From contig MU001674.1 of assembly GCA_010093515.1 (NCBI GenBank), positions 1,327,560 to 1,391,559 of the forward strand: DNA of 64,000 nt, in the 5' to 3' direction. Of this stretch, positions 1 through 64,000 are shown one piece after another (position 1 is the first letter of the stretch; the number at the start of each line of letters is the position of its first letter). Source of the stretch: Lineolata rhizophorae. Lineage: Eukaryota > Ascomycota > Dothideomycetes > Lineolatales > Lineolataceae. The notes under the pieces are model-generated. The model ran no database searches. It was given only the letters and a program-made list of their open reading frames with translations, and was not told the DNA's origin. The position numbers and the translations under genes are program-made.

Positions 1-15
1 CGATAGCGACGCAAG

Positions 16-3000
16 ATGGGGTTCCTCGGCGTTTACAAGGCGGTGTACGACTACTCCCCCAGGGCGGAGAATGAGTTGGCGATAACGGAAGGGGATTTGC
101 TGTTTGTGCTGGAGAAGAGCGACGATGATGATTGGTGGAAGGCGAAGAAGAAGGCGGACAGCGAGGACGAAGAGGAGCCGGAGGGGTTGGTACCGAATAA
201 CTACGTGGAAGAGGTGAGTAGGCTGGCTGCCGTGCGCAAGGATGGGCCGTCCCAGATGGTTTGAGACCTAACGATTTTGCGTCTACTAGGCACCACCTCA
301 GGGCACAGCTAGAGCTCTTTACGACTATACCCGTCAGACCGACGAAGAAATCTCCTTCACCGAAGATGCCGTGCTAGATATCTATGACACCTCAGATCCC
401 GACTGGACTCTCGTCGGTTTCAAAGGCGAGTATGGATTTGCGCCGAGCAATTACATCGAAGAAACCTCCGAGGCCCCACCACCCAAACCCGCTCGTACGC
501 AAGCGCCGACTGCGCCTCGTGAACCCGAACCTGCGCCGGAGCCTGGACCCGGACCCTACCCGATCTCTCCGGCGCGCTCGCCTAGTAGCCCAGTCCAGAG
601 TCCTGCAGCGGCTCTAGCCGGTATCATCCAGCAGAAGACGGGTGACAGGGGCGCGGCCCCTGCTCCGGCACCGAGGCCGTCAGTCCAATCACCACCACTG
701 CCAGCGCGGCCAGTGCAGTACACACCCGAGGAGTCGGAGGAGGAAGCGCCGGCGCCATCGCTGCCGCGGAGGCCGCCGTCGGAGGTCGTGCAACAGCCCC
801 CGGCCATGCCGACTCAATATGCGACAACGCCTTCGCGCGGGCGCGGGCCGTCTATATCCTCGCACAATCAGGACGAAGAGACAATGATGCCGCACTCGCC
901 GAACGGGTACCATTTGTACAACATTCACGAAATGGTGTCGTCGCTAGGCAAGAATAAGAAGATGCCCATGACGCTCGGAATCAACATTCCCAGGGGCATC
1001 ATCATGATCTCGCCCGAAAAGAGCCGCGATGGCCCGCAACGCGAGTGGACGGCGGACAAGCTCACACACTACAGTATTGAGGGCAAGCATGTTTTCATGG
1101 AGCTCATTAAGCCTTCACGCAGCATTGACTTCCATGCTGGCGCCAAAGACACCGCGCACGAAATTGTGTCGGCATTGGGTGAGTTGGCTGGTGCAGCGAG
1201 GGCTGAGGGTCTGCGGGAGGTGCTGGCTGCGGGTGCAGGGGGTAGCAACGTGCAAAAGAAGGGCGTGATGCAGTTCGATTTCATGGCCCAAGGCGAGGAC
1301 GAGGTGACGGTGGCGGCGGGCGACGAGGTTATCGTTCTCGACGACACCAAGAGCGATGAGTGGTGGATGGTCCGTCGCCTCAAAAACGGCAAGCAGGGCG
1401 TCGTACCTAGCAACTACGTCGAGATCACGCAGATGACCGCAACGCCACAGCCGCCCCCGAGCATGAAGGGCGTCAACGCTGGCCGATCTGTCGTCGACCA
1501 GAACCGGCTCGAGGAGGAACGACTTACTCGGGAAGCGATGGCGCGCTCGGCCAGCACGCGCAAGAGAGGGGACAGCGATGCCACCGTTGGAACTAAGTCT
1601 GAGGTAGGCCCGGGCTTGCACTTGCCGGAGCGCAACTCCAGCTTGATGGCCAGAGGGGCTGATGGTAACGCGCGTCGCGCGTCGACGTCACAGAGGCATA
1701 GCAGCAAGCGCGAAAGCCATGGCGGTAGAGGAAGTCAAGGGAAGTCGAGTATGTCTTACGGTTTTAATTTTGCAGTCAGACTTGCAGTCCTTGTACTAAC
1801 CATTTCATCGAAGAACCCGACCCATCGAAAGTGCGCACCTGGACCGACAGGTCTGGGTCGTTCAAGGTCGAAGCCGAATTCATCGGCCTCCGCGACGGGA
1901 AGATTCACCTGCACAAGCTTAACGGGGTGAAGATCGCTGTGCCGGTTTCCAAGATGTCTATTGAAGACATCGAATTCGTTGAGGCCGATACCGGCGCCTC
2001 ACTAGATGAGGATAAGCCGCTCAGTGACATAAAGCGGCGGAGCACACAGCGGGCCAAGGATCGCCAACGAAGCGGCGATGCTGAACGCGAGGACACTAAG
2101 AGGTCGCGCGCTGGCATTGCCGTCGAACAGCAGCCTAAGAAGCCTGAGTACGACTGGTTTGACTTCTTCCTGCAGTGTGGAGTTAACCCCCAGATCTGCG
2201 AACGATACGCCCGCGCCTTTTCCAACGACCAGATGGGTGAGGAGAATCTTCCAGACATCTCGGATTCGACGCTGCGCACACTCGGTTTGAAGGAGGGCGA
2301 TATCCTTCGCGTTATGAAGTTCCTGGACAACAAATATGAGCGCACGGGCGCGAAGGCGCAACAGCGGAACGTCTCGTTCGGGGACACATCCGTCATGGAA
2401 GGCCAAGAAGGGTCGAATGGTCCATTGTTTTCTGGTCCGGGTGGCGCGCTCAAGAACAACACCCGTAAAGGGAGACCAGCGCCAGCTGTCCAGACGAATG
2501 ACGTTGTCGATCCTAAGGCTTTCGAACAGAAGTCTGACGATACGGTTAAAAAGGGCGTGCCGCAAGATGCGGCTGCCACTCCCATCGCTAGTGCTCCACC
2601 GCCGAAGAAGCCTGCCGAGAGCGGCTTCGAGGACAATGCGTGGGAGGTCAAGCCGTCCAAGAGCACGCCTTCCTCGACGGGCGCTCCTACACCCGCTACG
2701 TCTACGGCGTCTCCGCCGCCCCAGCAGCAGACGCCTGCGGCTAGCGCGCCGCCTCCGCAGCCACCAACTGGTGCTATGAACGAGTTGTCGTTACTCTCAC
2801 AGCCGCTTCAACCCACCCCCGCGCCGCCTCAGCAACCCCAGCAACAACAGCTCCCGCCCCAGCAGCAGCCGCAACCTCAGCAGCCGCCGCCGGGCGCCAC
2901 GCCGGGACTTTTCGAGAAGCTTGCGGCTGCGAGGGGATCCCCGCCGCAGGGACAACCGCAGCCGCAGCTTACTGGTTTCCAGCCACAGCCCACGGGCTTC

Positions 3001-4086
3001 AATCCCCAGCAGACGGGCTTCAATCCCCAGGCAAATGGCTTTCAACCTCAACAGACTGGCTTCCAGCAGATGGGCCAACGACAGCGGCCTCAAGCTCCGC
3101 AAATGACGGGAGCTCCCAACAGCCTCATCGCACCGCCGCCACCGCGCGCCAGCTCGGCGCCGCAGAACCCGCAGCAGCCCAGTGCTTTTGGGCCGCCGCA
3201 AGCGCAACCGCTACAAGCGCAGCTGACGGGCATGCCAACGGGAGGATTCCCGAACATGCACGCTCAAGTCAGCCCGCCGGGCCAGAGCATGCAGGAGCTA
3301 ACAGCAGCACGGCAGATGTGGCAGCAGCAACCGCAACCCCAACCGAACGGCGCAGGCCAAGGCGGGCCGCAGCAGCCACTGATGGCGCAACCGACGGGCA
3401 TGGGCTTCGGCGGCTTCGGGCCCCAGCCCGCCGGCTTCGCCAACTCGGTCGTGCCGGCGCTGCCCCAAGGCTTCGCGGCGCAGCCGGCGCACGTGCAGCA
3501 GCAGTTCCTGAACGGCCAGGTCGGGCAGGGTAGCCCGTTCGCGGACCCGGGCGCGCCCCGCATCAACTTCCAGCAGACGGGCTTCCCCGGCCAGCCGACG
3601 GGCTTCGGCGGCGGCGGCTTCGGGGGAGCACCCCAGGGCATGATGCCGCCCCAGCAGACGGGCATCAACGCTTTCCTGCCGCCAGCGTTAACGCCGCAGC
3701 GCACGGGCGCCCCGCAGTTGGGCGGGGGCGTGTTTGGTGGGCCCCAGCAACAGCAACAGCAGCAGAGCCCGCCGCCGCAGCAACAGCAGCCGCAGGGCAA
3801 CGGGTTCCTCGGCGCCGGCGGAGCGAGGCAGCAGACGGGCGGTGGCGGGCTGCAGCCGCTGGTGGCGCAGAAGACGGGGCCGCCGCCGCCGGTCAGGTTC
3901 GGCGTGTCCGAGGGACAGCGCAAGTTGGCGCCGCAGCCGACGGGGAAGCGGGCGAATTTGAGCATGGCTAGTAAGTGCACCCTTTACCTACCGTTTTCAG
4001 GGTTTCTGGGAAAGTTTGCGGCTTGGGTTTTTGAGATACTGATGAGACTCGTGAATATAGCGCCGCAGAATCCGTTTGGGTTTTAA
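16..4086 (+). CDS. SLA1: Sla1-type actin cytoskeleton/endocytosis adaptor
   Basis: Scaffold of the cortical actin patch that links clathrin-mediated endocytic cargo to Las17/Pan1-driven actin assembly. Exons by splice signals and frame: 16-213, 290-1748, 1814-3970, 4061-4086; the 1749-1813 intron has a TACTAAC branch point. Seen in the protein: an SH3 domain from residue 1 (ends PNNYVEE), a second SH3 (ALYDYTRQ...APSNYIEE), a proline-rich linker, a third SH3 (MQFDFMAQ...PSNYVEI), the SHD1 cargo-binding block (RTWTDRSGSFKVEAEF), a SAM-like SHD2 (YDWFDFFLQCGVNPQICERYARAF), then a long Gln/Pro/Gly-rich tail with many QxTG repeats and the terminal TPQNPFGF. The QxTG repeats match sites used by Ark1/Prk1 kinases in yeast. 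Domain order and about 1280 aa length fit the family. The start gives MGFLGVYKAVYDY, the usual fungal N-terminus, only 15 bases from the window edge, so a tiny upstream exon cannot be excluded. Confidence 0.95.
2956..3900 (+). repeat. Degenerate QxTG coding repeats of SLA1 tail
   Basis: Sequence encoding repeated short motifs of the form PQxTGF, for example QPQLTGFQPQPTGFNPQQTG at the start of the array. The repeats lie inside the SLA1 C-terminal tail and probably serve as kinase and EH-domain docking sites rather than being a mobile element. Confidence 0.7.
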
Positions 4087-7000
4087 GAAGCTTTGGACCG
4101 GGTTAGTGAGAGCGTTAAGCGTTTGTGCGTAGTTGGTGTGTGACTTTAGAACGCGAAAGCGATGGTGTGATGATGTTGTAAATAGGTGGGAGGGCGAGGT
4201 GTATGTCGAAACTGCCGTGTGAAGTACGAGGGCAATGAGTGGAGTAAGGAAGTCGATGGTGCGCTTCTGATGCTGGTTAGCTTTGGGGTTGCGGCCACGG
4301 GGATGATTGCTTACGCTCTTTGGTGGTCTCGGACCCGCCTGTTCTATGTCTTCGATGTTTCATTTTTCATGTTTGTCTAGCTCTTTGCACACAAACTTTT
4401 TGCGTGCGTTATTTTTGTTTTCGCTTGCGTTGCCTCGTTGTTTTGCATGCCTATGTAGGACTTAGGGGTACTGTGCAAAAATTTGTTGGGTTTTCCAATC
4501 TCATTTGGAGTGTATTTGTGACGGTTGCCTGACATGTAGACCGCGTAGATTCTGACATTTCTATCCTTCGACGGGGACTTCCTTGCACGCATTTCTACAT
4601 CCATCCATGGCTTGCAGAGTCTCACTCGTATCTATCTACGACTTGCAAAGTCCCCCTCGTGCACTTTTGCAAAGTGCCAACCGGACCATCTCTCCCACAA
4701 CATATACCAAGGTGTGATTTGCTGCTCCTTCCTCTGCACGGACCAGTAGGGGTTGGGATGAACTGGGGGGGCTTGCACATGACACATTGTGCGAGACATG
4801 GACGGGTAGATTCAGAGAGCAAAGGGACGGTATTGCTCGATGGGTTTTCCCCTTTCCGCAACGGCTACCTGAGCAGGACTCTACATAATCTTTGCGGTTC
4901 TTCCAACTGGAGCTGTAGTCTGCGTTTTTGATGACGGTGCCGAATGGCTCGTGCAATTTGCTATACTAGGTAGAGTTATGGACAGTGACGAGAAGGTCAC
5001 TCGGGAGGATGGGACAATGCGCCTGGTCAAAGAGAGAACGTGGACCCTGGCGCCAAAGGTTCATGCATGGGGACTAGCAAAGGACAGTGCTCTGGGACTT
5101 GGGGTCTTCATTGTCATAGATTTCATTCCGGCAAGGAGTCTGGGCAAGCTTTGGCAAACGATTGTAGGGCACAGGAGCGAAAAGAGTGAATGAAGTCCGA
5201 GCTTCCAAGAGAGACCTGCGACTGGCCTACCGTTAGATAGCCGGATTCCTCCTAGACCTATCTGATTTAGAGTTCCCGTAGGCGGGCTCCCCGTCTTGTG
5301 GCGAGAGCAGCGTTGCTGCAAGCTTGGGACTGTTGACGCTCAAGGTGCAAAAAATTGAAGTGCATGGTGGAGTTAGAATAGGATGTAATTCGAATTTAGA
5401 CTCCACAGGTATCCCTCCGTTAACTGAACGCCGGCTAGGTTGTTGCTTGAAAACTCTGCGGCAGCATATTTCAGCTACGTTGCCGAACAAGACCTTAGCA
5501 TCTATGTGATCAACCCAACTTTGCGGACGACTATCACGATGCTTGTACGAAGTGTAGGTTTCGTAGCCAGCCGAAGACCATTATAAGGTTGTTCGTTGCT
5601 GCACGACATGATCGAAGCCGCTCAGGCTTATCTGTGTCGACATGCGTTTCGGAAACATGCCTGTCAAATACTGGACGGATTTGAAGATCGTGGCAGTTCT
5701 GGACTAGTAATGGGCACAAGCGGCGCCATATCAGATGTTTTATTCTTCACCACGTTGGCCTCTTGTCAAGAAACCCACGCAATGGGAGCAGACGGATTCG
5801 GATAACTTTTGCCAGTTGTCTCGATATCTTCCTATGTGAGCTGAAAGCAGGAAGATCAAAGCAGAGAAAGCGAGTCCTACAAATCTCAGGGGAAGCAGTC
5901 CGACCTAATGCGGTCGCTCTATGACCAATGGACAGGTCTGTTTTCATGGGTTGATGTACTAGGGCTACGAAGGCGTTAGCGATCCAGCGTGGGAAGCTGT
6001 CAACGAAGCTTGCCCCAATATCGGTGAGCTCGCTCTGATGAAGGAGTCGGAGCTCGATAACTTTGCCTGGACGAAAACCTGAGCAGTTAGAAGCGTACAA
6101 CAAAGAGTGCAGAGTATAATCAAGGCTAAATTGGATCGGGAGAAGGCAAGACAAGAAGCTTGCTTATTAAGTGTGGAGCAAGAAATAGAGGGTTGTTTAA
6201 CATTTCTGAAGAAACCGCTATGAGCTAGTCAGGGTGCTGTTGGGTTGGAGAGTTGGACGGCGCATATTGCACGCGATACCCTTCATGGCCTCTGTCAAAA
6301 CCAGATATTGTCCCCCCCTCCCCCTCCAACTCCCTTCTCTTCTCTCCTCTCTCTACATGAACAGTTCTACTCTTGCCCTCTTGCCCCTCCGGCCAGCGTA
6401 AAACCTGCACAAATTGACAAAATTTCTTTGAATCGTGTTGGATTGGTCTAGTCAGTTTTGGCCGTACGGAATCTGTGCGGGCGTGATTTCAGGTACATAG
6501 TCTCGGGGAGGGACAAAAAAAGGTTGCAGACCCCTTGAACTCGTCGCTTGAAGAGTGTGTAAAATTTTCTGACAACTCCGAGATACTGTAAGCGTGATTC
6601 TGTCCGTGTGGGAGTCTATGGAGCGCCCTCTCTCTCGACTAGTATCACATGTTGGCATTGCTTTCGGCCTGTATCATGGGGCTTTGCAACTCTACGTACC
6701 GTTGCGCAGCGTAGGAGCGACGTCTACATGGGGGGTCCCTCTGCCGACGCCAGAGACTCGCAGGCCGTGTCGTCCCCGCAGAAGCGATGTTTCGACACAC
6801 TACACGGTAAACCCCTCTGCACCGTACGAGCTGCGCTCGCTTCGCACAGCACGGCGCAGGGAGGAATATACAACACAGCATAGGGAGAAGGATGCAGCAC
6901 AGCACAGGGGGAGCACACAGCACGGCACAGGGAGGAGCACACAGTACAGCTACATAGAAGCCGCTCTCTTGGGGTCGGCGCACGAGACACGGCCTTGGGG

Positions 7001-7872
7001 CGGGAGAGAGGAAATGAAGACATACCGTAACGTAGCCTCAGAAGGACCGGAAAGACTTCCTACGGCGGACAAAGGCACAGAGAACTCGTGCTCTATTCGC
7101 GCAGCACAGTGACATTATTTCGCAGTCAAGCATGTCCAAATTCTAATTCTGCCAGAGCGGAGAGAGCGCGTGCTCCTCCCCGTGCTGTACCGAGCAAAAC
7201 GAGCGGAGCTCAGCTTTCCAGCAAATTCATCTCTATTTCCTGCCCTGAATTCGTGAAAGACACGCTCAAATTCCCGTTATTAGTTAGGCGCAAGTTAAGA
7301 CAGATTGGCGGAGCTGCGAGGTAGTAACGTATAGTTCCGCCTGTGGCGCTCTTCTGCCATATTTTACATTGGACTCTTGGGGTTTTGGTCGGCAAGCATC
7401 CTTCCAGTAGCAGCTGGATCTTCTTCGGTCCACGGCGCCCACGCGTTGGGTGAGCTGTCGCCCCTGTGGCTGCTTGGGCTCGTGCTACAGGGCGGCGCCA
7501 GGATTGGACCCTCGCAATGCGCCGCGCAGTTTATCGTACAAGCGGGCTGTTGTATAGCTCCTAAGCTGTTCAAAGCTCGTTATCTGCCATGTCCTAAGTA
7601 GTCAAAGGCTAAGTTGAATGAAGGCCCATGTTGGCTTGGCTGATCGACCTGGGCAAGCCGACAAACCATATAGAACTGTCGCCGACAACTCCTGACGGCA
7701 GAAACGGTGAGTTGAGCTGCGCCATGCCGGCTACGTCAGACCCTTCATTCGCGTGGAGCTCGGGCCAAATCGCCCACCAACCTGCACGTAGTAAGCGTCC
7801 GACGTTGTAGCTCCGGTCGCGATCTTCTTCACCACACCAAACGTGCCATCGCGCCGTTGCAACCGCTCTTGC
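4087..7872. other. Long intergenic stretch, no recognised gene
   Basis: About 3.8 kb between SLA1 and the HET gene. The open frames here are short, overlap on several strands and match no family I know. It holds a pyrimidine-rich run near 6310-6360 (resembling a fungal promoter tract), a degenerate tandem repeat near 6845-6955 and short repeated TGCAAAGT words near 4645-4680. I see no tRNA or transposase motif. Confidence 0.5.
6845..6957 (+). repeat. Degenerate minisatellite (AGCACGGCACAGGGAGGA-like units)
   Basis: Four imperfect copies of a purine-rich unit of roughly 18-30 bases, of the form AGCACRGSRCAGGGAGGA plus a variable CA-rich tail, lie head to tail. The unit lengths differ, so the array has decayed. 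No coding function is apparent. Confidence 0.55.
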
Positions 7873-9974
7873 ATGGACGACGCTTCGACCGATAGCGATG
7901 CCCTCTGCGAATACTGCCGTGGCATCAGCATCGAGACCATCACCGCTGCCCAAGGGCATCCTCACGCGCCCACATACGACCACTTCGAGACGAGCAGACA
8001 CACTTGCAGCCTGTGCTACCTCATATGGCGGATAGGTGGTCTGCATTTATGGAGATGGCCATCTTTAGAACAGCTGAAAAGCCGGCACAACAGGCCCGGG
8101 TTCTCTTGCTATCTTGTCGACGACCACTCGCCGAATTCTCCCTCCCTCTGCGTTACGGACGGCAAAGGACGGATCACGAGGCTTCATGTCTACACTGAAC
8201 ATGGTGAGGAGGCTCGCCAAGGTTTCGCGGCTCTGTGTTGGCTAATATGACTCCAGACGATCCGGCGACTGGGTATGGCGTGCCCCATCCTTCTCCGTTA
8301 CCCGCGAACACCGCATCGGCTGAAACGCACGAGCTAGCGGAGAAATGGATTCTGAATTGCCTCGAACAGCATAACTGCTCGGAGCTTGGAACTTTGCCTC
8401 CGCGTCGTTCAAGGCGTGGCACGAACGGAAGTCAAAGCCAGAGCCAGGGCCACAGCCAGAACCAATTTGCAGATGCGGATGACGAATTGTTCGCTGATGT
8501 GGTTCCGGCACGCTTGATCGACCTCCGCGCATTTGGAAAAGACAGCGAAGACGCCCGTCTCATTGATGTGCAGGGAGAATGCGGCGATTATGTCGCTTTG
8601 AGCTACTGCTGGGGTAAGGAACCATTACAAAAGTACACGACAACTGAATCACGATTGGGATCAATGAAAAAGAGAATTGTTCATGACGACATGCCCCGGA
8701 CATTTCGAGACGCTTTTGCGATTACGAGAAAGCTTGGAGTTAGATACGTTTGGATCGACGGGATTTGCATTGTTCAAGATTCGAACGATGATTGGGAGAC
8801 TGAATCTGCGAAGATGGGAGCAATTTACGGCAAAGCCTACGTCACTGTGGCGGCGGACTCGAGCACCAACGTTCATGACGGATGTTTTAATCAAAAGAGC
8901 AGGAACCAGATCGACGATATCCCAGGACTGGTGAAGGTCCCAAATGTGCTAGTGTCAAAGAGGACCAGTCGACTGTATATTTACAGCACGATGTATGATT
9001 TAGGCGTTGGCCACGCCGCATCTCGATCCCCTTTTCCTATCGAGCATGGACACCTTTCCCAACGAGGCTGGGCATTCCAAGAAAGATTGCTTTCACCACG
9101 AACTCTTCATTATACGGACCGACGCCTTCATTGGGAATGCAGACAGGAATACCTCTCGGAGGACAATATGCGCTTCATCAAGCAGGAGCCAATATCTAGC
9201 GTTCTATCAAGTCTGCCCAACCTAAGGGTGGTGGATATACTTTCGATGTGGCACAGCGGGATCGTGATGCCATATTCAAAACGACATCTCTCACGCGCCA
9301 CCGACAGACTGCCAGCGCTTTCCGGCTTGGCCCATCTCTTTTCGCGATACCTGAGCGCCGCGTACATAGCAGGCATCTGGAGCGAACGCATCGCGGACGG
9401 ACTGGCGTGGTACCGCAGCGGCACCCTTCCACCCCGCAAACTCGACGGGCCGTCCTTCACCTGGTCCTCGCAGCCCACGCCCGTCGTCTGCTCCACCGTC
9501 ATGGGGAACAGTCGCTGCAGCCTTGCGGACCACAGCGTCGTCCTGGCCGGGCAGGACCCGTTCGGCGCCGTCGCGGCGGCGCGGCTGAAAATGCGCTGCC
9601 GCCTGCGGCGCGCCCGGGTGTGGATCGAGCCGAGCGACGGCGAGCACTTGGCGAGTCAGACGTGGGTCAAGGCGTGGATGGAGCATGACGACGGCGGGAC
9701 GCCCGCTGAGGTCAGCTGGGACTGCCTGGAGGAGTCGGCTGAGCGGGAGCGGCTGGACTGGACTGTCTTTTGTTTGTTGCTGTTTAAGATCGGCCGACGC
9801 CACACGGTTCTGCTGCTCGAGCAGGTGGACGTGGCGACCCCGCAGATACAGAAGGAAGAGGAAAGACCAGGTCCGGATGCGGGGACGGTTTTTAGGAGGA
9901 GAGGAATTGCAAAGTTCCGTTCGATTGCGGACTGGTTTAACGATGGTCATAAGCTGTCCATAACACTAATATGA
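7873..9974 (+). CDS. HET-domain (heterokaryon incompatibility) protein
   Basis: Member of the fungal HET family (PF06985), whose characterised members trigger cell death on non-self recognition. Exons 7873-8203 and 8257-9974 (intron 53 bp), 682 aa. Seen: an N-terminal Cys-containing segment (CEYCRGIS...SCSLCYLI-like: CSLCYLIW) common in such proteins, then the HET core: YVALSYCWGKEP, PRTFRDAFAITRKLGVRYVWIDGICIVQDSNDDW, YGKAYVTVAADSS, and later RGWAFQERLLSPRTLHYT. The C-terminal half has no recognised domain. The ATG at 7873 (MDDASTDSD) was preferred to the in-frame one at 7843 because the family usually starts close to the Cys motif; this choice is uncertain. The partner antigen is unknown. 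Confidence 0.9.
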
Positions 9975-11222
9975 ACCACGGCATAAACGTAACTTTTGGT
10001 CTACTGAATTTCAATGGTGCACTCTCGGAACTTTGCGCTTTTGCTGATGCAAAAAACAGAGTAGTCGCAAATGGCAAGTATAGCCAACACCGCCTAGGTG
10101 TGACTTGCTCGCAGCACTAGCGGGCTGCAGCTGAGCCCCCCGGGCGGGAAGATGCAGCTCCGCTCGGTTTCATGCCGCTTCCACCAACATCTGCAGCTCT
10201 CATTTGTGGACAGTTCTGCTACACAAGCTTTTGGTCATTCTCAATAGGTATCTAGCTAAAAAGCACTCTTTATTTCCAGCGACCAGATTTTTAGCTACTG
10301 AACACACAGCCGACCAGCACGTGATGAGACGGCGATCTGGGCCCCGGGGCGCAGACAGGCGTCGTAAGCACAAGGGCTGGGCGAGAAGCCACAAAGGACC
10401 GTCCACCGCATGTCTGGCCCCGAGGTTGGAAAGTTGGACTCAGCTGCTGCCACACCGACTCACCGGACGTTTGGCATGGAGGGGTCGCGTCCGAACCTCG
10501 TCGGCGCAAGAGCTGACCGCGCAGTGCGTGCCAGGCGCCAATCACACCGCGCCGGTGATGCCGTGACGACCAGAGCCCAAGTATCCATTCTGTGCCTCGA
10601 GCTACCTCCTACTTACTGCCCCTGTGGCCGAAATCACGTATTTTTGTTCTTATTCTAGCCTGGGCTACTGATCGAATACTAAGTCTATGCTCAGGCGGTG
10701 GACGCTTCTTAAGTCTACTTGCTGTGTCTTTTTCTCCTAACGATTTGTCTCGGCCCACGGTAAGGCTTTTGTTTCTTTTCTCGAACTTTCAATTTGTTTT
10801 TATAGAACTATCTACTTTGCGTCTGACCTAGCAATTACCCTCGACACCCATCTGACCGCGATTTCCGTTTGTTCCAGCATGGATACTTCCAATATACCTA
10901 TGGTGTCACAGTTTCAGCCATCGGAGGCTAGATGAGTCGAATGCTGACTGGCTGATCCTCGGCTTTTCTGGGCCTTCCAGTCAGCCTCTCAGCCACCGTT
11001 ACCCCATCGGCCCTGTGACGTTTCTTGACTCCATATTCCCTCCGTCGAATTCGTATAGGAGGTCGTCGGCTTATTCTCATTTGGCAAACGGGGGAACCTA
11101 TGACTTTGTGAGTGGTGGCTTAGGTGCTTTTATTTATACAGCTGTCCTCCCGTGTTTCAAGGCATCTTCGAATGGCCTAACTGGAGGGGTCGACAGAGTA
11201 AGTATCCTTTCACACAACAAAA
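9975..11222. other. Intergenic region, no recognised gene
   Basis: About 1.25 kb between the HET gene and the FAD oxidase gene. Only short unconserved frames are present. A GTAAGT near 11199 close upstream of the next start could mark a 5' UTR intron, but no acceptor is convincing. Confidence 0.45.
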
Positions 11223-13465
11223 ATGCTGTGTACTTCTTCATCCTCGTCAGACGAATCTGACGGCTTGGAGCTGCCTCGCCTCCATCGCGACGAGATCCTC
11301 GAGGACATCCTCGAGCACGTCGAGCGGTTCCGATCGCGGTTCAAAGACCTGAACTACGCGGCGCTTGAAGATGATGTCCTCAAGCCGGTCCTGGCCAACA
11401 CTTTCGATCCCGAGGTCCAGGTTCGCGGCTTCATGAAGCTGCTGCAACCAACCTCGGCCTACCGCGATGCCTTGAAGCATATCGACAATGCAGAGCTTAG
11501 GAAGCAGATTACGCGATTCGCCGACGGCAGCAGCGCCAAGGACGCTGTTGGCGAGAGCGGATTCAATGTCGGAGCGCATCCGAGTCCTGGCGTGAAGCAC
11601 CACTTCTCCCTGTTGACCGCTTTGCGGGATGCCCTTCTTTGTGGTGGATCTCTTAAGACTACTGTGAAGGACTTCTTGAACATCTCTGATATGAGGGAGT
11701 ACACGAAGAACCTGCCGGTAGTTTTTGAGGACCATTCTGAGACTCAGGTGATTGAAGTATGTACCATTCCCTGTGACTTCCTGTAAGCCTTGCTGGACTA
11801 ACCTTGTGGTAGGCTTACTCCGATGTTCCCTTTGAGAACTGGGGCCAGTCCGTCAAAAACACCCCGCGGGTGACGTTCCTACCCCAGACTGTTCGCGGCG
11901 TTCAGAACGTGGTGCGCTTTGCGATTGATCACGGCCTTCGCGTCCGCTGTGCTGGATATCGCCATAGCTGGAGCGGCATATTCTCCCAAGATAGGGAGGT
12001 TCTTATTTCTCTGGTAAACCTCCGTCAGGTTACTACTCTTCCAGACCCTATGAGCATCATCCCTGGGCCCTATACTGGGCAAGACGTCCCAGATCTCAGA
12101 ACGATTGAGTTGAAGGAGCAGGTGGCGGACGGGAAGAGGCTTTGCCGAGTTGGAGTTGCCGTCACGAATGAAGACTTTCGTCGGTGGGCAGTTGCCAACG
12201 ACACTTGGACGTTTCCTGTCGACGTGATCCTGGTGGAAGTCACCATTGGTGGAGTCAATGGTCCTATCTGCCACGGCGCGGGCGCGAGACACAAGACAAT
12301 CTCGGACTATGTGCGGAAAGTCGAGTACGTGGACTGCAATGGCAATCTCCAGGTTGTCGACGATCCGGCGCTCGTTAAGGCTGCCGCCGGTTGCTTCGGG
12401 CTTCTTGGTGTCGTGACCCACATCACGTTCGAGCTGGATGCGATGTCATACGCTGTCATGGAGCCCCGCAAGGTCGACGTCGAACTTGCCATTCCGCCTT
12501 TGCGCAAGGACGATATCCCGTCGGAGTTGCGGAGTCCTTGGTTCAACGATGCAGATGCCGCGGAGAAGCTGCAGAGGGCCAAGGAAGAGTTTGAACGGCG
12601 GGCAAATGATTACTATAGCGAATGGTTCTGGTTCACCTACCAACAGAAGGCTTGGATCAACACATGGAACACAACAGACGACGGCGAGGGCTCCGAGGAG
12701 TATCCGTCGGAGTCGGCCGTGTTCCTGCAATGGGTGGAAGGCTGGATCGGCGGGGTGATGACTGGCCACCCATGGTTCAACGCCATTCCAGGATACTGGC
12801 AGACCCAATTGCTTGCCACACTGGGCATGGCTTCCCTCCCGCCGACCTTTGGCGAGACCAATACGCCCACGATCAAGACCAGCTTGCCGAACGGCCTCCA
12901 CTTCCGCCGCGGCATCCAAAACTTGCGCGTGCGCGACATGGAGTTTCAGATCCCGATCTTGCGCGACGAGTCGACTGGCAAGATGGACTACTCGATCGTC
13001 CAGCGCGCCTGGTGGGACATTATCCGCCTGGTGTATGAGTACACCAACAACAAGAAGGATCCCTCGTCGCCGATGCGTCTCACGCTCGAGCTGCGCATCA
13101 TGAACGGGAGTGACGTGCTGATGGCGCCGCAGAAAGGCAACGCGCAGACGGCGAGTATCGAGGTCCTGTCTGTGCCGGACGCGGTCGCGGACGAGGAGTG
13201 GCATGGTTTCATACAAAAGGTCGCGGATATTTGGATGTCGTATGGCGAGGAGTACAATGTCCGGCCGCACTGGGCCAAGGAGTGGCAGCAGGTCAAGTTC
13301 AAAGGCCGCCCGGCGGTCGAGTACTTGAAGAATGTCGCGTACAAGGATCAGCTCGTTGAGTTTAAGGACGCGCTGCGGAGGATCGGCGAGCCGCATGGAT
13401 GGGGTCTGGAACAGCTTCGTGGGCGCTTTTCGAACAAACTTTGGGATGAGATAGTATTCTCGTAG
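11223..13465 (+). CDS. FAD-linked (VAO/ALO-type) sugar-1,4-lactone oxidase-like protein
   Basis: Likely flavin oxidase of the VAO fold with an ALO C-terminal domain (relatives: D-arabinono- or L-gulono-1,4-lactone oxidase). Exons 11223-11756 and 11813-13465, intron 56 bp with branch point GGACTAAC; 728 aa. Seen: an FAD-binding PCMH region after residue ~200 (NTPRVTFLPQT, CAGYRHSWSGIFSQD, VGVAVTNEDFRRWAV, TIGGVNGPICHGAGARHKTISDYV) and near the C-terminus RPHWAKEW, the HWAK signature of the ALO domain. The first ~190 residues are an extension not typical of yeast Alo1 (about 526 aa) and were not recognised. The substrate is therefore open. It lies outside the hxn gene set but next to it; no shared role is shown. 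Confidence 0.8.
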
Positions 13466-15813
13466 TCTAATTTGGAGCCTAGGCATTCATGTTCAGTATT
13501 GCTTGATCGATATCCTGGATTATTGCTTTTCAATTGGCTTTCGCCTGTCTACTTAGCACCCTACATTTCCTTGGTAACCGTTTGACAAGTTCCTCGTCTG
13601 AAGAAACACACCACGCTTTTCCGATATCGTGTCGAGTGTATGTCGCCGCCTCTTGAGTTGGTGAAAGAGGCACAGAAAATTGTAAGGGCCTGATCACCGG
13701 TAAGGAAGATCAAGAGCGTTGCTTTGGTGGCCCGATTTCCGGTGGTAAGACATGACGTCAATACGGACATTAGACGGCCAAAACATTCCCGAGCCCATCA
13801 ACCAGCCTGTGGCAGAGTTACCCGGCAAAATACAATAATGCCAACAGCAGTGTTTACTGGGTTCGTCCTCCCTGGGACGTGAACAAGGATGTGCGTTGGA
13901 AAAAGTTCGGAGGGCTTGAGAGCGGAGCATTTACCTGAAACTAAACTGCTCCCCCGACCTACCACTACAGCAATTAGGATCTTGCCATGAGTTCGCTACG
14001 AATGTGAACCAGTATAGCAAGAGCTGTTCGTACGTCGATTGCCTAGGACTTCTAGAGGTATTCTACTACTTGAGTTCTTACATGATTTCAGGCGTGCTCG
14101 ACGCACTATTTAGAATTTATTGGATTGAAGAAAGGAGCTGTGTAACGTGAACGCTTTAGGATTTTGAGTGGCGCAGCTTGGAATTCCTACGTGTCTAAAA
14201 GTTCAAAAAGACAATAACCTATCTTTGACTCCTATAGAATGCGTATGACAACTTAGTGGTAACTTGGTGTCAATCACAAGAGTACAATAAAGAGCTTGGG
14301 CCATCTGTTTTTATTAGAAAATCCATGACAACTAATGCTTCTTCGGAAAGATTATGCGGCGATGCCATGCTAACGCCACGGTGAAAACCGCAACAAGCAA
14401 ACATGAAAAGCACAGCTACAGCACCACATCCGTACGTTGTACTAAAGAAAACACACGTAGATAATGTGCTATCAACGTCGTCAAACAATTTGACGCATGT
14501 AGAGTCAATGTGAAATATTCCGTGGGTCGACATCCTAGTGCAGACCGCCACCGCCTGATGAGCGAGAGGCACGACGCACTTTACACCGATGTCTTAGTCC
14601 GAATTGCTTATATGGAAGTATACTGGACACTATATAGAGTCAGATAGGTCACATCTCATAATTGGAAGCCTAGACAGAGTAGGAAATGCGATTAATCTTA
14701 CTTTCAAGGAAGATTGAAACTCAGATCTATTCATTACTTGTCACCCCCTCAATTCGCTCACTGGGTGTGAATGAATTGAATAGTAATGAAAATATCCGGC
14801 ATTTAGACTTCGGGTCTTTCTTATTTGGATACTGGCAGAGCAAATGGACCCGGAGCCCGGAAGATCCAAGGCACAATCAGCCCACTCCCAGTAATCAAAA
14901 CTCCATCACTTCCCAACATCCTGCAATCTTGCAGCTCTGAAATTGGATCTACCCGATTCCGGGAAGCCACCAGAAGATTCTCCAGGTTTGCATCGGTCCA
15001 AATTGAGTAACCTGTCACCCAAAAAGCTATCGTCGAACGTAGCAGAAGGAAGGAAGACGATTTATATAGCCAGGATCCGCCCCACAGATATGCCATCCGC
15101 ATGCCTGGCGTGCAGATTTTCATGCAGGAGTGGTATGAACGAATGTGCTTGCTCTGTAACCTCGCCCCCGTACTCCCGCAGCCCGCGCATTCAAGCACTC
15201 CGTTTGACGCTAATGAAACAATGCGAACCACACGCAGGCGCAACACCGGAAGCGAGCGGCTGGCACCCAACGAAGTGCGAAACATCCCTCACCCTTAGCT
15301 TCTGGCAGATAAGACGGTGGGAAGAGCCTAGCTGCCGGAGATCGTCAGCCCGGCCCAAGCAAAACAAATATGCGAAATAAGATGAGATCCTAAGATTCAC
15401 CCCCTCGGTCTCCCTCGAGGGCTCGGGTTTCGAGTGGCTGCCCTTAGCGTGTCGGACCTGGCCGATATGCCTATAGAACGGGCTGATAATGCAGTGAATC
15501 TCCACCCTTCGGAGGGGCGACAGGCCGAATCGCGAAGCCGTTTCTCTGGCCGTTCTTGTAAGCGGACGGACTTGCGAGAGCGCGAAACGACGAGATACTG
15601 TTGCCTTGCTCCGAATAGCCTGCAACAATTGCGCAAGTGCCGTCCGCAGCAAATTGTCGTCAATATAAAAGGCAGCGCTACCGAGATCACAGTGCGTTGC
15701 GGTGTCAGTGCCCCTCATTCCACTTGTCCGGTCCAATTTTATTGAACCCCGCCATCTGCTATTATAGCGCCGCCGCCGCTATTGCGCTCACGGATCAACG
15801 TTTATTCGAAGAA
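13466..15813. other. Intergenic region upstream of hxnY
   Basis: About 2.3 kb without a gene I can support. A 154-codon minus-strand frame at 14821-15285 and overlapping frames at 15191-15745 on both strands show no family motif. The final 150 bp hold a likely TATA box for hxnY. Confidence 0.45.
15664..15670 (+). promoter_or_regulatory. Putative TATA box of hxnY
   Basis: TATAAAA lies 144 bp upstream of the hxnY ATG at 15814, in an otherwise mixed-base stretch. Position and sequence fit a fungal core promoter; this is inference only. Confidence 0.4.
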
Positions 15814-17149
15814 ATGCCCATCTCCACCACGTCTCGGTCCCCGCCAGTCCTAGACTTCTCAGGTATAGCAGACCTTAACAGCCCTACCCCCAGGCTCTTC
15901 GTGCTTCGGGCACAGGCGGGCCCCCCCCTTAAATCCAAAAGGCATAACTGCGCCCAGCTAACGCTGCGTCTCGTCAGCATTTTACGGCAGCGATGCAGCT
16001 GCCAAGCAGAAGCTGGTCGCCCAAGTCAGAGAGTGCTGTCTCCATAATGGATTCTTCCAGATCACGGGACATCGGATTCCGTCATCGCTGCAGGAGAAAG
16101 TGATGGATTGCAGCAAGCGTTTCTTTGACCTGTCATTGGATGAGAAGACTAAGATCAGCAAAGGTATATCTGCCCTTCCAGCAAGACAGCGCCGACGAAC
16201 CGTTTCCGTGCTGAAGAACTGCCGTTTAGCCAACAACAGTTATAACCGGGGCTACGAGCTGCTCCACTCCCAGATCCTGGAGGAAGGAACCGCACCCGAG
16301 CTCAAGGAAGGACTATATCTTGGCGAGGAAATACCCTCTAGCCATCCGTACTTCGTCAACAAGAAGCTCAACAGCGGCCCCAACCAATGGCCCACAGGCA
16401 TCGACAACCTGGAAGAATTTCAGCAGACAACAATGACCTACTACGCATCGATGTTCGAACTTGCCAAAGATGTCCTTGCGGCCGTCGCACTCACGCTGGA
16501 TCTCCCCGAGGATTACTTCGGCTCGTTTGTTGATGGCGCCGTGGCCGCCATGCGGTTCCTGCACTACCCTCCCCAGCCGCCTGATTCGAATGAGAGGCTC
16601 ACGCGCGGGGTTGGTGCACACACCGATTTTGGCTCCGTGACGCTGCTGCTCCAAGACGAGGTCGACGGGCTGCAAGTGTGGGACAGGGATGTTGAGCAAT
16701 GGTTCGACGTAGGTGAAGGACAAGACAAATCCCCTTTACCGTTAAAGCAACGTTGCAATTTGTTGGAGCTTCCTAACTTCTTATTATTCTCATAGGTACT
16801 ACCGGTGAAAGGCGCTTACGTTGTCAACCTCGGAAATATGATGCAAAGGTGGTCCAACGACCGGTATAAGTCCAACCTGCACCGTGTCATCAACAAGTCG
16901 GGCAAGGAGCGCTACAGTATTCCTTTCTTCTTCAATGGAAACCCAGACTACGTCATTGACTGTTTACCAAATTGTGCGGTTGATGAGCCGGCGAATTACC
17001 CGCCCATAACAGTCACTGCTGCCATCCTTGGCGGATACAATGACAGTTACGGACGCGCCGAACGATACAAACAGACAGAAGCAGGGAAAGCAGCAACCAA
17101 GGTAGGTATGAGCGATGACATCAATGCACAACCGATCACTGCTTCATAA
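15814..17149 (+). CDS. hxnY: 2-oxoglutarate/Fe(II) dioxygenase, HxnY-like
   Basis: Isopenicillin-N-synthase-like non-haem iron dioxygenase. Exons 15814-15862, 15978-16163, 16230-16708, 16796-17149, joined in frame to 355 aa. Seen: DIOX_N-type N-terminus (CCLHNGFFQITGHRIP), then the iron triad H209-x-D211 (GAHTDFGSVTLLLQ) and distal H267 (SNLHRVIN), followed by R277-x-S279 (RYSIPFF) for 2-oxoglutarate. A long read-through of introns would give stops, which supports the exon model. A. nidulans HxnY is a thymine-dioxygenase-like member of this family, and the neighbours hxnN, hxnV and hxnW make the hxnY assignment likely. Its exact reaction in nicotinate use is not settled. The C-terminal end could differ if a GTAGGT at 17102 is used as a donor. 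Confidence 0.82.
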
Positions 17150-17517
17150 ATCGAGATGTCTTCTTTGCCATAATCCTTTGAACTACCGTTGAACTGTTGA
17201 AGATATTATTCGGCTAGCGAAAACTATTGAAAAACAAGCTCATGTAAAGAAAGTCACACAGGCTGAGAGGTGGGATATTGTGAACATACGACTAAACGAT
17301 AATCAACCAAATAGAGTAGCTGAATATAGTGCTGTATTGGGTATCAAATTAAGACCTTCATCTAACTTGTGAAGCCTTTCCACCTGCGAATACCAGCGTC
17401 ATCCGAATGACAAGAATTGACGTCATCTCTCGAAATTCAACAGTTCGGAGAACTTCAATCCCCGCCGCCGCAACTGTGCCTTGTCAGTTATGGTCTTTCT
17501 GTCTACGCGTGGCAGTC
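17150..17517. other. Short intergenic stretch after hxnY
   Basis: AT-rich 3' flank of hxnY and of the small minus-strand ORF that follows; it probably holds both 3' UTRs. No other feature is seen. Confidence 0.4.
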
Positions 17518-17688
17518 TTACAGCTTGAGAATGCTCTTGAGACCCTTCTTGACAATTTTGGTAATAAGGGTCTTCTGCTTGTCTTCTTCCTTCTTCTCGG
17601 CAGCATTGGGGTCCTGTGGCTGCGCTTCCTTCTTGCCCATCATGCCTTGGGCCGTGCTGACGGCCTTATTCATGTCGATGCCGGTCAT
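17518..17688 (-). CDS. Small basic/charged hypothetical protein (56 aa)
   Basis: The frame codes MTGIDMNKAVSTAQGMMG followed by a Lys/Glu/Asp/Gln-rich centre and an amphipathic Lys/Leu/Ile C-terminus (TKIVKKGLKSILKL). The frame extends upstream without a stop to 17865, but the longer N-terminus is Arg-rich and looks untranslated. I do not recognise a family. It lies between convergent hxnY and hxnN, so it is not part of the usual hxn set. It may be a real microprotein or chance; composition with a clean start and a helical C-terminus is the only support. Confidence 0.3.
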   Translation of the reverse strand: MTGIDMNKAVSTAQGMMGKKEAQPQDPNAAEKKEEDKQKTLITKIVKKGLKSILKL

Positions 17689-18909
17689 TATGAATGTGAG
17701 ACGGGACTCCTGGTCAGTACGGGATGGTGAGAATGACCTGGGAGTGAAGTTAGCAATTTGGGTGCGTTCAATCGCACGAACAATGATTCTTCGTACCGCA
17801 GTGAGACAGAGCCGTGCAAAGCTTTTCAAGGTGCCACGAACCCACCGAAATCCACGAGGTCTCACCGTTTAAATATATAGCCATGTGCCTCCATCCCCTT
17901 TTTCCCCCCACCCTGTTCCATCTCCTTCCGACAACTCCCCATTCGCGTTCCAAAACGTGTCACTCCAAGACCTCAGCCTCCGCCACCTATAAGTCAAGAG
18001 TGCCCCTCTCTCGCGAGATCTTGCCAACAAACCGCAGCCAAGTGCGCCGTGGGACTGGGTAACGCTTCTGGCTGCTCAGCTCGGAACTGGCCTAAGCGCC
18101 GCCGGCGAATCAAGCTCGTCAGGGTCCCGCGGCGCGGCTCCTTGGCGGGCGCCACAGCCCCGTATTCTCGGTGCACGACGGCTGCCTTTCCCGCATTACA
18201 CGGGGACGACGCTGCGGCGTACACGAAAGCTCATTTCCTGCAGCGTAGAATGTGCCATGGTGGTATTTTTGATGTCCTTCGTGTGTAGGGGCGATGACAC
18301 TCTCTCTCCCCGCACTTGAAGTTTGTTTTGTTTATATAGAAGGAAAACTTATACACACAAAGCGTGTAGGAATAGACTGAAAGTAAAGACGTCATAAAGT
18401 GAGTGAAGTAATGATTCCTCTAGTGAGTTACCAGATCCGCTGCTCTTCTAGATATGGAGGTGATTTCGGCTCCTGCATGCACGTGACCGGTTGGTAAAAA
18501 AAAAAAAACCACCAGAGCCGGGAGAGCCATCTTACATGTTACTACAGTACACTAACGAACCACAGACCCTGTCGGGTCGCGGAGGCATAACACTCCGTGT
18601 CACTAGAGTAGACTGGAAAGTGTTCCTCTTAGGACCTTGATTGGTCACTCTAAGCGGTCCTTGTTTGTTCGGTGCCATGTTCCATGGTATTGGGTTTGAG
18701 AAGAATCCTTTTCTGTGCGTCAAGGTTAAATATTGGTGTGTGCGGACTGGGGAATTTTATAGGGCTTCACATTCTAGCGTTTTCAACTCCAGATTGCCGA
18801 ATCATTTGATGGGCACGATGTTCCGATGATTTGGCGGACTTTAGTCTTGACGCCAAACCGCCTCTACGTTAAATCGTCTCTGCCTCTAAATCTCCCACAT
18901 TGCCATGAC
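17689..18909. other. Intergenic region, no recognised gene
   Basis: About 1.2 kb containing a 13-base A run near 18498 and short overlapping frames with no family resemblance. It separates the small ORF from the 3' end of hxnN. Confidence 0.4.
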
Positions 18910-21559
18910 TCACCCCTCTTCTCTAACAACGCGTTCCACCACCTCTGCCACACCCAGCACCTTCTCCTCTTCCAACTTCCTCCCCACAACCTGCACACTC
19001 ACCGGCAACCCTTCCATTTGCTCCAAATCGTACAACTCCCAATTCCACGCGTCCGCCTCATTCCTCGGCTCATACTGCGGCCGTTCCTTCGGATCCTTCT
19101 CCCTCTCCACCCTCCCCGCCGGCACGCACACGGCCGCATAGCCCAAGAAATTCCACACCTTAGTATATCCCACCCAGCGACAGGTCCTGTGCGGCACGGC
19201 CGTATGCGGCATCGACGGCGTGAGCAGCACGTCGACGGGGCGCCCGTCCGCCGTATGCGCCGCTGACCCGTTCCATTTGTCCAAGTACGCCTTCTGCGCG
19301 GCGAGCTTGCGCCGGTTGAGCTGCCAGTATTCGAAGACGGAGATAGGCGGCGCGCGGGTGATAAGAGCGTGGACGTGAGGGAGGAAGGGCTCGCCGCCGG
19401 CGGAGACGGCGCGGCGGATGTCTTCGCCGCCGTCGGCGGTGTAGTATGCGTCCTGCCGTGGGTTTCGCGTTGCTAAGGCTTGGGCCGAAGAAAAAGATGC
19501 ACACAGGATTTGAGGTGGGTTTACATACCATGATATTGATGCACTCTTTGTGGAGGCTTCCGTCCCACGCGATCACCTCGTGGCCTGCTGCACTCATCTT
19601 CGCAGCTACTTCTCGTAATACTCGTTCGATGGGTGGGTGCACTTTTACTACGCCGTCATCCACTAATAGGCCAACCGAGAGTCGTCGGTTGCGAACATCC
19701 TCGTACGCCTCCGGGCGCCACGGCAGCGGCACCACTTTTGGATCTAGACGCCAGGGCTCAGAGTCACATATGGCCTTGGTGATGTCGCGGAGGGAAGAAA
19801 GGCCACGTGTTAGGGGCCCGATTACGGAGGGAACATGTTCCTGGCCTTCGGTTGAGACTGGAACACCATGGTAAGGGAGCCTTGTGGCCTGTAGCACAGG
19901 ATAGCAGACGCGGTTAGTTCAAAGAGGTATTCGCGTAAGCTCGGAAATTTGATGGGCACCACAATCTCGGAATATGAACTTGAGGATGTGTGGAACCGGC
20001 GGGCAGGACTTACGCTTGGCTTCAGTCCATACAGCCCCAGCATATGCGCGGGGATGCGGACACTTCCGCCAATGTCTGTCCCCCATCCAACGAGAGAGCC
20101 ATGTAAAGCGAGTAGAGCCGCCTCACCTCCGCTGGATCCGCCGGGTGTTAACTTAGGGTTATCTGGGTGGACGGTGAGACCCCAGAGAGGATTTTCAGTC
20201 TCGCACCACTGCACATCATGACGTAAAAACAATCATTAGCACAGATAATGGGAAAACGGAAAGTCAACGAATTTGGAATTCAACTTCTGACGCTAAAAAG
20301 GCTCAGAAATTTTATGTTCGTTTGGTATTCTAAAGGATGATCCGAGCCTTCTAGAAATTCCAACGGATTTAAAAGTGGAAACCGGACCCACCATAATGGA
20401 TTGTGGGAGATTTGTCTTGCACAGAATCACCGCGCCGAGCTGCTTCATGAGCTGGACCACCACGGCATCTTCGACCGCGGGTTGGAACGCCCGCGCCACG
20501 TACCCGAGCGTCGTGTCGACTCCCGCCACGTCGAATTGGTCCTTCAGGGACACGGGAACGCCGTGTAGAGGGCCAATAAGCTTGCCATGCAGTGCATAAT
20601 AGGCGTCGAGTTCGCGGGCTTGGGCCAACGCTTCGTCGAAGAGGATTTCGGTAAGGCTGGTAAGTGCGGAGTAGTTAGTCCAATCCGCGGAAATGATGTT
20701 CACTTTTTTCGTTTCAACTAGGTAAGGTAAGAGACGAGGATCCGGCGGGAAGCGGACTCTAGTGGCAATTGAGTTCACTCAGGGTGCTTCCGAGTTTCCG
20801 GACCTAATGGAGGAGCGAAGCAGAATGCAGCAACCGGAGCCGAGCGTTGGGGAAAACGGCGACAAAACAAACATGAAATCCACACATACCAATTCGTCTT
20901 TCCTCGCCGATCAGCCGCCATGCCACGAAGATGTCAACTACCGACACGATCTAGGAGCGAGCAAGGAAAGGAAAAGAAAATAATTGTGGAGCTGGCGCTA
21001 GCCTTACCACGTGCTGCGCAAGCGAGGCCCTGCATTCACCGCGTGAGAATCATACCATGAAGGAACTCGATCGTTTCGCGGTTGTCGATCATTCAATCGC
21101 CTACTTCTCGATGTATTCGCGAATCACCTCCTCGGCCGTCCAGCGACCGCTCGCAAGCGCTCGCGTCAATTCCTCGACCGAATCCACGTCGCTGGGTCCC
21201 TGGCATCGTGTGCTGCCGCCAGCATCCGAATCCTAGGTGCAATCGCGGTGTGAGTCTCCTTGTCCTTGTTTCTTCCCCTGGCCTCGGCATTTGGATGCGG
21301 ATCGATTGGCTCTCTCGGATCGCGCCGAGCATGCCGTCAATGGGTGATCCACGATGCATCGAGTGCCTCGCGTGCCTCGCGTGCCCCGTGGCCACTTCTG
21401 GAAGCGAAATACGTGCGCACGTATGCAGGTAGTACGGACCTTTGCGCGAAGGTTGGTGGTGGCGTTGGCCGTTGGCGCATGCGCCCTGACAGCATCGTCC
21501 CGCAGCTGGCGCTTGTGGGCCGCCGTCTTCTGCCAAGTCGCTTGCTCGATGCTGCCCAT
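18910..21559 (-). CDS. hxnN: Amidase-signature hydrolase, HxnN-like
   Basis: Amidase (PF01425) proposed to hydrolyse the open-chain amide late in nicotinate breakdown, releasing ammonium. Inferred exons in transcription order: 21559-21440, 21199-21105, 21029-21008, 20897-20890, 20656-20392, 20208-20014, 19888-19529, 19452-18910; total 1608 nt, 535 aa, all phases consistent. Catalytic Ser-cisSer-Lys triad visible: K120 (GVPVSLKDQF), S195 (PGGSSGGEA) and S219 (GTDIGGSVRIPA), with spacings of 75 and 24 as in the family. The N-terminus reads MGSIEQATWQKTAAHKRQ, then VEELTRALASGRWTAEEV. Two very short exons (22 and 8 nt) are needed to give EYIEKASLAQHVTNCLTEIL, which matches the family block around TNCLTEI. 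They rest on splice signals and family similarity, not transcripts. Shares a 0.96-kb divergent upstream region with hxnV. Confidence 0.87.
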
Positions 21560-22521
21560 GATGCAGCTAGAAAAGCGGTTGGAAATAGACCGGAGGATTC
21601 GCGTCCTGCCACGAAATTTTGAGGATAGCAAGAGTTTGAGGGAAGAAATGGAATTATAATCGCTCGGGAGTCCAAGTGGGTTGATGCTGCAGGCCGTTTG
21701 TCGGAGATAGGTATGTCGCACTTCCGAACATCGCAAGGGCGGACTGGTGATAAGCTCACAGAGTATGTATGTAGCACCTTAGTAGCTTCAACGCCATGGA
21801 CTTTTGCAACGTCCATTGGGTGAAGCACCCAATGGAGCCGCATGCCCCTGGCAGCATAGGCCTCTCACGGACTGTTGACGGTGGCATAGGGGGAGAAGGG
21901 TGGGGCAAGCCGCGAGCTAGCAAGCACATTCCGCCCACTTTTGGGCGACCTATATCCTTGCGTCCCACACGCCGACGTGCAGAGCGCCGTCATTAAAACC
22001 ATTTCACACGACGCGTCAAAATCCTCGCGCCCAGCATTTCAAAAGCTTTGCCTGGAGCCGGCTGCCGGCTCTTCCCGCTCTATTCTAGCTAGCAGTCACG
22101 CCACATCGTCCCCAAGAATTCCCTTAGGGGCCAACGTTCTCCGGGCCGCGCCGACTCCACTACTGAAACAACCGTCTAGCTCCAACTAGCGCCATTGGTC
22201 CCAGCATCGTCGTACCTGGCGGTCCCAGCGGCCCGGATCGCTGCCAACTTCGTGAAACAGACGCTATCGGGAGACGAAGGAGAGCGTCTCCAAGGAAGAA
22301 GCTGGTCTAGGAGACGACCCTACAGGCGGCAACGTCGGCAAGAAATTTTCGGCATGGCGACCACGATGGATGCCGAAGAGATATTTCCGGACGTGGACCC
22401 CAAGTCTGCATTCCCTTTTCTTCCTTGCTCCTCTCTCTGTTCGGCTCCTTCAACCCTTGCGCCTCTAGTTTTACTATAATACATATGTTTCTCAATTGGC
22501 CTTCATTTTTGTTCCGTCATC
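21560..22521. promoter_or_regulatory. Divergent hxnN/hxnV intergenic region
   Basis: About 960 bp separate the hxnN and hxnV starts, which face away from each other, so it must carry both promoters. A C/T-rich run (near 22410-22445) precedes the hxnV ATG, typical of fungal start regions. No coding feature is recognised. Confidence 0.5.
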
Positions 22522-24905
22522 ATGGGTCCTCCGATTTGGAAGCTCATGACTCGCAGCTCGTCGCGGTCTCCTAGCACCTCCTCAAGCTTACAAAGTACTA
22601 GCGCCACCACGAGCGATGCGGCCTCGTCCCGCCCGAATAGTCACGACCTACTGGACCCTTCCGCGGCCGCCAATGGCCTCCCTAGAACTCCCGCTCCGCC
22701 CCCCAGCAGCGATGTATTGGTCGTAGGTGCGGGACCGTCAGGTCTTATGCTTGCGTTAGTGCCCGCAACTTGAAGTGTTTTAGAAGCTGGGCGTGAAATC
22801 TCTTGAACTAAATGTTGAACGGTGGGGACCAGTGCAAATTTGATCCGGTTTGGAATCAAAACCGAGATCGCGGACAGCCGGCCGGAGCGGACCGTGACGG
22901 GTCGCGCCGATGGCTTGCAGCCGAAAACGATCGAGACGCTCAAGCAGATGCGGTTGGCAGAGAAGGTGCTATTGAAAGGCGTGAGGGTGTACGACATTTG
23001 CTTCTGGGTGCGTGTGGCCAGATCATTTTTAATTCCCGAGTTTTCCTAATTTTTCTTTTCTTTTACTTTTTTTTTTTTTTTGAGGAGCCGGAAATGGATT
23101 GTAGCTAATAATTTGAAGAAATCCACAGCGACAGAGAGACTCCGCCGTAAAGGCCGCGAGATTCACTATCCGCCGGAGGTCGTGGATCTTCTTGATCCGT
23201 TCATCCTGCTTGTACACCAGGGGATGGTGGAACAGCTTTTCATGGATGATATGGATGAGCGCAAGGGTCATGTTCGCAGAAACCTGAACTTTGAAGGCTG
23301 GAAGTCATTGCAAATGAAGAACAGAGCATTGGAGGCTACGTTCAAGAACAAACAGGGTGACGGAAAGACTACTTTCCGGACAGATTATATTGTCGGGTGC
23401 GACGGTGCACATTCGATGGTTCGCAAGTCAATTCCGGATTGCCGCGCTGTTGGCGCGTCGTCTGATTCTAGTACGTATATTTTATCTCCCGTTCTTCGAA
23501 ATCTCGTATTGACTTAGCTGCTTCTAGTATGGGGAGTTATCGATGCGGAGATTGACACCGATTTCCCGGATTTGTGGAGTAAAGCGGTGGTGCATTCGGA
23601 GCAGGCTGGTTCAGTTCTCATCATTCCGCGAGAACGAAACATGACTCGGATGTACATCGAACTAAAGTCGGAGACTCGGGAAGGGGTCCCAAAGAATGAG
23701 CTAACCAAAGACTTTGTGATGAAGCGGGCTGGGGAAATCATGCAGCCATATTATCTCAGGTGGAGGCGAATCGGTAAGGCGTGCTTCTAGAACCATGTGT
23801 TTGAGTGCTTCACTGACCCTTTAAGAATGGTTCGGTCGTTATCAAATCTCACAACGAGTGGCGTCGCGGTTCTCAACAGACGATCTGAACGTTTTCATTG
23901 CAGGAGATGTAAGCAATAACCTCTTCTCTCTACCTAATATTTCACTAAACAACTCCGCAGGCCAGCCACACGCACTCTCCCAAAGCCGCACAAGGCATGA
24001 ACACATCCATGCACGACGCGTGGAACCTCGCCTGGAAGCTCAATCTCTCGATTCGCGGTCTCGCCAAGCGCAGCCTGCTTGAAACGTACGAGGCCGAGCG
24101 CCGCAAGATCGCCAAAGACCTCATCTCGTTCGACTACGAGCACGCCAACGCCTTCTCGGCCGGCGACGCCAAGGCGCTCGCGCAGAACTTCAAGACAAAC
24201 GTGCGCTTCATCTCCGGCGTCGGCGCCGAGTACGCGCCCAACGTTTTGAACGTGCCGGCCAACGCCGGCGCCAGCACATCTCCTTGGCCCCTCGTCCCCG
24301 GCTGCCTCCCCCCGCCCGCAAAAGCGACCCGCTTCATCGACGCCAACCCGGTCGACCTCCAACTCGCCATCCCTATGCTCGGCCAGTTCCGCATCTTCGT
24401 CTTCGCGTCCGACCCCTGCGGGTCGTCGCGCCCCTTCCTCGAAGCGCTGGGCTCCGCGCACCTAGGCCAGGGCTCGCTCGTCGGCCGCGCCTCCGCCGCC
24501 GCGAACGCGTCGTACACGCTGCAGCCGCCCGCCTTCGGCGAGTCGGATACCTTCATCCGGCCCGAGCGGTACACGCCCGTGTCCGGGCTGTTCACGTACG
24601 CGCTGGTCGTGGCCGGGCTCGGGGCAGGGCGCGATCGTGTCGAGCTGGATAGGCTGCCGCCGCTGTGGCGCGAGTCGAGGTGGAGCGTCTATTTGGATGA
24701 TGCGGCGGAGCTGGATGCAAGGCGGATGTCGTGCGCGGAGAAGTGGTGGGGTGGGCTCGCGAGGGGCGAGGTCGCGGTCGTGAACGTGAGGCCGGATGGG
24801 TATGTGGGGAGCGTGGCCAGATGGGCGGATGGGTCGAGGCTCTCCGGGGAGAGGGCTGTTAGGTGGTTGGATGGGTATTATGAGGGGTTTTTGAAGGGGG
24901 ATTGA
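22522..24905 (+). CDS. hxnV: Phenol-2-monooxygenase-type FAD monooxygenase, HxnV-like
   Basis: Class A flavin hydroxylase proposed to hydroxylate a dihydroxypyridine intermediate. Exons 22522-22754, 22833-23007, 23119-23470, 23528-23773, 23826-23908, 23961-24905; 677 aa. Seen: FAD GxGxxG (DVLVVGAGPSGLMLA, near residue 70), substrate-side block (RLRRKGREIHYPPE, LVHQGMVEQLF), DG motif (IVGCDGAHSMVRKSI), second FAD motif ([20 protein letters not shown] then DAWNLAWKLNL), and the thioredoxin-like C-terminal phenol hydroxylase domain. The order matches phenol hydroxylase; the hxn identity comes from context. Odd: about 60 Ser/Thr/Pro-rich residues precede the FAD domain. Exon 3 was started at 23119 (KSTATERLRR) to keep ICFWKST continuous. 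Convergent with hxnW. Confidence 0.88.
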
Positions 24906-25318
24906 ATTGGAGAAGAGGGAAAAGGTAGGCTGTTGAATTTTGAGGACATATTGGTGAGTGAAGAGTTTGTGGCTGTGGTATTGTGACTATTGTTACATGA
25001 AATGTAGCTCACATGTATCGGAAATCAAATTATTAGTTACTCATTTTTAGACACTATGCTGTTTAACTTAAAGAAGAAGCTTTATTATTTAACGAGAACC
25101 TATGCACATGCAATTTGCAATCCCTAAAGCATCTATGAAATTCTTTTGTTTCAAAAGACATGGGTAGCGTTTCCATACTTTCCTTTCTTGTTTTTCCTCT
25201 TTTTCTTTTTTTTTTCTTCCCACATATTCTATAGCCCTAATAATTCAAGTCCTTGAATTCTACCTTAGTGCTGAATGTTATAGCTAGTTATTTGCTACGC
25301 CAACGCAGAGTCAGCGTC
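24906..25318. terminator. Convergent 3' ends of hxnV and hxnW
   Basis: AT-rich 413-bp interval between two convergent genes, with a T-rich run near 25190-25217. It should carry both 3' UTRs and cleavage sites; exact sites are not visible. Confidence 0.4.
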
Positions 25319-26348
25319 TCACCATTTTGTCACTCCACCATCGATACAAAGATCATGACCCGTCTGTTGACACATTCAATTAGCCTGCAACTTGTCGCTT
25401 CTAACCCTCACGCAAGCCAATACAAGCAGCATGAAGAAAGGCAACAAACTCACCATATACTTGCTCCCATCCCCCGCCAGAAACACACACGCGCCCTTCA
25501 AATCCTCCGTCTCCGCCACTCTCCCCACCATGATGTCCTCGCCCCATCTCGCCAACAAATCCGGAAACGGCCCCGTCATCTCCGTCCTCACATAGCCCGG
25601 ACTCAAACTATTAACGCGGATGCCCATGGGCGCGAGCTCGGCGGCCATGGGCGCCACCATAGCCGCGACCGCGCCCTTGGTCCCGCAGTACGCGGACGAG
25701 CTTTGCGTGCGTATGGCGCCGCGCGCGGCGATGGACGCGACGAGCACGATGCTGCCGCCGCGGCCGCGGGGCGGCTCGTTCGCGAGCATGGTGCGTGCCG
25801 CGTGCTGCGCCGTCATGTACGCACCGAAGACGTTGACGGCGAGGAGCTGCGAGAGGTCGGCCGCCGTGGTAGAGAGGAAGGGAATGTTCTTGTTGATGCC
25901 GGCGCAGGCGACGCAGATGTCGAGCGTGGGGGAGAAGGAGGCGGCGAGGGAGGCGAAGCCGGATTCGAGGGCGGGAGCAGAGCTCACGTCGACGCTGGCA
26001 GGAGTTGGATGGGAGGGTTAGCGTGGACGGGGAATTGAAAGATAGGGTTATGGAGGGGAGTGCGCGGCTCTCACTTGAAGTATGCTGTCTTGATGCCGAA
26101 GCGGTCCTTAATGGTGTTGAAGGCGTCGCTGGGAGAAATGATGTCGAAGATGGCAACGTCGGCGCCGGCCTCGGCGAGCCCTTCGGCGAAGGCTAGGCCG
26201 CAGCCGCGAGAGCCTCCTGTGACGAGTGCGGTACGACCTTTGAGGGAAAACTGTGTGTTGATACCTTGAGCATTTTTGGATGTTGATACTAAAATTTTGG
26301 ATAACTATTAGAAGTGTGTGCATGGATAGATAACTGTACCTGTGCCAT
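25319..26348 (-). CDS. hxnW: Short-chain dehydrogenase/reductase, HxnW-like
   Basis: Classical SDR, NAD(P)H-dependent; proposed ketoreductase of the nicotinate pathway. Exons in transcription order: 26348-26340, 26250-26075, 25994-25454, 25363-25319; 771 nt, 256 aa. The first exon codes only Met-Ala-Gln; splicing to 26250 gives [21 protein letters not shown], a textbook SDR start. Motifs: TGGSRGCG (residues 14-21) for the dinucleotide, CAGI in place of NNAG, S149 (VASIAA), Y164 and K168 (YCGTK), and the terminal exon [13 protein letters not shown]. Length is usual for the family. It is divergent from hxnM, sharing a 588-bp region with GATA motifs. The substrate assignment rests on context. 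Confidence 0.9.
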
Positions 26349-26936
26349 GATGCAGGCTCTGTTCCTATCAGCAGATAGCAAAGTCCATGAAGCTACAGAG
26401 CTCGTGGAGTTCAGGATCGCCCCCGACAAGTACGCAAAACAAGAAGCCGGAGAGCCATCGTGAGAAGCACAGGATTGAGATGAGCAGGCAAAACTGAGCA
26501 GGCTAGACAGAGCGTGTTGCAGCAGCAGTGGACTCACTAGTGGGGTGAACTCGCCAACCCCGCCATTGCGTAGCTCACTCGCCCCACCTTGCCTGGGTCC
26601 GGAGCTCTATCCCTGCCCGCAGCACGCTGCGCCGAGCGGGCAGGAGCTAAACACGAAAAAGATTCCCTGCACGATAAGAAGCTTCCGGCCATAGGCAGGT
26701 CAGTAGGCAGCTGTGTCTGTTGTGTAGTCACACAACCCCACCTTTATCGGGCCACGACTGTGCTTCGGATAGCATCAACGTTACATCTTTGAATGGTCCT
26801 TTCAATTCAACTAAACACCCGGTGGCTTCTTCCCTCAACGGCAGTTTGCCGGACTTCCCAGCTTAATCCGGGTCTGCGTGCCGTCTACGAGAGATTCCTT
26901 ACCTCCCGAGATTTACTCGGAGTATCCTGAACGAAA
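26349..26936. promoter_or_regulatory. Divergent hxnW/hxnM promoter region
   Basis: Bidirectional intergenic region. GATA-type (HGATAR) words occur as an inverted pair at 26365-26378 (CTATC-AGCA-GATAG), and as single sites at about 26744 (TTATC) and 26768 (GATAG). A. nidulans hxn genes are reported to be under AreA nitrogen control, which would fit, but motif density alone proves nothing. Confidence 0.5.
26365..26378. promoter_or_regulatory. Inverted pair of GATA motifs
   Basis: CTATCAGCAGATAG has two head-to-head GATAG cores separated by four bases, 17 bp upstream of the hxnW ATG. It is a candidate AreA (GATA factor) site, though so close to the start that it may lie in the transcribed leader. 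Confidence 0.4.
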
Positions 26937-28137
26937 ATGGGCAAAAAGCGCGTGCTCGTTAGCTACGGCGTCGACATTGACGCTGTCGCCGGTTGGCTTG
27001 GATCGTACGGCGGCGAAGACTCCACCAGCGACATTGCACGAGGTACTTACTTAACCGCTGACTCCAATTAGACCCTCCGCAATCAGAAAGCGAGAAACAA
27101 AAGTAGAAACTAACTGGACGCTCACTCCCCTGATGTCCAGGCTTGTGGGCCGGCACGCACGGCACGCGACGGCTGCTGAAACTCTTCGACAAGTACGGCA
27201 TTAAAGCGACATGGTTCATCCCGGGCCACACATTGGAGACGTTCCCGGAAGAATGCGCGTTGGTGCGCGACGCCGGGCACGAGATCGGCTTGCACGGCTA
27301 CTCGCACGAGAACCCGGTCGACATGTCGCTCGAGCAGCAGCACGACGTGCTCGACAAGACGTTCCGACTTCTGACCGACTTTTGCGGCGGCAAGCCGCCG
27401 CGCGGCAGCGTCGCGCCCTGGTGGGAGTCGAGCAAGGAGACGGTCGAGCTCATGCTCAGGTACGGCGTCGAGTACGATCATAGTTTTGGCCATCACGATT
27501 GCCAGTGTTATTGGTTGAGGACGGGCGACGAGTGGACCAAGATTGATTACTCGAAAAATGCCCGGGATTGGATGAAGCCGTTGGTGAAAGGCAAGGAGAC
27601 AGGCATGGTGGAGATCCCTGGGTCGTGGTATATTGATGATTTACCGCCCATGATGTTCATGAAGAATTCGCCGAATAGTCATGGCTGGGTGAATCCGAAA
27701 GATATCGAGGAGTAAGTTGCCTCGGGCTGGTATGAGGATAAGTCCCGCTGACTTCCCGGCTAGCATCTGGATCGCGCATTTCGACTACTACTATCGCGAG
27801 TTCGACGAGTTCGTCTTTCCCATGACGATTCATCCTGACGTGAGTACATGCTATCGCATCGTCCGGACTCGCGGCTAAGAATTTCATAGGTTTCGGGAAG
27901 ACCGCATGTGATCCTCATGCATGAAAGGTGAAGTCGACTCCGAGAAGAGATTCCCGAAGGCTCCGGCGCTAATGGTGATGCTGCAGGATAATTGAGCACA
28001 TAAACAAGCACGAAGGTATCGAGTGGGTGACGATGGAACAGATGGTGGACGAGTTCAAGTCAAAGAGCCCAGCACCGCAAGGTGCGATAATGCCCGCGCC
28101 TAGGGGCGAAATCCTCAAGACTCCGCCGAGACCTTGA
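26937..28137 (+). CDS. hxnM: Polysaccharide-deacetylase-fold cyclic imide hydrolase, HxnM-like
   Basis: CE4-fold metal hydrolase of the HpPgdA/cyclic-imidase subgroup; in the hxn pathway it is proposed to open the cyclic imide ring. Exons 26937-27042, 27141-27711, 27764-27839, 27890-27927, 27987-28137; 313 aa. Seen: D13-x-D15 ([10 protein letters not shown]), metal-binding H87 and H91 ([11 protein letters not shown]), [24 protein letters not shown] and [12 protein letters not shown] near the C-terminus. There is no signal peptide or chitin-binding domain, which argues against a wall chitin deacetylase and for a cytosolic small-molecule enzyme. It is followed in the same direction by hxnX. Without the cluster context a generic polysaccharide deacetylase would be the only safe call. 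Confidence 0.88.
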
Positions 28138-29404
28138 GCGGCGGCGCTGGCGGGCGACGGAGAATGGGAATTCAGGGGCGGAATTGCGCCGCGACGTGAG
28201 TGGGTGGAGCAGGTAGCGACCGCTCGACGCTAAGCTTGGAACGGTGACAAGCGGTCCGATAGAAGTACCTAGGCTTATGCCAAACATGTCCATGGATCGT
28301 CCTTTTCTTTTAAGAATCTAGAATTCTAATGTAGAAAATATTTAAATCAGGCTGAGAACTCTGAGTTCTGGCTGGCCTAGCATGCAACTATAAACGGAGC
28401 TAGGAAGAGAAAAGAGAGGTACCTACGCAGGGCCCTCACATGCATCTCGCGGTAAACCATTGAGAACAAAACAACTCAGCAAGGGCTAATGCTAGCATAA
28501 AGTTCCTTTAGGGATATGAAATAGACACTAGCCTAACCCCATGTACTAAATTATTCTTAAAGATATTCAACTAAGGGTAGAAGCTGCATATTTCGACTCT
28601 TGATTTGTGCCACAGTCGCTACAGATTTTACCAACCTCGTACACTCCTAACAGCCAAGTATAGTGGCTCCGGCATCCAAGCCCAATTCTTTCTAAGAACA
28701 CTTCGGCCGTTGAGTTATTGCTTCGTACAACTCAAATGCTATAACGAAGGCACCAAAATCGCGGACCATAAAGCCGGCCGGCCCGAGCACCAGCCCGCAC
28801 CCCCACTCTTGCCCACCCGTCCATTCCCCGTTCCTGCGTCATCGCCATCACGTCTCCCTGCAGCCCAGGAGTGGTGCTGCAGCACCCCAAGCTTCAGCGA
28901 AAGCAGCCGGGCACGCGTTTCGTGCGACGGGAGTGGAGAGAGATAGTCGGGCGTGCAGGTCGGTGTCGATAGGGAAGGTCCAAGGAGGAACCTGACGAAA
29001 GGGCTCGATAGGGCATGCAAGCGCTGCTGGCGTCGATTGATTGCTCGCCTTGCTATTGGACGGCCTGGATCCGCTCATAGGACCTTTTTTCTTCAATGGT
29101 TGCGGCACGCGCGCTGGGGGAGAATTTTAACGCGTAAAGTTTTGGTGAATGGCTGGTGGTTTGCATGATATCCCTGGCATCGTCCATTAGAAAAAGCTTC
29201 GAGGCGCTTTTGTAGAACCTCAGGGTCTGCGGGCCTGACGTCGCGCGACCCAAAGGCTCTTTCTCTTTTCGCGATTGAAATAATTTCCTCGACCTGTGAT
29301 TTCTGCTTGGCAGTTCATTGTGTATGCGGACCTCCCAAACAAGTCATAGTTCACCGAGCCATTGTTGACTGAATCACTTGGCATTTCCATTCTGTCCCTT
29401 CAAA
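28138..29404. other. Intergenic region hxnM-hxnX
   Basis: About 1.27 kb, AT-rich in the first 500 bp (3' flank of hxnM). No family resemblance in the short open frames. It should include the hxnX promoter. Confidence 0.4.
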
Positions 29405-30921
29405 ATGATGCGTTACGCGCCTCCACCTCTAGTTCTCCCCAAGATCCACCGCGACGATGACAGCAAGTTGAGCGTACGGCCCCCCTCCCTCCAATCCCCT
29501 CTCCCCTCTAACCACCCCCTCTAGATCCTCATCGTAGGCGCCGGCCTCGGCGGCCTCGGCGCCGCCATCGCCCTCCTCCTCGCCGGGCACGCCGTGCGCA
29601 TTCTCGAGTCCGCGAGCCAGATATCCGAGGTCGGCGCGGGCATCCAAGTCTTGCCCAATAGCTCGCGGGTGCTCATCTCATGGGGTCTCGAGGAGCGGCT
29701 GGCGCGCCTCGCCACGCGGCCCAAGCGCGTCAACATGTTGGGCTGGAAGGGCAACGCGCTGTCGAGCATGGATTTCCACGACTACGAGGAGGAATGCGGG
29801 ACGCCGTTTTGGGACTTCCATCGCGCGAATCTGCATGCGTGCCTGTTGGAGAGGGCGCGGGAGTTGGGAGCGAGCGTGGAGGTGAATTCGAGGGTTGTGG
29901 ATGTGAGGGTGGTGAAGGAGGGCGAGAGGGCGACTGTGGTCTTGGCGGATGGAAGGGAGGAGGAGGCGGATTTGGTGGTGGGCGCGGACGGAATTTTTTC
30001 AAAGTGCCGGGACGTCTTCTTGGGTCGTGAAGACCCGCCCGTATTGACGGGAGACTTGGCGTATAGACTCTTGTTGAACACGAGGGAAATGATGAAGGAC
30101 CCGGAGTTGAAGGGGTTCGTGGAAGATCCGCAGGTGAACTACTGGCTGGGTCCGCTGGCGCACGCGGTCAACTACGTCCTGCGTGGAGGAGAGTTGTTTA
30201 ATATGGTCCTTCTGGTTCCGGACGACATGCCGGCCGGAGCGACAACGCTGGAGGGGAACGTGGAGGAAATGCGCGCTCTTTACAAAGATTGGGATCCGAG
30301 GTAAGCGCGCACGATGTCCGCTGTCTGGCGATGACCTAACTTCGTACTTTGATCAGGATACCTAAGCTCCTCGCACTTTGCGAATCAGTATACAAATGGC
30401 GTCTGTGCATCCGTCCCGGACTCGACACTAGCTGGTCAAATCCATCAGGAACATTCACACTGCTAGGCGACTCAGTGCACGCCACTTTGCCGTATTTGGC
30501 ATCTGGCGCGGGGATGTCGCTGGAAGATGCCGCTGTGCTCGGACTGTGCTTCTCTCGCGTCAAGTCGAAGTCGCTAGCAGAAAAGAAGCACGCGCTACGA
30601 GTGTACGAAAAGTGTCGCCGGTCCCGCACTGAAGCCGTCGTGCAGCGAGGCAATATGCAGCAGTATCTCTACCATTTACACGACGGCAAGGAACAGGAAG
30701 AGAGAGATGCGACTCTAAGAGCATTTGGGGATGCGGAGGAGAGCAAGAAGTCTTCCGGTGTTTGGGACTCTGGAAAGTATGAAACCGGATCCGATCCACT
30801 TGCGTGGAGGAGAGGCGGGGTTGGCACTTGGCTTCTCACTTATGACTGTGCGGAAGATGTAGAGCAGAATTGGCATTTAGAAGAGAGTTCAGGCGACGGT
30901 GCAACAAGAGCGCACCTGTAG
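29405..30921 (+). CDS. hxnX: FAD-dependent monooxygenase (salicylate/6-hydroxynicotinate hydroxylase type), HxnX-like
   Basis: Single-component flavin monooxygenase proposed to convert 6-hydroxynicotinate to 2,5-dihydroxypyridine. Exons 29405-29473, 29525-30300, 30357-30921; 469 aa. Seen: GxGxxG (ILIVGAGLGGLGAAIAL, residues ~24-40) followed by the acidic ribose ligand (RILESA), substrate/FAD loop (GAGIQVLPNSSRVL), DG motif (LVVGADGIFSKCRDV) and GD motif (FTLLGDSVHATLPYLASGAGMSLEDAAVLG). The C-terminal ~100 residues are Lys/Glu-rich as in fungal salicylate-hydroxylase-like enzymes. It ends 141 bp from convergent hxnS. Salicylate hydroxylase would be the alternative if the cluster context were ignored. 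Confidence 0.88.
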
Positions 30922-31062
30922 GACCTGAACATGTTGGCACCATCTCTTTCTAGCCAACGGCTTAATTACCCGGTATGACACCTGCAGCCTAGATAATTTC
31001 GAACTTCTTCATGTAAATAGTTAACGAACACGGTACCACCAAATAATGGACACAATTGCTCC

Positions 31063-34000
31063 TTATGCCACAGAAACGAAGAAGCTCTTCTCTCCCTCTT
31101 TGCGGAGTACTTCGGTCTTCTTGACAAGATCATCTCCGACGGCAAGTCGTAGTCTCTCCACCGTAGCAGGACTATCCATGATGAATCCTGACTCGTTCTC
31201 TTGAACGCCATTCATAGTCCTCGCCGCCTTAACCGCTTCCCGCAAAGCGAAGAAAACCGTAGCACCGAGGAAGAGCGGGGGTTCACCAACCCCTTTGCTG
31301 CTTTGGATGCTGCGCAAATGGTTCCACGTGAGCGGCTTCCCGTCCGAGTCAGCCCGCAGCATGCTGACATTGAATTGTTGCGGGATGTCGTTGAAGCCGG
31401 GGATCTTGTAATTTCCAGGACCTCGGGTAGCCAATTCGCCGGTGTTGAGCCAAAGTGACTCCTCCATGGTGAAGAGGCCTTGACCTTGGACAAAGGCCCC
31501 TTCAATTTGCCCATAGTCAATGGCAGGGTTGATTGACTGGCCTACATCCATCAAGATATCCGTCCGGAGTACAGTGTGGTCTCCCGTGAGCAGGTCTAAC
31601 TCTGCCTCGCTAACCGCGACACCCTGCACAAAATCGTTAGCAAGAAGAGACAGTCGAAATAGAGAAGGTATGATAGTCCAACTCACCTGCGTGAAGTAAT
31701 AATACATCGGCCTCACAGTTTTCTCATCGTAACTTCCCCACTGATACCCAATACGAGGCATCTTCCAGAACCCGTTGGCCGCAAGATTGACTCGATCGAG
31801 GTACGCCGAATGCACCAAAGTCCTCATAGGAGCGTCGGCTCCGTACTTCTCCCTATACGGCTTGAGCCGCTCGTTGATTTGATTGCATGCATCCTTCACA
31901 GCCATTCCATTCAAGTCGCTACCAGACGAGGCTGCCGTCGGCGAGGCATTTGCCGACTGATACGTCTGGCTGTCCTGCGTAAATACCGCGTCGACAGGAA
32001 CACCCAATTCCTGGGCGGCAACCTGGCACATCTTGGTGTAGAGCCCCTGGCCCATTTCCGTGCCGCCGTGGTGGAGAAGGACGCTGCCATCGTGATAGAT
32101 CTTAACGTACGCCGTCGCCTGGTTGAGATGTAGAGCTGTGGCAAAACTAAGACCAAACTTCGTCGGGATGAGGCAGATGCCGCGTTTCTTCCACTTGTTG
32201 GAGTCGTTGAACTTGGCGACAGCTGCTTTCCGCGCGTCGTAATCCGAAGACTTGCGGAGTTGTTCCATCATCGTAGGGATGTGCCAATCGACGTCGATCT
32301 GCTGCAGGAAGGGCGTCCTATCACCGACCTTATAAAGGTTTTTCTGCCGCAGCTCGTCGATGTCGACACCAAGACCTTCGGCGATAACGGACATGAAGCA
32401 CTCGGTGACAAACATGGCCTGTGGGCCGCCGAATCCTCGGAAGGCCGTGTTGCTGTGTGTATTCGTCTTGCAACAATGAGCGCGAATGAAGACATCGGGA
32501 ATCTCGTAGCAGTTGTCTAAGTGAGTGCAAGCGCGATCCAGCACAGCGCCACTCATGTCCTGAGAAAAGCCAGCGTTGTCGTACATATCGGCCTCCAAGG
32601 CAAGGAGCTTGCCATCGTTCGTAGTGCCAATTTTCCACTTTGTTTGAATTGGATGTCTCTGGCCGCTGGTCATCATATCCTCGTCTCGGTTTAGCATCAG
32701 TCGCATTGGCCGTCCTTCCTTCTTGGCGGCAACGGCTAGGAGACACGCAAACGGCACGCTACGCGATTCTTTCCCACCAAATGCACCACCCATGCGCTTG
32801 ACCCTAGCATTGATCCGGTTACTAGGAACACCGGTCACTTGGCTGACGAATTCCTGAGTTTCCATCGTGTTCTGGGTCGACGACCACACGTCCATAGCAC
32901 CATCCTCAGAGTGCGGAATGACAAGAGAGGCGTTTGTTTCCAGATAAAAGTGCTCCTGACCTCCAACCCTCGATACCCCTTCAAATACGCGATCGCACCT
33001 CGCAAACGCGTCTTCCATGTTTCCATGGATTGCAATACCCTTCTTGAGCATCTTGCCGTGCGCGAAAAAGCTGTTTGCCTCGATCGCTTCATCAATCGTG
33101 AGAATCGCAGGCAAAACTTCGTATGTGACCTTGACGACCTTTGCGGCCGCCTGCGCCTGCAAAGCTGTTTCCGCGTACACCATCCCAATGATTTGGCCAT
33201 GAGACGTGACCTCTCCATCAGCGAAGAATGGCTCATCCTTCTTGACAGAGCCCCAGACATTTGCTTCCTTCGGGATACTATTCTTGTCGATGTATCCCAC
33301 AACTCCCGGCATATTCAGCGCCGGCTCCCAGTCGACATCAACGATCTTCGCGTGAGCCTTAGAAGACAGCACCAATCCCCCGAACAGTTCTCGATCCTGG
33401 CGGGGCATGTCGTCAACATACTCGGCTTCTCCGGTGCATTGCTTCAACGCCGAAACGGCGGGGACTTGCTTTCCAACAACCCTCTGCTCGTTAGGGTTGT
33501 AATCGTCCCTCGTCCCAGTTGAGAGTTCCCGGTGAATTTCTTCGATAATGTTCAAGTCTACATCCCCTAGTTGGAGCTCTGCAACAGACTCATGCCAGAA
33601 CCTGAAGAACATGGACAATACCAAAGCACGACGGTAGTGCGCCATCCCTCCGGGAACTGAAAAGCTGAGGTTGCAATCTTCGGCTAGAGCATCCAAACCT
33701 GATGACAATGTCTCCGAATCGAACCATTTCTTCTTTTGCAAGACTGCTTTGGCCTTTTTCATTGATACGGTCGTCGGCGCGATGCCGCCATAGGCGAGAA
33801 TTATATCCTCAACGGCACCATCAGCACTCAGCCGCAATTTATATGCGGCATTAACAATTGCGATGTCATCATCTTTCCTCTTCGCTTGCTTGTAAGCCTT
33901 GATAATGTGCTTGTCGTTTTTAGCCGGAATTGGTATGGCTACTTGAGTGATGACAGCATCCGGCGGCAAGGACGTAGTGCGGTACGCCATGAAAAGGTCA

Positions 34001-35595
34001 CTCAGTGGAATGCGAATTTCCTCTGGCTGGAGATTTCGGGCAACAACATATGCTCCACTTGCCAACAGAACGGGATTGGCGTCGGAGATCGGCGAAGCCG
34101 TGGCAAGATTTCCTGCCAAAGAAGCTACATTCCGAATTTGACGGCCACCAAAATACCGCAGTTGCTTGCGAAGAGCGTCCAGAACCGACACTTGAGTCCC
34201 AAACTTCCTGTAGGTCTCCTTGCAGAGATCTTCGGCCGTAGTGAGCGGTGTATTTGCGCCAATACGGATCTCTCCGCCAGACTCGAGGTCCGTCAGGAAG
34301 TCATTCTTCTGCAGTTCCTCGATATCCGACACATACACGGAGACAGCAAAATCCGAATTCTTGAATCGGATTTCAACTTGCACCTCCGTGGCTCCAGCTA
34401 CGAGCTTTGCGGACGGCCACTTGTCCTTGATTTCTAGCAGTTGCTGAAGTGTCGTGGGGCGGAACCAGAGCTTCCTCTCGTTTCCGTAGCAGATCGGCGT
34501 CCGCTTAAACTTATAAAGAGCCGGCGGGTATATGAGCTCTGTAGAGGCATCGTAGGTAGAAAATTGTTGTTGAGCCACGCCGGCTTTCGAGCTAGAAGGC
34601 GGAGCCTCGAGATGCGTCTCAGTCTTCACTTCGATCTCGACACCTTCCTCGCTCGGCTTTGATTCTCGCGACTTCGCAGGCTTGGCGTAGGAAGCGCCGC
34701 TGACAGAAGGGTCCTCCGCAACTTCGTTGCCTGATACTGAGGTGGCATTTGTCGACGCAGAATCCGGCGACGAGCTGAGGGGAGCGCCACTGGAATCCGA
34801 GTTCGGCGAGGCGTCTCGGCAGCATCCTCCGGGGCGGCCACAAGATACCCCTGTAGAGCCTCGTCCGCACGAAGCAGATCCAGCTTTGAGTGACTCCGCA
34901 TCAAGGGCTGCCTTTTCCAGCCCATTCTGGTCAGAGGACTCGGGAGTGCTCTCGAGCTTTCCCCCAAGATCTTCAGTTACGAATGTCCTGGCCGCCTGAA
35001 GAATCGGCTTGTATCCAGTGCACCGGCACAGGTTTCCATCCAAATGTCCTTCCAACTGAATATCCCTCTCCAAAAGCCGAAATACATCCTTCTCGGCGTC
35101 GTAGGCGTTCCTGAGTATAGCGTACATGGCCATGACGATTCCCGGCGTGCAGAATCCGCATTGCGAACCGTGAAGCTTAGCGATGCGCTCCTGCAAGGGG
35201 TGAGGCCTCGACACGTTTCCCAAGCCCTCAATCGTTATGACGTGCTTCCCATCGACGCCGACGAGCGGAAACAAACACGCGTTGACCGCCAGGTGCTTGA
35301 CCTTTGTCCCCGACGGCCGTGTTGCCGCCACGCGTGTCTGCACCACGACCGTGCAGGCGCCGCAGCCGCCCTCACCGCACCCGAGCTTCGTTCCCCTGAG
35401 CCCATGCTGGCTCCGGATGTATTCGAGCAGCGTCAAGTGTGGATTCGGATTCTCGAGCGAGACCTGTTTGCCGTTGAGATAGAAAGTGAGGACGGAGGAT
35501 GTGAAGGTCGACCCGACGAGCGGCGTTAGCGCGTCGGCTGCGGTACGCGCCGGTTGCGCTTTCGGCGCCGACATGGGGGGTCGCGGGAGCTCCAT
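31063..35595 (-). CDS. hxnS: Molybdenum hydroxylase: nicotinate hydroxylase (purine hydroxylase II), HxnS-like
   Basis: Xanthine-dehydrogenase-family enzyme that in this cluster should hydroxylate nicotinate to 6-hydroxynicotinate. About 1489 aa from the ATG at 35595 (MELPRPPMSAPK); one intron at 31624-31686. Domain order: 2Fe-2S ferredoxin domain (GCGEGGCGACTVVV), helical 2Fe-2S domain (GSQCGFCTPGIVM, CRCTGYKPI), a Ser/Cys-rich linker (residues ~260-380), FAD domain (FGGRQIRNVASLAGNLATASPISD) and molybdopterin domains (RVKRMGGAFGGKESRS, SNTAFRGFGGPQ, HHGGTEMGQGL, GVGEPPLFLG). Residues equivalent to the xanthine dehydrogenase Glu802, Arg880, Thr1010 and Glu1261 are present, so housekeeping xanthine dehydrogenase (hxA) cannot be excluded from sequence alone; synteny with hxnX and hxnR favours HxnS. 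Convergent with hxnX, divergent from hxnR. Confidence 0.85.
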   Translation of the reverse strand: MELPRPPMSAPKAQPARTAADALTPLVGSTFTSSVLTFYLNGKQVSLENPNPHLTLLEYIRSQHGLRGTKLGCGEGGCGACTVVVQTRVAATRPSGTKVKHLAVNACLFPLVGVDGKHVITIEGLGNVSRPHPLQERIAKLHGSQCGFCTPGIVMAMYAILRNAYDAEKDVFRLLERDIQLEGHLDGNLCRCTGYKPILQAARTFVTEDLGGKLESTPESSDQNGLEKAALDAESLKAGSASCGRGSTGVSCGRPGGCCRDASPNSDSSGAPLSSSPDSASTNATSVSGNEVAEDPSVSGASYAKPAKSRESKPSEEGVEIEVKTETHLEAPPSSSKAGVAQQQFSTYDASTELIYPPALYKFKRTPICYGNERKLWFRPTTLQQLLEIKDKWPSAKLVAGATEVQVEIRFKNSDFAVSVYVSDIEELQKNDFLTDLESGGEIRIGANTPLTTAEDLCKETYRKFGTQVSVLDALRKQLRYFGGRQIRNVASLAGNLATASPISDANPVLLASGAYVVARNLQPEEIRIPLSDLFMAYRTTSLPPDAVITQVAIPIPAKNDKHIIKAYKQAKRKDDDIAIVNAAYKLRLSADGAVEDIILAYGGIAPTTVSMKKAKAVLQKKKWFDSETLSSGLDALAEDCNLSFSVPGGMAHYRRALVLSMFFRFWHESVAELQLGDVDLNIIEEIHRELSTGTRDDYNPNEQRVVGKQVPAVSALKQCTGEAEYVDDMPRQDRELFGGLVLSSKAHAKIVDVDWEPALNMPGVVGYIDKNSIPKEANVWGSVKKDEPFFADGEVTSHGQIIGMVYAETALQAQAAAKVVKVTYEVLPAILTIDEAIEANSFFAHGKMLKKGIAIHGNMEDAFARCDRVFEGVSRVGGQEHFYLETNASLVIPHSEDGAMDVWSSTQNTMETQEFVSQVTGVPSNRINARVKRMGGAFGGKESRSVPFACLLAVAAKKEGRPMRLMLNRDEDMMTSGQRHPIQTKWKIGTTNDGKLLALEADMYDNAGFSQDMSGAVLDRACTHLDNCYEIPDVFIRAHCCKTNTHSNTAFRGFGGPQAMFVTECFMSVIAEGLGVDIDELRQKNLYKVGDRTPFLQQIDVDWHIPTMMEQLRKSSDYDARKAAVAKFNDSNKWKKRGICLIPTKFGLSFATALHLNQATAYVKIYHDGSVLLHHGGTEMGQGLYTKMCQVAAQELGVPVDAVFTQDSQTYQSANASPTAASSGSDLNGMAVKDACNQINERLKPYREKYGADAPMRTLVHSAYLDRVNLAANGFWKMPRIGYQWGSYDEKTVRPMYYYFTQVSWTIIPSLFRLSLLANDFVQGVAVSEAELDLLTGDHTVLRTDILMDVGQSINPAIDYGQIEGAFVQGQGLFTMEESLWLNTGELATRGPGNYKIPGFNDIPQQFNVSMLRADSDGKPLTWNHLRSIQSSKGVGEPPLFLGATVFFALREAVKAARTMNGVQENESGFIMDSPATVERLRLAVGDDLVKKTEVLRKEGEKSFFVSVA

Positions 35596-38138
35596 AATCG
35601 CGATGATTACTCTCTGCCCGCTCTCACGAGTGCAAAAAAGCAACGGGACTGCGTGGCTTTTAGTCAACGTGCAAGATGACCTGTTGTTTTCTCTTGATGA
35701 CGGCGTGCGGTGCCCTGCAGAGGTTATGCCGCCCAGTCGCCGTTTTGAGGCGCCCAGCTCTGCCGCCTGGGAAGCACAAGAGGGTCCGCTCACCTTGCGT
35801 ATTACATTGGCCTAGAGCCGATCTTTCCCTCTTTCCCGCCACCTTTCCCCACTCTTCACGCTCACTATCGAGCGTGCGGTCAACGTGTCGCAGTGCGTCG
35901 TGGAGTAACGTGACAGCGCGTCACAGAGGGAGCGACAATGCTGTCTGCCACCTAGTTTCGTTCCCGTCGCGTCGGAAATGATGCTTCTCCGCCGAGAGTA
36001 GGAAGAAAATCGCACGTCTAGGCCCATTACCACGGACGTAGGAGCATTCCTATGTCTACAGACACTTCCACTGTTATTTTCTCGGTGCCGTTGTGGAACA
36101 ATCCTTTCGTGTTGCGTTGCATCTATAACTTTACTCTGTTGTAGCACAGGCGACACCATGAAGCAGAATCGGACTCAATTTTCGCCGCTTTCAATTATCT
36201 AGTATTGCGGACACACGCCTAACTAGACTTCCTAGCGCGGACGCTCCTACTAAGTCGAAGAAAACATGCATGGACAGCCCCTTTGCCTGCGTAGACACTC
36301 TTTTCTCCCCTCCCCCTTTGGACCCGACGGAAGGGCCTCCTCGACCCGAGACAAAGTAGGCCTCGCTGTCCTGCACTATGCGGTCATCTGGAGAGTGAGC
36401 GTACATACTACTCCCTCGTGCTCAGCTACGACCTCCTCGGCCACTGGTTCTCGGCTGCGAACGCTCGGCTAGGGGTTGCTTGACCCCGTTGAGATGCTGG
36501 CGAGCTCCTTAGAGGTGGCGAGCCCTTACGTATGTATTGTAGTCCTCACGGACAATTAAGACTGGGTCTTGGTGGCTATAAAAGCAGGCGAGTAGGGCAT
36601 GGTTAAGCAAGTAAGCTAAGCGTCCTAATAAGCATGTAAGCATGTAGACGCGTGCAGTCAACCCCTTATTTCGATTGGCATACTCTATGAGCGACCGTAG
36701 CACTGGACGGCGGAGCCTACTTGACCGGCAGTCCGGGAGACTCTCCCATTGGGTCCATAGAGCATAATGTGCTTTGGGGAATAGATGATTGGCCACGCAT
36801 ATCTGCTTCACTATATTCAAGAACTGGCCGATGGCCAAATAAAATCTACTCGTATCCATCACTTACAAATCAGTTCAGTTTGTCGCCAGGGCAGTCAACC
36901 CAGCGACGTGGCAAAGCGCCCATCGCATTCGAGTTGCACGAAGCATTCCTTCCGATAGGTGTATAAGAAATCCGGCCAGTGTCGCTAGGCGTAATACAGT
37001 CAGCAGCTGGCCAGCTAGGCATTGCTGTTTTCGGACTCATCATGTATTAATGCGGGAATTATTGCACACGTATCTTCGAGCCGCGATTGACGGCAGTGCT
37101 CTGGAGGACCGATATCGCCGCGTTATTTCTTGGAATATGGGAGCCACAAAAATCGCAAGGAGAAGCGGCTAGGGAGTGGGAGGTGTTGAGTTGTGCGGCT
37201 CCTCCCGTGGGCTCCTTAGAAGGCGCCCAGGCAGGCACCGGCGACGACTTCCTCTAGTTGTGCCCGGCTAGGGAACGCCCCTTGACTTTCGACAGTTCTC
37301 CCCCGAGCTAGTGCGCACGGGTATCTAAGACGCGCGTTGACAAATGCGCCAGGGCCATTCAATTACCTACACGTTCTTACTCTCCGCGTAGACCTGCTGC
37401 GGCCGAGGCCTATCAAGCAGGCATGAATAATGTGCGGCGTTCGGGGTACGTAAAGGCCGTTATATCGATATGCGGAAAACGCGGGGAAAGTCACCACGTG
37501 CTCTGCAGCCAGCTCTGACCACCTTCCGACAACGCACTACGCCACCGTCAGGGCTACATGTCCAACCCTGCGGACGTCGCAGGGCGAGCTTGAGTAATCC
37601 CACGGGGCCGCGCATCGCTGCTGGATCGACCTTCCGAGTGCGGTAAATTGCGGCACAAGCGGCGGCGGCCCCGTCGTCGGTGGCTGCCTCCCCCACTCTC
37701 GCCGGCGTTTGCTCCGACCCTCCTCCCACCCTTCGTCCGCCTCCGGTAAACGCCATTGACGACCTTGGCTTCAGCAATCCGGCATGGGTTTAATGCTGTG
37801 CGCCGCTCCCATTGGGCCCCAGGTGACCGGCCGCTCCCTTGTTGCATCGGACTGTCCGCTGCGTCCGCCTTCGCAGCGCAGGCGATAAGGCGGCCGCGCT
37901 GCGCGAGCGAAACATGGGTTTCACGATGAATGTTCGCCTTAGTCGCCGTAGAGGGGCCAAAAGTCATCCTATTTTCTTTCGCACAATACTTTCTTCCTTT
38001 TTGTTTTATCGCCCCTCAGCCAGGAATTCGTTAGCCTTGAACGCTCCTGAGAAATTCTTTGCCTGGATATTCGTTTTTCTGCTGGGTGAAACTTCTGAAG
38101 CATCTTATATACAGCCTTGCCGGTGACGTAGTTTCAAC
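35596..38138. promoter_or_regulatory. Divergent hxnS/hxnR intergenic region
   Basis: A 2.5-kb interval upstream of both genes. A GATAAG word lies near 37884, about 250 bp before the hxnR ATG, and a CTATC near 35866. A 36480-36670 segment with a CTATAAAAG box has the look of a regulatory or old repeat sequence. No coding gene is recognised. Confidence 0.4.
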
Positions 38139-41100
38139 ATGGGTTCTTCCACAGAGGACAGCCGTCGGGCGACGAGAAAGACAAGCACTGCTAGCAAGAA
38201 CGTCAATAATGCCTCCCCAACGAAAAGATTTGTGTGCATGAATGAGGGCTGTGGCAAGAGCTTCACGAGATCAGAACATCTTCAACGCCATCTTCTGAAT
38301 CACACTGCAGGGGAGAGCACGTGTGAGAGATGCAGGGCACATTTTAAGCGTCGCGACCTTCTTCGTAGGTGCTTTTATCTTTCTTGTAGACCCACACACA
38401 AACGTTCAATTAGCTTTCTCGTGGTGCACCTTCCCTGCGTCCCACTTTGGTTCCGTGTACCAGCCACTTTTTGTGTACCCCATTCTTGGAACATCATGTG
38501 GCAGTGCACTAACATAAACTTTAGAGAGACATCTGGCCAGACATCGGCAGCGTGATGCTGAAGCCGGTGGCGAAGGAGTGGGAGTATTGAACACCCGAAA
38601 GCGACTGTGGAACATCGATGGCAAAATTGTGGCCAAGAAGCCAAAAGTCTCGCCATCGACTTCACAAGACTCAGGCAGCCCACCCTCCCAACTATCTAGC
38701 GCATCACGGGATCATGATCCATCAGGCGCGCCAATTTCACCTCCCACTTCAACAAGTACAACCGGGATCCATGGCCACCTCAGAAACCAGGACTCCATTG
38801 AAAGCATTGACGAACAATGGGACATTCCAGCATTACCATTGGAGCAGTCCGGGGCTGAAGGGCCGCCAAATCCCCAGTGGATGTCCCAAAAGGGATATGT
38901 GAACGAAGGAGCCAACATTGATAACGCGAATCATTTCTGGTCGAACGTGAATGCATCTGATCCTTATAGACCGAACGATGACATTGTCTTCGACGACATC
39001 TTTCAGCCCGATACAGGTAATATGTCCCGGGCCTGAATCGAGTTCTTCGTATGCTGATCACTGTTGCAGCAAGTTCTTTCAACATGCCTTTCACTACTAT
39101 GAACAACTACAGCTGGCTCTTCGACCTGAACTCGTCCTGCCAGCAATATGGAACCTCGGCCCAGGCGGACTTCAACCACTCTGGCGCCCACCCTCCGGAC
39201 TTTAATCCGACTGTGAGCGCGGTTTCGATTGATCCAAACGCTTTGGCATCGCCGACGAGCTTACCCAGTTGCAGCGATGCCCAGATTGCTTCAATCATCA
39301 GTCCCCACTCGATTTCGGAGGGGAACTCTCATCGGATCAAGCTTCCGTCAGTCCGTGACGCGGCCGGTATTGGTGACGACGTGCCTCCGTCCGTTGACCT
39401 ATTCGCGAAAAGCACTCATGATTACCGTCCGGGAGAGCCTCGCATGTGCATTGAACCGTCACTTCTAGGCCCCGTATGCGTACCCGTCTGCTTTCTATCG
39501 GCTATTTTTGAAATCGCTCACTAATTTTTGCAGGCACCCTCTGAATTACTTCCTACTGCCTCCATCAACGATGTGGACCGGCCACTCGCCATGTTAGATT
39601 CATCTAGCGGGCTCCCCGTTATCGACGAAGTGGCAAGATCTGAAGTGCTATCCGTGATCGAGGCAGCACGGCCAATCGGTCCGGACGGGTCGCTCATTAC
39701 TCGAGATAATCCGCTTCTCTCACTCTCCGCAATGCAGACATACTGCGATTTATACTTCACTCGTTTCAACACTGCATATCCGTTACTGCATCGACCTACA
39801 TTCGATGCCAGCCACGCGGAGACCCTGCTCCTTGTCTCCGTTCTCCTACTTGGTGCAACATATAGTGAAAAGGACTCACATCAAATTGCTGTAAGCACTA
39901 CGCAAGGTTGGCCCAATCAACTTGATTTAACTAGTCTCTAGGTTTGCGTTCATGATGTTCTCCGCCCGCAGATCTTTGCCAATGCGGGTTTCAACGCTCG
40001 TCCGGACCTATGGGTCCTCCAAACCATTCTACTAGTGGAATGTTTTGGCAAATCTCGCGCCGGCCAGAAGCAGCATGACATGGCACATCTTTTTCATGGG
40101 CTGCTTATAAATTTGATACGGCGCAGTGACTGTCAAACCATTCGGCCACCGATGGTACAGGATAGTACTGGCGACCTTCACGATGATTGGCACAGATGGG
40201 CGCATGCGGAACAGAAGAAAAGGTATACTCACCGCATCGGACATAAAAACAATAATTTTACTGATCTTATGTTCCTTTTAGGCTAGCATTCCTCTGCTTT
40301 TGCTGGGATGTTGAACACGCCGAACTGTTTTGCCAGTCTTTGTGCATGTCTGCATTTGAACTGCGCTCAAATTTACCATGCAGCCAGTCACTATGGGAAG
40401 CTGATTCTGCTGAACAATGGCAATTCCTCCGACGCGAACAAAGGACTCCTCCGGTCTTCTTGGGGCTCCTAAAAGCTTATTTGACTCCAGGAGGGCAATC
40501 GATCCCGAAAGATCTCAATGCCTTGTCACGAGTTATCCTTCTTCACGGGCTGATGTCTGTTGCATGGGACATGCGACGCCGAGATCAAACCTCTCTTGGT
40601 AAGCTCTTTACACCGAAGAAAATACCAGACCCCAAATTTTGAATCCTAATCCCATGCCAGGCCTCGTCGGCAACGACGGCCCCATCGGCAACTGGAAAGC
40701 CCGCATCGGCCGCTCCTACGACCTTTGGCACGACGACTTCACCACCTACATCCAAACCTCGCTGTCCCGCCTCCATTCTATACCATCCTCCGCCTCGTCC
40801 ACCTCCGCATCCAGCACATCCGCCCGCATCACCGAATTCACGGCCTTCGCCACCGCCATCACCGCCATCTACCACTCCGCCCACATCACCCTCGGCGCCG
40901 ACATCCTCGACATCCAGATCTACGCCGGCGCCCGCCACATCCTCGGGCGGCCCGTCGCGCGCCCCGACTACGCGCGCTCGCAGCGCGTCGTCCGGCGCTG
41001 GGCGGCAGCGGCGGGCGATCCGGCTAGCGAAAGCGACGCGCCGCCGGCGGCCGCCGCGGCTGGGCCGGCGGCGTGGCATGCGGCGAAGCTGCTGCGCGAC

Positions 41101-41622
41101 GCGGTGACGGACCTGAAGGAATTCGATGCCGGGGGGCTGTTTCATTACCCGTGGTGCTTGTATCTGGCAACGTTGACGGTGTGGGCGTTTTATCACGGGC
41201 GGCCCGCGGGCAGCGTTAGTGGCGCGAGCGATGCGAGCGGGCTGCTGGCGGGGAAGAATCGGCGGGTGGATTCCTCGGGCGCGAGTTCCGAGCAGGCGCA
41301 TGAGGAGGAGGCGGGGCGGTGCCAGGCTGCTACGGGAGACGCGAGCGACGATGCGGCGGGGGTGGATGCGGATGAGGATGGTGAGGACGAGATCGTGTGG
41401 GATGCGAGAGGGGATATGAAAAGGCTTGTTGAGAGCATGACTGATAGTGATGTGGTGGATTTGGCACTGCTGCCGGCGGGAAAGAGGAGGACGATTGGGC
41501 TGACGGCTGTGGTGGCCAAGCATTTGAGTAAGGTTAGATGGGCGGTCGTACATGATGGGATGCAAGTCCTGAGAGGATTGGTGCCGTGGAGGTTGATCAA
41601 TCAGTGCGAAAGCGTGTCGTGA
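38139..41622 (+). CDS. hxnR: C2H2 zinc-finger transcription factor with fungal-TF domain, HxnR-like
   Basis: Candidate pathway activator; in A. nidulans HxnR is the positive regulator needed for hxn gene induction. Exons 38139-38364, 38525-39016, 39070-39473, 39534-39890, 39942-40222, 40282-40598, 40661-41622; 3039 nt, 1012 aa, all phases fitting. Two C2H2 fingers at residues ~30-85 (CMNEGCGKSFTRSEHLQRHLLNH; CERCRAHFKRRDLLQRHLARH), the second interrupted by intron 1, then a basic KR-rich patch (TRKRLWNIDGKIVAKKPK). The middle region (YPLLHRPTFDASHAETLLLVSVLLLGATYS...VLQTILLVECFGKSR) is the fungal-specific transcription factor homology domain. The C-terminus is Ala/Asp-rich. Located beside hxnS, as expected for the cluster. 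Confidence 0.88.
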
Positions 41623-42054
41623 TATGAAGCTCGCTGGAATAGTCACAGGAAATACTAGAGCAATACAAGGGATGCTTGTAGCTTTATTTAACGCAAGAGA
41701 ATATTTAACAGATTGAGGCGATGCGTTTAGGGGCGCCGTGTACGCCCCGGCACGTTACATAGTTGCCGAAACTAAAGTTCGTGCATAAGCCTGGCGTCGC
41801 ACGTCCATATTGAGATTTCTTCCGATCTTCAAACTATAGAATATATATCTTAGAGTAACTTATAAGACTAAACTTTATATTAACAAACTTTTCTAGTTTC
41901 CTTCACTATACACAATATAAAGCAAAATATTCCCTGGAATCTCTGTAAGAGCGACACTGTTACCATCTAGATAGGAAGTGTCTTAAGAGAATCTAGGGAC
42001 TGACTGGTCAAGCCGCACTAAGACGGAGTATCAAAAAATGCCGCAAGCCCTCCC

Positions 42055-42104
42055 GAGTACTGTACCTCACGGAGTACTGTACTTTACGGAGTACCGTAGC
42101 CTTA
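42055..42104 (+). repeat. Tandem ACGGAGTAC(T/C)GTA repeat
   Basis: Three spaced copies of GGAGTACYGTA or close variants (GAGTACTGTACCTCACGGAG, then TACTGTACTTTACGGAGTAC) lie within 50 bp. Each core is close to palindromic (GTAC centre). The TACGGAGTA word is frequent in ascomycete genomes; function unknown. Confidence 0.5.
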
Positions 42105-43079
42105 ACCCAAGCCTTCTAGCGAGGCAAGGGCCTTACGAGCCACTAAAAGCTCCTCCGTTAAAACACTAGCCAATGAGAAGCCGTATTTTCCTGCTCGCGA
42201 AAATTGATTGGCACGAGACAGTTCCGCCTCGCTACAAGGCTTTGGACTGGGACTATAGTAGATGATGCGACGCGAAGGCATTCTGCAACGGGTCTAGCCT
42301 AGGCGCGGTATTGGCGGAGGGCGGGTCTGCAGACGCAAAGCCTTCCACTATTAGAGTTAATACAGAAAGGGTCGCTACTTGCACGGCGTGAGAGCATCAG
42401 CCCCGTATTTGGATTTTCACATGAGCAATCTCCATCCAATTATTTCTTCAGTATCTGGCGCTGAATGCTCTACTTTGCAATGATCTGGTGGGGGACAGGT
42501 GGCTAGTTATCTTGGTACCACATGAAGGGTCACAAGTCATGCGTATTTGTAAACTAGAACGACTCGTCATATGCCTTAACGATAATTGTAAGCGGGCGTT
42601 ACGGATAAGGTGTTACCTCCTTTACATTGCTTCTGCGATAGGCACAGGAAATGGAGTCTAACGTTTTCACAAGACTCATTTCCATGAGTAACAGCAGCTG
42701 TTAGATATAACTAAGCATGCTTATTTTAGCATATTGGTGAAACACTCGATGCTATTTTACTCGGCATAGATAACCATATTGATTATGTGGCTCCTTCTTT
42801 GTCAAGATATCTAGGCAGCCGCTTCTTTCCCCGAAAAGGTAATGCCAGTGAACACGACAATCAATAAGGGTTCCAAGTAGCACCAGCACGCATGTCGGGG
42901 GTCATTTGAGTGTGCTTAATAGCCGACAAAAGAACGCCAATGACCGTCTGCATGCCAAGCCGTGTCGTGCCGCATTGTCCAAGTCTTGCATAGGGGCCCT
43001 AACGCAACGAGTCCGTGATGCGATAGGCCATTCATTATGCCTGTAAGGTAGCGCAGCCTTTTAGCTCTCTTTTAGTCTA

Positions 43080-43500
43080 CTTGCAGAAGTTTACCTCTAT
43101 CCGGCAGCTAGGCAACAAGGGCGTTCTGGCTATAAATTTAGGAGAGAGAGTTCCTATGATTCTCAGCTAATTGAGATCCACGTAATTTCTCGGGTGCCTC
43201 ACGCTCGCATAGTTCATCTGTATACATTGAAGCTCCATAAGATAAGTCAATACGGCATCGACTTGAACCGTACGTCGTTCTCATTCTACTCGACAATAGA
43301 TGCTAAGCACACTAGAATCTTTGGTTCGAATATCCACTCGAGACAACATAATGTCTGGTACTAGAAACCAAGAACCAGCGGGGGCCAGCAAGAACCAAGA
43401 GCAAGATAAAACACTTCAAGTGCTCGAGGGAAAAAAACCCCTTCGAAGGAAATTCCAAGTCTTGCAATTGTGGACAAAGCCACTCGGGGCACGTTGAAAA
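43080..43500 (+). mobile_element. Possible fossil of an LTR retroelement (end plus gag-like start)
   Basis: A stretch with a TATAAAT box (near 43130) and a polar, Gln/Lys/Glu-rich short frame starting near 43351 (MSGTRNQEPAGASK) resembles an LTR followed by the beginning of a gag. Nothing further of the element is recognised. If real, it is a broken and old remnant. Family not determined. Confidence 0.2.
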
Positions 43501-44163
43501 TCGCGGGAACATCATCCCAGAAGCGTAGGAAGAAAAATTCGGGCAGAAAAAATAGTGCGTAAATTATATTTTTGCGTATGTGTCTACTCGCTTGGAAACT
43601 AGATATCCCAGAAGCTAATTACCCAAACGGCAGTTGGCAGGAGGGTTGATGGGCCTAAGGATGGCTGGCTTATGCTGCACTCTAGATAGGGGACATTCTT
43701 CATATATGTAGTGACAGGATGCTTGATCACGCCCGAAGCTTAATGCATTCCCAACGATCTCTGCTTTTTGCCCTGCAAGGCTCATGCTGCCACAAGGCGC
43801 CGAGGTAACCCTCTAATAACTCAAGAGTCGCTATATCTCCGTAGGTCGTGCTGTTCGTCCAATGATGGGGAGAGGAACTCGATTTTGCGGCCGTACGGTA
43901 AAGGCTTCTCACCAGGATGTCGCTCTCGCTGTCAATAGAAGACGGTCAGCGCTACGGAATTTGGTGTGTGCCGTTGTGCGGTATTGGGACGTGGCGGGTC
44001 GCAAAGCTCGGAGGGGCGGCGGGCAAGTAGTTTGTTTGGGACTTGCCACTGCGGACTGGATGCCTGACGGCTCTCTCTTCTTTAACACAAGCAAAAAAAT
44101 GTGAACGAGATTAGTAGTTACAAGCAAAGTCGTCTACGGCATATCGTTAACACCTTTTGTAGC

Positions 44164-45604
44164 ATGGACTTCAACGATATCGCCCTTGAGCGACGAGAAA
44201 AAGAGAGCGTTGAGTGATTGAGAAAGCTGCGAGAACATGTTCCGTGGATCCTTGACTATGCAAAAAAGCACTAAGTTGTATGATATGCAACTGACACTCA
44301 CGCTGAAATTATGGACTCGAAGTTGGCTCCTTCAATATCTGTTTTAGGCTGTGATTTAAACATGACCAGCCTGACTGGATGATGCGCATTCCTATGGCTG
44401 GAAATATTATATTTTCCGACGAGAAGGTTCGCAACGGAGCCGAGGTTATGAGGTATTTTGCGGAGAATACGAGAATTCCGGTCCTGAGTGACATAACTTA
44501 TGGCACGACAAAAGATAGCCTACCGGCCATGGGCCCGTATATCCTGATGACTTACATCGAAGAGACGTCGCTGTCTCGCATTCTGCGCGAAAAGTCTTCC
44601 GGAGGCACTACTTCTGAAGCTTTAGATCCTCATTTAGACAACAACCTGCTGAGGAAGGCTTACGAGTAGATGGCGGGGATACTCCTCTAATTTTCAAGGC
44701 ATCGTTTTGAAAGTATTGGCTTAATCGCGCGCGGAAAGGGTGGCTCATGGACAGTGAAGAGGCGACCCCGTACTCTCAACATGAATTGGTTAGTTAGGTG
44801 CGCAGGTATCCCGATTGATTGCCTGCCTTCGAAGACGTATTCGTCATCTATAGAATATTTCGAAGCCCTCTCGGAGCAACAATTCATCTCGAATCTCAAG
44901 AAAATGGCGCTGATGATGAGAGGGATTGCCGAAGCAAATTTATAACTCGACACTTGCTTCGATGACTTTTGCCGCATGTTTCAGAGCGGAATAACTTTGG
45001 GCCATTTCCTCTGTTTTGCGACGACTTCGGCCCTGGAAATGTTCTTGTTGATGATTCGCTGAACGTCACGGGCATTATAGATCTAGAATTTTCATATGCT
45101 GCACCATTTCAGTTCTCATGCAGCCTTCCGTGGCGGCTATTGCTGAGACAGCCAAATGACTGGCTGGAAATGGAGGGACTAAATAGCTTTTTCGAGGCCT
45201 ATAGACCTAAACTCCGCACGTTCCTCGAAGCACTTAAGCAGCGCGAATCCGCTGCAATCGCGAAGTCAGAGATTGGTAGCGAGGAACGATTGCCACATAG
45301 AATGCATCTGTCTATTGTTGATCGATCGTTTTGGTTTGTGCTCACTGCAAGGGGGTATTTTGGAGTAGATAGTACCTACTGGGTTGTCTTGAATAAGACT
45401 TACTTTGGCCCTTGGTTATCCTTCACGGATCGTGACCATCTTTTTGGCGCCGAAGCCCGGAGAAGACAGGATCTTCTTGTCATCCTAAAAAACCCCCAGA
45501 GGGCTCGATATGACTCAGTAGCGAAAATTAACTCCTTCACGGTTTACCTGCAAAAGACTGGACTCGATTTACTTCGGCGGCAGAGCGCAGGTTGTGAATT
45601 GTAG
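44164..45604 (+). pseudogene. Decayed aminoglycoside-phosphotransferase-like (APH) gene
   Basis: Host gene of the fungal APH/kinase-like family (PF01636), no longer open. It starts MDFNDIALERREKESVE and continues through EVMRYFAENTRIPVLSDITYGT, YILMTYIEETSLSRILR, MNWLVRCAGIP and a kinase-like FCDDFGPGNVLVDDSLNVTG..IDLEFSYAAP near 45020-45110, then a C-terminal region to 45604. Breaks seen: stops at 44215 (TGA), 44667 (TAG), 44688 (TAA) and 44963 (TGA), and a frame shift near 44900. From family context the stops correspond to expected Trp, Gln, Gln and Arg codons, so every one is a C->T or G->A transition, as RIP would produce. The original ancestral residues are inferred from recalled family sequences. 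Confidence 0.75.
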
Positions 45605-46699
45605 GGCGGTATGACTTCTCCGCACAGAGTCGCAGTGCAGATAATAGTTAGCGCATTTCGTGTCGTGATGTTACCTGCGCTGGATGTGATTTCATTACAT
45701 TACTTTTGATGAGCTTGTGGCCGCACTAAGGCTCAAAATGACAGGCAGATAGGGTGTTTTAGTATTTCGAATTCTGGTCAGATGTGAAAGCACAGAACGG
45801 GACGAGTTCCCCGCCGTATACGACCAAAGTAATGCCTTCCCCTCGCTAGTAAGTACGTCAAACTAACGGGTTTCCTAGCGAGAAGTTATATTAAGAATTC
45901 CTAGGCTTTCTGCACAGCCTCTAGTCATCTGGAGAGGTCAGTTAATATCACCATGATGCCTGTATTCTCTACCTGATTACATGAAGTTGCGCGTCTCTTT
46001 CAGCCTGAAGGACTAGCTTATAGGACTTAGCAGTGCTTGCGTGGACCCGCATCACCGAAGGACCCATAACTCTACAGGCTTGCATGACTATACTCGCCTG
46101 GCGGATGAACGTGCCATCAATCCCTGCCGTCTTAGACCCTCGTGCCGATGTGGCAGCGGCTGCCTTCGCCCAGCCAGATTAGTCCAATCCGGCTTCGTTG
46201 TTGTCCACCCACGTGTGGCTTCATAAACCTACGCCGTGTCATCTAATTCACGAGGGTCAGGTATTGCATGTAGAGTCATTGAAGCCTGTGGGTCCTTTGG
46301 TAAATCCATGTCTCCGCCGGACCGATCTCCATACACCTCCTCGTTGCCACCTAGGACCGGTGCTGTCGAGGTTCGTGCGTATGAAATCTGCACCATGTGA
46401 GCTACCTCATTCATAACAATCCGATCCGGACCAGAAGTTTTCACAAAGGCATGCTCGCATGAATCGAGTCACGGAACCAGCTATGATCGCGACAGTATAA
46501 CACATGCCACTAGATGGCTCAGCCCCTTGGCTTTGCGGACGAGACCTAGTCATTCATTCGATCTGCTCATCCTTAGCTGAAGGCTACGGTGTTGTGGCAT
46601 TAGGCCAATCCTCCGTTAGATTGCGGCTGGACTGTTCCCTACAGGATGCCTTCGTGCTGCGTCTTCCACCTTGCAGCATCTTGACGGCTGTCAGATTGT

Positions 46700-47470
46700 A
46701 GCTAGCGCGCCTAGACTCGCTTATGTTGCCATGTTGGTTCAGGGGTAGATATATAGCTTTTCTGTGCTTCGCCACTCTCCTTTCCAATACAACACACTTC
46801 AACTCCACGACACTCTGCCTGACTGAGATTCTACCAGTTAGTTATTAGACTCTCCTGGGGCAATCTCCATCCAGTAAGTGATAATAGCGCTCTAAACTAT
46901 CCGGATGAAGCTCGAAACGTCTTTCGAAGGCACGATAGTCAAAAGCCGGCCCGTCACCTGGTTCGCACAAGCGCGCCTGCCTTGAGGCCGTTTAAGCTAT
47001 GTTTGTATAACTCATCTACGGCAAGTCCGCAGTACATCCAGTCTCCTTACAGAAACCTGCTTGTTATTTAATGTAGTAACAGGGTTGCCATCATCCAGCT
47101 AAAGTAGATTCATTGGTGCTCCAAAGCAGTCTTAGCTCCTGTTGTTCGGGTGGATCGTCCACCATGCTACTCAGTTGATCACAGACTTTATCAACAGATT
47201 AGGAGAAAAAATAGTCTAATACTGAATCGAAGATGGACACGTCAAGTGCCGTAGTATCCAATTTGACACCCGAATCGAACATTCAGTCTTCACAAATAGA
47301 TGAGTGTTGGGTCGGCCCCACCTCCAACTCGGTGTTTGTTCCTCTTATACCCGGCAAGAGAACAACGGTAAGCAAAATCGGGTGTGGAATTGAGCGAGAA
47401 TCATATCTTATATGCGTTCACCGACCAACGACAGCGGACCCGGATTCCTTGGCCCCAGAATAGTCGGATT
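46700..47470 (+). mobile_element. Possible fossil of a second LTR retroelement
   Basis: A TATATA-containing segment followed by a short frame starting at 47233 has the general layout of an LTR plus leader plus gag start. No polymerase or protease motif is present. If real, it is a broken, old remnant; family undetermined. Confidence 0.18.
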
Positions 47471-47490
47471 TTTGGCGCGACACTAGCTCG

Positions 47491-47579
47491 CCCCGTTCGG
47501 GGATCGCTCGGGGCTCCTCCCAAGATCCAGTCAGATCTGCGATGGATTGGCCGCTACCCCGGATTTGGTCTCCGCGGGG
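47491..47579. promoter_or_regulatory. GC-rich inverted words upstream of CYP53 gene
   Basis: CCCCG-TT-CGGGG at 47491-47502 and CCCCGG-N9-CCGCGGGG at 47557-47579 are inverted CGG/CCG arrangements of the kind bound by Zn2Cys6 factors, 360-450 bp upstream of the ATG. Candidate sites only. Confidence 0.3.
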
Positions 47580-47942
47580 TTCACGCCTTGGCGGGTTCTC
47601 GCGGCCCGAGGGTGCGGTCAGAGCAAACCTTCGGGCCAGGCTTTCGGCTTCGAGAGTTGAGGTTTTGGCTCACCCCATTGGACAAGACTGGTGTGCTCGC
47701 CTTGTGCGCGGTTACGTATGCTCTTCCCCTCCGAAGGCCTTAAATACAACGTTTAGGAATAGACTCACTGTGGAGCACCTCGAGTGCCTTAACTGCTTTG
47801 TGGCGGTGAGAAAATTCTACTGAGAATAAGTCAACAGTGACCTTCATTAGTTTCCGGTCAAAATCTTACTTGACTCACTGAGAAAGCCTGGGTCCTAGTA
47901 CGGCCCTCCGTTGTTTTATCTTCAATCTTCTCTTCCGTCGTC

Positions 47943-49730
47943 ATGTTCTTCTCATTCCTTTTCTCACCACATGTGCTCGTAGCACTGCCCATTATCTATT
48001 ATCTCGTTCCGTACATTCAGAATAAAAGCATCCGCGACGTTCCTGGCCCCTTCGTAGCCAAATTCTCCAATTTCTGGCTCCTGAAGCAGTGCCGGCAGGG
48101 AAAACGCTACCAAGCAGTGGATGAAGCCCATAAGAAGTACGGCAAGCTAGTGCGGATTCAGCCTCATCATGTGTCAGTTGCCGACGCGGACGCCATACCG
48201 ATGATATATGGACATGGGAACGGTTTCTTGAAAAGGTACGCAAAATCTTTGTCTCTAGACAAAACTACAGGCGGATCGTCTTATGAATCTCAATCCGGGA
48301 AACTCACCAACGTATACCGCCAATAGCGAATACTACGATGCATTCGTCTCCATTCAGCGCGGCCTCTTCAACACGCGGGACCGCGCCGAGCACACGCGCA
48401 AGCGCAAGACCGTCGCGCACACTTTCTCCGCCAAGTCCATCGGCCAGTTCGAGCAGTACATGCACCACAACCTGTACAGTTTGACAAAGCAATGGGACCG
48501 CATCTCCTCCCTTGCGAGCGGTGCCAATGGCGGATACGCTGATATGGATGCCCTGCACTGGTTCAATTACCTAGCGTTCGATATCATCGGCGACTTGGCA
48601 TTTGGCGCGCCATTCGGAATGCTGGAGAAGGGGAGGGACGAGGCGGCCGTGCAAATGACGCCAGATGCGGAGCCGACGGTTGCGCCGGCAATTGAGGTGT
48701 TGAACAGGAGAGGTGAGGTATCCGGGTAAGTCCTCTTTCTCCTTCGCAGCCGGTCCTAGCACCGGCGTCGGCAAGTCACCCATCATATTTAACTTCGATC
48801 CAAGCACCATTGGATGCCTCCCCGCGCTCAAACCCTACGCCAAATACCTCCCCGACCCCTTCTTCCGTGACGGCATCGCCGCCGTCGAGAACCTCGCGGG
48901 AATCGCCACCGCGCGCGTCTCGCAGCGTCTCTCGGGCCAACAGCAAGGCGCGCAAGACCGCGTGGACCTGCTGGCACGTCTCATGGAAGGCCGCGATGAT
49001 AAAGGCGAGACGCTGGGGCGAGCAGAGCTTACCGCCGAGGCCTTGACGCAGCTTATTGCCGGAAGTGACACGACGAGCAACACGAGTTGCGCACTGCTGT
49101 TCCACGTGCTGACTCGCGGGGATGAGGTGATTGGAAGGTTGCAGGCGGAGCTGGACGAGGCATTGAGTGATTATGGGGTTGATGGAAAAGCGGTGCCGGA
49201 CTATTCGCAGGTGAAGGATTTGCCATAGTAAGCTGTTCCTTATCTCTTAGTTACACTCTGGAAATGAATGACTGATGGCTTTGCCTAGCCTCGGCGCTGT
49301 AATCAACGAAACACTCCGCATCCACAGCACCTCATCGCTCGGCCTCCCTCGCATGGTTCCTCCCACAGCCACTAATATCAACATCCTCTCCCACCACTTC
49401 CCACCTGGGACCGTGCTCTCTGTGCCCTCGTATACCATTCACCACTCGCCGGAGATCTGGGGATCAGACGCGCACTTGTACCGGCCAGAGCGATGGCTTG
49501 ACGGCCGCCTCACCGAGAAGCAGAAAGCGGCTTTTATCCCGTTTAGTGTCGGGCCCAGAGCCTGTGTTGGACGTAATGTCGCCGAGATGGAGTTGGCATT
49601 GATTGTGAGTACCGTGTTCAGGCGGTATGAATTTGAGCTGAAGCAAGATGGGATGGAGACGAGGGAGGGATTCTTGCGCAAGCCGTTGGGATTGAAAGTT
49701 GGGATGAGGAAGAGACCGGGTGTGGCTTAA
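47943..49730 (+). CDS. bphA: Cytochrome P450, CYP53 family (benzoate 4-monooxygenase type)
   Basis: Haem monooxygenase of the CYP53 family, which hydroxylates benzoate at the para position to enter the protocatechuate route; ER-anchored and reductase-dependent. Exons 47943-48235, 48327-48725, 48805-49227, 49289-49730; 518 aa. Seen: an N-terminal hydrophobic anchor (residues ~3-27), SIRDVPGPFVAKFSN, HGNGFLKSEYYDAFVSI, FNTRDRAEHTRKRKTVAHTF, I-helix AGSDTTSNTSCALL, E379-x-x-R382 (NETLRIHSTSSLGLPR), PERW and the haem loop FSVGPRACVGRN with C464. The whole sequence closely follows fungal benzoate hydroxylases as I recall them, so family assignment is firm; substrate was not tested. Confidence 0.93.
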
Positions 49731-50070
49731 TTCGACGTTAAAAAGGGACTGATCGTGACACTGTAGACTGTAAGCAAATGATGTGCTTCGTTTGCTTGCA
49801 AGTTGTTCGGTTTTCGACGTCTTTGACAATTCATATTTCCGTTGGTTCGGACATGGGGATGTTTCATGCTTTTGGATTTGCTTCGACCGAACGGAACCGA
49901 AGTCGATACTATTCGACGTAGTCAGCTAACTGATACTAGCAAGTTCCTTAAACCACAACCATTGGGTGCCTAGTCTAAAACTAACATATTCGCTATGCAT
50001 TTGACATCCTGCCCTAGCCTGTTTTTGAATCTAGAGCCAGCACAGCGCCGCATCCTCTCCTCACAATCTA
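49731..50070. other. Short convergent intergenic region
   Basis: 340 bp between the 3' ends of the P450 gene and the SPOUT methyltransferase gene. No feature is seen besides presumed 3' UTRs. Confidence 0.4.
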
Positions 50071-51641
50071 CTACTCACATACTCGCTTTCCTTGCCCTGC
50101 CCTCCACAAGACCATCTCTCTCAATCCCATCAACCCCACCCAAACCGCCTCCTCTGTCCTAATAGTCCTGCTACCCTGGCCCGGACACAAATCCACCCAT
50201 TCGTCAAAAAGTCCTCTAACCTCCTTAATCCCCATATCCACCAACTCGCTATCACTACTCGCCGCCACCTCTAATCCAGCCACACCGCCAAACACTACTA
50301 ACATGTGATTCCACGGCTGTGTCGGCGCATGTTTGAACGGCTTACCGCGAGCACCGATACGTCGGTCTAGGACGTCAGAGACAGGCTCGCCCCGCTCGGA
50401 AGTTCCGATGCACAGGTCATATCCATCGGCGTAATTACACTCTGTGAAGACGGCGGAGAGGGAGGACGCACGGCGCGTAGAGTAACCCCAGTAGTAACCG
50501 CCTTTCTGGCGAGGTTCGTCCTTCTCAACGGCTTCCACAATCAGCGGCAATGGTTCGTCTACGGGCAGGCATGAGTATTTTTGATCCGGTTGGCGACGTC
50601 CGTTCGAAGAAGGCGCCGGGAATGGCCACCTGACGTCGCGCGGCGGAGTCTTGCCGGTCTCGAAGCGGAGCGTGAGACGCGTATCGGGTTCGAAACGGCC
50701 GGATACGAGGACTGGAGAGGGGAAGCCGACATCGACCAGAGTATTCTGCTGCGCCTCATCCTCTTTCTTTGTCTCCTTATCCTTCCTTTTCTTCTTTTTG
50801 GCCGGTTCCTCTTGCGCGTCACCTCCAGAGGCCGGCCCCATCGCCACACCCTCGCGATACTCGCACCATTCAGCCCTCTTCGCATGGTGCGGCATATCCA
50901 GGCTCGGTAGAGCGCCGGCTCCGTTCAGGTTAGGATGCAGCCGGAACAGAGCGCGCCGTAGGTGCGGCGGCGTCTCGATGTAGCGGAGTAGGTGGTCCAG
51001 GAAGTGGCATGGGTCGACCCAGCCCGTATGCTGGGCCTTGAAGTCATCGTCTTCGGCGGCAGTCTTTTCGTTGTGCCGTCCATGGCTGTGGCCGTTGGTA
51101 CGTGCGGAAGCCGTGCTGTTTCGATCGCGCCGGCTATTGGTAAAATTTAGGTTTGGATTGTGGTCGTGGGACCAACCGTCATCGAAGATGACAATCTCAT
51201 CGACACAGAAGACAGCAGCAGCACGAGCGACTTGGGCGGCTAGGCGCGATTTGATGTCATGGGTCAAGGCGCTGGGGAGTGGTTGCGCACGTGAGCGTCA
51301 CGGGTAAATATTTTGATGGCGAAGACAATGAGACGTTCGAACTGGGCACACGTGGAAACCATCGTTTCCGCAATATACCAATCGGGCCTCTAGGCAAATT
51401 AGACGAAAGGTTTCTTCTTACTTTGCAATTATGCTGCCGGGGACGGCGATGCTCAACGTGTAGCCGCGGCCACCAGGATAGGGCTTAAAAGTTGCGGTCG
51501 GCTTCGAGGTATCTTTGGCGCCGTCATGTCTCTGTTGATGGACCTCGACGCGCCGTCGTTTCTGCGTAGGAATTGAGAAACATATTGCATAGGCAGAGTG
51601 GATAATATGATACGGACCTTTAAATGTTGGTAGTCTGCCAT
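50071..51641 (-). CDS. SPOUT1/C9orf114-type RNA methyltransferase
   Basis: Putative SPOUT-class RNA methyltransferase of the archaeal MTH1/human C9orf114 family (PF02598). Exons in transcription order: 51641-51618 (MADYQHLK), 51561-51422, 51271-50071; 1365 nt, 454 aa. Seen: KRRRVEV basic start, PYPGGRGYTLSIAVPGSIIANAL, then RAAAVFCVDEIVIFDDG, DPCHFLDHLLRYIETPPHLRRALF, PNLNGAGALPSLDMPHH, and in the C-terminus YYWGYSTRRASSLSAVF, GYDLCIGTSERGEP, HMLVVFGGVAGLE. The large internal insert (Lys/Glu-rich, around residues 180-200) is typical of the fungal members. It acts probably in the nucleus or nucleolus; modified base unknown in fungi. Confidence 0.88.
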
Positions 51642-51877
51642 GGGCCGCGATTTGGAGATGGATTGAATATTTTAACAGTCAAGAATTCATAATTGGGCGG
51701 GCGGCCGGTGTTCGTGCTGTTTGCATTGATTGCAAACAACGTGCTTAGTTAGCTCGGCCACGCCTTCCCGTGATCCTCTGCTGCTGCGCCGCTCGCCTGC
51801 GAAGACACCTCTCTTCTTCCTCTGCGCTCCGCTATCTTGCAGTCTCTCTAGTTTCAGGAAACAATCCACCCACGAAA

Positions 51878-52375
51878 ATGACCTCAGCTCCGCAGAAGCC
51901 ATACTTCAGTAATGGCCAAGTGCTGTCGCGGTAATTTCCCTCGCGTTACCTCACCTTCCGGAGCGCCTTTAGGTTCATTGTGCTGACTTGTAGGGTGAAT
52001 GGCTCACAGACCTCCGTTGAGCGCGCGCATGAGCTCCTTCTTTGACAGTATGATCGTCTTCATCATGCTCTACTTCACGACGCTGTTCTCCGTACGTTTT
52101 GGACAAGCCTTTCGTATAGTCAGCGGCAATGATCATAGCTAACGACCTCCCAATAGACGGATGCTGCGGCTGCAGCGGAAAGCTCCGCGTTCAATGCTCG
52201 CAACCGTGCTTCTGCGCGGAGCGGACAGCGACGCCCACGTCCAGGTTGGGGTGGTGGCAGTGGAGGTGGTGGTGGTGGTGGCGGCGGCGGGCCTGATGGA
52301 CCAGGAGGTGGGCCGAAGAAGCGGATGGGCAGGATCGATGACATTAGAGCGCCGGAGTGCAAAAGCTGCAAGTAG
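51878..52375 (+). CDS. SelK/SelG-family small membrane protein (Cys form)
   Basis: Small ER-type single-pass protein. Exons 51878-51930, 52010-52091, 52157-52375; 117 aa. Seen: PYFSNGQVLSR at the N-terminus (family PYxSxGQVxxSR), a transmembrane segment at residues ~28-45 (FFDSMIVFIMLYFTTLFS), then an Arg/Gly-rich tail with an oligo-Gly run and the family end motif (GPKKRMGRIDDIRAPECKSCK). Animal SelK carries Sec near the C-terminus; here two Cys (CKSC) sit there and no UGA is used. SelK in animals assists ER palmitoylation and ER-associated degradation; a fungal role is not shown. The exon 2 acceptor at 52009 was chosen because earlier AGs put a stop in frame. Confidence 0.8.
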
Positions 52376-53295
52376 TATTGGTAGAGACACAGGAGCTCCA
52401 GGTGTGAGTTGCAGGATCGAACTGAGTGGGCGGAGTCGTCCTAGGATGGGAGTTATTAGTAGGTCGCCTAGTTCCTTGGCTACTGTTTGGGTGCGATTAA
52501 ATTGGAGTAATTTTATCGTTACCACTTATTTCAATATTTCCAGGTTGGTCTTGACATGAGGATCAAGCTAGAACCTCGAAATGTGTGCAGAAGTCATCAG
52601 TCTCGTGACCTTGCGCCAATTGTTTTTTGGATCTACTAAATGCGTTCGTAACGACTTCGGGTTACCTAGAATTGCCGGAGTTATGTTTGTTGATAGGTTT
52701 TACTACCTACACAAGGTCCGCCATGAATTCAACCCTCGAGGCACCTTTGAAGGCGCCATCTCAGCTATCTATTTTAGTCACAGACTAAAGTGACTTATTC
52801 CACTTCATGCCCTCGAACTTTTTTTTCCTCTTTTTGCTCTTCTTTCTAAAACCACCAAAAAAAAAAAAAGAAAAGAGGAAAGAGAAAGTTCCTCGGTGGC
52901 TCTTTGTTAAGGAAATTTTTTTATTTTGGGGGTTTTTGTAGTCTTGTGTGCTTTGCAGTTCTTTCGCATATATCTTTTCTTTTTAATTTTCTTGGTGTTT
53001 TTCTTTAATTTTTTTTCTCTTTTCTTTTTTGTGATAATTTTTTTTACTAGTGTTTTTGTGCTTGGCTTCAATTTTGCTCCAAGTCTTGGATATTCCAATT
53101 AGTCTCCAGTTTCCAATGCCTGTTTGGTCGATCATCCGGTACTTCCTCCATGCTATTCCCCGGAATGCCATATCCAAGAGCGTTTACTTTGCATGTCTGT
53201 TGTCTCCGAGTTTATTCTAGGCCAGGGATTTCCAAATTTGGTCGTTCCAGGGCTCGACTGCCGTATCCAGGGCTCTTTCTTCGCCATCCCAACAT
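52376..53295. other. AT-rich intergenic region
   Basis: 920 bp between the SelK-like gene and the large low-complexity gene. It includes a 12-base A run near 52857 and long T-rich tracts; only spurious Lys-rich frames arise from these. Convergent 3' regions are expected here. Confidence 0.45.
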
Positions 53296-56200
53296 CTACT
53301 CCCCCGCCTGCATCAACTTAACAATGGCTACAATTATCCCAATAACCACTGCCACTAAGACAAACCAACACAAGCACTTTTTGCTGATAAACGGTGTCTT
53401 GTGTTTCCTACCACGCGAGCCGCCCCAACCTCCACCATAGTTGCCGCCGCCACTGCCCATCTGCGACTCTTCGTCATCCACTCGGGTTCGCGACCGCGAC
53501 GTTAATGGTGGCCGCACGCGTTCAAACAGGCCAGACTCAACAGAGCGACGGAGCCCATGGTCCCAGTCTATAGCGCCGGGCGACATTTGCGCCAACTCAA
53601 TATAGGAACGCCTATGCCTATGCTGGGCTCGAGGGTGCCCATTCCGATTTTCTCCATTGGGCTGGCTACTCCTGCTGCGCGGATGGCTGCTGCGCGGATG
53701 GCTGCTGCGGCCGCCAGGATTGTTGGAGCGGGACGGCTGATGGGAAGGCTGAGCCGAGCCATGACGGGAGTGCCGGTGCGAAGTGTGAGCCGAAGGTGGA
53801 TGGGAAGGCGGGCTTGACGGCTGAACCGAAGGATGACGGGAGTGCCGGCTTGCAGCCTGGGCCGAAGGTTGATTGGAAAGTGGGCTCGAAAGCGGATGGC
53901 TGCTGTTGTGCCTAGAGTGGTGCGAGCGGCGCTCGTGACGGTCTGGAAGCGTGTGGAAATAGCAGTTGCTGCCGCAGCGGTGCGGCGAATGGTTCGAGTC
54001 GTCCCCACCACATACCACAGCCGGAGCAGGCGATGGAGGAAGGGGTGGGACATCGTCTTGCGCTATGTTAGCCGCGTAGACGTACTGAACAGGTTGTGCA
54101 TAGTAGTCCGGAGGGTCGTCTGGAAAGGCAGGGAAAGGGTGTTGTGGGTACTGATGACTCTGGGCGCAGTTATGACAGTAACTGCCGCTGACCGAGCTGC
54201 CGTAGGTCGGTGTGGTAGGTGGGCTGGGTTCAGGTGAGGCGCTGTTGCAAGAAGTGAATGAGGGTTAGTTGTGCAGATCCGTTCTTAGGCTGGCTTTGTC
54301 AATGGTCAGGCTTTTCCCATCACTTACTCAACACCAAACCGCATCCCCTCTGTCGGCGGGCTAGATCCCCACTCGTTGTTGTAACCCTCATGTTCTGGCT
54401 CGCTGCAATTCGTGCCGGGACTAGTATTGTCGTAGTAGCTTGCATGCAATTCCTCGCCGCGATTGCGAATAGCCTCTTGAATCGTCTCTTCAACCGCAGC
54501 GCGCGCCACATTCTGGAATTCGTGGATGAAGTTCTGTACTACATCCGCGACTCGAGTTCTATCGTAATGACCCTGGTTACGATTGTCGTTGGCATCATTG
54601 TCCTGCGTATCCGCATTTGCTTCACACTGGCCGGTTTGTTCATCTTCCCAGCCAAGTCCGGAATCGTCCGCTCCAGCGCCAGTGCCCTCGTTATTTCCAT
54701 CTTGTGTGAGCTGCTGGCTGCCAGTATAACCCCAATCGAGAGCCGCGGTCGCATTATCACCACCAGGAGGAGTACCGTCGACATTCGCAGCGGCCGTCGT
54801 ATAGCTGTTCGCTGTCTGTGTGTCCCAACCTCCACCTCCGGCATTGGACCCGCCCCAACCGCCACCAGCATTCGACGCGTTCCACTCTCCACCTCCGGCA
54901 TTCGATTCGCTCCAGTTTCCGCCGCCAGCATTCGACGCATTCCAATTACCACCATCGGCGTTGGTACCGCCCGATTCTTCACCTACGTTTGAACCTCGAG
55001 CCGAAGCCCAACCACCCTCGCTTGCACCCCACTTAGCCTCACTCGCGCTCCAATTGACCGCCGTGGCGTTATTGCTACCCTCATTACGCTCCTCCGCGAT
55101 AGTGCCCAATCCAGCATTCTGCTCCGCGCCCGCAGCAGCCGGCGTATCCTTCTTCCCAACCTGACTACCGCCGTCCGGGCTGTTTGCACCGTTCTGGCTT
55201 CTCGTACGACTATGGCTTCTCGTCCGGCTCGCGCTCCCGTCCTGCGTAGCTCGGCGCACGATAGCAGCCCAATCAACAGTCAACTGCGTGGGAGTAGCCT
55301 TATCGTTGGCGGTAGACTTCCCCGAAGCTGGAGCCGGAGCCAAAGCTGGAATCGGAGCTGGAGCCGAAGTTGGAACTGAAGCTGTAGCCGGAGCCGAAGT
55401 TGGAACTGAAGCTGTAGCCGGAGCCGAAGCTGGAACTGAAGCTGAAACCGAAGCCGAAGTTGATGCCGGAGCTGAAGCCGAAGCCGGAGCCGGAGCTCCA
55501 GAAGCGTTACCGCCGCCGCCGACGATCGAACCCCGCTTGTCGAGCCACTGCCACTGGCCGGTGATGTTTTCGTCCTTCTTTGGTTTCTCCTTCGCTTGGT
55601 CGGACTTCTGCTGAGACTTGTTTTGCTGAGCCTCTTTTTCTTGCCGAGGCTTCTGCTCTTGCTGACCCTGTTGCTCTTGCTGTTCCTCCTCCTCTAGATG
55701 AGCCAGGTGCCGGTCGCGCTTCTTCTTTTCCCTCTTCTTCGAGTTCTTGGTTGTAATTTTCTCCCCGTGACCGGTTCCATTGCCGCCCGAGGCGCCTCCG
55801 CCGCCGCCGCCGCCGCCAAACAGGAACTCGTTCATATTGTTGTCGGCAGACCAATCGAAGAAGTAACTGTGATTGGCATTGCCGCCAGCATCCGCAGCCC
55901 CAGTCGTCTCGGTAGCGGGAGCTTCGTCGCCTTTGCTCTCGTCTTTATTCTTCTGCTCTTGCTCTTTCTTCTGATCTTGCTGTTCCTTCTGCTCCCGCTT
56001 CGTTGCGTTGCCACCCGCGTTATCGCGATTAATGGTGCCAAAGCCGCCGCCGCCGGAACCAAACAGACTGCCACTCTGGCGACCGCGAGCGTTCGCGTCG
56101 GCACCGATCGCACTCGAACTGAAGATGCTGCCAGTGGGTTGAATCCGCTCGCCGGAGTGCTTCGGCGCCGCCGGCGGGGACCGCTTGTCCCGGCCACTCT

Positions 56201-56384
56201 CGTCGTTCATGGTCGACGCGGCGGCAGTGGCGTTACGGGGACCGCTGCCGCTGGCGCTGCCGCCGCTGTTGTCGTCGGCGTCGACGGCGTCCCAGCTCCC
56301 GGGAGGGAAGGAGTGATGGGGCGGGTGGGTGCGGCGGTATTCGGCGGCGGGAGGTGGCGAGGGTGCAGGTGGGGGAATTGGCAT
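53296..56384 (-). CDS. 1000-aa low-complexity, tail-anchored protein of unknown function
   Basis: No family recognised. Exons 56384-54328 and 54241-53296 (intron 86 bp); 3003 nt, 1000 aa. Seen: Pro-rich start (MPIPPPAPSPPP), Gly/Asn/Gln-rich repeats, Lys/Gln/Glu-rich coiled-coil-like stretches, an Ala/Pro/Ser repeat, a Asn/Gly/Trp repeat (GGGNWNASNAG), then a His/Ser/Arg-rich C-terminal half with CHNCAQSHQYP and many SRHSRH/SSHP motifs. It ends with a single hydrophobic helix (CLCWFVLVAVVIGIIVAIV) 7 residues before the stop, so it is probably tail-anchored with the bulk in the cytosol. Repeats suggest fast length variation; the protein is likely disordered. Alternative first ATGs are possible. 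Confidence 0.65.
53640..53890. repeat. Coding repeat, Arg/His/Ser-rich (SRHSRH/SSHP)
   Basis: Short imperfect tandem units in the second exon of the low-complexity gene, for example GCTGCTGCGCGGATG copies near 53675-53710 on the plus strand. They encode the SSHPRSSHPR- and SRHSRH-like stretches. Confidence 0.5.
54820..54965. repeat. Coding repeat of Gly/Asn/Trp units
   Basis: Four or five copies of a roughly 30-nt unit in the low-complexity gene that encode NAGGGNW(N/S)xS-type repeats. The spacing is in frame, so copy number change would only lengthen the protein. Confidence 0.55.
55321..55490. repeat. 30-bp coding minisatellite (Ala/Pro/Ser repeat)
   Basis: Near-identical 30-bp units lie head to tail (GAACTGAAGCTGTAGCCGGA followed by GCCGAAGTTG on the plus strand). 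They are in frame in the minus-strand gene and code for SxPTSAPATA-like repeats. Confidence 0.7.
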
Positions 56385-57293
56385 GGATCAAGTGTTTATT
56401 TTGAAGAGAATGGAGAAAGGGGCACCAAGAACTGTAGCCGCACGTGTGCTGGATGTGGCGAATGTGGTTTTGCAGAGTTGGTTGTGGAAGATGTGCAGAT
56501 GAGGTGGTGGTGGAGGGGTGGCAAAGAAAGGAAGAAAAGGAAGAAATTTGGAGGAAGCTTTCGTCTGCTTTTTGATTTTGACGACAAGGAAGACTGTGTG
56601 GCCTTGGCTAGGTCGGCATGCCGAAAGAAGAGAAAGCTAGGCGGCAGAGTCGTTGATGGGAAATAAGGGCCTATGGGAAGTGCTAAGGCATGCAGCGCTA
56701 AACAGAGTGAACGCTGTCAAGGCGCGCCTATTTTGAATAGCAGGGACAATAGGCAAATTATTGTTTGTTATGGAAAAAATTATTGTAGGCATAGCTAAGT
56801 GATGTTCTCTATTGTGATATAGTAAGGCACCCAAATCACGAATGGCGCTAGCAGACATGTTCTATAATACTTCGTTGCCGAACCGACAGTACTAGCCATA
56901 CGTAGGGTATCCATTAACTACAGTCTCTGAAGTTTGTCCTTTGCATGCTTTGCTTGAAGTCCTATTTGCAAAGTGTTCTGGGGTTGTGCCATACTGGTCT
57001 CGTCTAGCTGCTGTGCTGCCATTGGATCCTTCAATCAAAAGAGCCGAATGCCTCCCCTGGCTGGATAGATACCAAGGCACCTTGCATCTAGCATATTACA
57101 GAATGCAATAAGGTCTTCTATTAAGCATGATTCTGAGCCTGTTGTTCTTTGAATTTGGAATGCCAGCAAATATGACATCGGATAAGCGCCCACATCATCG
57201 TGCCACCGGCCAAGCATCTCGTTCCCAACAACTATGTTCTCATCTCCTTGCGTCCACAAACTTCTCGAGCTTACGCATTCCGCTATCTACTCC
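56385..57293. other. Intergenic region, no recognised gene
   Basis: About 900 bp upstream of the low-complexity gene and downstream of the Rrt8-like gene. Open frames are short and antisense-like; nothing is recognised. Confidence 0.4.
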
Positions 57294-58338
57294 TCATCTC
57301 TCCTTCTTCCGCTCATCCTCCCCCTCCTCCCTCATCCTCCTCTCCTCCATCTCCCCCGCCCACAACGCCGCTCCGACCGCGCTCCCAAACACACCCACAA
57401 CACCCACCACGGGCACCATCTCAAGGAGCACAGCGGTCAGCCCCAGCGCTACATGGCCCGGCCTATTCCGCGCGTAGAACGCCTTCTTCTCGCCCGCGTC
57501 CATGCCGCGCAGTTGGACGTAGCGCGCGTGGTAGGCCGGGCCGGCAGTAGCGGCGCGGCGCGCGAGATAGAGGAGGGGCCCGACGACGGGGATGAAGTTG
57601 AGGGGTAGGTAGAGGAGGGAGCGCAGGAGGGCCCGGGGGGAGAGCCGGGCTAGGCGGGCGGTGGTGCGGGCAAGGAGGGGAGTGTGTGTGGGGGATGCGT
57701 TGCCGTGGAGTTCGATAGCGCGGGTCTTGAGGGTCTGATGGTGTGCGTCGGTTAGCTGGGTGAAAATGATGTGGGAAGAGAGATTTGTTGGGTCGGAAAT
57801 AGGTGGCTGGGAGCGGAAGAAAGTCGTGATTTGCGCTCCGGGCATGAGGAGGTCAATCACACTAGACGATCTTGCTCACCTCATCGAATGAGTCTGCTAG
57901 CGCCTCGTCGAGGAACATACTCCGGCTGACCAGCATGGCCAGCGTCTCGCTCTCACTGAGGACGAGGAAGACGGTGGACACGATGGCGAGCGGCCCGTTG
58001 AAGAGCGCCATGACGACCACCTGCGGTACGTACGTGAAGGCGAACATGGCGACCGTGGTAAGCAAGCCGATGGACATGGTCGGAATGAGGCGCTTGGTGA
58101 AATGCTGGCGGATGGAGCCGTGGGTCAGGAAGTATATGGTTCCCTGTTCACATTTGCGGTTAGCTACAGCACGACGTCAAGTAACGAGTAGTAAGTCATT
58201 GAAGAGATGTTTAAAATACGGAGGCGTGGGTTCAACCTTGATTGGATAGAACCATTTTCCGCTGCGGACAGCTGCCTTGGTCAAGCCAACAGCATCCCTC
58301 GTGTCGTCGAGGATGATCTCCTTTGCCTTGTCCGCCAT
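57294..58338 (-). CDS. Rrt8/EI24-type multi-pass membrane protein
   Basis: Member of the fungal family related to yeast Rrt8/Lds1/Lds2 (outer spore wall/lipid-droplet proteins, EI24-like fold). Exons in transcription order: 58338-58237 (34 codons), 58143-57880, 57734-57294; 268 aa. Seen: MADKAKEIILDDTRDAV, IKGTIYFLTHGSIRQHFTKRLIPT, two hydrophobic helices (GLLTTVAMFAFTYVPQVVV, PLAIVSTVFLVL), SESETLAMLVSR, then RSLLYLPLNFIPVVGPLLYLA and VALGLTAVLLEMVPVVGVVGVFGSAVGAALWA. The third exon was joined at 57734 because the earlier reading frame ends in a stop. It is probably in ER or lipid-droplet membranes; exact role unknown. Confidence 0.8.
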
Positions 58339-58815
58339 GATGGTACTCCGGCAGAAGAATGCAAGTGTGTATTTTCTGCAAGAGAATTGTTCGCCTGGGA
58401 CACTGCCGCCTCAGCTTCAATCACACGGCCGAGTTGGAAGTGCCTTGATTTTGGCTACTCAAATTCCTGGAGTGGTGGAGAGAAGTGTGTTAGTTGTAGA
58501 GGGGGGGTAGAAGTCATTGGCGCAAACAGCTTGGCGGGACGCCACAATGACGAACAGTGAACGCCCATGGCGGTGGCTGATAGCTGCATGTTCGCCCAAT
58601 CAGTGAGCTCCGAAATGCGGTTGCTGTGGGGCAGTTTCAAGCCACAACGCCGATCCCGAGCCCCGCGAACTACTTGCCGCGGGGATCGTCAACTTCATCT
58701 CGCGACCTACGGAGTACCCTTACGACTGCCGCCCAATTGCCTCATATTTTGTATTCGGCGGCACCACAGCGACTTTACTGCCGAAATTAGCCACTGCAAA
58801 CAGAGTCAAGACACC
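58339..58815. promoter_or_regulatory. Divergent promoter of Rrt8-like and PNPOx-like genes
   Basis: A 477-bp interval between two divergent genes. It includes CTACGGAGTACCC near 58709. No strict TATA box is seen. Confidence 0.35.
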
Positions 58816-59804
58816 ATGCCCGAGCCCACCGCAACTGGCGCCCCAGCCAGCGCGCCCGAGGTCTCCTCCTCACTCCCTGATGAAGTCGTCAACTGTCTGC
58901 AAAACGCCCGCTTCGTACGTCGTCACCCCCCCTGCCGAACCCAAAAATAATGTCTTCACATACAATAGCCGACTCTTACTCAATCCACTCCGCACATTTA
59001 CCGAACAAAGAACGAAGCTAACTCCTCCACTTTGTCTTCAATCCCCAACAGCTCCACCTTGCCACCTGCTCTGCCAACACCCCACACATTTCCCTCATGA
59101 ATTACACCTACCTACCCACCGGGTCACCCTTCTCCCCGTACCCCTCCATCGTAATGACCACGCCCCCTTCCTCACGCAAAACCGCCAACCTGCAGTCCAA
59201 CCCGCTCGTCTCCCTCCTCGTGCACGACTGGGTCTCGCACCGACCACCCACGCTCTCGCAGTCCCCAGCATCGCAGCACCAACAGCAACAGCAACAGCGC
59301 AGCGCGTCCCCACCGCCGCCCCAAGGCGCGCCCCGCTCGTCCCTCGCCAACCTCCTCCTCGGCATCAATACCGCGGCCTTGAGCCGCATCTCGGCCACCA
59401 TCAACGGCGAGGCGCGCCTCGTCGACCCGGACACCCCCGAGGAGAAGTGGTGTAAGGATATGCATCTCGCGAACAACACGTTCGATACCGAGGCTGGTGG
59501 TGGTTCCACGTCGGATACGTTCGGGACGAGTCCGCCGGCGTTCGGCCACGCGCTGTTCCCCAGGGCCTCTGCGGCAGGGGAGAGTGAAGTCGGGGACGGA
59601 GGGAGGGGGTGCTTCATTGAGGGCGAGCAGGTCAGGGTTGTGGTGGTGAGGATTAGGAATGGGAGGATTGTGGATTGGAAGGGAGGGGTTAGGGATTGGG
59701 AGATTAGACCGGATTTAGAGACGGAAGGTGGAGCGCCCGGGTTGGGAAGTGAGGAGGAAGAGAGGAGAAGGGAGGAGGCGAGGAGATTGGTCAATGGGGT
59801 GTAG
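58816..59804 (+). CDS. Pyridoxamine-5'-phosphate-oxidase-like FMN-binding protein
   Basis: Split-barrel flavin protein of the PNPOx-like class (relatives of yeast YLR456W/YPR172W). Exons 58816-58914 and 59052-59804 (intron 137 bp); 283 aa. Seen: the start (LPDEVVNCLQNARFLHLATCSANTPHISLMNYTYLP), a hydrophobic core (IVMTTPPSSRKTANLQSNPLVSLLVHDW) that forms the FMN-binding barrel, and an acidic central insert (Gln-rich run at residues ~95-105) plus a Glu/Arg-rich C-terminal tail. No oxidase activity is known for this subgroup. The 33-codon first exon and phase-0 intron join cleanly. Confidence 0.82.
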
Positions 59805-62800
59805 GGCGTCGGAATTTTGATGGGTGTGTACGGTTAAGAGGATTGAAAGTGGTCTGGCGATGTATATTTAGTAGGCTTTGCGGATGCTCATGAAATGCTA
59901 GTTTTGGAATGGAGAGCTGCTTCCTAACCATGACGTTGACGGCATTAGTGCTCGCATTGTAAAAGAGGTATATTAGGGCCTTTCAAAAGCATAGCTATTG
60001 TCCAAGATCTATTGCAAACTCGATGCTGCGCTCTCCTTTGACAGCATACGGTGGCGGGGAAATGGGCAGCAGCACACCCATCGTCGCTGTCCCGTGCCAT
60101 GCTTTTTTTGAAAATGAGCATTGCTTGCAGTTTGATCGTGGAATAAAATAGCTAGATGGACCACGACTTCAGTCGTATAAAAGATGGTGTTGCAGGATGG
60201 CGTTGCATGCGCAGCCAGTCCGAATGGACTGCCGCGTCGCTCGGCGCGCCATTCGCCAACATGAAGAGAGCGCATCGTGACTCTCCACCTAGCGGGCGTG
60301 TCCCGCACAACACCACGCCCTTTACGCCGCCGCCCAACGCAGAAGAAACGAAAACGATATATGCACAAAAGAAAACAAATATGGCTCTTTCCAATGGCGC
60401 CAAGAATGCGCGAAATACGAAAAGTATGAAAAGTGCAAAAAATACGTTGACCGGGCCCAGATTCGAACACGCACATAGAAAGAGTTAACTAACGCCCCAA
60501 TGCTAAATTAAAAGGGTTAGACAGGTGGCGGTAATAATGGTAATGTTTCAGCTGTAGAGAACTGTTGTTGGGGAACGTGTGCGTGCCCAAGCAAACACGC
60601 CCAGCGACCTTGGTCAATCGTCCTTGCAGCGCCTTCGCCTCGTCCTCGTGGAGTATCTCTCGCAGGGCTCTTGTAGAGCATATCTTGTAGAGCATTATAA
60701 CTATGGCAGCTATAAGCAAAAGAATTAGAACCACACTGCATCAGAAATAGTCAAAAGAGTAATAAGAATGGCGAGGGCCACCCGCAAACTTGTGCTAGAT
60801 CCGCCTTGTTTTCTGCGTCTGCCAGCCGTAAGGTAGGGGGTAATCCGCCCTACCAGGCCCTTTGTAGCGTACACATAGAGGGGTAGAGTCTTGGACCGGA
60901 GGGGCCCAAGCGTAACCCACCCAGGGAGAGGTACTAACACTGCTGACTTGCACCTGGAGGCATCCCCCCTACTACTATCCTGACTGTCATTTTGACAGAC
61001 ACTAATACAGCTGATAAAGCATACTTTCAGTTGAACCTAGTAGCAAGGTTACGAATGTACCTCGAGGGCCATTCTGTCTGGATTAAGAAATGGTTTGAAC
61101 AAATAAAAATATATAGTCTTAGACAGCAGGAAGCCTGGAATTAAGGCCTTGGCGGAGTTCCCCGGTGAGGATGTCCGCTCGGTCGTGGGCTGCTAGCCAG
61201 GCGAGTACCCAGCTGCATGCCAACGCTGGATCACAATGCCTCTGCATGGTGTTATAATCCCCCCACAGCGACGATGCAGCCCCATGTGGTGTTGACCTCT
61301 CAACGCAACACTGCAGGTAATTCCACATCAAGGTAGCTTGATGCGTCTCCACATGAATATGTGCCCGGACTCGCAGCAATTATTCTGGCGATCCAAGTAT
61401 TTGCCACCAGATGCACGCAAGCGAGGTGAGTGTGGCCCCGGCGTCGGTCGGTATGTTGAAGCTGACCTCCCCGCGTCCATCTCTATCACGGTCGCACTTT
61501 TGGTGGAGCGGTGCACACCTTCTACTTTCACGACCTACACAACCACCACTACGATCCAACGTCTCGTAGTAGTTCTTCTTGCGCTGCATGCATGCATTCA
61601 CGTACAGTGGCACGCAGGACATGCTCGTCACCCGTAGCCATTTTGCGCACGGCCATCGTCGCCACACAGCCCCGTTAAAGAGCTACCGCGCCCGAATGGA
61701 AGTTGCAAAACGAAGCTTCGATGCCTTGGACGGAACGCCACAACAATACTGACACCGCTCCTGATCTATGGCTGGTGTCACTAGATGACGCATAAGAGGA
61801 AATTCGTATCAGATGAATAGCGCAAGCCCACAGGGCTTAGCTGACGGAAAATACTAGTGATTCGCTCACCCATCCTCTATACGATTGATTATTATACAAT
61901 AGCACGCAGCAGGTGCTATATATGACGGTGGCCAGTGATGATAAGAGCAGGTACGGAGCCAGCGGTCCAAACAAGTCCGTAGCAGGACCAGTTGCGATTG
62001 TCCTGAGGAAATGTTCGGATATGGTGGCCCATTTCCTTTGTCTATGGCTAACTATTTTCTAGTTCAACGCCATTACAAATGTATTCGACATCTAAGTCCA
62101 GCAAAACGCCCGTTTGGACGCCTTTCTGAGACTTAGATATCGAATATCTATCTAGGTTCGGGTGTCCTCATGCGACTGCCTAAGCATAGCAAGCTAAAAG
62201 CAAATATGCATGCGCCGAAGGAGACCAAAAATACAAAAAAAAAGCCTGAGATACAAAGCCTCATGCAATATTGAAGATAAGAGAAGTTCGCAATGAGTTT
62301 GCGATTAACGGCAGAAGCAAACTTAACCTATTTGCTCACTACCTTTGAATCTGTTTCCAGTCCACCTAGCCTACGTACGCTGAGCGGAGAGACTAGAGAG
62401 CGACTCTACATACCAAAGACGTGTTCGAAATAGCTACTGGTGAGGATGCTCATACAATCATACCTAGCAACGAAGTGGCGACCACAAAAATACAGAAACA
62501 CTCAACCAATGCACGCCAATGACGCGAGAAACTCGTGACTTAAGGACATCGCAACAGACAACTGTTGGCGGGAATTTTGCAAAGAGCGAATCTCCATGCT
62601 CGAGGTTGGGAGGTCCCCGGTGCGTTTGACGTTGACGTCGGGAATGTACGAGGACGGACAAACCTTGTCCCGGGCCAACCCATGGAAAGCGAGCGCAGCC
62701 GTGGCAATTCGAATTCAAATCCCTACCACGGCGATTCGGCATGTATAAAAAGCACCGAGCATATCCTTACGATGGTAGGCTTCAAGAAGCAGTTTTGCGT

Positions 62801-64000
62801 ACTTAGGACGGACTCATGCCAGCCCGCGGTTTAAACCTCCCGAAAGTTGCGAGGCCAATGAAATAGAAATAGCATCTGTCGCTTTTCGATGGCGGCTGGC
62901 GAGCGAGATTGTCGAAATTTGAAGCATCCCAAATGCGAGTAGAGCGAGCACAGGCGCGCGATATGCCGATACGCCTTGAATAACGTTTTGGAGCGAATCT
63001 ACTTAGCCATGCTCGAAGCTTGCTAGGCAGCTTAAGTTCCGGCAAACGCTGCGCTTCCCCGAAGCACGGCGCTGATGACTGAGCAGCCCGCGCCGGACGA
63101 TCCAGGAATCCAACCATTTTTTACCTACCCTTATAGGACTAAACGCGACGCCGCTAGGCTAGTTTCCAACGACATCACCTCCTCCATTCGCACAAGGCCG
63201 ACTATGCCAGTCTCCAGGAACGTGAAGTAGTGCCTTCGGCATTGTCAGGCGAGCAGGGCCTGCTTTAGCTAGGGGTGTGCTAGCCAGCTGCAACCCGACG
63301 CTCTTCCCGTTCGCCATTACCACCAGAATGCATGCTTGGAAACCGAAGCATCATCCACCGTCATCATCACACCAGAAAGCCCGCCGACAGCCATTGCCAA
63401 AACGCACGTGTGCGCTGGCATCAATCGGCGGGGCGCTTTTTCCTTTCGCCTCAGCGTGACCTGAAAAATCCCCCGCCCGGGCCCGTCAGCTTCGCCCAGC
63501 CTGCAGCCGTGCGAGCCTCCTTTCATCGAAACACATCGCCCCGAAAAGTCAGGCACCTCCCGTCAAAAAAAAAGGCGACCAGATAAAAACCTTTTCCTCT
63601 TGGCACAGCCAGACGCTGCCCGCGTCCTGAACCTCAGCACCTGCCGTAGGTATGTGGCCCGGCCGAGCGAAAAACTCACGAATACGAGCCCGCCCCGCAG
63701 GCGGGAACCTAGCGCCCCGCGGGCCGGATCGGCAGGCCGGCCCCCGTAGCACGGAAGAGCTTCCCCGACCGAGAGAGCGCCCGGCCGGCATCGGGCACCT
63801 ACACAGCGACGAAGCGCGGCTACGGCGGCGGGCGGAGGCGGAGCTACATACATACATTGTACGGGCACGCGGGCTCCACCAGCGCTAACGACGCCACCTT
63901 AGCTCCCGGCCGGAGCGCCCCGCGGGGTAGAACAATGGCACAACGTGCGGGACTAGATGGAAAAGGCGAGCCTCCGGAAGAATCCACCTAAGCGTCAAAG
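59805..64000. other. Terminal region, no recognised gene
   Basis: About 4.2 kb to the window end. Open frames are short and overlap on both strands. A minus-strand frame at 61119-61379 (CVERSTPHGAASSLWGDYNTM...) reads somewhat protein-like but matches no family I know. A tRNA-like GTTCGAATC word near 60465 lacks pairing arms. Nothing else is supported. Confidence 0.5.

Follow-up and report, generated by a model that had tools for sequence, protein, structure and literature searches.

The hxn regulon of Aspergillus nidulans comprises eleven genes in clusters 1/VI, 2/VI and 3/I, according to the portions of PMC5746545 and PMC9304392 drawn on here. Arrangements vary in other species (a parallel survey appeared in mSystems in 2021), and the sections of PMC8478523 on which we rely, published in 2021, place all 11 genes in a single cluster in Cyphellophora europaea and Hymenoscyphus repandus. 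Two divergent couples, hxnN-hxnV and hxnW-hxnM, are reported across Pezizomycotina.

We found eight of the eleven A. nidulans hxn genes within the 64-kb window (the whole stretch of DNA analyzed), lying in one block in the order hxnY(+), N(-), V(+), W(-), M(+), X(+), S(-), R(+), with both divergent couples present. The block is very probably a fungal, most likely ascomycete, nicotinate-utilization cluster orthologous to the A. nidulans regulon, judging from domains and diagnostic residues. The first-pass annotation had placed eight families together at 15814-41622, limits with which the span of our spliced models coincides exactly, and had equated them with the A. nidulans Hxn set; Y, N, V, W, M, X, S and R are indeed present, but the full set of eleven also has hxnT, hxnP and hxnZ, which we did not find in the window.

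Gene models and coding evidence

The spliced models (Table 1) total 5111 codons with 31 introns, whose GT-AG sites were placed by hand, partly guided by typical family architecture; both the canonical splice sites and the uninterrupted frames across introns thus follow in part from how the models were built. Hand-placed sites superseded initial automatic models, which reached only the last exon of hxnR and were also inadequate for hxnN, hxnW, hxnM, hxnV and hxnY; the less certain parts are the 5′ end of hxnN (modelled with 7 introns and one 8-nt exon), one hxnV splice site, and the start codons. All eight modelled frames are stop-free. A codon-usage score was derived from six long open frames flanking the block, of which not every one is a proven gene; by this score the modelled frame ranked highest in every one of the eight genes when compared with the two other sense and three antisense frames, although the margin was modest for hxnW (0.15 vs 0.107) and narrow for hxnR (0.022 vs 0.013).

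Table 1. Genes and intergenic features of the block, with protein lengths beside those of A. nidulans
Feature	Position	Strand	Length here/A. nidulans (aa)	Exons	Evidence and remarks
hxnY-like 2-oxoglutarate/Fe(II) dioxygenase	15814..17149	+	355/349	4	DIOX_N 1.8e-29, 2OG-FeII_Oxy 1.7e-27
hxnN-like amidase	18910..21559	-	546/543	8 (modelled)	5′ part uncertain; Amidase 2.2e-104
Divergent promoter region hxnN-hxnV	21560..22521	.			Gene models; couple reported conserved in Pezizomycotina
hxnV-like phenol-hydroxylase-type flavin monooxygenase	22522..24905	+	671/620	6	
hxnW-like short-chain dehydrogenase	25319..26348	-	256/254	4	adh_short_C2 2.1e-52
Divergent promoter region hxnW-hxnM	26349..26936	.			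Gene models; couple reported conserved
hxnM-like CE4-fold cyclic imide hydrolase	26937..28137	+	313/307	5	Polysacc_deac_1 5.6e-17
hxnX-like 6-hydroxynicotinate monooxygenase	29405..30921	+	469/461	3	FAD_binding_3; C-terminus AHL
hxnS-like nicotinate hydroxylase (xanthine-dehydrogenase paralogue)	31063..35595	-	1489/1396	2	Domains and marker residues
Gap between divergent hxnS and hxnR	35596..38138	.			2.5 kb; hxnT position in A. nidulans; no OYE gene trace
hxnR-like activator	38139..41622	+	1012/865	7	Two C2H2 fingers and Fungal_trans

The seven spliced proteins searched (all but HxnS) gave Pfam matches above curated cut-offs, while HxnS, searched as one unspliced frame, contained seven molybdenum-hydroxylase domain families; the domains agree with the published list for each Hxn protein. 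Given the very small domain E-values and the fit of published diagnostic residues, chance family resemblance is no concern. Protein lengths are near those of A. nidulans for Y, N, W, M and X, and greater for V, S and R. Six-frame Pfam scans, run over the Y-N, M-X and S-R gaps and over most of the N-V gap, revealed no extra family above cut-off, the amidase itself excepted.

Third-position G+C was 0.61-0.80 in the cluster genes and 0.52-0.72 in the flanks, overlapping ranges in which W and M exceed the flanks, and gives no clear signal on horizontal transfer. Elsewhere in the window, at 54387-55978, eight transmembrane-like hydrophobic windows of 19 residues occur in one plus-strand frame, antisense to a 687-aa minus-strand frame; the two long open frames there are without a Pfam match.

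Marker residues of the eight proteins

HxnS is a full xanthine-dehydrogenase-type protein whose best PDB matches are xanthine dehydrogenases, as would be expected if the gene encoded HxA beside unrelated neighbors and the hxn likeness were family co-occurrence only. Against this, every HxnS-specific marker checked, as defined in the cited part of PMC5746545, fits HxnS. The motif FATALH at residue 1151 shows the Ala inserted after Phe1009 (FATAL, not FTAL) and His for Phe1013 of HxA, and alignment to solved xanthine dehydrogenases gives Pro for His954 (P1095), Ser-Gly for Val1081-Ser1082 (S1224-G1225) and an aliphatic residue for Phe417 (I564). Two length differences agree: the second FeS cluster has 9 extra residues between its Cys 2 and Cys 3, and the linker to the FAD domain is longer (about 135 residues separate the two aligned domains, compared with about 33). 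We therefore rejected an ordinary xanthine dehydrogenase, and with seven more hxn-type genes and the conserved couples in the same block, the probability of HxA among unrelated genes is close to nil.

For HxnX, all eight published A. nidulans active-site residues have a match by spacing (H236, Y240, Q64, V227, V238, V251, L252 and L253), although Q64 is displaced by one residue relative to the A. nidulans spacing, and Val251 does not separate HxnX from NicC. Its C-terminal AHL conforms to the PTS1 consensus quoted in PMC12316961; the A. nidulans protein ends in SRL, and conservation of the HxnX PTS1 is reported across Pezizomycotina. PDB matches include NicC (5eow, 7.4e-47; 8uiq, 1.5e-47), outranked by matches that include a 4-hydroxybenzoate decarboxylase and a decarboxylative vanillate hydroxylase. 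This ranking, the missing hxnT, the induction of the A. terreus hxn cluster on salicylate, and the fact that function is here transferred from A. nidulans would all suit the same families serving another N-heterocycle or aromatic compound with changed substrates. We consider such a switch most unlikely, as HxnX equals its A. nidulans counterpart at 8 of 8 active-site positions, the HxnS-specific markers are present, and the hydrolase that opens the ring in the nicotinate route occurs together with the amidase of that route. The hxn identity proposed by the first-pass annotation draws support from the HxnS markers, from residues of HxnX, HxnV and HxnW, from the PTS1-type end of HxnX, and from the divergent couples.

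HxnV (FAD_binding_3, 3e-70; Phe_hydrox_dim, 2.6e-16; PDB matches 8r2u, 1pn0 and 2dkh) has five of six published residues, D104, K266, L278, I280 and Y290 corresponding to Asp65, Lys231, Leu243, Ile245 and Tyr255 with spacing identical to A. nidulans for the last four; by spacing, the sixth, Ile126, is Leu161. HxnW carries TG(X)3GXG at residue 14 (TGGSRGCG) and active-site N116, S149, Y164 and K168, features common to many SDRs and weak when taken alone. The closest PDB entry to HxnM is the cyclic imidase-like CE4 protein HpPgdA (3qbu, 1.9e-130, residues 4-293; next match 4.9e-22). A very recent bacterial acquisition of hxnM was considered and rejected: the best prokaryotic relative was 66% identical in a pattern-based, non-exhaustive scan (80 kept of 137 related stretches), and four introns are modelled. 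Residues 58-538 of HxnN align with fatty acid amide hydrolase 6kvr (2.6e-80; also 2vya, 1.7e-59), and K131, S206 and S230 are present.

HxnY has the motif residues H209-x-D, H267 and R277. Published structural comparison names thymine-7-hydroxylase as the closest homologue of A. nidulans HxnY; in our sequence search thymine dioxygenase (5c3p/5c3q, 1.7e-37) ranked below several dioxygenases of other pathways, so support for HxnY orthology is mostly positional. In HxnR, Fungal_trans (PF04082, 5.3e-48) spans residues 446-717, and two fingers lie near the N-terminus by pattern, at 33 and 62, of which only the first was also detected by Pfam (zf-C2H2 above cut-off, residues 31-55). C-terminal of the fingers stands VLNTRKRL, for comparison with the A. 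nidulans NLS VLETRKRMRRA.

By transfer from A. nidulans, substrates, induction and nitrogen regulation would be as follows. HxnR, activated by a late pathway intermediate, would switch the genes on without preferred nitrogen. HxnS would hydroxylate nicotinate to 6-hydroxynicotinate, which a peroxisomal HxnX would convert to 2,5-dihydroxypyridine, and HxnV would hydroxylate this to 2,3,6-trihydroxypyridine. Ring saturation, the step of HxnT, would fall to an alkene reductase encoded outside the block; HxnW would then oxidize the saturated product, HxnM open the imide ring, and HxnN release ammonium, with HxnY in an accessory role, possibly detoxification.

Intergenic regions and the genes hxnT, hxnP and hxnZ

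In A. nidulans the regulon is co-induced by 6-hydroxynicotinate in dependence on HxnR and AreA. The W-M region holds four HGATAR and four GHGGGG sites, each count being reached in 3% of shuffles. Among five intergenic regions, AreA-type counts were above chance in W-M only and HxnR-type counts in two, W-M and upstream of hxnY; all other counts of either type were at chance level.

The OYE motif pair expected of hxnT was absent from the window in every one of the six frames, and the gaps and flanks scanned by read-through gave Pfam matches to neither OYE (hxnT) nor MFS (transporters hxnP and hxnZ). Relics of hxnT or hxnP were rejected for both candidate gaps, Pfam searches giving only unrelated families below cut-off (best E 0.023 in 35596-38137; best E 0.15 in 13466-15813). 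As none of the three genes turned up in the window, the block also lacks the hxnS-hxnT and hxnP-hxnY couples reported elsewhere.

Three of eleven genes not found in the window, together with documented cases in other fungi of hxn clusters that are partly lost or contain pseudogenes, might point to a decaying block that lost hxnT, hxnP and hxnZ and then its function. Yet the eight stop-free modelled frames all score as coding (hxnR narrowly), A. nidulans deletions of T, P and Z have leaky or mild phenotypes, and no T or P relics were seen at the expected places, which leaves decay quite improbable. We suggest only tentatively, as a possible but rather doubtful account, that the block is a compact eight-gene cluster encoding the catabolic route minus ring saturation, with hxnT and both transporters having left the cluster or the genome and an unlinked alkene reductase saturating the ring. 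Counter to this account, hxnN and hxnY are kept although their A. nidulans deletions are likewise leaky or mild. Should hxnT be absent genome-wide, the species would serve as a natural test case for UE1, the still unidentified alkene reductase acting as backup to HxnT in A. nidulans.

Comparison with described hxn systems

In the cited portions of PMC5746545 and PMC9304392, the A. nidulans regulon occupies three loci and includes hxnT, hxnP and hxnZ, whereas here one block holds eight of the eleven, whose domains and active-site residues match, and those three were not found in the window; hxnR has one intron in A. nidulans and six in our model. The bacterial NicC-type pathway, as treated in the part of PMC9304392 used here, has a 6-hydroxynicotinate monooxygenase belonging to the superfamily of HxnX but differs in its ring-opening chemistry; that source describes the case as convergent evolution.

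The sections of PMC8478523 relied on here describe closer parallels. Clusters of Aspergillus section Aspergillus are also without hxnT, although there, unlike here, hxnM and hxnN are located apart from the main cluster. C. europaea and H. repandus, as at this locus, have hxnS, R, Y, X, W, V, M and N in one block, with divergent couples N-V and W-M in the former and W-M in the latter; unlike in both, hxnT, hxnP and hxnZ were not found in our window, and hxnS and hxnR face apart across 2.5 kb without hxnT between them. The first-pass annotation had valued contiguity because the A. nidulans genes are split, and the genes are contiguous; one-piece clusters, however, were already known from these two species. 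The block is a further example, adding to the published comparative series a contiguous hxn cluster without hxnT, hxnP and hxnZ, and it informs the question of which hxn genes stay linked: the S-T and P-Y couples do not hold here, and the N-V and W-M couples do.

Gene content of the block

Eight genes of the A. nidulans nicotinate catabolism (hxn) families, as the first-pass annotation had proposed for 15814-41622, were recovered as spliced models that together span 25.8 kb, with 31 introns and 5111 codons. The models were spliced by hand from raw sequence, with splice-site placement guided partly by usual family features; the 5′ part of hxnN, a single splice site in hxnV, and the start codons of several models are uncertain. 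All eight proteins carry the expected Pfam domains (seven as spliced proteins, HxnS as an unspliced frame), and the modeled frame of every gene outscored five alternative frames in codon usage trained on six long open frames from the flanks, with a narrow margin for hxnR.

Features of the hxn block and its flanks
Feature	Position	Strand	Remarks
SLA1-type endocytosis adaptor	290-4086	+	SH3, PH_SLA1, SHD1 domains; left flank
HET-domain (heterokaryon incompatibility) protein	8208-9974	+	6 kb left of cluster
FAD_binding_4/ALO-type oxidase	11202-13465	+	domains in 11813-13465 frame, none in 11202-11786; neighbor of hxnY; not among known hxn genes
hxnY	15814-17149	+	355 aa
small open frame	17521-17868	-	between hxnY and hxnN; lysine-rich C-terminus; putative coding; no Pfam match in read-through scan
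hxnN	18910-21559	-	546 aa; eight exons
hxnV	22522-24905	+	671 aa
hxnW	25319-26348	-	256 aa
hxnM	26937-28137	+	313 aa
hxnX	29405-30921	+	469 aa
hxnS	31063-35595	-	1489 aa; long, Ser-rich interdomain linker with Cys-rich patch (SCGRGSTGVSCGRPGGCC)
hxnR	38139-41622	+	1012 aa
three consecutive open pieces	44355-45601	+	last: weak phosphotransferase (APH) match below Pfam cut-off
cytochrome P450	47874-49727	+	right of cluster; one piece matched, first piece alone did not
putative RNA methyltransferase	50071-51297	-	PF02598
EI24/CysZ-like and PNPOx_N-like frames	56388-60197		right of putative RNA methyltransferase

Identity of the predicted proteins

Features distinguishing HxnS from xanthine dehydrogenase (HxA), as listed in PMC5746545, were read from alignments to solved xanthine dehydrogenases, and by this reading all those checked are present in the window protein: an inserted Ala (FATAL) and His for Phe1013, Pro replacing His954, Ser-Gly replacing Val-Ser, an aliphatic residue replacing Phe417, nine extra residues inserted within the second FeS domain, and about 135 residues separating the aligned domains versus about 33 in the solved enzymes. 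Arg880 and Phe914, common to HxnS and HxA, are also retained in these alignments. HxnX agrees with A. nidulans HxnX at all eight positions given in PMC9304392, placed by spacing from the His/Tyr pair; one of them is displaced by a single residue, and another does not distinguish HxnX from NicC. Its top solved matches are 4-hydroxybenzoate decarboxylase and decarboxylative vanillate hydroxylase, with NicC ranking behind, and its C-terminus, AHL, matches the PTS1 consensus quoted in PMC12316961.

HxnV agrees at five of six listed residues, the sixth, Ile126, being Leu. The nearest solved relative of HxnM, by a wide margin, is HpPgdA, as is likewise reported for A. nidulans HxnM. For HxnN, the fatty acid amide hydrolase alignment covers residues 58-538 of 546 and retains the Lys-Ser-Ser positions. 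HxnR combines PF04082 with two C2H2 fingers (both by pattern, one above the Pfam cut-off), and has VLNTRKRL where A. nidulans HxnR has the signal VLETRKRMRRA. The HxnS markers, HxnX and HxnV residues, and HxnM relative bear out the assignment to hxn-type genes, and the hxn name is right as far as could be tested.

The motifs found in HxnW are common to many short-chain dehydrogenases. HxnY has dioxygenases from other pathways as its best solved matches, with thymine dioxygenase lower (1.7e-37), and its name is based mostly on position. AreA-type and HxnR-type sites both exceeded shuffled sequence in the hxnW-hxnM intergenic region (3% of shuffles), as did HxnR-type sites upstream of hxnY (3.3%); the other 7 of 10 comparisons were not above shuffled sequence, and the site enrichment is weak.

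Search for hxnT, hxnP and hxnZ

The A. nidulans regulon comprises eleven genes. In that species hxnT occupies the gap corresponding to the one between hxnS and hxnR here, and from the couple published in PMC8478523 hxnP would be expected upstream of hxnY. Six-frame read-through, which detects split genes (eight-exon hxnN was recovered, Amidase 2.1e-67), gave no Pfam match to OYE (the hxnT family) or MFS (the transporters hxnP and hxnZ) in 4087-8207, 13466-15813, 17150-22140, 28138-29404, 35596-38137, 41623-44354, 45602-47873, 51298-54326, or 56388-64000; it left out 9975-11201, 22141-22521, 26349-26936, and gene-filled stretches, whose long frames were scanned partly. Loose OYE/MFS motifs in six frames of the window gave scattered matches only, with no second OYE motif nearby, and hydrophobic windows form an array at one place only, antisense to an open frame of 687 aa at 54.4-56.0 kb; this array matches no Pfam family.

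Proposed pathway and comparison with known clusters

By transfer from A. nidulans, HxnS would hydroxylate nicotinate and HxnX and HxnV would add further hydroxylations; an alkene reductase, here necessarily supplied from outside the block, would saturate the ring, followed by oxidation by HxnW, ring opening by HxnM, and ammonium release by HxnN, with HxnR switching the genes on in response to a late intermediate. In A. nidulans, hxnT deletion is leaky, which is read as pointing to a second enzyme, and hxnP and hxnZ deletions are mild (PMC9304392), so the pathway might still run with these eight genes. Deletions of hxnN and hxnY are likewise reported as leaky or mild, yet both genes are present, so dispensability would not by itself account for which genes are in the block.

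The eight-gene block itself is confirmed, but the evolutionary point that the first-pass annotation drew from its contiguity was already published: PMC8478523 describes single clusters holding all eleven genes (Cyphellophora europaea, Hymenoscyphus repandus), a cluster of 10 genes (Monascus ruber), and clusters without hxnT in some Aspergillus species, and PMC7842363 surveyed the cluster across Ascomycota at the same time. We do not claim the eight-gene form as an unreported arrangement. The divergent couples hxnN-hxnV and hxnW-hxnM, reported as conserved across Pezizomycotina classes but not in Aspergillus (PMC8478523), are both present in this cluster.
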